Source: Mugil cephalus (lineage: Eukaryota > Chordata > Actinopteri > Mugiliformes > Mugilidae). Taken from it: DNA of 64,000 nt. The stretch lies in assembly GCF_022458985.1 (NCBI RefSeq), contig NC_061781.1, positions 23,974,001 to 24,038,000 of the forward strand, in the 5' to 3' direction. Every line of letters starts with the position of its first letter. Within the stretch, counting starts at the first letter, position 1. Of the stretch, positions 1 through 64,000 are shown in pieces. A program made the position numbers and the translations under genes. The notes beneath the pieces are model-generated. The model had not been told where the DNA came from. It saw only the letters and a list, made by a program, of their open reading frames with translations, and did no database searches.

Positions 1-162
1 CTGGCTGATGCAGTCGGAGCAGAAAGTGTGCAGGCAGGGCAGGATCTTCGGGTCACGGTACAAACGTTTACACGCCTTGCAAACCGCTCTCGGGTTCACA
101 GAGAACTCATTCGGTTCAGATTTCACTACTGGCTGCTCTGCGTTTTCCTTCACTTCAGACAT
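1..162 (-). CDS. trim45: TRIM/RING-finger protein, first coding exon (partial, probably trim45)
   Basis: The minus strand reads 54 codons from an ATG at 162 to the window edge with no stop. After about 25 polar residues comes the start of a C3HC4 RING: a CxxC pair (VCKACK), then RDPKILPCLHTFCSDCISQ, which supplies the next Cys-x-His-xx-Cys-xx-Cys ligands. RING domains of this kind are E3 ubiquitin ligases, and LPCLHTFC is typical of TRIM proteins. TRIM45 is suggested mainly by context, because trim45 is a neighbour of vtcn1 in mammals and two vtcn1 genes follow here. The B-box, coiled coil and filamin parts would lie outside the window. Another TRIM is possible; the RING call itself is firm. 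Confidence 0.62.
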   Translation of the reverse strand, partial: MSEVKENAEQPVVKSEPNEFSVNPRAVCKACKRLYRDPKILPCLHTFCSDCISQ

Positions 163-1890
163 TATCTGTTTGTTTGTTTGTTTTTTTCTGTTTTAGTTCC
201 CAAACTCAAACCAGTCGCCAACTACTCAGAAACCCACACACATCCACGGAACTAAAGTAAACACCTCCCCCGAGTCTGTCCTCTCCATAATAACAAAAGT
301 AATGAAAGTTTCTACCCACCTTTCTACATCACAGACATTTTAATTCATTTCACTGATTCAAATCATTGGGAAATTCCCACTTTTCTTGGAGAAAAGTTGG
401 CTACTGTGCTGCGTTCAGATCGCTGCTGCTGCGTGGGACACATAACACCTCACCTACTATCAAACCAATAGGAAGCCTCCATCGGACTATCCGGGGTGGT
501 CCAAAGACTTTCCAGGACTCCTAACTACCAGCCGGGGACTCTGACTGCCCCCATCTACTGGCAGGACAGGACAGCGTGTTTATGCTTCATGCACGAACCA
601 ACTGGTTTTCCTGCTGCACGTGGACGCAGATAAATTCAGAGCTGGATTTAGATTGGTTGAGATTTTACATTCAATACATTATGCATGCTTTAAAACCTCA
701 ATTAACACTTTATTTTATTTAATCTGAGTAGATTTCAACCATTTGCAGGTTTTTATTAATCCTGTAATATGTGGCATAAATACTTTCATTTAATGAGTTT
801 TAAATATTGTTATAACTAATGCTGCGTTTAGTTGTTTTAAAATGTATGTCAACAACTAATATTTTTCATGTTTTATGTTTTAATATTTATTAATATAATA
901 TTTTCTTATATTTTCACCTGCATCATTACAAGAAGCAAATCTGTCTAAAAAAAAGTGACTGAGATCTCAGAACAGCCTTTTGGGACCTTGCAAAAATGTG
1001 AAAATGATAAGAATTGTTTCTTTTACATCTTTTATTTCTAGATCTAACACTGAAAATAATAAATTAATATTGTTCTGTATTTTAAATACATATTGCTTTC
1101 ACCCAACCCTCTCAGAGAAATCTTTTTATTTATGTTGAAGAGTCCATTTTAAGTAGAATAATTACTAAAGATTTGTCCAATTTGTAAATAATTGCTTTTA
1201 AATTTGGTATTCCTTGTAAAAGATGATTTTGAGAACAATATATTAATTCTGTTTTGGTTTATTACTTATTTTAAATGTATATTGCTTTCATTCAACCTTT
1301 ATATATAATATAATATATTATTTAAAATGTTGAGAGTATGTTTAAAACAGGATAAATATGTAAACGAAGTCCTCCAAATATTAAACAAAAACATTCATTA
1401 TTTTTTCCACCTCAGGAAGTTCCAACACATACCTGAAGATCTCACAAACCTTTTCAAGGTCTTGCAAACAGAAAAAAAAAACCCAGACACATTGAGAAGA
1501 AAAACATCTGTATATGTACTGTTTTATTTAAATCTTTAAAAACAGTGATCAGTGATGTCACAACTTCACTTGAAAAAGAATAAATCGATACAAAAATACT
1601 CTTTTAATCTTAAACATGACAGTTTGTCATCATAAACTGACAAAAATCTATTTCAGAAATAAGGCAGAACTATATTCTTATTCTTAATATAGGCAAATAA
1701 TAGGCAGTAAAAATAAAAATAAGACTTGTCCATTTACTTTTGTTACAGTGCTTCACAGTAACAAATTAGAGTTTGTTTTAGAGTCGTTTTTAGAAACCTG
1801 TTCCCTGACTGCACAAACCCCAAGGGGAAATGTTTAAAAGTTTTTTTGAGTTTATAAGTGTAGTCAATGTGTGTGTACTTTAGTGTGTAA
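163..1890. other. Intergenic, AT-rich; trim45 5' flank and vtcn1 copy A 3' flank
   Basis: No credible coding exon is seen. The first 450 bases are moderately GC-rich and probably hold the trim45 promoter. The rest is AT-rich. About 1390-1480 and 950-1000 carry scattered copies of the degenerate element (gatctcacaaa, cttgcaaa) that also fills the vtcn1 introns. About 1560-1700 resembles 8100-8210 downstream of vtcn1 copy B, so the tandem duplication includes 3' flanking sequence. Confidence 0.6.
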
Positions 1891-4633
1891 TCAGGTCATG
1901 TAATAGATGCAGACCACACAAGTCACAACATTCAGGTAAACTAACGCAAGTAGAGAAGAAGCAACACTGAAGGTGAAGAATGTTTTCGTCAAAACGCCAG
2001 CTCCTGAAAAATACAAAAGATTGGATTCAGTTTTACTTCTACGTCTTAATGTTGCACATCTATAAACATGCCAGTAAAAGACAGTTAAAATATATATAGT
2101 CATGCAGCGCAGCAAAGAGTACGCCTACAGTTTTGACTAGGCAAACAAAGCTTAAAAAATTGTGGACCCAACACCTAAAAGTTTAATGAGAACTGAGGAA
2201 GTTTCTCAATATCTCCCAAAAGCCTTTTGTGGATCTCAAAAAAAAAAAAAAAAAAAAAAAAAAGTTTATTGGGATCTCACAAAACTTTCTTGAGTTTGAG
2301 AAAGTTTCTCCAGAACTTGCAGAACATTTTAAAACGTTTCCGGGGACCTTGCAAATGTTTCTTGACTTTGCAAAAATAATGCTTGAGAACTTGCAGATCT
2401 CATAAACATTTCACTGGATTTTGCAAATATTCTTCAAGATCTCATAAACGTTTCTTGATAAACTCTTACTTGTCACCCTAAAGTTTTTCAGAACCTGTCT
2501 CCAAAATATTCAGAACTTTAGTCCCCAAGTATGAGTTCCACATTTACCCCATTTTAGCCCAACATTTTTTTTAAATTTGTTTTGTTTTGTTTTGAGCTAA
2601 CAACATGAAGGGAAAATAGACTAATAGTAAATCTCACAAACATTTGCAATGGAGTAGTCATAGTAAAACTATACCTGTCACAGTTGCATCAGCCGTGACC
2701 AAATTATTCTCAATCCTGCAGTTGTAGGTGTCTCCGACGTTGACGTCTTGCAGTGTGCTAACCACGCTGAATATCCCATCACTGCCTTCTGTGAAACGTG
2801 TGCTTCCTTCCAGTTCGTCCCCAGTTTGGTTCGTCCAAATGACATTTGGTTTTGGAAACCACCTGCTTGCTTCAGCAACCAGGGTGCTGTTTGAGGATGT
2901 AAATGTGGGAGCTGAAAAGGCTGAGACAAAAAAAGTGGAAAGTAAAGAACAAGAATTCATGCTGTAATTTGACACTTTGTCTCCCGAGGATGTTTCTGCC
3001 TATTTTAATCCATAAATATCATCTTAAAGGTACATAATAAGGCAGATACAAGAGTTTAGCTATATATGTTTTAACCACAGTAACTCCTGCTTTGGGCTAT
3101 AGTTCTACATAAGTATGGTTAAAGTTGAAGTTGAAGTTGAAGTTAAAGTGAACACGGTGAAACTGGAAGGACGAGTAATCCTACCTGCTGTTCTGAGGTG
3201 AATGGTGACCTTCCCTCCGCCGCTGGAGGAGCTGATGGCGCAGGTGTACTCCCCCTCATCACTTCTCCTCACATTCCTCAGCAGCAAAGAGCCATTCCCT
3301 GTGGTGACAGCTTCTGAGAAGAGCTGAGTTCTTCCTTTGAACTCTGCAGCCTGGTCTTTAAGATTCGGGGCTCCGGACTCGTACAGGTAAACCAGCCCGT
3401 TCAGGTCCTTCTTCTCCCAGGTGACTGTCACCTGATTTACTCGCTGCTGTGGATTTTCTGTGTTCAGATAGCAGCTGAGAAGCTCGTCTTCACCAAGGTT
3501 GCCGATGGGCTTCGTGCTGATGCTCAGAATGTCGGGCGAGGAGCCTATGGGAAGAAGACACAGTCCAGATCATTTAGCGGCATTTGATTGTTTGCTCAGG
3601 ACTTAATGAATGTTTGGCGGAGATTGAGCCATCAGTAATGAACCCTCACCCTTGAAGGCTGCGCTAATAAAGACGAGGATGATGAATGAAAATAGGATGA
3701 TGAGGAAGATCATGCTGCAAACAAGGTGAAACACAGTTTAGTGTAAATAAACAGACAAATTAACAGTTTTTACACTTTAATTTTTGTTTTCTGTAGAAAT
3801 GTGACACTCAGTGGTGGAGAAATATTTTAGGAAGTTCATTGTGCAGAATGATTGTTCATAAAACATACACATTATTAAATTCATTACTTTTGATGTTAGA
3901 TTGGAAAAACAGGATGAGAAAGATAATAATGACAAAGAATAGATGAGATAAAGTTATTTACAGCAGAATGAGAAAAATCAATTGAGATAAGATGAGATGA
4001 ATCAGAAAAATGAAATGAAATGTAGATTAAATAGAACAACAAGAACAAGAACCTAGATTAACCGAAATAAACCAAGCTAAACTACACTCACTTGCCACTT
4101 TATTAGGTACACCTGTTTGATTGCTTGTCAACACAAATATCTAGTCAGCCAATCACTTGGTGCAATTCAATGCATTTATTCATGTAGAGGTGATCAAGAC
4201 AACTTGCTGAAGTTCAAACCGAGCATCAGAATGAAGAAGAAAGAGGATTTAAGAGACTTTGGTTGTTGGTGCCAGACAGACGGGTCTGAATATTTCAGAA
4301 ACTGCTGATCTGCTGGGATTTAACCATCTCTAGGGTTTACAGAGAATGGTCCAAAAAAGAAGCATATGTTTAGTTAAAAAATAAATAAATAAATAAATAA
4401 TCATGTTGGTTTTCAATAATCTGAAAATCGTTTGATGAAAAACAAGGACATTTTTTTTTCATAACATATTAAAGTAATGAGAGTATGTTATTTCAAATTT
4501 TTATTTATAGTTTAAGTACAGTCCGTGAAATCTTACAAATCTTCTTATTTACTTTCCGCTAATGTCTCTCAAAATATAACCGCTACCAGAACAGAACATA
4601 CCTGTAATAGATGATTTTCCCAAGGTCCATCAT
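1891..4633 (-). CDS. vtcn1: V-set domain-containing T-cell activation inhibitor 1 (B7-H4), copy A
   Basis: Five coding exons join in frame with GT-AG borders: 4633-4602, 3714-3650, 3544-3185, 2911-2675, 2003-1891, giving 268 aa (human B7-H4 has 282). The N-terminus ([10 protein letters not shown], then a hydrophobic run) matches the human start MASLGQILFW in spacing and character. Exon 3 encodes the IgV domain (about residues 33-152) with both disulfide cysteines (LLSCYL and EYTCAI). Exon 4 encodes the IgC domain (about 153-231) with the family motif [11 protein letters not shown] and YNCRIEN. Exon 5 encodes one membrane helix and a very short tail ending YYMT. B7-H4 is an inhibitory ligand for T cells. 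The first IgC cysteine is replaced by Ala (LVAEAS where human has LRCEAP). A tandem copy lies at 8359-12943. Confidence 0.88.
2190..2520. repeat. Degenerate minisatellite-like repeat in vtcn1 copy A intron 4
   Basis: Loosely repeated units of about 30 bases are built from gatctcacaaa, gtttcttga and cttgca, interrupted by an A run at about 2239-2263. Units are too diverged for a fixed period by eye. The same material is longer in the matching intron of copy B. Confidence 0.6.
4085..4375 (+). mobile_element. Tc1-like DNA transposon, 5' fragment
   Basis: The fragment opens with the terminal inverted repeat sequence ccactttattaggtacacct and continues into a decayed transposase N-terminus. The residues [18 protein letters not shown]-like, then [10 protein letters not shown]-like, are the helix-turn-helix part of Tc1 family proteins and are broken here. 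It sits in intron 1 of vtcn1 copy A. Fragments at 23.5 kb and 32.3 kb are C-terminal pieces of the same family and end in the matching inverted repeat. Confidence 0.7.
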
Positions 4634-6160
4634 GGCTTCTGACAAAACATCCAAAACCTGTTCCTGTTCCTTCAACCTCCAACTGCTGCTATGGTCTCGC
4701 CTACTCAGTCGCCTCACAGCACATTTAGACGCAAGACCATAAGTAAACATTACTTTTAAGGCATGTGCTGCTAATTTATTGACCTGTAGAATATTCACCG
4801 CAGAATACGGAAACACTGCTTTACACTAAATCAGCAGCTTTACACTGCAGAATGAAACATGTATTGATGTTTGATACATTATCACTACACACTATAGTAA
4901 ATAATGCTGCAAAAAAATCCTAAAACATGCATTAATATCTGTTAAGTTGAGAGTTGCTGATTAGAGCTTATTATCTCAAAACAGAACTAAAACCAAAAGG
5001 AAATTGGGCTTGTTTGAGTTTTCTTGAAAACGTTCTCCACTCATCGAAGTCAGGTTCTTCTGTTCTAAATGACTAGTGGGGATATATATATATATGTACT
5101 GCTATACTGGGCGGGTCCCAAGGCCTTTCATTTCTAACCCAACCCCAACTAAAGATGGTACAATATTGAGTAACTTATTTCATCTGGGGAGGATACAACA
5201 TATTTCTTTTACCTCTGCAGCCTTTCACAAAATGTAACAACCCTTCTTGTTGTATTGGTCAACTTTGACCTGAGTAACTGTACATGTAACATTTTTTTTT
5301 AAGAGCAAATTTACATGTTTGTTACTTTCATTCCTACGTCATTTTCTTTCTTCTTTTTTTTCTTTTCTGAGTGTGAGGGGCTGTGGGTTATTTTTGTAGC
5401 TGTATTTGTGTTTGTTAAACAGAAAAGAGTTTGTCCACTCACCGTCCATAGAGCACTACTAATATTCAGCAAACTAAGTTTGGGTCTCTCACAGTTCTGT
5501 TATGCAGTAACAAACCCTGGGTGAAGTCAACCATTAATCCTCAGGTTTCTGAACTCATTTGTTCTAGCAGTAGTCCGAACCGCTGCATACCAACCATTGT
5601 CCACAGTAATGTTGTTTCCTGTGACTTCTGTACAGCTGGAACTCTTTTGTGCATGCTGTAGCTAATGCTCTCTGGCGTTGAGCGGGTAGAAGGAATGCCA
5701 TCACAGGGCCAAAACAGCAGCGCTCACCTCTTTCCGTCACCAGTCGTTCACTAGTTTTGGCCTTTATGGGAGCTTAAAGTGCAGGGAGAGCCCAGCTTGG
5801 TTTTGCCAGCTTGGTTGTCATGACTACAGGTTCAGGTCTGCTGCAACCTTTTATAGTCGTCTCTGCGGTCATCAGTGTCACCTGGATTCAGGGAGTGCAG
5901 TTTCTTTTCTGTGGACTTGTGCAGAGCAACGTTCGGCCGTTTGTATATATCGGACAGCAGAGAGGACGGATTTTACCATTTTCGTCCTCAAACCTACTAG
6001 TGTGATGAAGTGTAAGTGTAAGCTCTCATTTCTGCAGTAGTCCTCATTTGTATTTCTAGCAACAGGTGTGATAGTATCAGAAACCACTTTTCTGCAGCTG
6101 CATCTTCCCTTGGATTTTCTCAGGATCAAGGATTTTAAACTGAGCCAAACATTTTCAAAC

Positions 6161-6206
<46 letters not shown>

Positions 6207-8358
6207 GAAATGTTACTGTTGACCCAAAGGCAGCGTAACTGATACACACCACCCTAGGCTGATCTACTGCCTGTGCAAATGTTAACTCTGTGTGTTTTTG
6301 TGCTTTAAAAGTCCAGGAGAAACTGTGCACATCTGCATATACTAAAGCAGAAAATAATTACTGGTGATCCCTCAAGGTTCTAAAGTTTTATTTCTCAGCC
6401 AGCAGCCTCAGCCCAATTCTGACCATTCCTTAAGTTTAAGGCTTGACTCAGTGAAAAATAATTATGGTTGTAACTGAAAAAGAGTGCGTTGCAATCTGTG
6501 CTGTTCCAATATCATAATTCAAGTCATTTCTATGAAAATGCTTGTAGAGTTTCTTGAAGGAAACGTTTTCAGGAAACTCTACAAGTCCAGTTCCCTTTTT
6601 TCTTGTTTACGTGTCTTTTGGATAGTTGACCACTGCTGGCTGACGTAAAACAGCACCATCTAGTGGTACTACTTTGTAAACTGGAATCAAAATGAAACTT
6701 GCTGTGGACAAATTATATACTCATTGTAGTCCATTCAGACTGATTAGGAACCCCCTACATTTCACAATAAACTTATGATATTCAGCAAATCGTCCTGACT
6801 TTTCATATATCATCAGCATACATCAGCATGTGGAATATACTGTGTGAGGAAATCAGGGTCAGCGAAAATGTTACAAAATTTGGGAAGAAGTATAATGCGA
6901 TGATTTTCATAAGGTATATGAATGAAGAAGAGGTATGTAAAGCACTTTCAATATTATTATTATCATTTAGCAGAGTGTTACGCCGTCTGCATTTTCACTG
7001 GCTATACAGGTGTGTTCGGCCTGTGCCTAATCACCTGAATCAGCCACACCTGAGGAGACTGACTAAAGGGCCTTGTTGTAGAGTCCTGAGGGATGACTTT
7101 TCCACTGCAGAAGCTCACCATGCCTCACCTGTTTTTCTGTCCCTTCTTGTAAAATAAATACTGCGCCTCTCGAGCCGGGACATAACAAGAGGAGGAAGAA
7201 AACATTGAATAGTGACATATTAATACTACATGTTGCTTCCCTCCACTCCTTTTCGAACATTACCATTGATTTATGTTATTTATTGGAAGATTTAAAAAAA
7301 CAAAAAATCTGTCTTTTGTTTCTTTTCAATTGTATATGCGTTTGGTGCATCTTCTTTCTTTTGAATGTTCGAAATAAATACATTTTAAAAAGCATTAAAA
7401 GGATTATCATCACGTCTTCCAAGTTTTATTCATTCATGGCCAGATGAGATGGGTTGTTGGCACAAAATCCAGACATTTGTGGTTCTATTCCTGTGACTTT
7501 GGTCACCATCTTACTTTTCCTCTTGTGCCAATGGCAGGTCATAATTGATGGTCATAAACACACACACCTGCCTCCTCCTTCTCCTTGTTTTCCTTCTTCT
7601 GCTGCTGTTAATAATGGCTGTTTGCAAACCGGCTTAAAGGTGCATCGTGGTCACCAAACTGGACTGGAGTGTGTAGTGTGAGGTTAAACAGAAAACATAC
7701 CTACAGCTGCATTATCACTTTTGTCACCGCAAACACTAAATCTGTCAAGTTTCTCCAGGTCTCACTCATGTTTCTTGCAAAACTGTGATTTGGAGATCAA
7801 AAAACATGATGAATCCTGTTTCTGCTCATTTCTTATTTACAGTATGTTTTGGTTTCTTTCATCCTGTACTTAAATCTTGAAAAAGATTACAATTTTTAAA
7901 ATGTCAAGAGTTTAAAACAGAAGATATAACAAATATTTTCAGACTGTTCATTTTAAAAGTAATAATACATGCACATTTTTCAAGGCTGCATTAACACTAA
8001 GAAGAAAAACATTCTTCCCATCTCTTCATATTTTTTATTTTAAATATGTATCGCTTTCATTCAGTCATCAACAATTTTCAGTGATGCGGAGAGTTAATTT
8101 AAAATAGAATAAATAGATACAAAAATACTTTTTAAAAGTACATTGCTTCCCTAACCTTAAATGTAACCATTTGTCATCATAAATAGGCAGAATTATATTT
8201 TTATTTTGCTACAGACAGCAATATATATAATTTTTCCTGATACATCTGGTCATGCACCTACAAACAAACTGTAAAAGAAAAAAAAATCCCAGAGGGGATT
8301 TATGGAGGGATATTTAACAGTATTTTGTTTTATTTAATTTGTGTACTTTAGTGTGTAA
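4634..8358. other. Intergenic between vtcn1 copies, repeat-bearing
   Basis: No exon with coding character was found. It contains the copy A promoter (just above 4633), an interspersed repeat at about 5010-5090 (ttttcttgaaaacg and ttcttctgttctaaatgac, also found in the CALHM introns), a T run at about 6163-6200, and a short perfect inverted repeat at 6541-6585. About 8030-8358 is the duplicated 3' flank of vtcn1 copy B. Confidence 0.55.
6541..6585. repeat. Perfect 13-bp inverted repeat (hairpin)
   Basis: Arms cttgtagagtttc (6541-6553) and gaaactctacaag (6573-6585) are exact reverse complements around a 19-base loop. No transposon termini are obvious around it. Confidence 0.7.
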
Positions 8359-11300
8359 TCAGGTCATACAATAGATGCAGACCACACAGGTCACAATGTT
8401 CAGATAAACTGATGCAAGTAAGGAAGAAGCAACACTGAAGGTGAAGAATGTTCTCCCCAAAACACCACCACCTGAAAAATACAAAAGGACATTAGATGTA
8501 ATCTTACTTCTTAATGTCGCACATCTATGAACATAAAGGTAAAAGACGAAAAAAAGGGCATTTAGGGGATATATATCACGGAGCCAATTCACTTCTTCAA
8601 TTTGGTGAGTTTACGTCAGAGTCAGTTTTGGGTTGGGTCTTGCAAAAGTTCCTCAAGGTCTCACAGGTTTCTTTAGCATTTCACAAACGTTTCTCAAGAT
8701 CACAAAAGTTTCTTGAAATCATTCAAAATATTCTCAGTATGTCACAAAAAAATCGAGATCTTTGTTAGGATCTCATAAATGTTTCTCTTAATGTTGCAAG
8801 CGTTCCTCATGGAATATTGTGGGTCTTGCAAAAAGTGTCTCCATCAAGTTTTTGGATCTTGGGAAAGTGTGTCAGGATTTCATGAACATTTCTCAAGATC
8901 TTTGCAGATCTCACAAAAATTTCTCTGGAATTTGCAAGAGTTCCTCAGGATCTCACAAAAAAATCTTGAGAATTCCACAAACATCTGATATCAAATGCAA
9001 AAACTTCTTCAGAACTTTGTCAGTATTTAATAAAAAGATCTTGTTTCTTGTGATCACACAAACATTCCTGAACTTGTAATAGATTCTTGAGAAACTAGGA
9101 GATGTCACAAGTTTCTTGAAATCTTGCAAACAATTTCTTGAGATCTCACAAGTCTCTTAGGATCTTGAAAAGGTCTATAGAGAACTTGCAGATCTTACAA
9201 AAGTTTCTCAAGATCTCACGTATCTTGTAAAGGTTCTTGAGCTTGCACTATCTTCTTAAGAATTTCCAGATTTAGCATGTTTTTACCTCACCATCTCAAG
9301 AAAGTGTTGAGATCTTAGGTTTTCAAAAGATTTGTGACAAAAACTTGACTCAATAAAAGACTTAAACCAAATCTCTGACTTAAACATTTGACATGGAGCA
9401 ATCGCAGTAAAACTATACCTGTCACAATTGCCTCAGCATCAGCCGTGACCAAATTATTCTCAATCCTGCAGTTGTAGGCGTCTCCGACGTTGACTGCTTG
9501 AAGTGTGCTGACCACGCTGAATATCCCATCGCTGCCTTCTGTGAAAAGTGTGCTTCCATTCAGTTCGTTCCCAGTTTGGTTCGTCCAGGTAACATTTGGT
9601 TTTGGAAACCACCTGCTTGCTTCAGCAACCAGGGTGCTGTTTGACATTGTAAACGTAGCAGCTGAAAAGGCTGAGACAATAAAAGTGGAAAGTAAATATC
9701 AAGATCATTCGTGCTGTATTTTGACACTTAATCAAATTGTTAATCGCAAGTTCCCAAACTCCAAAGGATGCTTCTGTGTATCTCAGAGCTCGATGCTGCT
9801 TGATAAAGTGCTAAATAAAGATGGTGGAAGTTAAAGTGAACACGGTGAAACTGGAAGGACGAGTAATCGTACCTGCTGTTCTGAGGTGAATGGTGACCTT
9901 CCCTCCGACACTGGAGGAGCTGATGGTGCAGGTGTACTCCCCCTCATCACTTCTCCTCACACTCCTCAGCAGCAAAGAACCATTTCCTGTGGTGACAGCT
10001 TCTGAGAAGAGCTGAGTTCTTCCTTTGAACTCTGCAGCCTGGTCTTTAAGATTCGGGGCTCCCGACTCGTACAGGTAAACCAGCCCATTCAGGTCCTTCT
10101 TCTCCCAGGTGACTGTTACTTGACTGAGAGCCTCTTGGAAGTTGTCCGGGTTCAGATAGCAGCTGAGAAGCTCATCCACACCGAGGTTGCCAACGGGTTT
10201 TGTGTTGCTGCTCAGCACGTCGGATGAGGAGCCTATGGGAAGAAGACATATCTCAGAGAATATATCCAGAGTTTGGTTTTAACATTAATCTTATTTTAGT
10301 AGCATTTGTTGGTGTCTAATCTTCTGAGAAGCAATCCAGCGGAGTGGATAACAGATGGCAGACACGAATCATGACCAAGCAATGGCTTTAATCATGGAAA
10401 GATCTTGGTTGAACTGGCAGCGCCAAGTGGTTGGATTCCAGGACAGGTCTCCCATGTTATTCATGCCAAGGACCCCCAAACTGATGAGAGATTAAGTAGG
10501 GACCCCCTACCTCCTACATGTGTTCTATATCCATCAAATATTCTTTTTTTTTCCCCCTGAACTTGTAACAGTAAAATGAAATTAAAAGATAAAGTAAATA
10601 GAATAAAACATTTTGGCCTCAGTAGTTGACTGATGGGAGTGAACCACACTGTTAGCTTCTTCTCTGCTAATAATGCAACGTGCATCTGGATTTCACCTGG
10701 GGACTGAACAGGCTCTTGGCCAGTGGTGGTGAACCTGACAGAATCAGTGTGTAATATGTGGCCTTGTTATTGGTTCAGCAGTTATAGGGGCTATAGAAAT
10801 TTAAATCTGTGGGGAAAATTAAAATATATTATAAAAAATGTCTAATCAACCAAAGATTTTGCGACGCAGCTGCAGTACCTCCATGGAGCCCCCAGGGGTT
10901 GCAGACCCCCTGTTGAAGACTTATGCTCTACGGCCAACACTTCCTGTCTAGACAGAGCCAGATGATGTCACAGAGCTTGAGCACAATGACTAATGTGGCC
11001 TCATGCAAAAGAGTCTGATACTGCAGATACTGAATCAGTTCTACTTTTGGACAGACTTGATCAAATACACCCAGCACTTCTTTCACAAGGTGATGCCAGA
11101 CTCCTTCATACCTCAGAATATCTACTACACTTGCGCAAGGCCAGTCAAGTAAATTGCATCACCAGAGAGGATTAAGGGTTTCAGGCCTGGCAAACCCGCT
11201 CCACCTAGCAGTACACTCTTGGCTGAGATGGACCTGGTGATGGATCTTATCCACGTTGCATTGACCAACACTTTCAACGTATTGATCTCTCCTACTCTTC

Positions 11301-12943
11301 TGACATTGACCCAATAGTTCTCAATCCTTGCCTAGTGGTGTCAAGACTTCTTATCCAGAACGTGGATGGACGCCTTACTCAACCCAGATCCCGATATCAA
11401 GCATCAATACTGGATCCTCCGTGGAAGACAGGCTATTGATCATCATCAGATTTGCTCCGAATGCAGGAGGGAAGCCAGTGATTCCACTGATGGAAAATGT
11501 ACCTGCTGTTAGCCTTCCTTTAGTATATATCTTCCTTCTCATTCTCCACTTTTATATTCTCTGCTCTTTTCATTCGTTCATTCATTCATTTATTAATCCA
11601 ACGCCATCCAATTTGAGGGGGGAAGGGGGTTTCCAAAAACATGCTTGTCAGGTTAATTGGTGACTCTAAATTGTCCCTAGGTGTGAGTGTGAGTGGTTGT
11701 TTGTCTCTGTGTTAACCCTGCGATGGACTGGCAACGTGTCCAGGGTGGACCCCACCTCTCGCCCGATGACTGCTGGGATATGGGATGATGGGATGAGCTC
11801 ATTCAATTTGAAACAAATATTGACAACTGTTCATGCTGTCTGTGACATGTGAAGTACTGGCAGCAGTATTTATCAAGTCTGTACTATTCCCAACATCTTT
11901 CGAATGAATGTTATGCGGATGTAATACAGATTTCTAGATAAATGGATAATATGGGGACGTGGTACCATGACAGAACAACCTCAGTGTAGGCTAAACTTAA
12001 AAAATGTGATATAGGGATCATTGAGGTCTGAAGGCATTCAGTACTCTGAAGCTGAAAAAGTATTTTCATCACTTAAACATAAAGCAAAGGGACAAAACCT
12101 TTTCTAATAAAGATGAAAAACACATTTAAATGTCAGCTCTGTATAAAGTAAGCATCATGCGCAGAATTTCACACATGCAGTAGCACAGGCAAATATTTTA
12201 AAACACTCGGTGGACGTTGCCAAACACGAGGATTCATTTTTTGTTTAGACAAACACAGCAGGTGCTGAATCCCCCTTCCCCAGGTGAAGTCCGAGCCGCC
12301 ACTTACGATAACAGGATCCACCAGGATCTATGGAGCTTACCTGAGAAGGCCAAGGCAAAGAAGAGGATGATGATGGCTAAAAATACGAGGATGAGGCCAA
12401 TCATGCTGCGCACAATGGAGGAACACAAACAGACAAATTAACAACTTTCAGCACATTAATTTTTAGTTCTCTTCTGTAGAAATGTGACACTCGGTGGTGG
12501 ACAGATGTTTATAAGAAGTTCATTCTGCACAATAATGGTTCATATGACAAATATAACATTAGTTTTTAGCTACTTTATAGACTTTAGTCAACAGGTTTTG
12601 TGGCGACACTGTAGAAAAGAGATAAAACGAAAATAAACAGACAATGAGGTAGGATGAGAAAATGATATAATATAGGATATGGATAGGATAAAATGAAAGG
12701 AGGCATTTTTCTTTGATAATATGAAATTTAAAAAGTAAATTTAAAAATTAACATAACAGGGAGAGACTACAATGACAGTATGTCCCTAAAATTGCATATT
12801 TGTTAGTTTAAGTACAGCACATGAACAAATCTAATTGTTTACTTTACTCTAAGTTCATTCCAAATGTAAACAACAACCGGTACAGAACGTACTCAACGTT
12901 TACAGCCACACCTGTAGAAGAGAATTTTCCCGAGGGTATTCAT
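8359..12943 (-). CDS. vtcn1: V-set domain-containing T-cell activation inhibitor 1 (B7-H4), copy B
   Basis: Five coding exons join in frame: 12943-12912, 12405-12341, 10232-9873, 9661-9419, 8471-8359, giving 270 aa. Exon sizes match copy A except that exon 4 is 6 nt longer. The start is [10 protein letters not shown] followed by a hydrophobic stretch, closer to human MASLGQILFW than copy A. IgV cysteines are present (LLSCYL, EYTCTI). The IgC domain has [11 protein letters not shown] and YNCRIEN, but as in copy A the first IgC cysteine is Ala. Exon 5 gives one membrane segment and the tail IYCMT. The Ig exons are very similar to copy A, so the duplication is fairly recent, while the leader exons and the IgV stretch around the second strand differ more. 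Intron 2 is about 2.1 kb of repeats against about 105 bp in copy A. Confidence 0.88.
8600..9310. repeat. Degenerate minisatellite-like repeat in vtcn1 copy B intron 4
   Basis: Many imperfect units of roughly 28-34 bases contain ctcacaaa, gtttctcaagatc and cttgcaa. The array fills most of the intron. Unit spacing and sequence vary, so it is neither a CRISPR array nor a clean satellite. Confidence 0.65.
10440..10940. repeat. Interspersed repeat in vtcn1 copy B intron 2, class unassigned
   Basis: The block runs from aaggacccccaaactgatg near 10470 to gttgcagaccccctgttgaag near 10900. Both ends carry similar gacccc-rich phrases. It has no counterpart in copy A, so it was inserted after, or lost from, one duplicate. 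I cannot assign a family. Confidence 0.35.
10990..11500 (+). mobile_element. BEL/Pao-like LTR retrotransposon remnant (fossil)
   Basis: A short stretch around 11380-11480 translates with weak resemblance to the zinc-binding start of a Pao-type integrase (tryptophan, glycine-arginine, then His and paired Cys). It is a broken internal fragment with no LTRs recognised, and looks old. It lies in intron 2 of vtcn1 copy B. The family assignment is tentative. Confidence 0.3.
11575..11800 (+). repeat. Common teleost interspersed repeat (SINE/LINE-tail type)
   Basis: The phrases ttaattggtgactctaaatt, tgtgagtgtgagtggttg and gatggactggcaacgtgtcc followed by cagggtggaccccacctctc form a block I recognise as widely dispersed in fish genomes. 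It lies in intron 2 of vtcn1 copy B. I cannot be sure of its class. Confidence 0.5.
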
Positions 12944-14620
12944 GGCTCCAGACAAAACGTCCCAAGAAGAAGAAAAAGAAGAAGAAACGATTCTATCCTG
13001 TAGTCACAGGTCGGATTACATTGTTACTCCAGATATCCACTTTTCCTTCACAGATCATTTCCAGACACACACTCCTGCGGTCCTCCTACAGTCTCGCCTA
13101 CCTGGCCTCCCTCACCACATTTTAAGTGCAACACCATGAGTAAATATTACTTTTAAGGCGGGTACTTCCAACAGGCTGTCACTGCAGCTTGTTTGTCTTA
13201 TCAAAAGAAAACTTTATGGCACTAATTAAACAGAAAGAAGGAATTTCGAATAACCAGCAGCTCATATCCCAGAATGCTTTAGTGATGTTTGATTAAACAT
13301 GGAAGAGGTTACTTATGTAACAACATGATTGTTGTTACATGTTGTTGGCTGCTGCTGGGTAACATACATGTGAAGTTAATCATTCAAAGCAGGAAAATGA
13401 CAAGTGACCTGGGTTTGGTGGTTTACTCAAGGTGGGGTACATTTTAATTTGTCCGGCAGAAAAAAAATAAAAAAATTAAGATTAAGTAAGAGACACTTTT
13501 AAATTTACAGAATAATAAAATCTTTTAGATAAGTAGTATTTTTGATTGTATTTTGCGAAAAAAAAAAAAAAAGAATGTAATATATGAGAATTAAGATTTA
13601 AGATTCAAGGTGACTTTATTGATCCCCACAGGGAAATTGTTTTGTCCAAGAGTCCCAAGATAACAAAGAACATATAGAGTAAAATAATAAGAGAGAAAAT
13701 AATCTTAAAAATAGAATAAGAATAAGGTAGTAAAATTACAGAAAAAAATCTACTGTACAATCTACAGTCCAATTTACATGGTACATACAGGCAGTTATGT
13801 ACAGACAGGACATGAATTAAAGGTGTGCCCTACCAGTTATTAGCCCAAACTGTGATAAAAGCCAGAGTTAATTAAAATAAATAAATAAATTGTTCCCTTA
13901 TTGATCCCTCATGGGGAAATTCCATTTCTGCATTTTGACTCATCCATTTGTTCACACAGTAGTGTGTACAGTGGAGCCTCAGGTGGCTGAACCCAGGGAG
14001 CAAATTGGGGGTTAAGTGCTTGATCAGGGCACCACAGCCATGGACAGGGCGGGAGGCGAACCCGTGACCCTTCCTTCCAACCCCAAGCTGCACCTCTCGC
14101 CGCTATTCCACAGCTCCCCCAACTTCCCCAATTATCTAAAAACAAAACAAAAACCAAAGGAAAATGGATTCCATTTCTCCACTAATGTTTGAGGTTGTGA
14201 ACCAGATACATAAAGATGACTTAGCAGAAGGGAGAGGTGTTGGTTGAAGTGTAGTGGCATGTCCCATCACCTCTATTACCTACTGCTGCTAGCTAGGCTA
14301 GGCTAGTTAGTAGCTGGCTGCTGGTTTGCTGGTCGGTTTTTCAGTTGGACTAGACTTCTAAATGATTTTGCCTCAGATCATGGCACAAGGGGTTGTCACA
14401 TCTTGTCCTGTGTATTAATGAATATGGCTTGGATAAAACAATAATAAGACAAAACATTTCCATTGTTTTTTTTATTTTTATTAATGGAGTAATAAAAAAT
14501 GATATGATTGATATTGTTGATAAATTTAAGTACAAAAAGTCCACTGATTTCAATTGGACTTGATATGGCTTTTGTTAAAAATATAATTGTTTGTATTGTT
14601 ACCCCATTGACGCACATTTG
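12944..14620. other. vtcn1 copy B 5' flank, then LINE/SINE 3' tails
   Basis: About 12944-13200 is the promoter side of vtcn1 copy B and resembles 4640-4800 of copy A. About 13595-13660 (ttattgatccccacagggaaatt) and 13890-14110 (ttattgatccctcatgggg through to gcgaacccgtgac) are 3'-tail-type repeats common in teleosts. About 14280-14320 is rich in gctag units. No coding exon was seen. Confidence 0.55.
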
Positions 14621-14629
14621 CAACCAGTC

Positions 14630-15450
14630 CTTTCAGACTGGTGTCTTCCTTACTAAAATGAAAATAGACAAAGTCATTCCCATCTTTAAGTCTGGACAGA
14701 CATCAATTTTCCAACTACAGACCAATCTCTCTACTGTTCATACAAAGGCTCGATACAAGTACAATATATATATATATTCACTGATCATCAGTTTAGTTTC
14801 AGAACAAATAGGTCCACCTCAATGGTCTTGATGCAACTGTCAAAGAAATCTCAACTCTAGCTGACGGTAAAGAATTTACAGTATGGATATTTATCAATTT
14901 GAAAAAAAGCTTTCAATACAGTTTTCTTTTGAAGATGAAAATTGAGAGATATGGTAAAAGAGGAACAGCTCGTAGGTGGTTACAAAGTTATTTGGAGGAC
15001 AGATTTCCGTATGTGCATTTAAACAATTAAAACTGAAATGTATTGAAAGTTACATAAGGTGTGCCACAAGGCTATGTACTAGGTCCTTTGTTGTTTGTGT
15101 CCAAACTGTTAAAATTTGTGTTTCTAGCTGATGATACCAGGATACTGTTTATTGCTCTGTTAAACATACTGTATGGAACAGCTTCTGGGTGCAGCGAAAA
15201 AAGAATTAAAAGTTCTCAAAAGCTGGTTTGCAATCAATAAAGTATCATTAAATTTAAGTGAAACTAAATTTCTACTATTTGGTAATTGAAAAAATAGACT
15301 GTGAAGTGAAGCTCTTATAATGTTTAAGTATATGAAATTTGCGGGTGTGACAATTGATGACAAACTCAAATGGAAAACAGACCTAAGCAATATTACATCT
15401 AAAATATCCAAACCCATTGCAATTCTATATAACACTAAAGACGTTTTAAA
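14630..15450 (+). mobile_element. LINE reverse transcriptase remnant (CR1/L2/Jockey type)
   Basis: Broken frames on the plus strand give successive landmarks of a non-LTR reverse transcriptase in the right order: KVIPIFKSG near 14670, FSFRTNRST-like near 14790, GVPQG and LGPLL near 15060-15090, LADDTRIL near 15130, then LKSWFAINKVSLNLSETKF near 15210-15280 and GVTIDDKLKWK near 15350. Several stops and frameshifts interrupt it, and it is an old inactive copy. Confidence 0.7.
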
Positions 15451-15479
15451 TCAAAAATCTCAAGCTTAAATAGGGTCAT

Positions 15480-15735
15480 GGGGTCAAATACTCACGTGAA
15501 TCACAGGATCTTGGCCAGAAATTCCAGGAACTTTTGCAGGACAGATTTTACTGTGACAGCAAATTTACCAATACTATAACCAGTAAGAGAAGTGGCTCAA
15601 CCAAACCTTGTGTGGGAAAGATAATACTTCTAATGTCATCAATCAATCTCAGATATGCATGTGACATAAATTGTGGTACAAAACATGTGCGACTTAAACT
15701 TCATCAGCAAGTGCATGCAGATAAAGAATAACTTT
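15480..15735 (+). pseudogene. Possible C2H2 zinc-finger fragment
   Basis: One frame ends with CDINCGTKHVRLKLHQQVH and a following stop, which has the look of a C2H2 finger (Cys-x-x-Cys, Leu, His-x3-His) with one displaced residue. No intact array follows. It may be a captured exon piece or chance similarity. Confidence 0.25.
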
Positions 15736-16103
15736 AAACCAACTGTGGTATATTTCATACAGAAGGATAAGAATGGTTTCCCCTTTTTGCATATCACCTA
15801 ATACATCTACATTTGGGTATTTTGCTGCAATGATTTCGTATTGTAGGTTATAAAAGATGTTAATGCAGTGGAAGTGAAACCTCCCTCATTATGAAAGTGC
15901 TAGAGGGACATTGTGGTTATGCGTTTTCACAGTTAATAAAGTATGTAAAGGTGACCTGTTTGCTATCATTTCATTATTTTCAGCCTGAGGAGGAGAGAGC
16001 ACCACTGACATCTGAAACAAGGACAAAGAAGATCATACAGCTGGAGGAGCCTTCAACTATTTAACCTTAACTTGTAGATACTGGATCATCCTTGAGCACA
16101 GAA

Positions 16104-17423
16104 ATGACTCAACTTACTCAAAAACTTCTTGACCTAGTAAAAACCACTGTGACTACATTTGTGGTCATAGTCCTCTTCATCATCCTGCAGCGTGTTTTTG
16201 ACATGCATTTTGTCTGTACTTGCAAAGAACGCCTCCACCTGAACGGTGTACTCTACATGATTCTTCCTCCTCTAATCCTCGCCTTCGTTGTCAACATCAT
16301 CGAACCTTTTCACGAAATAAAGGTTGCCTCCAGCTTGTCGTGTTTTTCCTGTAGGGGCGCCAAGAAATGCTACTGCACCTACTTTTTGAATTGGATTGTC
16401 AAGTACATCGATCTGAGTGCTGTATGGATAGCTGTGGTTCTGTTTGATGGAGACTGGTACTTCTGCGTGAAGACAAAGTTCGACATATCTCAGATTGAGC
16501 TGCCCTGCAAACAAAACTTGACCTACAAGGAGCAACGCATCAAAGACAAATATATGACAGACTCACTTGTAAGTAAAGACAAAACCATTAAACTGTTTGG
16601 GAAATTAAATAGTTAATAGTAATTTATGCTCAGAAATAAAATCATTGCTAAATTTTGCATCATGTTTATATAGAAAAATCACAAACAACGCTAAGACAAA
16701 AACAACTTGATTTGTTGAGTTTTCTTGAAGATCTTTCATCTATGTGGTGTCTTCTGTTCTAAATGACCTGAGTGGAGTTTAGCTGTTTATAGGAACATCT
16801 AATTACTACGTCTCAGATTCACTGAACTCTTTCTTAAAATCCTCTAAAATCTCAACTGGTCATTAAAGGAGACCTTTGGTCTTGGGGGCCCCTTGGCTGT
16901 GGAACCCGCTCTTTGAAATTTCTTGAGACTCTTAAGAATAAGTTTTGTTTATGTGATTTGTGTTGCATCTGTTTTAAATTCTAACTAATAAACTTATAAT
17001 TATGTATTATATATTTTTCTTCTCCAGGACTATGGCCTCTACGTACTCTGTGGCTTTCTATGTCTCTGGAGCATCGCTGAAATTAGGAAAACTTATTTCC
17101 ATGTCAGATGTCCTTTCTTCATGGATACGAAAAGTTGTTGTGTGCGGTGTATAAGATGTGAATACCATGATCCTTACTACAATGTGATCTATGATGAACT
17201 CCTGGCACAGCAAGTCAGCAGCCATTTGAACGATGAGCTAAAACTGATAGCAACGGATAAAGCAAGAAAAATGTGTGAGCCCTACCTTAACAAAATCAAA
17301 AGTCATGAACTGTCAGGAAATTATGAGAATCACTGTGGCGACAAAACAGTTTCTGAAGTCTGGAAGAAAATCTCAGCCTCTGATTTCTACTTGAATGAAG
17401 ATGAGACAAGAAACTCAACATAA
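16104..17423 (+). CDS. CALHM-family channel protein, copy 1 (CALHM5/6-like)
   Basis: Two coding exons, 16104-16568 and 17028-17423 (donor cttGTAAGT, acceptor tctccAG), give 286 aa. Start is the ATG of MTQLTQ; 12 bases of open frame upstream hold no ATG. CALHM traits are a first helix at about residues 14-32, the extracellular CxC (C38, C40) after it, a second helix containing LPPLILAF, a third ending in DGDWYFC (C121), then C135; these four cysteines are the family's two disulfides. NLT at 138 is a glycosylation site. Exon 2 starts with the fourth helix (YGLYVLCGFLCLW) and a long Cys-rich cytoplasmic tail. CALHMs form large-pore channels; CALHM6 acts in innate immune cells. The 5' leader has a spliced exon starting cctgaggaggag at about 15984. 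The lectin gene lies tail to tail downstream. Confidence 0.82.
16690..16880. repeat. Interspersed repeat in CALHM copy 1 intron
   Basis: The block contains ttgagttttcttgaagatc and gtgtcttctgttctaaatgac, shared with 24860-24940, 33810-33890 and about 5010-5090. The three CALHM intron copies are inherited with the tandem unit; the 5 kb copy shows the element is also dispersed. Confidence 0.6.
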
Positions 17424-17639
17424 AACTCAACACTTTGTATTCAAGTTTAATATATTACACTTGAAATATTTGAAAGATCCTGTAATATGTGTAATCTAAA
17501 AGAAAAAATGTAACATTTTAAAGGTAAAACCTGTGCAGTGTTTTTATGTTTAGTTTAACTCAACTGCTCAGAAAAAAGGACTGTAAACAAATACGTAAGC
17601 CATTATGTTGATATTTCCTATGTCAGTTTATTTAATTTC

Positions 17640-18240
17640 AATAAATAAAGTATTAATGAATGAATGAATGAATGAATGAATGGTACAATTGTTTTATTGA
17701 GTGGCATTGGAACCAAAACTTTAACCACATGAAACTCCTGGATAATTCTCTGACCGCTGCAGACAGACGATTGATTCGAATCACAACAGCACCACCTGAT
17801 GGTATTACAAAGTAATATATATATTACCAAACGTAGACAGAAGAAAAGTAAACAAAACCACTTTATTTACACTTACAAAGTCTGGAACAAGAAGCGCTGC
17901 AGCCTGCAGGGTTTCGCAAAAAAAAATAAAAATAGAAACTAGATGAAACTCAAAGGGAACTAGGGACAATTTCAATGAAGGTAACAACATACACCAAACT
18001 AATCAGACAACAGAAAGGCAGGACTTTAGATATAGAGAGAGGAACACATTGAGAAACCAATCACAATCGGAGGGAAAACACAGACAGGAAGTGAAGCAGG
18101 ACATGAAACACCAACAAAAGAGCTTTACAAAATAAAAACAGGAACAAAGAACAACGAAGCAGGGTTTTTGTGGTGCTTTTGGTGTACAGTGATAATACGA
18201 TAAACTGTTGGATCTAGATGCATGTACAGTAAATATGCTA
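17640..18240. other. Spacer between CALHM copy 1 and lectin copy 1
   Basis: It holds aataaa motifs near 17640 on the plus strand (likely CALHM polyadenylation), a gaat tetranucleotide repeat at about 17655-17683, and sequence repeated in the other two units (cacagacaggaagtgaagcag near 18085). No coding exon was seen. Confidence 0.6.
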
Positions 18241-18245
18241 CACGC

Positions 18246-20490
18246 CTAAGCCATTTTCTCACAGATCCATCTCAGAGAGGCATCACATGACCAGTCGTTC
18301 CAGTTTTCCTCTGTGCTCCTGCCACTTTTGATATACGCACAGTCTTCTTTATCCCACTGTGGAAACTCGCCACCGTTATCAGGCTGCCCCGTCTCCCAGA
18401 ACCTGACAGGTCAAAGAGTGAGATAACTGTGAAACCATTAGTCTCGAATATGAATATGAACCACAGAAACTTTTTGCTGTTTTCTTTTCTGGGAGCTTTG
18501 TAGTGTAGTTTTGTGACTCATCCACAAAGTTACAATATATCCCACAGCAGCATCCAAAGACCTGCAGGCCTCACTTGGCTCAGTTAAAGTCAGTGTTCAT
18601 GACTCCACCGTAAGAAAGAGGATGGGCTAAAATGGCCTGAGCACAAACTAAACAGGTTACACAGAACAAATGCAACGCAGGTTCATGGAATGATACTTTA
18701 AATATAAATGACCCATTTGAATCCATTGCATCGCAGTGTTTGAAAGAGGAACTTTGGCACGATACAATCTACACTGATCTCAAGAGGGGTTAAAATGGGT
18801 TCCTGTATGAAACATGCAAGAGGCAGTTGACATCTCTCAGAAATTTTGACACCCTCTGGTTTGTTTACTCTGAAAAGTGCTGCTGAACATGTGTGAGCGA
18901 GCTGAATAAATTGTCACTATGTGAATGGTGACATTAACTGCATCTTTTAAAATGAGTAGCTTACTCTGCGGAAGCATGTACAGCTAGGTTTACATAACAA
19001 CATATTAGTAAGTAAGTCAGTAGTAAAAAATTAAAGGAGCTCATCAATGTAACAAAGTGGGTGAGATTTCATTTATTTTCCATCCGATTTGCAGATTTGA
19101 ACAAAAAAAGTTGTTGTATTTGGCTCCAAACCTTAGATTCAGTGAAGTTCCATCCATCCATTTCCAGGTTCCCTCAGTTTCTCTTTTGGTCAAACCAATC
19201 CAACTCCATGTTTCCACTTTGGTGAAGTTGCAGAAGAACCTCTGTTTAGATATCAAAGTTTAACGAACAACATCGTGCATTCAATTAACAAAATCTTATT
19301 CTAACACGAAGGAAGGAATCTATACTTTGTAAACGCAGTGTACCTGTTCTTCAGCGTCGTTCACAACAACGAGATCTGCTTCCCTGTCTCTTCTGCTAGC
19401 TTCGTCACGAACCAAGTATGCAAGGATGTACAGATCTTAACGCTCCATCCTCAGCACATTTCGTCTCTTTGCTCCCATCTGGCTTTGTGAGTCTTATCAG
19501 TCACGAGGCTTACTTCAGACAGAAACTAATTGGAAGCTGAATTGCTGATTAGATAACCAGGATTAAAAAAAAAATTAAACCAAGCATTAGTGAATAAACC
19601 ATAATCACTTTTAGGGTAGACTGAGGGTTTCGCTACTATACTTTGTCTCCGAATAACATGACTGTTGTTGAGCTCTATTAGTCTGTTCACCCGAACAGGC
19701 TGGAGTTCAATGACAGAAAGCTGATTTCGTGGAAGCCTGAAGTGCTAGTTAGTAATAACCTGAAGATTAAAAAAAAAAAAAAACACGTAAGATTGAGGCG
19801 TGAAATATTCCATGAAATTCATTTTAGGATTAGAGTCTGAAGGGGTTCCGACACGTATATCGCTACCAGTGAAAAACTATTTAGATGTCATCTATCACTT
19901 ATCTGTAGCACCCTCCAGAACAAGAGAGCAAGAAATTCACAGCCATGTAGCTACACGCATGAGTGCATTGCGTTGACTGTGAGTGGAGCAACATGTATGC
20001 AGTAAAAACTGAGAATAAAAAAAGTTTGTCCTCTCCTTAGTTGCAACCTGAACTTCAGACCAACCAAAGGTAAGACATCTTTAAAAGGTCCCAGATATAA
20101 CAGTTTACAATTGAGTTCAACGGATATTGTAAAAGGTCATATTTACAGAGATATTACTTTTATGCTGATTATGTATGTATTATATTTTTTTAAAAAGGTA
20201 CGTTGAACCAGACTCACATGTTTGACAAACCGAGGCCGATGAGTCCCAGCAACCAGGAAAACGCTCAACAGCCAAACAATTCACAACTCCATGTAACGGC
20301 ATCTCTGCTTCCTGATCCAAAGAATACATTTTAAATGCAGTAAATGATAGATAAAAACGGTAATAATCCAAATCTCCACAAGATGATAAGTGTCAATTTA
20401 ATCAAATCCCCAACCTGTCTGACTCTTAAAACGAAGTTTGGAGACGCAGATTCATTAGGGCCGTTCAACTTTCTCATAGATTCCCTCCAT
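18246..20490 (-). pseudogene. C-type lectin receptor copy 1: intact 3' exons, indel-riddled 5' half
   Basis: The last two exons are intact: 19241-19132 (WSWIGLTKRETEGTWKW) and 18402-18246 (FWETGQPDNGGE, then WNDWSC and the end CEKMA). They match copies 2 and 3 closely. The region for exons 1-3 (20490 back to about 19350) is recognisable but broken by many one- to few-base insertions and deletions. Exon 1 starts MEGIYEKVERP and then runs into a stop, and exon 3 is scrambled over about 19350-19770. Flanks on both sides are clean. Either this is a real pseudogene or the patch at 19.4-20.86 kb is unpolished sequence, in which case the gene may be functional. Confidence 0.75.
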
Positions 20491-20869
20491 CTTGTTAAAG
20501 TGACCAACTCAAAGTCAGCTCTGCAGCATAAATTACTCACAAACATTTGTACAGTGAAGAGTCACATGTCAAGTAGTTGAAAGCTATCTTGGTTCATAAT
20601 CACACCATACAGGAAAAATGTGCATGTTACATTTGATCTTGACTATAGACTACCCAAGTTATTTACTTACTAAGTCTTTTGATGACGACCTAAAAAGTTA
20701 GTTTCAAACTTCAATAATTTCAAACACTGTTCAGGTGCACGTTATTCACTCAAAGCTCAAACTAGATAGCTTTTAATCTAATTTGTTTGCCTTTATGTCT
20801 TCTTAATTCCATCCTTGGTATTTATAAATATTGAGAAAAAGTTCAAAGATAAGTTTTACTTCCACTAAC

Positions 20870-21510
20870 TCAACACTGTTAGAATCTGCGTTAGTTAATT
20901 CTTCAAAAAATATGACTGAGACTGCTTCTTGATATCTATAAAACATTTATTGAGACATAGAAAATAATTCATGTAGCTACACGGTCCATCCTTGGTCCAC
21001 CTAAGCTTTCCAAAGAGAGAAAGAAGTTTCCAACATTCCAAAGTGTTGCATCCAAAACTACAGAATGATTGGGATTGGTCGCCTATAGTTTAGGAGGAGT
21101 CCTCCCTTGATGAATCAGCTGGTTGCACCGCCCCATCTTCTGTTTTCTCCAATCACGAGACGGCATCTGTAGACTACAAGTAAAAAGAGAGAGTGGAGGG
21201 AAGGGGACTGGGCGGTGATGGGGCTCCGGCAAGTGTGTCAAAGGGTGGTTTGATCACCTGACCAGTGACGTTTGAAGCAGTTCAAGTGATTCGAACTCAC
21301 TCCAGTGATTCAGTTGATTCCTACAAACCACTTAGTGGCCTACCAGGTGGTTCGAAACACTTCCCTTCCTCTCCCAGGAAGGTCGAGCCTGAGGAGGGCT
21401 GGACTGGGCTTTAATGTGTTGTCTTGTCGTTGACTGCTCAGTGTAATTTTAATTGCCCCTTGGGATAAATAAAGTTATTTGAATTCAACTGAATTAAAAG
21501 CACAAGCACA
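20870..21510 (+). repeat. Interspersed repeat block, copy 1
   Basis: A block nearly identical to 29700-30360, ending in ccccttgggataaataaag followed by gaattcaactgaatt, a LINE/SINE-like 3' tail. No coding capacity is seen. It is one of the TEs carried along in the tandem duplication. Only its first 100 bases or so recur in unit 3 (38460-38560). Confidence 0.5.
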
Positions 21511-21639
21511 CTGTTTCAATACATGGATTGAAACAAATCAGGATAATCACTAATTGAATCTTCAACACTTGATTCGAGAAACAGTTCATTACTAGATGCT
21601 TCAATGACACAGTGCTCCACAAGAGGACAATAATATAGA

Positions 21640-23265
21640 CTTAGACTTGGACAGACGTTAATGATCCACAAGGGAAATTAATTGACATAGTAGCTCAATT
21701 GACACAAAAAGATGAGCCGTTATACAGGTGGATAGAATACGGAATAAAGAAGTTCTGTAGCGTTCACTATGGCAGCGGAGCTGAATCATTCTGCTGGAGA
21801 ATGAGCTCCTCTGACCCTCTAATGTTTGGCGTAGTAGATGGGATGGATTTTCCATAATGGAGAGCAGTTTATCCAATGTCCTCCTGTCCCTCACTGAGAC
21901 AAATGACTCCAACTCCCTACAGATCACTTGTCCAGCCTTTTGGATCAATTGGTCGATCCTACTAATGTCTTTTTTGCTGGTGCTACTCCCCCAACAAACC
22001 ACAGCAAATAGCAGGGCACTCGCAACAACAGACTGGTAGAAAGACATTAGTAACTCACTGCACACACTGAAAGACCTGAGCTTCCTAAGAAAATAAAGTC
22101 TACTCAGGCCCTTCTTGTACATAGCATCACTGTTGTCCCTCCGGTCCAATCTGTTGTTCATGTAGACTCCCAGGTACTTGTAGTGGTCCACTAGTTCCAC
22201 CTCCAGGGCCTGGATGGTGATGGGCTCCACTGGTGTCCTCTTCCTCCTGAAGTCAATGACCAGCTCCTTGGTCTTGTCCACGTTCAGGAGTAGGTGGTTG
22301 CCCGGGACCACTCCACATAATCCACGATCAGTGTCCTATACTCCACCTCTTGTCCATCACTGATACACCCAACCACTGCAGAGTCATCAGAGAACTTCTG
22401 CAAAAATTTTTTTTATTCTCAGTTTTTACTGCAACATGTTGCTCACACTCACAGTCACACGCAAGATCATTGCTGTAGCTACATGGCTGTGAATTTCTTG
22501 CAGGACCCAGAGCTGTATTGGAAATCAGAGGTGTAAAGAGTGAACAGGAAAGGAGATAAGATGGTCCCCTGTGGGTGCCCAGCATCTGACAGGGACCAGC
22601 CCCCGAGCCGTACAAACTGAGTCCTGATGGACAAGTAATCAGCAAATCAAAGAACATGATCCTCACAGTACCCTTCCCACCATCCAGGTGCGAGTGAGCC
22701 CCATTGCAGCAGGTAGATAACAGCATCATCCACACCAGCAAAAGGCTGATACGCAAACTGAAGAGGGTCGAAGACAGGGGCCACCAGGGGTCTACTACAG
22801 GCCACCTATAGATATGCTTTGCTTGACTTTCTCCGGCTCTGTTCTCACCTGGCCAGGTGTCACAGTCATACGAATGGTTTCTTCAGTGGGGAACGGAATT
22901 GGAAGGTGGAGAAGATTGGCAGTAAGGGGTCAATGGTGAGTAGTGAATTGGCCATCTGGGGGGGTGTAAGGACAGGAGTGGTGGGGCGAGAAGAGCCAGC
23001 AGGAGGTCCAGCACTGAATCTATTAAAAAATACATTCAGTTCATTAGCTCTATCTGCTGCTTGGCTCTGGTATTACAGCCAGTGATGAGCTCCACACGTC
23101 CCTGGGGTTGTTTTGCTGGAGCTTGGCCTCCAGCTTCCTCCTGTAGGTGTCCTTACACTCCTTCACTTTGACTTTGAGTTGCCCCTGTATCCTCTTGGAA
23201 TGCAGTGTGTCTTCTATTGGTTCATACTTGTATGGGAGTTGCTTTTCCATACACAATCCTGTTCG
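21640..23265 (-). mobile_element. LINE (CR1/L2/Rex type) reverse transcriptase fragment, copy 1
   Basis: The minus strand holds a truncated non-LTR element. Near 23150 is VKECKDTYRRKLEAKLQQNN (a linker typical of this family), near 22700-22400 broken reverse transcriptase, and from 22311 to 21658 a long open stretch with NHLLLNVDKTKELVIDFRRK, YKYLGVYMNNRLD and FYQSVVASALLFAVVCWG, ending in the 3' tail at about 21640-21670 (ttaatgatccacaagggaaa on the plus strand). It has internal deletions and a foreign 99-base insert at 22402-22500. A near-identical copy is at 30505-32055. Confidence 0.8.
22402..22500 (-). other. Inverted insert of lectin intron sequence inside the LINE
   Basis: These 99 bases interrupt the LINE between ttctgca and gcaggaccc; the sister LINE at about 31240 has only a few bases there. 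Reverse-complemented, the insert matches lectin copy 1 intron sequence at about 19929-20024 (caagaaattcacagccatg through to cagtaaaaactgagaataaa). It shares copy 1-specific bases (aagaaattc; aaaaactgag) rather than those of copies 2 and 3. Confidence 0.75.
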
Positions 23266-23289
23266 ACTGCACTAAATGACTATGTGGTT

Positions 23290-23410
23290 TAAAGCTATTA
23301 TAAATAAAATATATAACATAAATAAGAGTTTTCCATGGGAATCAAACCCGTGCCTCATTTTCACAAGGCCGTAGTGCTTCCAATATACGAGATACCCCAA
23401 ACAGGTTTGC
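23290..23410 (-). mobile_element. tRNA-like SINE head
   Basis: On the minus strand the segment has a tRNA shape: ggggtatctcgtatattgg, then a B-box-like gggtttgattccc followed by catgg. Similar copies are at about 32085-32200, 37860-37970 and 38690-38805. Multiple dispersed copies with variable anticodon regions point to a tRNA-derived SINE and not a working tRNA gene. Confidence 0.5.
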
Positions 23411-23499
23411 AGTGTTGTTTTTTTGACACTTAAAATAATAACAATAAAATTTTTATTGAATATCATGTGTCTATGTTTTTATTTACACTTATATTGTGT

Positions 23500-23935
23500 T
23501 ATGAAACACTCAAATGGTGCTGCTACATTTACATTGACCATGTCCATCCCTTTATGACCACAGTGGACCATCTTCTGACGGCTGCTTCCAGCAGGATAAT
23601 GCACCATGTCACAAAGCTCATATCATCTCAAACTGGTTTCTGGAACATGACAATGAGTTCACTGTACTCCAACGGCCTCCACAGTCACCAGATCTCAATC
23701 CAATATTTCACCTTTGGGATGTGGTGGAACGGGAGATTCTCATCATAGATGTTTAGCCGTCAAATCTGAAGCAACTGTGTGATGTTATCATGTTAGTATG
23801 GACCAAAATCTCTGAGGAATGTTTCCAACACCTTGTTGAAAGTATGACACCAAGAATTAAGGCAGTTCTGAAGGCAAAGAGGGTCCAACCTTTTATTAGC
23901 AAAGTGTACCTGATAAAGTGGCCGGTGAGTGTATA
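23500..23935 (+). mobile_element. Tc1-like transposase 3' fragment, copy 1
   Basis: Broken frames give HVHPFMTTV, QDNAPCHK-like, NWFLEHDNEF-like, QWPPQSPDLNP-like, then IWTKISEECFQHLVESM and RIKAVLKAK, which is the C-terminal DDE half of a Tc1-family transposase. The terminal inverted repeat is gtgtacctgataaagtggcc at about 23904. It is 5'-truncated and inactive. The family matches the fragment at 4085. Confidence 0.8.
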
Positions 23936-24408
23936 TACATTTAGGTATTTTGCTGCAATGATTTTGTTTTGTAGGTTAGATGAGAGGTTGATGTCAATAT
24001 GTTCTGTGCATTAATCATAGAGGGCCAGGAGGCAGCTATCATAGATTAGATTAAACTGATTAGGGTTAAGTGTATCTGACAAAATTTCAAACTGTTCCTT
24101 TAATATTGTACCTGCACAAAAGTGAAAGAAAAATGTGGTCTTGCAGCTTTATGTTCCTTTATGTTTTCTATGAGAAGTGAAACCTCTCTCATAATGAAAG
24201 TGCCAGAGTTAATAAAGTATGTAAAGGTGACCCGTTTGCTATCATTTCATTATTTCCAGCCTGAGGAGGAGAGAGCACCACTGACACCTGAAACAAGGAC
24301 AAAGGAGATCATACGGCTGGAGAAGCCTTCAATATTTCAATCCTTCAAGCCTTCAAGCCTTTAATTTAACCTTAACTTGTAGATATTGGATCATCGTTAA
24401 GCGCAAAA

Positions 24409-25085
24409 ATGACTCCAACTCCTCAAGTTAGTCAACGACTAACTTTCACTTTCACTTTCACTTTCACGAAATAAAGGTTGCCTCCAGCTTGTCGTGTTTT
24501 TCCTGTAAGGGCGCCAAGAAATGCTACTGCACCTACTTTTTCAAGTGGATTGTCAAGTACATTGGTCTGAGCGCTGTATGGACCGCTGTGGTTCTGTTTG
24601 ATGGAGACTGGTACTTCTGCGTGAAGACAAAGTTCGACATATCTCAGATTAAGCTGCCCTGCAAAAAAAACCTGACCTACGTGGAGCAACGCATCAAATA
24701 CAAATATATGATAGAGTCACTTGTAAGTAAAGACAAAACCACCACATTAAATTAAAAAGTTAATTTATGTTCAGAAAAAAAATCATTGCTAAATGTGATA
24801 TTACACATATATAGAACAATGGTGTAACACAAACAACGCTAAGATAAAAACAACTTGAGTTGTTGAGTTTTCTTGAAAATGTTTAATCCAAGTGGTGTCT
24901 TCTGCTCTAAATGATTGGATTAGAGTTTAGCTGTTAATTAGAAACATCTAATTACTACGTCTCAGACACCGTCAGCCCCCTTTTTTAAAGTTGATTTTTT
25001 ATTTTTCTTCTCCAGGACTATGGCCTCTACGTTTCTGAAGTCTGGGAGAAAATCTCAGCCTCTGATTTCTACAAGATGAGACAAG
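24409..25085 (+). pseudogene. CALHM-family pseudogene, copy 2
   Basis: The ATG and first codons (MTPTPQVSQR) match copy 3. The rest of the N-terminal third, including the CxC motif and first two helices, is then missing and replaced by a short tandem of ctttca units (about 24443-24466). Coding similarity resumes at the segment encoding KVASSLSCFSC and continues intact through DGDWYFC to the normal donor at about 24722. Exon 2 (from 25016) keeps only DYGLYV before a second large deletion that joins it to the segment near the C-terminus, followed by a further small deletion. The product cannot be a channel. The two deletions have clean ends, and the remaining sequence is very similar to copies 1 and 3. 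Confidence 0.85.
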
Positions 25086-25435
25086 AAACTCAACACTTTT
25101 TATTCATGTTTAATATATTACAGTTGAAATATTTGAAAGATCCTGTAATATATGTAATCTAAATGAAAAAAATCTAAATTTTTTAAGGTAAAACCTGTGC
25201 ATGTTTTTATGTTATAAGCCATTATGCTGATATTTACTATGTCAGTTTATTTAGTTTCCATAAATAAAGTATGAATGAATAAATAAATAAATGGTACAAT
25301 TGTTTCATTGAGTGGCATTAGAACCAAAACTTTAACCACATGAATCTCCTGTACTATTTAACCACTGCAGACAGACTTGATTTAAAGCACAACAGCACCA
25401 CCTGATGGTATTGTAATATATATATATATATATAT

Positions 25436-25477
<42 letters not shown>

Positions 25478-25755
25478 CATCTTTTAGCTTACACATATTA
25501 CAGGATCTGTCAAATATATTTCAACTGTAATATAAGTTTCTTGTCTCATCTTCCTTCAAGTAGAAATCAGAGGTTGAAATTCTCTCCCAAAATATATAGT
25601 CTCCCAAATATATATATAATAAAAGCATCAGGTGGTGCTTTTGTGCTTTAAATCAATCGATATATCGACAGGAAGTGAAGCAAATATATATAGCACAACA
25701 GCACCACCTGATGGTATTATAATATACATACGTGTGTGTGTATGTGTGTGTATGT

Positions 25756-25824
<69 letters not shown>

Positions 25825-26331
25825 TGTGTTGAAAAGGAGATTCTGCACTTTGAACCCACATTAAATATGTAAGTGTTGTTGAGTTGTGGGCTGATGAGGA
25901 CAAAAGACCCAAACACAGACAGAAGAAAAGTGAATATAAAACACTTTATTTAAACTTACAAAGCCTGGAACAAGAAGCACTGCAGCCTGTAGGGTTTGCA
26001 AAAAAAAAAATAAATTAAATAGAAACTAGATGAAACTCAAAGGGAACTAGGGTTAATTTCGATGAAGGTAACAACATACACCAAACTAATCAGACAACAG
26101 AAAGACAGGACTATAGATATAGAGAGAGGAACACATTGAGAAACCAATCACAATCGGAGGGAAAACACAGACAGGAAGTGAAGCAGGACATGAAACACCA
26201 ACAAAAGAGTTTTACAAAATAAAAACAGGAACAAAGAAGAAAGAAGCAGGGTTTTTGTGGTGTTTTGGTTTACAGTGATAATATGATAAACTGTTGGATC
26301 TAAATGCATGTACAGTAAATATGCTACACGC
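25086..26331. other. Spacer between CALHM pseudogene and lectin copy 2, rearranged
   Basis: It contains a (ga)n run at about 25437-25475, a long (tg)n run at about 25733-25830, and a mosaic of short inverted and direct copies of nearby sequence at 25377-25725. The remainder (25830-26331) matches the spacers of units 1 and 3. Confidence 0.65.
25475..25595 (-). other. Inverted fragment of a CALHM 3' end
   Basis: Reverse-complemented, this stretch matches the end of CALHM exon 2 and its 3' flank (as at 34310-34450), with about 45 bases missing in the middle. It carries ttgacagatcc, the variant found in copy 3, where copies 1 and 2 have ttgaaagatcc. It is not an independent gene. Confidence 0.75.
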
Positions 26332-29215
26332 CTAAGCCATTTTCTCACAGATCCATCTCAGAGAGGCATCACATGACCAGTCGTTCCAGTTTTTCTCAGT
26401 GCTCTTGCCACTTTTGATATACGCACAGTCTTCTTTATCCCACTGTGGAAACTCGCCACCGTTATCAGGCTGCCCCGTCTCCCAGAACCTGACAGGTCAA
26501 AGAGTGAAATAACTGTGAAACGATTAGTCTCAAATATGAATATGAACTAGGGTTGGACAATATCCAAATTTTGATACCTTCATACGTCTCCACATTGTAC
26601 CGCGGTACATGGTATTACCGTGACTAATTAAAAATTACGAAGCACGCGTCAATTTACACAGACCACCTCAAGTGGGCAGAAGCCAGGAATCCGGTGGATT
26701 TTCAAAATAAAATACCCCATGCAAATTGCCGGTCGTAAGACCACCCAAAAGCGAAACTTACATATTTATACATGTAGAAGCATGTTTAGAAGAACATATA
26801 CTGGGAAAATGGCCAAATCTGAGCAAGTAAACAAAGTCTGAAACATTCTCGTTTTGAAGTTGCGTGCAGGACGGACCAAATACAGGACGGTCACGCAACG
26901 CGTGTTTGTTATTTTCTTTTCTGGGAGCTCTGTAGTGTAGTTTTGTGACTCATCCACAAAGTTACAATATATCCCACAACAGCATCCAAAGACCTGCAGG
27001 CCTCACTTGGCTCAGTTAAAGTCAGTGTTCATGACTCCACCATAAGAAAGAAGTTGGGCTAAAATGGCCTGAGCACTAACTAAACAGGTTACACAGAACA
27101 AATGCAACCGGGTTTGTGGAATGATACTTTAAATATAAATTACCCATTTGAATCCATTGCATCGCAGTGTTCGAAAGAGGAACTTTGGCACAATACAATC
27201 TACACTGATCTCAAGAGGTGTTAAAATGGGTTCCTGTATGAAACATGCAAGAGGCAGTTGACATCTCTCAGAAATTTTGACACCCTCTGGTTTGTTTACT
27301 CTGAAAAGTGCTGCTGAACATGTGTGAGCGAGCTGAATAAATTGTCACTATGTGAATGGTGACATTAACTGCATCTTTTAAAATGAGTAGCTTACTCTGC
27401 GGAAGCATGTACAGCTAGGTTTACATAACAACATATTAGTAAGTAAGTCAGTAGTAAAAAATTAAAGGAGCTCATCAAAGTAATGAAGTGGGTGAGATTT
27501 CATTTATTTGTCATCCAATTTGCAGTAAATAAACAAAAAAAGTTGTTGTGCTTGGCTCCAAACCTTAGATTTAGTGAAGTTCCATCCATCCATTTCCAGG
27601 TTCCCTCAGTTTCTCCTTTGGTCAAACCAATCCAACTCCATGTTTCCACTTTGGTGAGGTTGCAGAGGAACGTCTGTTTAGATATCAAAGTTTATTATAT
27701 AACAAGTAGTTCCGACCAAGCAATCTGATTGGTCAATAAGACATTTAGGACGTGCTCAAATCAACATTACAGCACGGCTGACTCATCACTAAAAATATTG
27801 CTCTGCCAAGTCTGTGGCAACATTGTATCCATCTCCATATCCATATCCAAACGGCTGACAGATACGCTACAAAATGGATTGGTTTGTTGTTAATTTCAAT
27901 TTATTTGGTGGTCTCAGTTTCGATGAATGGTTGGAGGAGGATGAGAATAACCAACAAAAAAAAAAAGATTTGTGCCTATTTTGGATGAATTACTGAATCA
28001 ACTGGAATTGTCCAGGAATGAACGGACCACAGTGTTCCAGTTATTAGCCATACCCTATTTATTTTCATGGAAACGGGAAGCACACTCACAAAAAACTTTA
28101 AATTTTGAGAGCAACATGTCCATCAACATGAATATATATCTAATCATACGCTTTATTTTGTTGGTAATTGTTGTATAATAGCAATATTACCCGGGAGGGT
28201 GTGCTTAATCGTAATTTGAGCACTTCGGTAATGCGGTCAGAACCGAGGTGCTTTAAATGACATCAAAGCACACCCTCTCGGGTAATATTGCTTAAACGAA
28301 CAACATTGTGCATGCAGTTCACAAAATCTTATTCTAACACGAAGGGAGGAGTCCAGACTTATGTAAATTCAGTGTACCTGTTCTTCACCGTTGTTCACAA
28401 CAACGAGATCTGCTTCCCTGTCTCTGCAGTCTTGGCTAGCTTCTGTCCATGAACCAAAGTTGATGGAGAGGATGTAACAGGAGTTTTTAAACCGCTTCCA
28501 TCCTTCGGGACAACATTTCACTCTCTTTGCATCCAGAATCTGGACTTTGTTGAGCTGAAGTTGCTCAGTTAGGTAATAACCTGAAAATTAAAAAACAAAC
28601 GAACAAACAAAAAAACACGCAATCAAAAGTCATTTAGATGTCAGTGTATCACTTGTCTGTAGCACCTCCAGAACAAAGAGGAAGACATTCACAGCCATGC
28701 AGCGACAGCAATGATGTTGCGTGGGGCTGTGAGCAACATGTTGCAGTAAAAAGTGAGAATTAAAAAAAAGTTTGTCTTCCTGTTTGCAAACCTGAACTTC
28801 AGACCAACCAAAGGTAAGACATCTTTAAAAGTCTCCAAATATAACAGTTTGACAATTGAGTTGAAGGATATTGTAAAAAGTCATATTTACAGAATATTAA
28901 GCTTTTATGCTTGATTTATTTATTTTAAAAAGGACGTCTGAACCAGACTCACAGTAGACACCGAGGCCGATGAGTCCAGCAACCAGGAAAACGCTCAACA
29001 GCCCCAGACAGATCACAACTCCATGAAGGCATCTCGCTCCTGACCAAAGAAATACATTTTAAATGCAGTAAATGATATGATAAAAATGTAATAATCCAAA
29101 TCTCCACAGATATACTGTATGTGTCCTATCTAATAAAATCCCCACCTGTCTGACTCGTTGAAGGTTTGGAGACGACAGACTTGGGGCGTTCAACATTCTC
29201 ATAGATTCCCTCCAT
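26332..29215 (-). CDS. Type II C-type lectin receptor, copy 2 (CD209/NK-lectin-like)
   Basis: Five exons join in frame: 29215-29146, 29039-28953, 28580-28378, 27673-27564, 26488-26332, giving 208 aa. Layout is a cytoplasmic tail (MEGIYENVERP, with a YENV tyrosine motif), a membrane helix at about residues 28-51 (HGVVICLGLLSVFLVAGLIG), a very short neck, then a long-form CTLD: CCPEGWKRF, CYILS, QDCRDRE, WSWIGLTKGE, FWETGQPDNGGE, WNDWSCDAS and WICEK. QPD and WND are the calcium/sugar site, with QPD usually favouring galactose-type sugars. Compared with copy 3, 19 codons of neck are missing in frame. Introns carry two insertions absent from copy 1, at about 26548-26910 and 27692-28295. Naming as CD209-like is by domain layout only. 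Confidence 0.8.
26548..26910. repeat. Insertion in lectin copy 2 intron 4, possibly nonautonomous hAT
   Basis: Lectin copy 1 lacks this segment (compare 18455-18480). It begins tagggttggacaatatcc and contains gataccttcatacgtctcc and taccgcggtacatggtatta, a style seen in nonautonomous DNA elements of fish. Clear terminal repeats or target duplications were not resolved. Confidence 0.45.
27692..28295. mobile_element. Inserted element with 27-base inverted repeat, lectin copy 2 intron 3
   Basis: Absent from lectin copies 1 and 3, where the flanks are contiguous (aaagttt then gaacaaca). Near its right end, agcaatattacccgggaggg at about 28181 and its near-complement ending gggtaatattgctt at 28293 form a hairpin about 110 bases across. 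Family not assigned. Confidence 0.55.
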
Positions 29216-29699
29216 CTTTGTTAAAGTGACCAACTACAAAGTCAGCTCTGCAGCATAAATTACTCACAACCTTTGTCAGGAAGTCACATGTCAGTATGAG
29301 AGCTATTTGGTCATAACCACACAGGAAAATGTGGTAATACATTTGTTTGACTATAAAACCCAAGTTATTTTACTTCTAAGTCCTCATTAATGAGACCTAA
29401 AAATGTTTCAAACTTTGAAATAATTTCAAACTTTTCAGGGCTGTCGTTCTACTAAAGCCTCAAACAAGTTTACATCTAATTTGTTTCACATCCCCCTTCC
29501 TCCTCTTTTTTACAAACTCACACCTGTCCATCCTGTGGTGGGGGGAGCTGCCTAATGCTGGTCTAAGGCCTGGTTCATAGTAAAAACAATCTGCTGAAGA
29601 GGAGTGCATTATTTTTCTGAGTCATCTTGATTTATTTAAAGCAGTAGGCTACTTAGTTTCCATCTTTATTTATAAATATGTGAGAAAAAGGGGCAGAGA

Positions 29700-30360
29700 T
29701 AAGTTTTACTTCCACTAACTCAACACTGTTAGAATCTGCGTTAGTTAATTCTTCAAAAAATATGACTGAGACTGCTTCTTGATATCTATAAATCATTTAG
29801 TGAGACATAGAAAATAATTCATGTAGCTACATGGTCCATCCTTGGTCCACCTAAGCTTTCCAAAGAGGACAAAGTTTCCAACATTCCAAAGTGTTGCATC
29901 CAAAACTACAGAATGATTGTGATTGGTCGCCTATAGTTGAGGAGGAGTCCTCCCTTGATGAATCAGCTGTTTGCACCGCCCCTTCTTCTGTTTTCTCCAA
30001 TCACGAGACGGCATCTGTAGACTACAAGTAAAAAGAGAGAGTGGAGGGAAGGGGACTGAGCGGTGATGGGGCTCCAGCAAGTGTGTCAAAGGGTGGTTTG
30101 ATCACCTGACCAGTGACGTTTGAAGCAGTTCAAGTGATTCGAACTCACTCCAGTGATTCAGTTGATTCCTACAAACCACTTAGTGGCCTACCAGGTGGTT
30201 CGAAACACTTTTAAACCTTCCCTTCCTCTCCCAGGAAGGTCGAGCCTGAGGAGGGCTGGACTGGGCTTTAATGTGTTGTCTTGTCTTTGACTGCTCGGTG
30301 TACTTTTAATTGCCCCTTGGGATAAATAAAGTTATTTGAATTCAACTGAATTAAAAGCAC
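29700..30360 (+). repeat. Interspersed repeat block, copy 2
   Basis: Near-identical to 20870-21510, with the same gaattcaactgaatt tail. Small differences include a few extra bases in the middle. It belongs to tandem unit 2. Confidence 0.5.
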
Positions 30361-30504
30361 CAGCACACTGTTTCAATACATGGATTGAAACAAATCAGGA
30401 TAATCACTAATTGAATCTTCAACACTTGATTTAAGAAACGGTTCATTACTAGAGGCTTCAATGACACAGTGCTCCACCAGAGGACAATAATATAGACTTA
30501 GACT

Positions 30505-32055
30505 TGGACAGACTTTAATGATCCACAGGGGAAACAAATTGACTTAGTAGCTCAATTGATACAAAAAGATGAGCCGTTATACAGATGGATAGAATACGGA
30601 ATAAAGAAGTTCTGTAGTGTTCACTATGGCAGCGGAGCTGAATCATTCTGCTGGAGAATGAGCTCCTCTGACCCTCTAATGTTTGGCGTAGTAGATGGGA
30701 TGGATTTTCCATAATGGAGAGCAGTTCATCCAATGTCCTCCTGTCCCTCACTGAGACAAATGACTCCAACTCCCTACAGATCACTTGTCCAGCCAGTTTG
30801 TCGATCCTACTGATGTCTTTTTTGCTGGTGCTACTCCCCCAACAAACCACAGCAAAGAACAGGGCACTCGCAACAACAGACTGGTAGAAAGACTCTAGTA
30901 ATTTACTACACACACTGAAAGACCTGAGCTTCCTGAGAAAATAAAGTCTACTCAGGCCCTTCTAGTCCATCACTGTTGTCCCTCCGGTCCAATCTGTTGC
31001 TCATGTAGACTCCCAGGTACTTGTAGTGGTCCGCTAGTTCCACCTCCAGGCCCTGGATGGTGATGGGCTCCACTGGTGTCCTCTTCCTCCTGAAGTCAAT
31101 GACCAACTCCTCGGTCTTGTCCGCGTTCAGGAGTAGGTGGTTTGCCCGGGACCACTCCACCAAATCCACGATCAGTGTCCTATATTCCACCTCCTGTCCA
31201 TCACTGATACACCCAACCACTGCAGAGTCATCAGAGAACTTCTGCAGGTGGCAGGACCCAGAGCTGTATTGGAAATCAGAGGTGTAAACGCAAAGTGAAC
31301 AGGAAAGGAGATAAGATGGTCCCATGTGGGTGCCCAGCATCTGATAGGTTCCACCCCCCCGAGCCATACAAACTGAGGCCTGACGGACAAGTAATCAGCA
31401 AATCAAAGAACAAGATCCTCACAGTGCCCTTCCCACCATCAAGGTGAGAGTGAGCCCGCTGCAGCAGGTAGATAACAGCATCATCCACACCAGCAAAAGG
31501 CTGATACGCAAACTGAAGAGGGATGAAGACAGGGGCCACCAGGGGTCTCAGGCTGAGTCTCTCCAGGACGGAAGGTCAGGGGTTTACACAGTCCGGACCT
31601 ATAGATATGCTTTGCTTGACTTTCTCCGGCTGTGCTCTCACCTGGCCAGGTGTCACAGTCATACGAATGGTTTTGTTCAGTGGGGATGGGAATTGGAAGG
31701 TGGAGAAGATTGGTAGTAAGGGGTCAATGGTGAGTAGTGAATTGGCCATCTGGGGGGGTGTAAGGACAGGAGTGGTGGGACGAGAAGAGCCAGCAGGAGG
31801 TCCAGCACTGAATCTATTAAAAAATACAATCAGTTCATTAGCTCTATCTGCTGCTTGGCTCTGGTATTACAGCCGGTGATGAGCTCCACATGTCCCTGCT
31901 GTTGTTTTGCTGGACCTTGGCTTCCAGCTTCCTCCTGTAGGTGTCCTTACACTCATTTACTTTGACTTTGAGTTGCCCCTGTATCCTCTTGGAATGCAGT
32001 GTGTCTTCTATTGGTTCATACTTGTATGGGAGTTGCTTTTCCATACACAATCCTG
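30505..32055 (-). mobile_element. LINE (CR1/L2/Rex type) reverse transcriptase fragment, copy 2
   Basis: This is the duplicated partner of 21640-23265, with NHLLLNADKTEELVIDFRRK, YKYLGVYMSNRLD, FYQSVVASALFFAVVCWG and, further 5', FAYQPFAGVDDAVIYLLQRA followed by a reverse transcriptase core. It lacks the 99-base insert of copy 1 and has its own short deletions. It is not intact. Confidence 0.8.
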
Positions 32056-32084
32056 TTTGACTGCACTAAATGACTATGTGGTTT

Positions 32085-32200
32085 AAAGCTATTATAAATA
32101 AATATATAACATAAATAAGAATTTTCCATGGGAATCAAACCCGTGCCTCATTTTCACAAGGCCGTAGTGCTTCCAATATAGGAGATACCCCATACAGGTT
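32085..32200 (-). mobile_element. tRNA-like SINE head, unit 2
   Basis: Same element as 23290-23410, with the B-box-like gggtttgattccc on the minus strand and flanked by the same LINE and Tc1 pieces. A T run of about 18 follows at 32210-32225. Confidence 0.5.
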
Positions 32201-32274
32201 TGCAGTGTTTTTTTTTTTTTTTTTTGACACTTAAAATAACAACAATAAAATATTTATTGAATATCATCTGTCTA

Positions 32275-32745
32275 TGTTTTTTTATTTAGACGTATATTGT
32301 GTTATGAAACATTTAAATGGTGCTGCTACATTTACATTGACCATGTCCATCCCTTTATGACCACAGTGGACCATCTTCTGACGGCTGCTTCCAGCAGGAT
32401 AATGCACCATGTCACAAAGCTCATATCATCTCAAACTAGTTTCTGGAAGCTGACAATGAGTTCACTGTACTCCAACGGCCTCCACGGTCACCAGATCTCA
32501 ATCCAATAGATAGAGGAAGCTTTGAGATGTGGTGGAACGGGAGATTCTCATCATAGCTGTGCAGCCGACAAATCTGCAGCAACCGTGTGATGCCATCATG
32601 TCAATATGGACCAAAACCTCTGAGGAATGTTTCCAACACCTTGTTGAAAGTATGACACCAAGAATTAAGGCAGCTCTGAAGGCAAAAGGGCGACCAACCT
32701 TCTACTAGAAAGGGGTACCTAATAAAATGTCCAGTGAGTGTATAT
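32275..32745 (+). mobile_element. Tc1-like transposase 3' fragment, copy 2
   Basis: Duplicate of 23500-23935. It is read in broken frames as HVHPFMTTV, then TSEECFQHLVESM-like and IKAALKAK-like, and ends with the inverted repeat ggtacctaataaaatgtcca at about 32715. Inactive. Confidence 0.78.
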
Positions 32746-33201
32746 ACATTTAGGTATTTTGCTGCAATGATTTTGTTTTGTAGGTTAGATGAGAGGTTGA
32801 TGTCAATATGTTCTGTGCATTAATCATAGAGAGCCAGGAGGCAGCTATAATAGATTATATTAAACTGATTAGGGTTAAGGTTAGGGTTAAGTGTATCTGA
32901 CAAATTTTTCAAACTATTCTTTTAATATTGTACCTGCACAAAAGTGAAAGAAAAATGTGGTCTTGCAGCTTTATGTTCCTTTATGTTTTCTATGAGAAGT
33001 GAAACCTCTCTCATAATGAAAGTGCCAGGGTTAATAAAGTATGTAAAGGTGACCTGTTTGCTATCATTTCATTATTTCCAGCCTGAGGAGGAGAGAGCAC
33101 CACTGACATCTGAAACAAGGACAAAGGAGATCATACGGCTGGAGGAGCCTTCAACTATTTAACCTTAACTTGTAGATATTGGATCATCGTTAAGCGCAAA
33201 A

Positions 33202-34372
33202 ATGACTCCAACTCCTCAAGTTAGTCAACGATTTTTTGAACTAGTAAAAAATGCTGTGACTACATTTGTGGTCATAGTCCTCTTCTTCATCCTGCAGCGT
33301 GTTTTTGACATGCATTTTGTCTGTTCATGCAAAGAAGGCCTCCACCCGAACGGTGTACTCTTCTTGATTCTCCCTCCTCTAATCCTCGCCCTCGTTGTCA
33401 ACATCACCGAACCTTTTCACAAAATAAAGGTTGCCTCCAGCTTGTCGTGTTTTTCCTGCAAGGGCGCCAAGAAATGCTACTGCACCTACTTTTTCAAGTG
33501 GATTGTCAAGTACATCGGTCTGAGCGCTGTATGGATAGCTGTGGTTCTGTTTGATGGAGACTGGTACTTCTGCCTGAGGACAAACTTCAACACCTCTCAG
33601 ATTGGGCTGCCCTGCAAAAAAAACCTGACCTACGTGGAACAACGCATCAAAGACAAATATATGACAGACTCACTTGTAAGTAAAGACAAAACCACAACAT
33701 TAAATTAAAAAGTTAATTTATGTTCAGAAATAAAATCATTGCTTAATGTGATATTACACATATATAGAACAATGGTGTATCACAAACAACGCTAAGACAA
33801 AAACAACTTGAGTTGTTGAATTTTCTTGAAAATGTTTAATCCAAGTGGTGTCTTCTGCTCTAAATGACTGGATTAGAGTTTAGCTGTTAATTAGAAACAT
33901 CTAATTACTATGTCTCAGACACCGTCAGACCCATTTTCAAAGTTGATTTTTAATTTTTCTTCTCCAGGACTATGGCCTCTACGTACTCTGTGGCTTTCTA
34001 TGTCTCTGGAGCATAGCTGAAATTAGGAAAGCCTATTTCCATTTCATGCCATGCAGATGTCCTTTCTTCATGGATACGAAAAGTTGTTGTGTGCGGTGTA
34101 TAAGATGTGAATACCATGATCCTTACTACAGTGTGATCTATGATGAACTCCTGGCACAGCAAGTCAGCAGCCATTTGAACGATGAGCTAAAACTGATAGC
34201 GACGGATAAAGCAAGAAAAATGTGTGAGCCCTACCTTAACAAAATCAAAAGTCATGAACTGTCAGGAAATTATGAGAATCACTGTGGTGACAAAACAGTT
34301 TCTGAAGTCTGGGAGAAAATCTCAACCTCTGATTTCTACTTGAAGGAAGATGAGACAAGAAACTTAACTTAA
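33202..34372 (+). CDS. CALHM-family channel protein, copy 3 (CALHM5/6-like)
   Basis: Two coding exons, 33202-33675 and 33968-34372, give 292 aa (human CALHM6 is about 315). Start MTPTPQVSQRF. The extracellular CxC falls at residues 41 and 43, the same positions as in human CALHM1; the partner cysteines are at 124 (DGDWYFC) and 138 (LPCKKNLT, also a glycosylation sequon). The cytosolic loop SLSCFSCKGAKKCYC and the tail (MPCRCPFF, KSCCVRCIRC) are strikingly Cys-rich. Exon 2 is 9 bases longer than copy 1 (FMPC region). The 5' leader again has an acceptor before cctgaggaggag (about 33081) and a short leader frame ending EEPSTI-stop before the real ATG. The lectin gene lies tail to tail at 35262. 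Confidence 0.84.
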
Positions 34373-34907
34373 TGGAAAACTCAACACTTTGTATTCAAGT
34401 TTAATATATTACAGTTGAAATATATTTGACAGATCCTGTAATATGTGTAATGTAAAAGAAAAAAATGTAACATTTTAAAGGTAAAACCTGTGCAGTGTTT
34501 TTATGTTTAGTTTAACTCAACTGCTCAGAAAAAAGGACTGTAAACAAATACTTAAGCCATTATGTTGATATTTACTATGTCAGTTTATTGAATTGCAATA
34601 AATAAAGTATGAATCAATACATGAATAAATGATACAATTGTTTCATTGAGTGGCATTGGAACCAAAACTTTAACCACATGAAACTCCTGGACAAGTGTTT
34701 GACCGCTGATATGTATTGCGGCTGATATATATATATACATATAGGAGATTCTGCACTTTGAACCCACATTAACTATGTAAGTGTTGTTGAGTTCTGGTCT
34801 GGTGAGGACGAAGGACCCAAACACAGACGGAAGAAAAGTGAATAAAAAACACTTTATTTACACTTACAAAGTCTGGAACAAGAAGTGCTGCAGCCTGCAG
34901 GGTTTGC

Positions 34908-34937
<30 letters not shown>
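34908..34937. repeat. Poly-A run
   Basis: About 29 A's in the spacer between CALHM copy 3 and lectin copy 3. Units 1 and 2 have shorter A runs at the matching place (17919, 25999), so this is a length-variable microsatellite. Confidence 0.8.
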
Positions 34938-34939
<2 letters not shown>

Positions 34940-35261
34940 GAAACTAGATGAAACTCAAAGGGAACTGGAGACAATTTCAATAAAGGTAACAACATACACC
35001 AAACTAATCAGACAACGGAAAGACAGGACTATATACACACACAGGTGAAACTAAGGAGAGAGGAACACATTGAGAAACCAATCACAATCGGAGGGAAAAC
35101 ACAGACAGGAAGTGAAGCAGGACATGAAACACCAACAAAAGAGCTTTACAAAATACAGGAACAAAGAACAAGGAAGCAGGGGTTTTGTGGTTCTTTGGTG
35201 TGCAGTGACAAGACGATAAATTGTTGGATCTAAATGCATGTACAGTAAATATGCTACACAC

Positions 35262-37620
35262 CTAAAGCATTTTCTCACAGATCCATCTCATAGAGGCATC
35301 ACATGACCAGTCGTTCCAGTTTTCCTCTGTGCTCCTGCCACTTTTGATATACGCACAGTCTTCTTTATCCCACTGTGGAAACTTGCCACCGTTATCAGGC
35401 TGCCCCGTCTCCCAGAACCTGACAGGTCAAAGAGTGAGATAACTGTGAAACCATTAGTCTCAAATATGAATATGAACCACAGAAACTTTTTGCTGTTTTC
35501 TTTTCTGGGAGCTTTGTAATAAGTTTGTAACCTGCTTCTGTTTCAGCATCTGCAGTACTCACCGCAAAGTATCGAAACAAATTAGCCAATCATCAAATGA
35601 ACACAAGACCCTGAGCTCTTCCCTCCGCAGAGCATAGACTGTATATAAATATGGACAACACGTCCTCACTTCCTTTCATTGACCAAACTGATGCTATCTT
35701 CCTCTGGATATTTTCCATTTTTTTCAAGTTTGCAGTCAGTATGGTCAGAGATGGGGGCCTCACCAAGTTGCGATCTCAATGACCCACCAATAAATCAAAA
35801 CATGAATATGCACCAGTTTTTGCAGTTCCCTCCAAAAGTATTGGAACAGCAAAGCAAATTCCCTTGTTTTTGTTGTTTACTGAAGACATTTGGGTTTAAG
35901 ATCAAAAGATGAGTATGAGACAAGAGTTCAGAATGTCAGCTTTTATTTCCTGGTATTTACATCTAGATGTGTTAAACAGCTTAGGATATATCACCGTTTG
36001 TATTTGTAACAAAAACAAAGGAATTTGCCTTGCTGTTCCAATACTTTTGGAGGGAGCTGTATATTAACTACCTAAAACGACAGAAGTCATCCTTGAAAAG
36101 AAATATTTGATATGTATTTTAGTGATTTAGTTTTGCCCCCTCTGCTAACATGGAGAAGGTGGAGCTTACGACCTATACTGCAGCCTCCAACCACCAGGGG
36201 GAGCTCTACTTACTTTGACTTCACTATTGAGGAGCAGTTCCACCATCCATATTAATATTAATACTCTCTATGGTGCACACGACTTAAAGTCCTGATATAT
36301 GTGGACAAGTGAAATAAGAGTTTCCGTCTTCCTGATTTCTTATTTTCTTGCATGTCTGTCACACATAAATGTTTCAGATCATCAAATTTAAATACTACTC
36401 ACAAATAACAGAGTAAACACAAAATGAAGTAGGCCAAAAGAGCCTCAAAAGCTTTATGTCATCCTGAAATCCAAAGATATTCATGAACAAATTAGAAATA
36501 ATTGAGATCTATGAGTCTGGAAGAGGGTATAAACCCCAGCGAACCACAGCAAGAGACATTATCCACAAATGGTGAAAAAGTAAAAAATTAAAGGAGCTCA
36601 TCAAAGTACCAAAGTGGGTAAGATTTCATTTATTTTCCATCCGATTTGCAGTAAATGAACAAAAAAAGTTGTTGTATTTGGCTCCAAACCTTAGATTCAG
36701 TGAAGTTCCATCCATCCATTTCCAGGTTCCCTCAGTTTCTCTTTTGGTCAAACCAATCCAACTCCATGTTTCCACTTTGGTGAAGTTGCAGAAGAACCTC
36801 TGTTTAGATATCATAGTTTATTGAACAACATTGTGCATTCAATTAACAAAATCTTATTCTAACATGTGGGAAGGAATCTATACTTTGTAAACGCAGTGTA
36901 CCTGTTCTTCAGCGTCGTTCACAACAACGAGATCTGCTTCCCTGTCTATGCAGTCTTGTCTAGCTTCTGTCCACGAACCTAAGTCGATGGAGAGGATGTA
37001 ACAGGAGTCTTTAAACCGCTTCCATCCTTCAGGGCAACATTTCACTCTCTTTGCCTCCCGAATCTGGACTTTGTTGAGCTCTTTAGTCAGTTCACCGAGG
37101 CTGGAGTTCATGACAGAAAGCTGATTTGTGGAAGCCTGAAGTTGCTCAGTTAGGTAATAACCTGAAGATTAAAAAAAAAAACACATAAGATTGAGGCGTG
37201 AAATAAATTCCATGAAATTCAACTTTTATGATTTAGAGTCTGAAGGGGTGTCCGACACGTAGTATCGCGTACCAGTGAAAAACTGATTTAGATGTCAGTC
37301 TATCACTTATCTGTAGCACCTCCAGAACAAAGAGCAAGACATTCACAGCCATGTAGCTACAGCAATGATGTTGACTCACAGTTGACACCGAGGCCGATGA
37401 GTCCAGCAACCAGGAAAACGCTCAACAGCCCCAGACAGATCACAACTCCATGAAGGCATCTCGTTCCTTTAAATGCAGTAAATGATACGATAAAAAGGTA
37501 ATAATCCAAATCTCCACAGAGATAAGTGTCAGATCTAATCAAATCCCCACCTGTCTGACTCGTTGAAGGTTTGTAGACGGCAGATTTAGGGCGTTCAACA
37601 TCCTCACAGATTCCCTCCAT
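35262..37620 (-). CDS. Type II C-type lectin receptor, copy 3 (CD209/NK-lectin-like)
   Basis: Exons 37620-37551, 37466-37380, 37161-36902, 36799-36690 and 35418-35262 join in frame to give 227 aa. The tail starts MEGICEDVERP; the tyrosine of copies 1 and 2 is Cys here. A membrane helix (HGVVICLGLLSVFLVAGL) is followed by a neck with spaced leucines (LTEQLQASTNQLSVMNSSL) that could coil, then the CTLD: CCPEGWKRF, CYILS, QDCIDRE, WSWIGLTKRE, FWETGQPDNGGE, WNDWSC and the end CEKML. QPD and WND suggest calcium-dependent galactose-type binding. Exon 2's normal acceptor (ttggtcag in copy 2) is deleted, leaving only ttaaag. Intron 1 (84 bases) is open in frame, so retention would add 28 residues. 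Intron 4 holds a MITE and a Tc1 remnant. Confidence 0.78.
35823..36059. mobile_element. Tc1/mariner-type MITE
   Basis: Left end cagttccctccaaaagtatt and right end (reverse complement) cagctccctccaaaagtatt continue to match for about 50 bases inward (ggaacagcaa, gcaaattcc, ttgtttttgtt). Length is about 237 bases. A TA follows the right end; the left flank reads TG. It lies in intron 4 of lectin copy 3 only. Confidence 0.8.
36420..36575 (+). mobile_element. Tc1-like transposase fragment
   Basis: The stretch tctggaagagggtataaa, ccccagcgaaccacagcaag and gacattatccacaaatgg is the helix-turn-helix region of another Tc1-like family. It ends abruptly where the lectin intron sequence shared with other copies resumes (about 36575). 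Confidence 0.5.
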
Positions 37621-37734
37621 CTCTGTTAAAGTGACCAACTGCAAAGTCAGCTCCGCAGCATAAATTACTCACAACCTTTGACAGGAAGTCACATGTCAAA
37701 GAGCGTGATAGCTATTTGGTTATAATCACACAAG

Positions 37735-39200
37735 AAAAAGTGGTATTTTCCTTCCTTCAATGACTATAATAATATGGAGCAATGTGTCTTTTATTGGTTC
37801 GTTTTCCCACTTGTATGGGGCTTGATTTTCCATCCACTGCACTAAATGACTATGTGGTTTAAAGCTTTTATAAATAAAATATAACAGAAATAAGAGTTTT
37901 CCATGGGAATCGAACCTATGCCTCATTATCACAAGACCATAGTCCTTCCAATATACGAGATACCCCATACAGGTTCGCAATAATAATGATATATTTATTG
38001 ACTTTCATGTTTCTATGTTTTATTTACACTTAAACTGAAGCACTGAAATGGTGCTGCATTTGAATGCGCAGGGGCGCACATACACTGTATGTATGTGTTA
38101 ACGCTTCTAAGGCCCGGGGCGAGCGCAATGATGAGTCAAAAATGATGAGAGGAAACATATACAGGCAGATTTTTCAACAGAAGAAGACTACTGGGAACAT
38201 AACAGGAAAGCGGAGAAATCTGCTGTCGCCAAGATAAAGAGCGAAGAAAGTTTAACCTATCTGCAGCATAAATTACTCACAACCTTTGTCAGGAAGTGAC
38301 ATATCAAAGAGCGTGAAAGGTATTTGGTTATAATCACACAGGAAAATGTGTTATTTTCCTCCCTAATGCTGGTCCAAGGCCTAGTTCATAGCACGAACAA
38401 TCTACTGTAAAGAAGTGCATTATTTTATCACCAACTCATTTTCCAACGGTTAATCTGTGTTCATTAATTCTTTAAAAGAAGATGACTGAGACTGCTTCTT
38501 ACTATCTATAAAACATTTATTGAGACATAGAAAATAATTCATGTAGCTACACAGAAGAAACGGTTCATTACTGGAGGCTTCAGTGACTATAATAATATGG
38601 AGCAATGTGTCTTTTATTGGTCCGTTTTCCCACTTGTATGGGGCTTGATTTTCCATCCACTGCACTAAATGACTATGTGGTTTAAAGCTTTTATAAATAA
38701 AATATAACAGAAATAAGAGTTTTCCATGGGAATCGAACCTATGCCTCATTATCACAAGACCATAGTCCTTCCAATGTACGAGATACCCCAAACAGGTTTG
38801 CAGTGTTTCTTGACACACAAAATAATAATAATAAATTTATTGAATATCATGTTTCTATGTTTTATTTACACTTAAACTGAAACATTGAAATGGTGCTGCG
38901 TCGATTTAATTACGTAACTAATTTATCTATTTCTCTCTTAACACTGTATGTATGTATTAACGCTTCTAAGGCCCGGCGCGAGCGCAATGATGAGTCGAAA
39001 ATGATGAGTCGAAAAATATACAGGCAGATTTTTCAACAGAAGAAGACTGGAACATAACAACAGAGGCGGAGAAATCATGCGAGCTTCCCACCCACTTCAC
39101 GTCCCTGCTCTTATGCAAGACTGACACAGAAAATACGTGGATAGAAACTGCTGTCGACAAGAAAAAGAGCGAAGAAAGTTTAACCACCAAAAATGCAAAC
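37735..39200. repeat. Locally duplicated block with tRNA-like SINE
   Basis: 37735-37985 and 38585-38805 are near-identical (actataataatatggagcaa onward, including the tRNA-like head with gaatcgaacct). 38090-38270 and 38945-39190 are also related (acgcttctaaggcccgg, acaggcagatttttcaacag). Together they form an imperfect tandem pair of about 850 bases. Between them, 38275-38585 is lectin 5' flank sequence. No coding function seen. Confidence 0.65.
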
Positions 39201-39624
39201 AAACGTAAAAAAAAAATAATAAAAAAAAAGGCACAACAGCACCACAGATTCGGGAGGTCACATATACGCAGGGCGCTGTGCCACCGTCTCTTATTGCGCT
39301 GGAAAAAGAACATTCCTGTGGGGGGGTTTTTTTGTGTGTTTTGGTTTTTACCGATTGAACAACAACAATTGAATTTATTTATTTCAAACAGAAATATATT
39401 TGAAAGCTGAAAAAAAGATCAGTGTCCGACAATGAGTAGGTGAAAGTAAAAGTAATCTCTGTCTCTTTCTCACTTATGTATAAATAAAGACGAAAACTAA
39501 ATGCAGCTTTAAATAAATAAAGGTGACTCACAATGAAAAATGCACTCCTCTTCAGTGGATGTTTTTATTCAGATTTATATATATATATTTGCAGCTTCAC
39601 CTCAGAGCCGTCTCGTGTCCCAGT

Positions 39625-40230
39625 TTACTGGGGCTGGGCCTATCGATCTAAATATCGACTGTGTCGAGGCCAAATACAAGTGTTGATATCAGATCGATAC
39701 TTTTGTTACAGTTTGTCTTCTATACGTCCAAAAAATTCCTCCTCACAATTCATGCAGCTTCTCTCTAAGCTACATACCTAAAAGGTGGATATGGACAGAG
39801 TCTGATACTCAGATCCTAGAAACACAACAGCATCGCACAACTGCTACTGATGCTGTTATTGAAATGCGTCGGTACTTGGAAGAGGAGACGTAGATAATTA
39901 CTGAGCCAACATTTCCCTCTCTGAGCATTTATATATAAATGTTGTTGACATTATCATATTTATATTTTTGTTACATTGTTCCTTTTTCTTATTTTGCACT
40001 AATTACTTTTCTACAACAAATGTGTGTAGTAAAGGGAGAATTGTGTAAATTCTACACAGTTAAACTGTTTTATACTGTAATTAGTTAAGAGAACACGGTT
40101 TATTTTCCTTAATATTTGTCCTGTATTTTATCGTAATCACAATCATCTAACTGAACTGAAGTTATTCAGTGACCGTGACGTTTTAAGATAAGGTATCGGT
40201 ATCGGTATCGACACTAGCCCAGTATTTACT
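39625..40230. mobile_element. Possible nonautonomous hAT-like element
   Basis: It begins ggggctgggcctatcgatct and ends ggtatcgacactagccc, so the ends are partly complementary (gggctgggc against gggctagtg). Rough direct repeats agtttact and agtatttact flank it. The interior is AT-rich with no coding sequence. Confidence 0.4.
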
Positions 40231-41696
40231 TGATATCTGATCAATGCCATAATTCCCAGTATCGTCATGAACTGGACTATGAACTGATCCTAAGTGACAC
40301 ACCTTCCAACGTCACTAGTCACGTGACTGAACCACACTTGGACACACTGCTTCGATACAGTGGCTTCATAAGCTGGAGGACCATCACTACTCACCAGCTC
40401 CACCCTCCCTCCTCGTCCAGGAGTCCTGTTGTTCTCTGCCATCTCAGACTTCCAACACTCTTCTGCCTGATGTCTTGGTACAAAGTGATTCCCAACCACT
40501 CCACTGTCTGTGCCATGAGAGATCAGGTGTCCACTTTCATTTAATTGGTCATAAGATTATTATTTATTTACTGCAAATAATTAGTGTTTTAACCATGTCG
40601 TAACCAATGTCACACCGAGTCAGTAAATTGTGAGTAAATTTAAAGCAGCTTAGTCCATTTAACCCACGTTCACTTATCTCGTTTCTTTGTACTTTTAAAT
40701 CTACTTTTATTATGTTGCATTGCATGTGTTGTGTCTTCTCACTAGAATCTACTGTATCTCTGTATTAACAACAATCACAACACTTCTCCTTTTGTGCCAG
40801 ATGGCATCTACCTTTACCACAGGTATGAACAAGTTGGGGCAGTTATCCTGCTAAAGTAGTTGATCCTCTGACCTTAAGACGTAATTATAAATTTCAAGTT
40901 GATTCAAGTAATTTTACACTTTTAAGTAGTAGTAAAGTATTTATTTTAATGTTGTGTTTTGAGGAGTTTATTTTATTTTAGGTTTAAGGGTTTATTATTT
41001 TTATTAGTCTACAGACTAAGAAATTATCTGAATTTAATAATTAATTAGCTGAAATACATCAAGCTGGCAAAATTTGAAAAATGGCTGTAGGATGCAAAGT
41101 AGTTATTTTTGTGCTCTTTTATTTATTTATTTGTCATTTAAGACATTTTTCTTGTGGGGAAGAGGGAGAAAAAAGTTGTTTTGTTGCATGCGTTAATGAC
41201 CTGATGACTGATCTGTTGTGACTAGCAAACAAAAACTAATAAATACAACAAGCAACAGACACAGTCATGTAACTTCAAACGTAAAACTACAACATGGACG
41301 TTAATTGCAGATTAACTGGCCCATTTCTGGGGAAAAAAGACACAGGACATAAAAAGTATCAAAAGATGTGATTTATTTCATGAAAGTGCAGCTTTTAATA
41401 ACCGATACCATGAAATAAATGTTTCACTCCTAGGCTTTTATCAGTGCCAGCTTTCCTTATGCTAATTTGCAGCTAATTACAGGAATAAATTCAAAAGAAC
41501 TTCCTTCCTTCTTTGTCACTCTCCATTTTTAAGGAGTTTAGAACTAAATCTTCCATTTCTTTTCACATTTCTATATTTCTCTTTTTTCTTATTGTCAAAA
41601 TATTTTCCTTCCCACTAATATGTCTACCTACTGGATCATGTTTCCCTTTGTCTCTTGTCATTTTTACATCTCTCCTCTTCCCCTCTTCTCCAGCTT
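40231..41696. other. Intergenic, mpp4 3' side
   Basis: The open frame at 40230-40544 has no recognisable domain and no neighbouring splice partners. The remainder is AT-rich with a T-rich stretch at 41500-41690, presumably including the mpp4 3' UTR (on the minus strand). Nothing else supported. Confidence 0.5.
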
Positions 41697-44600
41697 CTAG
41701 CCCTCGGGTCGGCCCCAGCTGACGGGCATCCACTGGGGCTCCTCCTGTGCCATCTGGATGGTGGAGCAGAGCTGCATGCAGGCGTCCTGCAGGTCGTCGT
41801 TGACCACGACGCTGTCGAAAAACTGCTTGTACTTCAGCTCGATCAGCCGGGACACCTCCTCCATCTCCACGAAGTCCTCCTCCTGCAGGGAACCAGCGCT
41901 CACTGTCAGTTTAATGCCTCAAAAATCCTCCGTTCACTTCCAGTTATTTCTGTGTCTAGAACTTAAAGCCAGAATCAGAATTGAGGTAGTTACTGTGAAG
42001 GCTCTGTTGGTGGAGTAGCTGCTGATGATTTGGGCGTCTCTCCGCGTTTGTCTCAGTCTTTCTGGGCTGGGGGGTTTGACGAAGATCACGTAGGGTTTCA
42101 GCTTCCTCGTCCGCAACGGCTGAATGCACTGAAAATAAAACGGACGTCAGAGGATTTCTGTTTTTCATTCACTGAATATTAAATTCTAACAGGACAAAGG
42201 CAGAGACCTCAGAAAGAGTTAATACCATATCGAAATTTTTTCCTCACCCATAATTTTGAGGTTTTTTTTTCAACAACTTTGTATTAATTGACTAGAAGAA
42301 GAGGACCAAGATGGAGCCACGCTTTCATCATTGCTGTTCACATGATTCCAGCTTTGTCATCATCTTTTTCTACCTCTGTGTTTCTGTTCCTCATGGACGG
42401 ATTTTTACCTGACACGGGGCAAACATGCTCATAAAAACTGAATTTATTCCAACCAGAGAGAAGCCACCAGCTGACACGTTTATGCGGTTATTAGGAGCTA
42501 ATATCCCTTCTGATTCTGACTGAGGATACTGCGTGACATATTTTCTGTTCTGTTCTTTGTATGTTCATATAAACGCAGCCTTCGTAATGAAACTCACCCG
42601 TGGTTCCACATCAATGATGCACATCCGGCCTCGTTTCAGCACCTCTTCAATGGCATCGATGCTGGTGCCGTACAAGTGGCCCCCGACCTCCCCGTACTCC
42701 ACAAACCTAAACACAGACAGAACAGGGACATGATTAATCTACCGGCACCATTAAGACTCATGAAACACAGTGAACACAAACAGAAGTGACGGAGGTGGAA
42801 CCCACCTGTGGTTACAGACCATGTACTCAAACAGCTCTTTGGTGGCGAAGTGGTACTCCCTCCCCCTCTGCTCGCCTTCTCTGATTGGACGAGTGGTGTC
42901 TGGAGGTTTGACACAGAATAGATAAAGTAAAAAGAATCACTTATTATCGAAGTCTTAGTTAAACGTGCGGAGGGAAACGTACGCGGTACGGCTCCCTGGA
43001 AAGTTGAAGGGTTCAGCTTGATGAGTCTCTTCCTCAGTTCATTAACTCCAACTCCTGAAGCACCTGCACACAGGACGGGGGGGTTACATCACATTACGTT
43101 ACACAGAAGAAACATATAGAAAGTGAAAAAGCAGGAGAGGCTTAGGAATCTCAATGCAATAAGCAACGCAATAAACATACAAGAGACTCACAGGAGACAG
43201 ATTAAAGACATTTAGTCAGAGATACAGTCCAAACTAGACAAACTGTGGTGCAGACACTACATTTGTGTGTCTCACCGACGAGGATGATGAGGCGGTGGCT
43301 CTCCTGCGGCAACCGCTGGTACAGCGCCACCTCCTCGTAGGGCGTGTGCAGGGCGTTGGTGCTGGGAGAGCAGGAGGTGCAGGACTGACGTCTCTTCCTG
43401 TAGGACGTCCTCCTCCAGAGACGGAAACTCCGACGGAAACCAGCTGAAGAAATGTCAAATGAGTTCTTTTAATTCATCAAGTGCATCTTTGCCGCAGCGT
43501 CTTGTAAGAATTAACCTGCAGAAACTTTACTTCTGATAAGTAATCCCATTATTGCTGAGAAGTGTTGCACATGATGTGAAAATTAGGGAATTATTCATTT
43601 TTTTAAATTCAGTTAGAGAATGAACCATTGAGATGCATCATGTGACAAACAAAATAAGAAAAAACGTTCAGAAATTAAACAAATACAATATAATAAATCA
43701 TGCTTTAGACTTAAAGATACTATAAAAAAGTAGATAAATGAGTTAAGAAGTCGTGATGGTGCTTTAAATTTTATTTGCTTCCACGTTTTTCTTTAGAAAA
43801 TTACAATAAATAAACCATCAGTGGACAATGTGAGTGTCTTAATATCCTTATAAAGTCTGGTCTTGTAGAAGTATAAACTGTAATTTCATTTCATTTAGAA
43901 AAAATCTCAATCTTAACATATACATATATATTTTATTATTATTTTTAACATTCTTTCATAACCGCTCATTTCATTCTATTCTTGTTTAAATCATCATTAG
44001 TTATTAAATGTTTAGCTTTGTCCTGTTGCTCTTTTGTGATCAGCTGTGTGTGTGTGTGTGTGTCTCACCCAGGTAGATCCCATCGGTAACGTGACACTCA
44101 GCCTCGTCTGGGGGAAACAAACATTCAGACACTTCACTCTGACCTCAGGAATAAATTACCACCTGCTTTTCATGACATGCGTCAGTAAAGGGTTAAAACA
44201 GATAATAAATAATAAACTTAAGAGAAGCTAATGATGATATTGGTCCAATCAAACACACTGATGCCCCATGTGTCCGTGCTAATTTGTGATTAATGTGCAA
44301 AGATTCATAACTGATCAGAAGTTTGTTAAAAGCTCAACATTCACACGTGTCTGGAGAGACTTACCTACCAAAGTTTATTTCTTCCACATCTAGAGGAAAA
44401 AAAAAACAACAACAATAATGAGCTCTGGTCTGGAAAAACGTTCTCATCTGACGTTTAATGAATCTATGGCCTGAAGAAGGACGAGACTATTTAAGAAAAT
44501 GTCAGAGAGAGAGTTGTTTAACTCATCTTCTTCTTCTCCTTCTTCAGGCCACAAACTTATCATTCACCTCTAGTACATGTAAAATATGTTTTCACATTTC

Positions 44601-47600
44601 TTATCTGTAAATAAAACCCTTTGCACTATTTTGTGTCTGTGTACAATGATACAATGATAATAAAGGACATTCTTACTGATTGTGATGCGCTTCTCATCAG
44701 CTTGTGCTGGTTCACCCTCTGGAGGACATGACAAAGACATTTTTGTCAGTTACAGTTTAGTTGTAATTTGTTCCATTGTGACTATTATTAGACTGTTGTG
44801 GGTCTTGGTTTATGAAGTGATCTCTGTTGGTGGACAAAGATCACTCCTGTGGAGAGGAACAGTCGTCTTAAATCTCCAATCGTTCCCAACCTGTCTGACT
44901 GTGGATTTTAAACTCTTTAATGATGGTTTTCTCCAGCCTGAGCAACAACAACTCATTTGTAACTTTCATACATTTCAACAAACACGTGTTGTGAAAATCA
45001 GGCTGAGACAAACCCCTGATTTATTTCAGCTAAACCAGAAACTGAGTCTCATCACACTGACGGAAACTCTGAACAGATGGACTGTGATTTGGCCTTGAAG
45101 TCAATAATATATCTATCTTTATCTATATGTTGTGGGAGAATACACAAATGTTCTGAGAAACTAACTGAATATTACTGACCGATCAGTAATATTTAGCTGT
45201 TCTAAAGTCACACCGCTTTGAGATGCAGCGTTAAATGTCACATGCAAACCACAAAACTACAGATTAACTACAGATAAAGTACATGAACCCACCGGTATCT
45301 GCCACGCTCACTGAGGAAAACAAGAGAAGAAACAGATTTACTCACACTGATGTAAAATGACACGATGACAGAGACGTTTTATAGAATAAAAAGCACTCAC
45401 ACTAAATAACCTCTCTGATGTCCAAGGGTTTATATTTTATATGATATTATTTATATTATTTTACATATTTTAATATTTTAATAAATTTGTATTAATGTTA
45501 TAATATATTTAACGGCATTTATTGACATTTATTGCTTTTAAAATTGTGCTAATCTTATTCCATTACTGTCATTTAGTATAAGTATCATCATTTTTACATC
45601 TGTTCAAAACCTTGGTTCAACTGAGGCTGTTTTTAAAAGTTCTTTAAAAATGACTTGACATGTGGTCAGTCTTATTTGACACTTTAACTGATAAAAAAAT
45701 ATAATTCTAGGACACAGACAATAAAGTCTTTTACTAATCAGATTGTTCAGTTTGTAAAACTTCAGAAAACAGTGAGAATCTTTGTTTAACGTCTCAAATT
45801 CAAACGAACGACTAATCAGCCGCTACCAGATGAACGCATAAACACACGTGATGATTTATGGACGTATGGACGAGCACTCACAGGGTCTGATGCAGGTATG
45901 AACCTGTAGTGGCTGACACCACCAGTGTTCCCTCTGTTTACTGAAAAGAGACACAAAAAACATGTGAAACATTAAATAAGATAATAAACGTAAGGTGAAA
46001 AGAGACTGATGTTGTTCAAATGGACGGAGGCTTCCTCTCTTAATTTTGCACATTGGATAAGAGGTTATGCAGCCACTGAAACTAGAAAAAAAATTAGCTA
46101 AACGAGGAGTGGAGATGTATCTTAATGTATCAGTGTTTATGTGAAACTGAGTAGTTTATAGTCTACGTATACAGCTCTTATTCCCTCTTTTTTAATTTGA
46201 TTTATTTATGTATTTATTCTTAAATTTGAATTATTTATTTATTTATCTGTTAGGGTCTGTGTAGTAGAAGGGTGGGTAAGGGGAAGGCTGTTGTTAAGTA
46301 TATTGCCCGCTGCACAATTCGTATCACTTGTTTAAAAACTGAAATAACCCTTGTTTTAAAGATTTATTTTCAAGCTTAACCCTAACACACGTAAAATATA
46401 AATGGACAAATGAAAATATTACCATTTTAGTCTTGTTTAATCTGTCCTTATGTGTTGTTTTAAAGTGCTTCATGAATAAAGTATAAAGGAATAAAAGCAG
46501 CCTCTCCAGGTCCGTGGGTGAAGTGCTCCCTCTGGCGGCAGCTTGTGAGAACTGCCGGGGTTGTTCAAGGTGGGAATGTGAACGTCACCTCTTCAGTCTG
46601 CCGGCAGAGGGAATCAGACCAGCGCAGGAAGTGGCACAGGGCAGCTTCCTGGCCTGCCACCACTGTCCGTCGGACTGGTCGACCACCTGCAGCAGGTCCC
46701 CTCTGCTGAAGGCCACGCCTGCATCCGGACACGGGATGGAGGAGTCCCGCTGGGGGGAGTAGTCCACCATAGCCTTCATGTACACCTGAGAGACAGAGGG
46801 GAAGGAGAGGAGGTTAGATACATGTTCAGACTTCTACTCAAATCAGTTCAGATAGTGTGACATGAGTCCATTTCCACATACAAATGTTAAATGTCTATAG
46901 GATATTTTATACATGAATGACTGAACTAGTTTGGAAAATATGCATAAAAACGTCTATTTCTACAGCATATTTCTTTTTTTTTTATATATCAACAGTACAA
47001 AATGCATAACAAAGACAAAAAGAGTGCAGTTTTAGTGGCAGGCACATACAACACAGAAGTGCAATAAGCAGTAAGTGCATGTAGCATAAATAGTGTGGTA
47101 TATAAGAGGTACAGGTTAGTTTATAGCAATATTTATGAATGTAATCTCTGTACAGGAACTATAACATAATTTACACTAGAGGAAATTGGCAGGTGATAAA
47201 TTAGGCAATACAAAATACAGATAAGGTGAACATAAAGCACAGAGTGAGCTCAATTAAAACTGAGAAAATGTCTCTTTGATAAAAGTATAAAAGTATTTTA
47301 AGATTTAATGTAGATTGAAGAGTCAACTCACTACATTATTCCACAACTATTGGCACAAGTTGATGATGATGATCAATATATATATAATTATTACAGAGTA
47401 TTGACTAAATAATTCATTAATAATCCATTCATTCAAATAATAAGTGGGGATTATTAGATGTCTGTCATTTGCAAAAATACTGTCAAATTTAAAGAGGACA
47501 ACCAAAAACCAGACGATTAGAACGAGGCACATTTTTCCTGCAAAACCACAACCTGTTGTTTTATGCTTCAGCTTTAGTAGAGAATCTACACAGATGTAAC

Positions 47601-50600
47601 ATGTACGTTAATGAGCTTTAGAGACAGACCTGTATAATGATGTATTTATGTATTTATGTACCACAGTGAGAGCTGTGTATTCTAATGGTCATTCATCCCA
47701 ACTATTAGAATATTAGAATACACAACTCAAATAACTGTGGTTAAACTAATGGCCCGGCTGATTGCGCTGTCTGTAGCTAAATGTTTTATTTACTGTACAT
47801 TTTATGTAAATTGGATTGTGAATTTTTACTCTACCTCACCTAATTCGGATTTTATTTTGTTCTTATGTCTATGTTTTGTTCAGATATGTTTTTTTTGTTT
47901 GCCTGTTTGTTTTTATCTCATGACTCCTTGGACAAAATATTTTCCCTGCAGGGATCAATAAACTAATCTTGTATCTTGGATACTGTATTTTCCTAGAGTT
48001 TACTTTACATGGTTATAGTTCTTTCTGAATGTTCTTTGGCATTTTCCACAGGTTTATCTGTGTGTTTCTGCAGAGGACGACACCATTTTAAACTATCTTG
48101 TTCAATCAATTTAGTCAATCTTCCCAGAATATTGGGAAGCTGGCTCTGCACTGGACACACATCCTTGACGTTGCATTTGTGCAGCAGATGCATGTGTAAC
48201 TTTCAACCTGGCCACAGTGAGTTCTTAAAGTTTCAGTGAGTTTATTCATGATTAAAGGAGTATTTTCTGCAGGTCGTTTTACAGGTGAGGTGACGAGGTG
48301 GGTGTTTCTTACCGGCTTCTGGTTGCTGCTGAGCTGCGCTGGATTGGGAATGACTTTAAACAGGATGGTGCCCTGGGAATTTGTCTGATCGGGAGAAAAG
48401 AAAAGAAAAGAAAGAAAAATACACATATAAAAAAAAGTAAATATTCAATAAATTATGTTCATAATGAGATGAACACACATTTGAGAACCAGAGAATTTGA
48501 AATCAACAAAGGAAACTTTTTGTATTTTTATTTCCTTTATGTTATGAATTACCGTTGAATTGAGAAATTTTTTTACACATTATTACAAAAAACTTGCATG
48601 GTTTCCCTTTAGCAAGATCATATAATTGTGAAGTCTTTTCATTCTCTAAAGCTTCTGGTTGATATTTCTTTATATTTATGTATTTTTTCCACTCAGGTGA
48701 CCTACCAGTATCTGGATGACCTGTTCTGGCTCAAGACCCACCACTGGGGCTCCGTTCACCTCCACTAACAGATCACCAGGATGGAGAAGTCCTGGTACAC
48801 AAACGGAAATCAACTATATGAATGTTTTTTCTCTCTTTTGCTGAGTCCAACATACACAAGCTTATGGCGTTAGTACGGTTTTATCTCACCGCTGCGATCA
48901 GCCAGGCCTCCGTGGATCACCCTGGCGATGTAGATCTCCCCCGTCCCCTCGTCTCTCTTTATGGTCGCCCCCTGACAGACAGACAGAGAGTTACTGCACA
49001 TTTACCAAGCACTGACGTTTACTTCCAACTTTTACTATGACTCAGTATAAAAAGACAGGGAGCAGATGGGAGCATTGCAGGATGCACTGTGATAAATGAA
49101 ATGGCAGCAATAACTGAGCAGCACGGATTGACATTTTGACCTGATATCAGTGCTATTACAAATCATCCCGTGTGGGTTGTTAAAACCACCAAATTTCATC
49201 ACAATGCATCCAGCAGAGGCGTTTCAATTGAAAAACCACGTCGGTCAGCTTAGGTGGTGGTGGTAGATGGAATGTCAAAGGGATTATGAGGTCTGACATT
49301 TCAAGGTAGGTCTCCTGATAACAGTCAACACATTCAACTAAAAAGACAAAAGGTAAGAGGATCATTGAAATAAGCAGACGTGATCCTCCAGGGAACATGA
49401 ATGCCCAAAGGAAATGACACGGCATTACATTTAAAAGGTATATTTTATACTGGACCAATCAACTGACAGGCCTTTACTGGACCTAAAATCTCACTCTCTA
49501 GAAAAGGGAACGTACCTATGTTCCCCTGGTCCCTAACCCTAACCCTTTTTTTTTTAAAAAAAGGGTCCTGTGTTCCTCGGTCACATACAAGGCAAGGAAC
49601 ATAGGACCCGGGGAACATAGGGATGATCCCCTAGAAAATATTGGTTTTGCACAAGACTTCAGAGTCCTGAGACAATTTGCACAAATATTTCTACTAGATC
49701 TTGGAGTTAACTATACAATCACTAGCTATTACTTTCTGACAATCCTAAAAAGGGAGACGATCAGGTCCAATGTATATTTGGTTTATGTCTTTACGGGACT
49801 AGACGCCTACTTATGTGTCCTACGTCGGTTCAAGCCATTTATACTTGTGTGCTCGTCAGTCTGGCTCGCTCGGTTGGGTTAATTTGTGTTTTGTTTTCTT
49901 TGTATCACCAAACCTCCTCAGTCTATCTGTCTTCGATCTTTATTGTTCCAAAACAACAACAATTGCGGAGATGGAGAAGCAGCTGGAAATATTGAAGCGT
50001 AAATATGCTGCTACCAGGCGGACCAATCACAGCTCTTGTGGACTGAGTTGCCGTGGCGCATCGTTACATTTCCGCGGAGGTGAACATCAGGCTATGGTGT
50101 CTTGGCTGTAACCATAGTTAATAAACCACCTATTATGCTGAGTTGAGTGGGGTTCCCCTAGGCTCAATCCTCTGTCCTCTTACATTTGTGATTCCATAAT
50201 GCAAGGTATTCAAATGACGGATTATATTTATTAAAATTTAATCTTGATCTCATCCATTAGTTGATTGTGTATTCAGACTGCAACAAATGAATGTTGATGA
50301 AATGCTACAAATGGCCATAATTGTCAGGATGAAATGGGAAATACTGATAGAGAAAATAATTTCATTGTACCTTTTATTGTTACTCCTTTCAGTGATACCT
50401 CTAGTACTGAACAAAAAACCTTTTGGAAGCACTTGTCCCAGAATTGATTCTTCTGTCACACGTAGAAATGTAGAAAATCTAATAAACTAATGATCCAAAC
50501 TGTGACGTAGCCGTTTGTCTGCATGGTTTCCTGTTCATGAGTTATGTTCTCATCGTCTTTCTGGACAGAAAAAAAAGTTGACAGTACATTTCCAACAGGT

Positions 50601-53600
50601 TCCTTTCACTTTGGCTACTTATTTTTCTTCTTCTTTGTCTTCAAGCAGCCTGTGGTCTTACATTCATGCTCCCCCACGGGAGCTTCAGAAACTGTCCCGT
50701 TACTGAATCTCACCTGTCCATTACTACCACTACCACCTGGTCTCTGGGTGCCAACAAAAGCACTCTCCATCCTTTTGGATCCTTGGTTTGCACTCCCAGA
50801 AATTGCAAAGCCGTCTGCACAAGAACCGGCAGATGTAGATGAAGAGGAGGAGGAAGATGACGAAGCGGATGGTGAAAGGGGGCGTGGGTATGGCATTGCC
50901 GGCTTACAGACAACTTTTGGAGACAATGAGGAGACCCTCGGAGGAGGCGGAGGACGATTGTGCTGAGCTGGTCTGTGAGGTGGAGACGACTCTAGGTGTT
51001 TTTTGGCCACCATCAGCCCCTGAAGCTTGTCCACCACCTCGGCGAGCAGGTTGAGCGCTTGCTCATTTTCCTCCATGCTTTCTGTGATCATCTCTGTCGC
51101 CGCCACCATCTTCTTGCCGAGGTGGCGTACGTCCCGATTGCTGTGCTCAATACTGCTGGCCACCGTCTGAACCGTGGACCTCAGCTCTTCCACGCTGCAC
51201 TGCTTAGTGAACAGTAAAGGCTGACGAGGCTGATTTTGATTTGGTAGTTTCTGATTTTGTGTCTGTTTGTGGGATTCGTCGTGAAGAGGAACTGTAGAGT
51301 GGTGGTGCATCAACAAATGATTTTCATCTTGGTATACGTTAGGAGGTCCAGTTAGTGAGCCATGTTGTTTGTCAGGGATTGTGCGACTGCTAATTCTTCG
51401 CTGAGTTGCAGGACTAGAGGTGGAACAAGAGGGCGTCCTGCCAGGTGTGGGGATGTTCCTCGATTGTCCCGCTGTAGCAACTTTTTTGTACAAGAGTGGG
51501 GAGTTTGGAAGGCTGAGGCTGTAAGCCGGGACTGGAGGAGGAGGGTAGGCGTAGTCATCACTGGAAGCCCCTTCGTCCCCATCAGGTTGGGGCTTCTCTG
51601 AGGAGGAGACGACGCATTGGAGGGCAAAAGAAGAAAAGAAAGAAATCAGTGCCACAGCAATGCAGGAAAAAAATGGAAAGATGGGAACGCCAAGATATAT
51701 GACGGATGAACTGGTTGTTGATGTTCAAGGAAGCTGCTTCCCCAGATGGATGAAGAGACCACCCAATGAAAGGGATAAATGCCAGAATGAATGGATGAGA
51801 GATGGGATGGACGGCATGATGTATTTGTGACTGAATGAAGTCATGGAGTCCTCTGTTCCTCCTCCTCTTACCAGTGCAGGGGGCTGGGCTAAAGATAGAA
51901 GGAGATGAGTGGTTGAGCCTTTTCTTCCAGAATTCTGTTGTTTGTGGACACACACAGCAACTTCCTGTTGACTCGTAGTGGGACAGAAATGGCCAAGCCT
52001 GGCCTTCCCGGGGTAGGGGCAGAGGCCTGGCTTCACTCTCGGTCGCCCTGAGCTCCTCCCCCGACCATGCCCTCCTCGCAGGGACAAGGCGCTCCAGTGT
52101 GAAGCGACGAAGGCTGCTCCAGCGGCTATGAATCATGCCGACCCCACCTCCTGCACTTTCCCTGCACTTTTGTCCACTCTTGGAGAATGAAATAAGAGAC
52201 GCTTTTTAAAAGGGCAGTGATGAATTTATGCACTGTTTCTTGGTGGATTTAGTTCATAGTATTCATGGGAATACTGTTATTTGGTTAAATGGTAGAGGTG
52301 TTCAGCTGGTTAGCTTAGCCTATAGTAAAGACTGAAAACAAGGACAAACATCAAGACTGCTTTGTCCATACGTAACACAATACGATGTAATACTGGTCTT
52401 AAATTTTTATTTTTTTACAATTTTTTTTTTGTTTTCACACTTGGGCTTTTCTTGTGGATTGTACCAAATAGACTGTAGCAGATGGAAATATGCAATGCAA
52501 TGAATGCATTAATACCAATCACTTCTCCAGGATTTTCTACAGACACTAGAACTATTAGAAAATCACACCTGCATTCAACCGAAGGGTAACGAACTAAACT
52601 GAGAACTAACGAAATGCTTCTGTTCTGTCTCACCAGTGGCTGATTATTCTTCACCAGACAAACGATCCTCATGGCCTCCTCATCCTCCGGCAATTCATCA
52701 GGCAGAGGCGGTAAGACGGGTCCATAGTCTGACTGTGCTACACTGTCATGGGACGATAACACAGCCTAAGGGAGACAGGTACAGTTAAGAGGTGTTTTAA
52801 GAGTGGCAAGTGTGAACTACGCAGAGGATTGAAATGAATCTCATGCAGACCTGGATGTGTGGTGAACTGAGGAGGCGGTGGAGCTCTCGAGCTTCAGCTG
52901 AAGGACGATGGGACTTCTGTATTACCGTCATGATCTAATGAGGAAATGAGACACTGGTAAGACACCAAATCTGAGTTCACAAGTTCAAAAACACTTGTTC
53001 TTATGAAGTAATTTCCATGAGTTATCAAAGACTACTCTAACCATGTGAATGAAAAAATAATCCCAATTAGTTTGAGTTTCAATTTATTGACATTACTGTG
53101 CAAACCTCGTGTGAAAGTCCTGTGGCGTAAGGCAGAATGGGGCTCGGTGTCAGCCTCTGGAACTGCAACAGGCATTCATAAATCTGGAGAGGTGAAAAAT
53201 GCAAACGATGACATCACTTTAAAGATGGCTCCTGAGCCAGTTTTACTTCAGGGTGGTTCTAATGATTCACCTTCAGCAGCGCTCGCAGCCACGGTGCAGT
53301 CAGTAGTTCATGCAGAAGCTGAGCGCCGCAAATGTTTCTGCTGGCGGCTTGATCAACATCCTCCACCACACCGGACAGAATCTCAGTGACGCCTGCACAC
53401 ACCCACAAAAAAAATAAAACCAATCAGAATCAAACAATGGTAATCGTTCTTTTGTCTTCTTCAGTCCATGACAGGCACTTCAGAATTACTATGAATTTAA
53501 TTTTTTTAAATTTTCAATTACAGGTTTGTCTGTTTAAATTGTAATGATCTTATCTTAAACCCAACTGAAATCATTCTCATCAGAAATCCCACCTGAACTG

Positions 53601-54532
53601 TTTCACGGCTGCTAAATAAAAAGCCTCTTATAAACTTTGTGTTTAGATGTGCAAACACATCAGTCATAGAACTTTTTTGACGTGCGTGCAATGAAGGATC
53701 AAATCAGCCAGACGTCTAAAGGGAGATATTTTTCTCATATTGTACTGACTAAGTATGGAAAATTACTACCTCTGGAAAATTTTTACTTCTACCATATACG
53801 CTGTTTGTATTTGCTTATGTGATGTTTTAGCCCACAAGTTCATAACAAGTCAAAATAAGTTCAGCAGAAGTTCACTGATAAGTGCGTCATTGCATTTTCT
53901 ATGTGCAGACTCCAGACCTTTGTTGTCTCGTTTCGCTTTGCTTACACTTCCTCCTGACCTTCTCGCTTCCTTTCTATGCAGAAGTACTCAGGAAGGGGAA
54001 AGTGCATTTCCACCAGCTCCACGAGAAACCAACATGAGCATTTTACATCAACGAGTGTCACTGCTATGGGGTGGGGGTGCCTGATCTGGTCTAGGTTGGT
54101 GCTACATGTCTAAGTCACATCCAAATGAATGCCAGTTTGAAACATTTCCCAGCAGAATGGTCAATGCTATTTACTGTCAGTGGTCCTAATGTTATGCCTG
54201 ATCATGATGAATGCTGCCACAAGTCTCTAACATGCAGGAAACAGTAGCTGTTTTAAGGCTGGAAGTTTCTCCCGACCAGGAGGTCAAAAAATGTTTGGGC
54301 GAGACAGGATTAGCAATACAGAGAAGCCCTGAACCCTGCAGACACACAGAGAGATTAATACCATCGGAATTAGGTTTTAGATAAGATTAAATTCAAATTA
54401 AGCACCCGGTCCCGATTCAGATCTCAGTCTGGGATTAAAACTGAACTCAATTAAAGCAAGAACCAATGGAGGCAGCCATTACAATCGGTTATAGTGGAAG
54501 AGTTTCTCACCATCCTCCATAGCTTGTCTCAT
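41697..54532 (-). CDS. mpp4: MAGUK p55 scaffold protein MPP4
   Basis: Twenty coding exons join in frame to 604 aa (human MPP4 637): 54532-54511, 53392-53271, 53183-53106, 52934-52851, 52765-52634, 48971-48890, 48791-48706, 48372-48313, 46785-46589, 45940-45882, 45310-45293, 44718-44677, 44389-44369, 44107-44069, 43443-43276, 43063-42983, 42899-42806, 42706-42598, 42128-41994, 41882-41697. Order: two L27 domains (about residues 8-110; [17 protein letters not shown]), PDZ (about 140-215; [19 protein letters not shown]), SH3 (223-288; [12 protein letters not shown]), a hook with [11 protein letters not shown], and a guanylate-kinase-like domain to [10 protein letters not shown]. The P-loop reads GASGVGVN without the lysine, as in the MPP4 family, so it is a binding module and not a kinase. 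MPP4 scaffolds photoreceptor synapse/Crumbs complexes. SH3 and GuK wording fit MPP4 better than MPP3. Confidence 0.9.
46960..47985. repeat. mpp4 intron with LINE/SINE 3' tail
   Basis: About 47925-47985 (cttggacaaaatattttccc, tgcagggatcaataaac) is the reverse-complement type of the tail at 13600. About 47670-47725 is a short imperfect inverted repeat (gtgtattctaatgg and its near-complement). The rest is AT-rich intron. Confidence 0.5.
49506..49630. mobile_element. 125-bp MITE with 8-bp target duplication (hAT-like)
   Basis: Direct repeats ctagaaaa at 49498-49505 and 49631-49638 bracket the element. Its ends are inverted repeats of about 27 bases: gggaacgtacctatgttccc and, reverse-complemented from the right, gggatcatccctatgttccc. 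An 8-bp duplication is typical of hAT elements. The interior has two ccctaa units and a T/A run. It lies in the large mpp4 PDZ intron. Confidence 0.78.
49640..50614. other. mpp4 intron, dispersed repeat and 3' flank of nested gene
   Basis: About 49960-50140 (gcggaccaatcacagctc, tgccgtggcgcatcgttac) looks like a dispersed repeat, family unknown. On the minus strand an AATAAA lies at about 50371-50376, roughly 240 bases beyond the nested gene's stop, and could be its polyadenylation signal. Confidence 0.4.
50615..52136 (-). CDS. Unrecognised two-exon gene nested in an mpp4 intron
   Basis: Exons 52136-51872 and 51597-50615 join in frame (donor cactGGTAAG, acceptor cctcAG) to give 415 aa. I do not recognise the family. 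The N-terminus is basic ([20 protein letters not shown]), then acidic and proline-rich sequence ([19 protein letters not shown]), a polar middle, a likely helical or coiled segment at about residues 235-300 ([20 protein letters not shown] to [20 protein letters not shown]), then a proline- and serine-rich tail ending in a Lys run. No signal peptide or membrane segment. It lies wholly between mpp4 PDZ exons at 52634 and 48971, same strand. A long uninterrupted frame, a consistent splice and a TATA-like site upstream support it; an alternative mpp4-linked exon is less likely. Confidence 0.6.
52202..52214 (-). promoter_or_regulatory. TATA-like element upstream of nested gene
   Basis: The minus strand reads cccttttaaaaag about 66-78 bases before the nested gene's ATG at 52136, a plausible TATA position if the 5' UTR is short. 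It is weak evidence and no other core motif is clear. Confidence 0.3.
53980..54215. mobile_element. Tc1-like element 3' remnant in mpp4 intron 1
   Basis: ctacatgtctaagtcacatc, tttcccagcagaatggtc and tcagtggtcctaatgttatg, then cctgatca, match the tail of a widespread fish Tc1-type element. A related opposite end occurs at about 61370-61470. Confidence 0.55.
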
Positions 54533-57230
54533 GGTGATCTTCCAGACTCAGGAGGAAGGAAAGTCTTGTTTGTCTGAGAAGAAATGGAATAAATAAAAAA
54601 AATAAACTGAGGAAACAACCTCATAATGTCAAAACAATTAAACAAAACACCATTTAACAGCTAATCAGATGACATTAACAAAACTAAGCGACCATGTGTT
54701 ACCAGACTCATATTCTTATTCTCCAGAAAAGCATGAGATCTTACATTTTTATCTAATCAATGTCTGACTATTTATCACATTCCCTGAAAATGCACCACAG
54801 AGAAAGGGAGAAAACAAATCCAAGGAAAGCGAAAGTTTTAAATACAGGTAGTTTTATTTTAGTACTCCCTCTTACAGGAGCAGGTTACAAAATGTGGGTT
54901 AATTTGAGGTTGCAGCTCGTCTTTAGCTTCTTATCTTGACTCAGCTTCCGTGTCCTATTACACTTGACAGGAAGAGCTTCATTAAGATCTGAAAGTGATC
55001 TACGGAGCTGATCACGCCATAGAGCCTTGATCTGTTTTAGTTACAGAATACTACAATTTATAGGCTATTTTTAGCACTAGAGTATTTTTGAATATAAATA
55101 TGTTTGTGTCTGTCACAAGGAAGCTTATTAAAATAAAGTTCCCTGCACAACCGTCTCTTTTCAGTGCTAAAATTTAAACAAGTCTTAACAAAAGATTAAG
55201 GAGGAAAGTCGTGCCTCAGTTTGGAAGCTACTAATCATGGTTCAGGTTCAGCTCAAACTATTCTATATATATTTCTATATCTACCATTGGGTGACTCAGG
55301 GCCATATACTAGTCCAGCGTGCATGCAAATGGACTTTGAACACCTCTTTCATGAAAAGGGTTGGCATATACATGAAAACTAAGTTCTTGATTATTATATT
55401 CTGTACCAAGCTTAAAATTGCTACTATTACATTTAAATTTTCCTCAATGCCGACTCGTAGTGGGAGTTGCCATTCTTTGCTACGCCTTCTGTGATAAGAT
55501 ATGAATAAAAACTTCAGGAATCGTCATATTTTTCCAATTTTCCATTTTGTTTCTATTTTATTTTATTGTTTTTTTAAGATATTTGATTGCACACATTTAC
55601 AATATGGAGTTGATATGACGCCACAATTTGAAACTCGTAGTTCGTAAAGTTTTTCCTATTTCAAATGTGTCACTGTTCTCCTGGTGGATTAGATTTTTTT
55701 CAAAGTTTGAAACCTTGTTAACCACTTTTGCTTTGCTGCAGCTACAACTCTGATCCAGATGAAGGCCTGTGTGCCAGTGTCTGGGTACCTGGAAAGATTT
55801 TATTTGAATTTAATAAAAATATGATCAAATGAGAAAATAATAACATTCAGTTTGGAATTCAGATCAATCACAATGAGAGTTAATCTGACAGGCATGGTGT
55901 GACTGCATCTAAAGAAGAGAACCACATAATCACTATATTTTCTTTCATTTATTCTGCACACACCTCAACCCCTCCAACATGTTTGGATATTGTGCAAATA
56001 AAGAAGTAAACATTATAACAGCAAACAGCAGTAACAACAAGTATCTTTAGCATGCTAGCATTTAGCTTTAGTGCAGCACTAAGAAGGTTATAGAAAGGTT
56101 TATTTTCTGTTGTGTGCTCACCAACACACACTTGAACTACTTCCACATACCTACAGTCAAACCGTGATGGTTAAAAGCGTTAATTAAGACCAGCGTACCT
56201 CGTCTTTCTGCGGTCCAGTTTCCACTACGGTGATGTTTCAGTTTGTGATCTCCGGAGCTGAAGTGAATCAGCAGTGGGAGTCACTGACATGGATGTGAAA
56301 TTACTACCAAACCAAACCTGACACTAATCCTCTCTAACCCGACTTAATCCAACCAAACACCAACCGCTCTCTCTCTTTCTCATTCTCAAGCCTCCATGCC
56401 CTCTCTTTCTCAATCTTTTTTTTTTTGGGTGGATTTTTTAAAAATATTGTCTTTCCTCAGGCCTCCCTCCTGTCACGCACTCAGTCCGTTCAGGTTTTAC
56501 CTTTTCGCTCTTTCATTGCACGACATCCTTACTTCTCGTTCTCGTGCCCACTTTAAGTACCTCAACAGATTACAAAGCTTCTTAACCCTTTTGCTGCTTT
56601 TAGCCACGCACGTAAATGCACAAGTCTGTTCTGTCTTTGTGAGGACCTTTGGTGACTTAATGCATTACCGTAACCTTAACTTGTTCTTCTCCAAATACAT
56701 TAACCAAGACTGAAACCCGGAAACAGCGTCCTGAACGTCCGCTGAAAAATGTCCTCATAAACACTAAGCCGCACAGTCGTCCTCTCAAGGACAGATGAAC
56801 TAGCACACAAACACACACAGCAGGTCAGATGTGTTTGGCCGCAACACAGTGTTAAGATGGCAACACGCAATAAACTGTAGCTGTGACATGTTAAATCCCA
56901 CCACAACATCTGGGTCTTCAAGAGGCCAGCCGCTGTCAGCAGTGTGTGTGTGTGTGTGTCTGTTTGTGTGTTGGGGGTTATTACAGTGTCATAGTCACTA
57001 GGTCACCTCTTCAGAGATTAACACTGATCCTCCGGAAAGAGATACACAACCAGAGAGAGACGACGTAGGAGAAACAGAAGAACACATGGATGCCAAGAGA
57101 GGAGCCATGTTCCTCTTCAACCTGAATCCAAAATCCAGACGTGAGCAGGACAAATAAAAGACCAAGAAATGCATTTCCTTACATACGGGCATGTGCATTT
57201 TTATTTATTTTGGTTTGATTTTCAAATCAG
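54533..57230. other. mpp4 5' region and intergenic
   Basis: A possible noncoding first exon of mpp4 ends at about 56199 on the minus strand (agacgag then GTACGC), but this is only a splice-site guess. Open frames at 55237-55494 and 56396-56713 have no domain or splice support. (gt)n occurs at about 56942-56960. No other gene seen. Confidence 0.4.
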
Positions 57231-57235
57231 TATCA

Positions 57236-57335
57236 TAATGAGTTGTTGGTGAGTTGTTGCTTCATTTAGCTACTAGTTAAACAGGCAATAAAATAAATCA
57301 TTCTCTGGTTAGGGTTATGGTTAGCCAGGAGAATC

Positions 57336-57366
<31 letters not shown>

Positions 57367-57600
57367 CTAGCCTGTTACATCAGTTTGACACGTCTTTCTG
57401 ATTGCTGAGGGAAAACGTAAGAACATCCCATGAGTCCATCTCACTGTGGCCACTGGGTCATAATTAGGTGCTTGAGAAGTGGCTGCAGTGCGGCCATTCC
57501 CCCGAGGCCTGGACTGTTTACGACACTGTCGAGCTCACATGGGAGGACACGGTAGAGGACACTAATGACACTCATTACAGTATTGTTACATCAGACTTTT
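57236..57600 (+). repeat. Duplicated conserved block, copy 1
   Basis: Shares gcttcatttagctactagtt, gattgctgagggaaaacgta, gtgcttgagaagtggctgca and cacggtagaggacactaatg with 59827-60150. The core 57385-57575 is much better conserved than its edges. It contains a taa trinucleotide run at about 57339-57367 that copy 2 lacks. Coding potential in the shared frame (EKWLQCGHSP, WEDTVEDTNDTHYS) is unproven. Confidence 0.65.
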
Positions 57601-57837
57601 ACTTTAATTTATACATCTCAATATTATGGGCACTAAACTTTGAGTGTGGCCTTGAAAAATGTGAAATGTCTGTTTGTCTTAAACTACTAAATCAGGCCGA
57701 GTTACCCAGCAATGAAGTCCTCGATAAGGGAAAGAATAAAGGACCAGCTGCCACGCTAAACTTTGTGAACTTTAGGAGTGTTTTGGAGAGATATGAAACC
57801 TGCATGAAGGACGACCATCTCAGCACTAGAAGCTAGA

Positions 57838-58140
57838 TCAGGGGTGTCAAATATATGTTCCAGGGGCCAAAACCGGCCTTCCAAGAGGTCCACTGTAGCC
57901 CTCGGAATGAATTTGGAAAATGCAAAAGATATTTACTGCAGCTTTTTCAATAAAGGTAACTGTTATTCTTAGTGTGTCCACTAGGGGCGCAATGTCCCAG
58001 AAAGAGAGATCCAGAGAGAGACTAAACAGCAGATGAAAGAACTGAGTCAAAATTGCAAACGGTCTGAGGCTCAAATTGAAATGCTTTGACAAAGACAAAG
58101 GTTTACAGGGCACCATCATGTTATGGGGCTGAAACCTGCT
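57838..58140. repeat. Possible hAT-type nonautonomous fragment
   Basis: It starts caggggtgtcaaatatatgt and soon reads ccaggggccaaaaccggcc, the typical terminal phrase of hAT-like repeats in vertebrates. The other end is not clearly defined. Confidence 0.35.
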
Positions 58141-59826
58141 CCAGAGTGTAACATTTTAACTTTTTAACACAACAGTTACGCAAAGCAAACAGCAAGAGGA
58201 ACCTGGAGATGCTGCAGGATAATCTCACAGTCCTAGGGGCTGTCCAGACAAATAACAGAAACTAAACCCATGAGACCATTTCTGTCTAATTACTTCTTTT
58301 TAAAATGGTTCTGAATAACTTTCTAAAGTCGAGTCTAAGAAATCTTCAGTCACACTAGTGATTCACTTTCTGTTTTTATCAGATCAAAGTATTTAATACA
58401 AATCAATACAAATAAGCAGTTTAATATGCATGAAGTGATAATATGACATAAACTAACTTTGAGAATTTATTATTTTTGCTTTAATGTTTTGGGAGGGATT
58501 GAATTGCTTCAGCTTAAGTTTTGGGTAGCTGCTTGATCATCCCTCTCCCTCTACACCTGCTACTGAAACTCATTATTGGAATTGGACCCAAAATTAACAT
58601 AACATTTATTATTAAAATATGAAAGGACCAGTGGATTTCTATCTCACAGTCAGAGACGGCAAAAGTTCCAGATCACGGAAAGCAACACTGGCGTTCTTAG
58701 GCCCGGATAAATTGAAGTTATAATATTTTCACCTTGGAAAAGGAATAGTCTATAGTCAAATAATATACATTATAACAATGAAAACTGAGTTGCAGTGTCC
58801 TCAGGGTGAGAAGTGATTGAGAGTTGCACATTGTTTAAAGAATTTTGCACCAAGATGTAACGCTCAAAGTTTTTAAACCAGTCAAACCTTCTTGGTAACA
58901 ACAAGAGGAAAAGTCAAGGTAAACCACTGAGTGTAGGTATTAAACTATGTATCAGGTTATGCTCTTGCCCAGTGTAAATGTTTAGTAACCCTTTAAATAC
59001 AATTTCATATTTCAAACTTTAATTCTGATTTGTACAGTGATGATACCAAGCTCGATGTGTTGTAGCTTGTTATAGCTAGCATTCAAAATATTTATTTTGA
59101 AAATGTTTTCTAGGGGGATGCACAGCTAATGTCATGGTATGCAGTAGAAATGCATGGACAATGCCAGAGAGAAGATTTGGGGAAAGGACTTCAAAATCTG
59201 TCGGCCATCAAATTTCCAGGATGTGGATCTGGTATTAGAAATCTTCCAGCCTATCCACCTGGGCCCCAATGATCTTGAGATGGTGGTAGTTCGTCTTCTG
59301 TTTACTAATCTTTAGCAGCTCCTTGGAAAATATGTGTTCAGTGTTGTTCTTGAACAGTTAAACTATACACATTAATAAATGCAGCGAGTTTCGACAACGT
59401 ACCACAAAGAGCTGCAGGATTGTTGTCTGAGTTAGGCATTACTTCTCTCATTGTGTTTACACAACTAAAGATAATATGAAGACATTATCTGTAATGAACC
59501 AGTAAACATTTATTTATACTGGTGGCAAGAGAAGAGTGAACAATCTGTACATGCTATACAGTATGTACCTCATTCTCTTTATTTCCAAATTGTCCACACT
59601 TGTTTAAACAATACTGCTTTAACTTTTGTTTTAGTAATAGTAAGATAAAACTGTACGTCTAAGAACCAGAACAATCATATTCTTCAAACCCAAGGCAGTT
59701 GCATTTACTTGATTAATTTAATGTTGCACACAATAATATTATTATTGCTGTTGTTGTTAAACTGTATGGACTGAAGTTTGTGTTAATTGCTCTCTGAGGA
59801 CAAAAAAGAGATGATGACCTTTATTA
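58141..59826. other. Intergenic, no gene seen
   Basis: AT-rich with no long open frame of coding character on either strand. No repeat family was recognised with confidence. Confidence 0.45.
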
Positions 59827-60150
59827 TTGTGACAATTGCTTCATTTAGCTACTAGTTAAACAGGCAATTAAAGAAAGCATTCTGTGGTGCCAAGAGAATC
59901 TAATAATGATAACAGTTTGGCATGTTACATCAGTTTGATACATCTTTCTGATTGCTGAGGGAAAACGTAAGAGCATCCCATGAGTCCATCTCACTGTGGC
60001 CACTGGGTCATAATTAGGTGCTTGAGAAGTGGCTGCAGTGCGGCCATTCCCCCGATGCCTGGACTGTTTACGATGGTGCCAAACACACATGGGAGGACAC
60101 GGTAGAGGACACTAATGACACTCATTACAGTGTCCTTACATCAGGCTGTA
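59827..60150 (+). repeat. Duplicated conserved block, copy 2
   Basis: Partner of 57236-57600. The central 190 bases (59935-60130) differ at only scattered positions from copy 1, while the outer parts differ more. It lies about 2.3 kb upstream of the odorant receptor. Confidence 0.65.
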
Positions 60151-60584
60151 ACTTTAGTTTTACGGTGAAATGTCACCAATCTTCCTCGAGGGGACATGCT
60201 GGCGTTATCTAAATAAGATGCATCATACTAACTGGAAGCTGTTTTCTTAGACTCCTCACTCTCTGTTACCTTTTTGACGACATTATGACCTCTCTGACCT
60301 CATCCTCCTACCTCTAACAGTAATATTACTTATAGTTGCTGTGGTTTAACTATCTGATTAAAATGTCTACAGCTCCTTCCAAAAACGACACATGTACAAA
60401 TCTTCTTGACAACCATTTTCTGTGTGTGGTGTTTCATAAGAAAAAACTTATGTGCAAATAACTTGTGCAAAACTGCAAAAGTTCTGTCACGTTTACTGAA
60501 CTTGAACACTATCCGAATCAACCTTAATTTAATCATTTAATAATTTGATTATTACTGAGAGGTGGATTGTGACTAAGGCTAAAA

Positions 60585-60730
60585 AAGGGTCACACCTTCC
60601 CAACAGTGACATGGTGGTGGCAGCATCATGCTATGGGGAAAAAGGAGACAGATCAGCACTGAGGAGAGGATGGAGGCTTTCAATACCAAGAAGTCTCTGA
60701 CAGAAACCTGCTTCACAGAGAATTTAATGT
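60585..60730 (+). mobile_element. Tc1-like transposon fragment
   Basis: gacatggtggtggcagcatc then atgctatgggg is the well-known Tc1 transposase segment around VMVWGCMS-like residues, here truncated on both sides. Confidence 0.55.
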
Positions 60731-60949
60731 AAAATGTTTCCTCCAGTATTCATTGTTTATTCCAGTATTTGGTTGTTACAAACCCTACTCATGTTAGTTT
60801 CAGGTGGGCTCCACCGACCAGGGTTCCGGATGAAAACCCCAACTTTCCACCAGTCATTTAGAACTGATGTAGCTACTTAGACCAGGAAACACTTGGTGGA
60901 TTGAAGGGTCCAGGACGGAACATTAGAAATACACACTTACAAAGCCAGA

Positions 60950-62140
60950 AACACTCAATGAGAGTGAAATTGGTGGGGGAGACCGGTCTCCCAGCAGCCT
61001 AGGCCTCTACCAGCACAACTAAGGAATGGGTAAGGGTCACATGAGCCAACCCTAATGAGAATTGATTGATCAGACGAAATGTTTTAAGCCTAACCTTCAT
61101 AGCTGAATCTGCCTTCTGCACCTTTGGTCATTAGGGCCTGAAATGTGAATGTGAAGAAGCAAATGGGGGACATTTAATCTCTCTTGCTAGTGTGTGTCAG
61201 AACGCTTACAGTTACATTACATCCTGATAATAAGGAATTCAATTAGGTCAGCCTACAAGTAACAAATCGTCAAATTGGTTATTCACCAAGTGAGGATGTT
61301 CCTAATATTTAGAATATTTGGCAGGTAAAGAAGGCAACCCTAGGGACTTTTTTGTGTGTAATTTAAAGGACGTGCACCGATCAGGAATAACATTATGACC
61401 GCCTTTCTAATATTGTGTAGGTCTCCCTTGTGCCGCCTCCAAAACAGTTGTGACTCATCAGAGAATGGGCATGGGCTTTCTGAGAAACACACAGCAGTTA
61501 ACATGCTATACAGTAGTAGTACACGATTGCACGAGTAGTAATTGAGAAGAAATTAGAGGACAAGAGCTCGGCGCCATAGAGAAGAGAGTAGAGGACATGT
61601 GCTCAGTTAATCATTCCCCAACAGCCTAGGCCTATAGCAGCATAACTAATGGATGGGTCAGTCTAGCCCTAACTATAAGCTTTGTCAAAAAGGAAAATCT
61701 TAAGACCTGACCTTAAAAATAGAGACGGTGTCTGCCTCCCGAACCTAAACTGGGAACTGTTTCCAAAGGAGAGGAGCCCGATGGCTGAAGGCTCTACCTC
61801 CCATTCTACCTTTTAAACTCTAGGAACCACAAGTAGACCTGAACTTTGAGATCAAAGTGATGGGTTGAGGTCTTTAAGATATATGGAGCTAGGCCTTTCA
61901 GGGCCTTGTATGTAGGAAGGAGGATTTTAAATTCAATTCTAGATTTTAAAGGGAGACAATGAAGAAACGCTAAAGTTGGAGTAATATGATCTCAATTGCT
62001 AATTCCTGTCAATAGTCTTGCTGCAGCACTTTGAATGAAGTTTTAAAGAGCTATTTGGGCAACCACACAGTAATGAGTTACAATAATCCAGCCTGGAAGA
62101 CACAAATGCATGAATTAATTTTTTAGCATCACCCCGAGAC
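60950..62140. repeat. Cluster of dispersed teleost repeats upstream of the odorant receptor
   Basis: 60960-61110 and 61600-62130 share a block (ccagcagcctaggcctctac type, then taatgagaattgattg or taatggatgggtca). The second continues into ggctctacctcccattctac, cagggccttgtatgtagg and gttacaataatccagcctgg, which I know as dispersed fish sequence of unassigned class. 61370-61470 (cgatcaggaataacattatg) is a Tc1-type end. Confidence 0.5.
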
Positions 62141-62407
62141 ATTAGAGCTCAAGTTCAAGAACTTAAATGTTCTTCTTGCAAAAAGCTTTAAACCTTTGCC
62201 TTTGTCTTCCATATTGTAAACCACCACACCCCTAATTCAGATCTTGAACGTCTGACGTTGTTGACGGGAGAGACGGGGGTTTAAGGTGATCTACTGAGGG
62301 CGAAGGTGGCTCATAAAAACAGTCCACAGAGTTGAGCACCTCACTTTATAGTTGGGTTTTTGCGTTTGCTACTACAAACTCAGTTCACTTCGATTTCAGG
62401 TAACTTA

Positions 62408-63334
62408 ATGGAAAATAAACAAAATGTATCTTATTTGATTCTTGAAGGGTATGTGGATATGAACAAGTACAGATATCTCTATTTTGTGATCATGTTTACA
62501 GCGTATGTTCTGATACTCTGCAGTAATTCTACTATTGTGTGGCTCATCGTGGTTCACAGAAGCCTCCATGAACCTATGTACATGTTCATTGCTGGTTTGT
62601 TAACAAACTCTGTTCTTTTCAGCACTCTTATCTATCCAAAGATTCTGATTGACATTTTATCTGAAAAACCAACCATGTTGTATTCAGTGTGTCTCTTTCA
62701 GTGGTTTGCATATTACTCTCTGGCTGGTGCCGAATTCTTCCTGTTGGCAGCGATGGCTTACGACAGATATGTGTCTATATGTAAACCTCTGCAATATGCA
62801 ACTATCATGAGGAAGAAAAATGTCAATATTTTGCTGGTTTTAGCTTGGCTTCTGCCGACTTGTCAGGTTGGAGTACCAATCTCAATGAATGCTAACAAAA
62901 AACTCTGTAAATTTACTTTCAAAGGTATCTTATGTAACAGCACGGTTTACAAGCTTCACTGTGTGAGTTCAACATTTCTGAACATTTATGGTCTGATTGC
63001 TTTTGTGAACATTATCCTTCTCCCTCTGCTCTTCATACTTTTTACTTACATCAGGATATTTATAATAACCTACAGAAGCTGTAGAGAAGTGAGGAGAAAA
63101 GCTGCACAGACCTGCTTGCCTCACTTGATTGTTCTATTGAACTTTTCCTGTTTGAGTGCCTATGACGTCCTTCTTCTTCGGCTGGAAGTTGATTTCCCAA
63201 CAATTGTTCGGTTTATAATGACATTACAAATTATTTTGTATCATCCTTTGTTTAATCCAGTTATATATGGATTAAAGATGAAGGCGATTTATCAACATCT
63301 CAGGAAGTTGTTCTTTCCAGGCACAATGGTGTAA
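62408..63334 (+). CDS. Odorant receptor (class A GPCR, teleost delta-like)
   Basis: Single exon, 308 aa. I take the second in-frame ATG (MENKQNVSYLIL) at 62408 because it puts an N-glycosylation site (NVS at 6) about 20 residues before the first helix, as in other odorant receptors; the ATG at 62360 adds only 16 unrelated residues. Hallmarks are LHEPMYMFIAG at the end of intracellular loop 1 into helix 2, MAYDRYVSICKPLQYATIM at the end of helix 3 (about 116-134), conserved extracellular Cys, KAAQTCLPHL before helix 6, and LYHPLFNPVIYGLK in helix 7. The frame is intact. It couples odorant binding to G-protein signalling in olfactory neurons. The subgroup is from wording only. No second receptor lies in the window. 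Confidence 0.9.
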   Translation: MENKQNVSYLILEGYVDMNKYRYLYFVIMFTAYVLILCSNSTIVWLIVVHRSLHEPMYMFIAGLLTNSVLFSTLIYPKILIDILSEKPTMLYSVCLFQWFAYYSLAGAEFFLLAAMAYDRYVSICKPLQYATIMRKKNVNILLVLAWLLPTCQVGVPISMNANKKLCKFTFKGILCNSTVYKLHCVSSTFLNIYGLIAFVNIILLPLLFILFTYIRIFIITYRSCREVRRKAAQTCLPHLIVLLNFSCLSAYDVLLLRLEVDFPTIVRFIMTLQIILYHPLFNPVIYGLKMKAIYQHLRKLFFPGTMV

Positions 63335-64000
63335 TGTATGTGTCGTAATAAAATGCCTCTGAGAGGTTTGTTTCTCAGAGTAAAACACCTTACTGAGATG
63401 TTTGCTGTAGTTTTTGTGTTGCAGGAGTGGACATGTATTGTCCGGTTGTCTTTATCTGGGTTTGTCTTGTCTCTGTCTCAAGCTCAGTGCCTTGTTAGCC
63501 AAAGTGCTAGTAGAGTCCCAGACTAACGTATGCTTAAATTCGTTAATGTGCTATTTTAAGGCAGGAAGTGCTTTGGTTAAAAGAAAACTCCTACTTGCAG
63601 AGTATGCATAATAACATATGTCTGTCGACTGTTTTGTCTTTTTTTCAACTCAAATTTCCAATGGAGAAACCAACATGTTGTTTCCATCTTTAGGGGTTGG
63701 TTCCACTACTTGTCACTATCAGATCAACTGCATAATTTGTGCATGCGAGACGTTAACTGTACTCGGACAAACTGCCTCAAATGCATGTATAGAGACATTC
63801 ATGTTATATTTGTGCTGAAGGATGAGGTCTGGATATTCTGCAGATCCATGGTTTATTGTCGAACCACACATTTAACATATTTTTCACTCTCCTATTCTTT
63901 AACTATCAACCTGCATAACCCTGGTGCATAAAGAACGTATTGCCACCTTGGAGTCATTGCGTGCAACAACAACAGCTGATGATCACAATTCAGTCATTCT
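63335..64000. other. Downstream of odorant receptor, no gene seen
   Basis: AATAAA at 63347-63352 is only 13 bases past the stop, and a more distal site is likely. Several short overlapping open frames (63338-63931) show no domain. Confidence 0.45.

Follow-up and report, generated by a model that had tools for sequence, protein, structure and literature searches.

Does the repeated copying of a channel gene together with a lectin receptor gene indicate that the two proteins are used together? This question is raised by a stretch of 64,000 nucleotides from Mugil cephalus (contig NC_061781.1, positions 23,974,001 to 24,038,000; hereafter the window), in which a CALHM-type gene and a C-type lectin gene are found together in a single duplicated unit. 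The two proteins need not work together, and copying alone does not show joint function. Herein, we propose that a tandem segment with both genes as passengers, followed by birth-and-death, explains the locus, with a probability of approximately 0.72.

Organisation of the tandem repeat

Self-blastn of the window and repeat finding revealed that one segment is present three times head-to-tail, at a spacing of approximately 8.1-9.1 kb (Table 1), and the piecewise identity between the copies is 74-96%, far beyond chance. In every unit, the forward strand carries a two-exon CALHM-type gene (or what is left of it) and the reverse strand a C-type lectin gene, and the two converge tail to tail, as the earlier note on this DNA had described. 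The candidate polyA signals of the convergent genes, chosen among several AATAAA/ATTAAA motifs within the CALHM-lectin gap, are approximately 220 bp apart in unit A and 255 bp in unit C. The same note had assumed a readable gene pair in each of the three units, and this did not hold: both genes are open in one of the three (unit C), the channel gene is destroyed in another (unit B), and the lectin gene is unreadable in part in the third (unit A). Unit C is also shorter, since it is without the LINE-like spacer, and its remaining spacer is partly doubled (37755-38220 and 38578-39076).

Table 1. Positions of the units, genes and other features within the window
Feature	Position	Strand	Description or basis
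Unit A	15928..24203	.	approximate edges; self-blastn, left edge from A-C alignment
Unit B	24204..33029	.	approximate edges; window self-blastn
Unit C	33030..39076	.	window self-blastn
CALHM-A exon 1	16104..16568	+	N-terminal helix to second extracellular loop
CALHM-A exon 2	17028..17423	+	S4 and C-terminal part, stop included
CALHM-B remnant	24409..25100	+	alignment to C; tblastn
Inverted duplicate of CALHM exon 2 end, unit B	25533..25589	-	self-blastn, tblastn
CALHM-C exon 1	33202..33675	+	
CALHM-C exon 2	33968..34372	+	stop included
Lectin-A	18246..20490	-	exons 5 (18246-18402) and 4 (19132-19241) clean
Lectin-A indel-filled exons	3 (~19344-19556), 2 (~20222-20305), 1 (20415-20490)	-	
Indel-noise patch, unit A	19330..20850	.	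probable assembly error
Lectin-B	26332..29215	-	five exons, open
Lectin-B exons	29146-29215, 28953-29039, 28378-28580, 27564-27673, 26332-26488	-	
Lectin-C exon 1	37551..37620	-	cytoplasmic tail
Lectin-C exon 2	37380..37466	-	membrane span (hydropathy)
Lectin-C exon 3	36902..37161	-	stalk and first part of C-type lectin domain
Lectin-C exon 4	36690..36799	-	middle of lectin domain
Lectin-C exon 5	35262..35418	-	lectin domain end with QPD and WND
LINE-type retroelement-like coding fragment, unit A spacer	21658..22335	-	ORFs; Pfam ALKBH8_N
LINE-type fragment, unit B copy	30515-31394		

Informative-site counts per block showed that the closest pair of units shifts along the repeat, which is thus a mosaic. 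Units B and C are closest in the CALHM intron (36 sites vs 5 and 3), A and C in the CALHM 3' block (15 vs 10 and 6), and A and B both in the lectin 3' flank (13 vs 7 and 2) and over the spacer missing from unit C. The intron of A carries 15 short indels and 17 substitutions per 200 aligned bases relative to that of C, and therefore part of the B-C signal in the intron may reflect poor sequence in A. The 35.5-36.6 kb part of unit C is unrelated to units A and B; this part, together with the first A block, which reaches outside the duplicated segment, was excluded from the mosaic distances.

A patch in unit A contains 89 short indels per 873 aligned bases, compared with 2 per 789 and 7 per 1487 in its flanks, and is probably uncorrected long-read sequence. 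Because exons 1-3 of lectin-A are inside this patch, the state of the gene is readable neither as a pseudogene nor as open, and the view of lectin-A as a true pseudogene was withdrawn after the indel profile had been measured. A noisy assembly patch can thus mimic a pseudogene.

The channel genes

The CALHM gene is open in unit A (286 aa) and unit C (292 aa) and broken in unit B, where alignment to C revealed clean deletions. The start of CALHM-B is retained, most of the part coding for S1/S2 is replaced by TTTCAC-type repeats (approximately 24441-24467), the remainder of exon 1 is retained (24468-24722), and exon 2 is cut out after approximately 25030, except for the last codons. The Pfam family Ca_hom_mod (PF14798) matches CALHM-A with 38.2 bits and CALHM-C with 36.9 bits (cut-off 25), in both cases within the N-terminal half, the C-terminal half being unmatched. 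On a simple hydropathy scale, CALHM-C has hydrophobic stretches at 10-43, 46-73, 97-125 (three overlapping stretches merged) and 157-175, which are the four predicted spans S1-S4 and fit the four spans of CALHM4/5/6-type channels (human CALHM6, PDB 6ytv; CALHM5, 7d60).

The assignment of both gene families in the earlier note was correct at the superfamily level, whereas the parallel that it drew with CALHM6 was not sustained. Mouse CALHM6 is expressed in immune cells and recruited to immune contacts, according to one report (PMC10068325). Human CALHM6 (E 3e-84) and CALHM5 (7e-77) both have their nearest match in a gene on contig C11 of the same genome; the model of this C11 gene likewise has two coding exons, and the window proteins are only 15-18% identical to it. 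A profile of the window proteins and two proteins from a locus on contig C1 ranked CALHM5 (4.5e-7) and CALHM2 (1.2e-5) before CALHM6 (1e-4) and CALHM4 (1.4e-4), and in a PDB search with CALHM-C alone, most matches were chance-level antibody chains, and CALHM4 scored 0.046. In a tree of 8 rows with one long branch, from which the C5 and C13 genes and a fourth, broken gene of C1 were omitted for want of a complete model, the window and C1 genes formed a divergent clade (support 95/95). On the basis of profile ranking, the C11 match and the tree, CALHM6 orthology of the window genes was rejected.

PMC13183375 reports 13 positions conserved across CALHMs, names nine of them in its section 11, gives the disulphide pairs C46-C130 and C48-C162, and describes a tyrosine in S2 (Y56 in CALHM2, Y51 in CALHM6) as required for normal gating. 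As read from our alignment, seven of the nine named positions (F44, C46, C48, P64, W117, C130 and C162 in CALHM2 numbering) are identical in both window proteins; I61 is Leu, a residue shared with the C2 and C11 genes of this fish, and Y56 is Asn. The four cysteines of the two disulphide pairs (C41, C43, C124 and C138) are invariant in the four aligned sequences from window A and C and C1 beta and gamma; in C1 alpha, which is outside this set, the first is replaced by Tyr in the 8-row alignment. At the S2 tyrosine position, C1 alpha and beta have a gap, and C1 gamma, C11 and C2 retain Tyr, so that loss of this residue across the whole divergent clade was ruled out. Because the FxCxC and loop cysteines, the S2 proline and the S3 tryptophan are retained, the window subunits are likely to form a large pore of the CALHM type, and because the S2 tyrosine is Asn, these channels likely gate differently. 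The window channels, which combine a CALHM scaffold with Asn in place of the S2 tyrosine, offer a natural test of CALHM gating together with the related C1 genes, one of which retains this tyrosine.

The lectin genes

The lectin gene is open in unit C (227 aa) and unit B (208 aa), with GT-AG junctions, and lectin-B is 19 codons shorter, the difference being in the stalk. Pfam Lectin_C scores are 71.6 bits for lectin-C and 72.6 bits for lectin-B (cut-off 22.6), and a single hydrophobic stretch in lectin-C (23-58) indicates a type II single-pass layout by hydropathy. The calcium/sugar site of C-type lectins is formed by QPD or EPN together with WND, and QPD and WND are present in lectin-B, lectin-C and exon 5 of lectin-A. 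The protein is likely a single-pass type II receptor that would bind galactose-type sugars with calcium through these motifs, as judged from its sequence.

Both CD209-type and NK-type layouts had been suggested for this receptor, and the former is supported. Similar to group II receptors of the CD209/ASGR/CLEC4 type, the window lectin has a short tail, one membrane span, a stalk (shortened in copy B) and a lectin domain over three exons with QPD and WND; as inspected by eye, its span is without a charged residue and no ITIM/ITAM or other signalling motif was recognised in its tail. The type II layout is common to NK-type (group V) receptors, which are not known to carry the QPD/WND motifs, and NK-type identity was rejected since these motifs are retained in the window. 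PDB matches included CLEC4E (4zrw), DC-SIGNR (1sl6) and CLEC10A (6py1), with an NKG2-D construct (2.8e-22, two stretches) below CLEC4E and DC-SIGNR; the highest summed scores belong to multi-domain receptors (LY75 and others).

Pairing at other loci and explanations of the locus

The three copies derive from one segment and hence count as one pairing, and since the idea of a pairing originated from the window, the C1 cluster (26.31-26.34 Mb, same genome), the only other locus found for the window clade, is the sole independent test (1/1). At this locus, a C-type lectin gene is present among channel genes that are 23-27% identical to the window channels. This lectin is of another type, having two EPN-bearing CTLD stretches of which the second is encoded by one exon, and its orientation is head-to-tail, whereas the window lectins are tail to tail. 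No lectin gene was detected at any of the five other CALHM loci by tblastn with three lectin queries in fetched stretches of unequal length (9-47 kb per locus). The pairing was regarded as undescribed in the earlier note, and in agreement, no description was found among the matches listed in the open PMC literature, subscription journals being outside this search. The claim that repeated co-amplification keeps the pair together is not supported, since one source segment counts once and unit B has lost its channel.

The dN/dS values (0.73 for CALHM and 0.93 for the lectin, single pairs) are not distinguishable from 1. In a rough neutral simulation, the frames of both genes are retained better than predicted (P 0.003 and 0.016), values that rest mainly on an indel rate chosen by us and on single pairs; stop counts alone gave 0.17 and 0.21.

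We favour the following course of events. An 8-9 kb segment by chance would have held a fast-evolving CALHM-type gene and, tail to tail, a CD209/ASGR-like lectin gene; tandem copying of this segment followed, most likely through unequal crossing-over, of which the product alone is observed, and the mosaic suggests later sequence exchange between the copies. Both genes would have been passengers on this DNA, and birth-and-death would then have left two channel genes open and one destroyed, and two lectins open and one unreadable. The lectin at C1 argues against this course, because chance passengers should rarely give such a co-location, as do the retained frames, with the reservation on the chosen indel rate. 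Both observations, together with the open pair in unit C and the 0/5 at other CALHM loci in the fetched stretches, would instead fit joint use of channel and lectin, with selection holding them adjacent; for example, a contact might be gathered by the lectin and ATP or another signal released there by the channel. We consider such joint use unlikely: the three units go back to one segment and make a single association, the two partners were not kept in every copy, the C1 lectin differs in type and orientation, and the window channel is not a CALHM6 orthologue. It is similarly doubtful that a divergent CALHM clade is lodged among C-type lectins at both loci (C12 and C1) as a recognise-and-release module for cell contacts, which undergoes birth-and-death like immune receptors and has a changed gating residue in its window members. 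If the pairing is functional, a large-pore channel would be linked with sugar recognition at the immune contacts of animals other than mammals; if there is hitch-hiking only, the locus cautions that tandem copies of one segment represent one observation.

The surroundings of the units might point to a receptor-rich, rapidly rearranging region in which families expand without a pairwise link. Two B7/butyrophilin-like Ig genes (Pfam V-set, C2-set_3), 87-91% identical to each other in the V-set/C2-set_3 exons, are upstream of the units, and an olfactory receptor gene is downstream; however, a gene of MAGUK type, recognised by weak matches to L27 and guanylate kinase, lies between, and this explanation, which we consider improbable on its own, overlaps with the passenger course and does not exclude it. 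Some units might also be false duplications, such as haplotypes placed in tandem, and the noisy patch in unit A is evidence of failing consensus quality in this region. This is the least probable of the explanations, as the units differ by approximately 2-10% substitutions in clean blocks and by large indels, the spacer missing from C and separate lesions, which in our judgement is more than expected of two haplotypes.

Retroelement-like fragments in the spacers

The spacers of units A and B are 94.7% identical by self-blastn. The Pfam ALKBH8_N match in the unit A spacer is one that we take to mark fish LINE ORFs.

Structure and integrity of the array

Self-comparison of the window and repeat finding revealed three head-to-tail copies of one segment, units A, B and C. 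All three contain a two-exon CALHM-type channel gene on the plus strand, or its remains, convergent with a C-type lectin gene on the minus strand (copies are named by unit). A LINE-like spacer is common to A and B at about 90-95% identity; unit C is without it, and part of what remains of the spacer there is present twice. Candidate polyA signals, chosen among several in the CALHM-lectin gap, lie ~220 bp apart in unit A and ~255 bp apart in unit C, which fits room for two complete convergent transcription units. The three-unit structure is real and partly decayed, and tandem duplication of one segment explains the array well.

Positions of the array units and related features (bare coordinates, window; C1, another contig of the same genome)
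Feature	Position	Remark
Unit A	about 15.93-24.20 kb	self-comparison
Unit B	24.20-33.03 kb (approx.)	self-comparison
Unit C	33.03-39.08 kb (approx.)	self-comparison
Indel-noise patch, unit A	19330-20850	~10 short indels/100 aligned bases, sharp edges
Inverted piece of CALHM exon 2 end, unit B	25533-25589	
Open CALHM genes on C1	26309178-26310986; 26321474-26322421; 26325420-26326320	each after joining two ORFs
Frame-broken CALHM gene on C1	26341152-26341602	
C1 lectin, two CTLD-coding stretches	26329785-26333015	same strand; between third open and broken CALHM

Both CALHM-A (286 aa) and CALHM-C (292 aa) have open frames and consensus splice sites. CALHM-B retains its start, but TTTCAC-type repeats have replaced most of the S1/S2 coding sequence ahead of the remaining exon 1; only a few codons at either end of exon 2 survive. 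Open frames and GT-AG junctions were also seen in lectin-C (227 aa) and in lectin-B (208 aa), the stalk of which is shorter. Lectin-A at first appeared dead, an impression dropped after the indel profile of a patch covering exons 1-3 was obtained; exons 4 and 5 are clean and outside it. The patch shows 89 short indels and 37 substitutions against unit B (873 aligned bases), and 39 and 13 (446 bases) and 30 and 14 (349 bases) against unit C, compared with 2 and 31 (789 bases) and 7 and 50 (1487 bases) in its clean flanks. Indels seldom outnumber substitutions in natural divergence, and the patch is therefore probably uncorrected long-read consensus. Thus, lectin-A exons 1-3 are called neither open nor pseudogene, and the patch would mislead any pseudogene call there.

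History and selection

Which two units are closest depends on the block: B and C in the CALHM intron (36 informative sites vs 5 and 3), A and C in the 3' block of CALHM (15 vs 10 and 6), and A and B both in the 3' flank of the lectin (13 vs 7 and 2) and in the spacer. Aligned with C, the A intron carries many indels (15 short indels and 17 substitutions over 200 aligned bases), so poor A sequence may inflate the B-C signal in that block. The mosaic is consistent with conversion or unequal exchange among the units, and no single tree therefore dates the gene pair.

NG86 estimates were dN 0.059, dS 0.081 and ratio 0.73 for CALHM A-C (exon 1, 0.99; exon 2, 0.37), and dN 0.052, dS 0.056 and ratio 0.93 for lectin B-C. 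Departure from neutrality was not detected by Fisher tests on rounded counts (P 0.29, whole CALHM; 0.14, CALHM exon 2; 0.82, lectin). In a rough simulation with an assumed indel rate, frames stayed open under neutral drift with P 0.003 (CALHM) and 0.016 (lectin); with the assumed indels removed, leaving stops only, the values were 0.17 and 0.21. It is likely, though not firmly established, that selection kept the frames open.

Identity of the channel and the lectin

The window CALHM proteins match Pfam Ca_hom_mod through its first half only. A profile built from two window and two C1 proteins matched the solved structures of CALHM5 (4.5e-7), CALHM2 (1.2e-5), CALHM6 (1e-4) and CALHM4 (1.4e-4). 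CALHM6 orthology of the window genes was rejected, since the gene on contig C11 is far closer to CALHM6 (3e-84; CALHM5, 7e-77) and an eight-row tree groups the window proteins with those of C1 in a divergent clade (95/95), separate from those of C11, C2 and C3. The earlier note drew a parallel with CALHM6 as an immune channel; PMC10068325 supports that description for mouse CALHM6, but not its transfer to the divergent clade.

PMC13183375 reports 13 CALHM-wide positions, of which nine named ones were compared; by our reading of the alignment, 7/9 are unchanged in CALHM-A and CALHM-C alike. At I61 both carry Leu, a substitution shared with the fish genes on C2 and C11. The S2 tyrosine Y56 is Asn in CALHM-A and CALHM-C (residue 50 of CALHM-C, exon 33202-33675), aligns with a gap in C1 alpha and beta, and is Tyr in C1 gamma, C11 and C2. 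Among the C1 genes, the F44 position is Val in alpha and gamma, and the C46 position is Tyr in alpha, with loss of the first disulphide cysteine. Because replacing the S2 tyrosine with Ala, according to PMC13183375, prevents activation of CALHM1 and confers voltage dependence on CALHM6, an altered gate is predicted for the window channels.

As a type II receptor, the window lectin comprises a tail, one span, a stalk and a C-type lectin domain spread over three exons. In a PDB search, the top summed scores belonged to multi-domain receptors such as LY75. CLEC4E, DC-SIGNR and CLEC10A were among the closest relatives with a single domain, and the matches also included an NKG2-D construct (2.8e-22). 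The QPD and WND motifs are present; from these, calcium-dependent binding of galactose-type sugars is expected, and an NK-type lectin is unlikely.

Pairing beyond the array

The window covers C12:23974001-24038000 of a 634.8 Mb genome in 24 contigs. CALHM-C gave seven matches in this genome, five in the window and two on C1, and PF14798 gave 14 match rows on C1, C2, C3, C5, C11, C12 (the window contig) and C13. The C1 region (26299000-26358800) holds three open CALHM genes, one frame-broken gene and a CALHM scrap, together with two CTLD stretches counted as one lectin gene. This lectin is not of the window type, since EPN occurs in both stretches and the second consists of one exon. At a tblastn threshold of E up to 0.1, a lectin was not found within about 20 kb either side of the window or at five other CALHM loci (C11, 46.9 kb; C2, 28 kb; C3, 29.9 kb; C13, 29.9 kb; C5, 9 kb). 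Thus, a lectin gene lies near 2/2 divergent-clade loci vs 0/5 others, in stretches of unequal length, and only C1 is an independent test because the window locus prompted the question. The co-location is suggestive.

The claim that the pair was co-amplified in each of three units holds for a duplicated segment with both genes or their remains; it does not hold for three intact pairs, as CALHM-B is broken and lectin-A undecided. Segment copying carries both genes, and the array therefore represents one pairing event rather than three. The proposed joint function of channel and lectin rested on wrong orthology and on this one event counted three times. The co-location on C1 leaves a small chance for a functional reading, in which the divergent CALHM genes among lectins on C12 and C1 would form, with the lectin, a recognise-and-release contact module; we regard this as improbable (roughly 0.12).

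Other features of the window

Upstream of the array, two duplicated B7/butyrophilin-like Ig genes (V-set and C2-set_3; 2658-3569 and 9315-10278, minus strand) share 87-91% identity across these exons. Pieces at 41563-52765 (minus strand) may belong to a MAGUK-type gene, with weak L27 and guanylate kinase matches below Pfam cut-offs. An unrelated 260-base direct repeat (91% identical) occupies 57351-57610 and 59901-60160, and an olfactory receptor gene, open and contained in one exon (7tm_4, 120 bits), lies at 62336-63334 on the plus strand.
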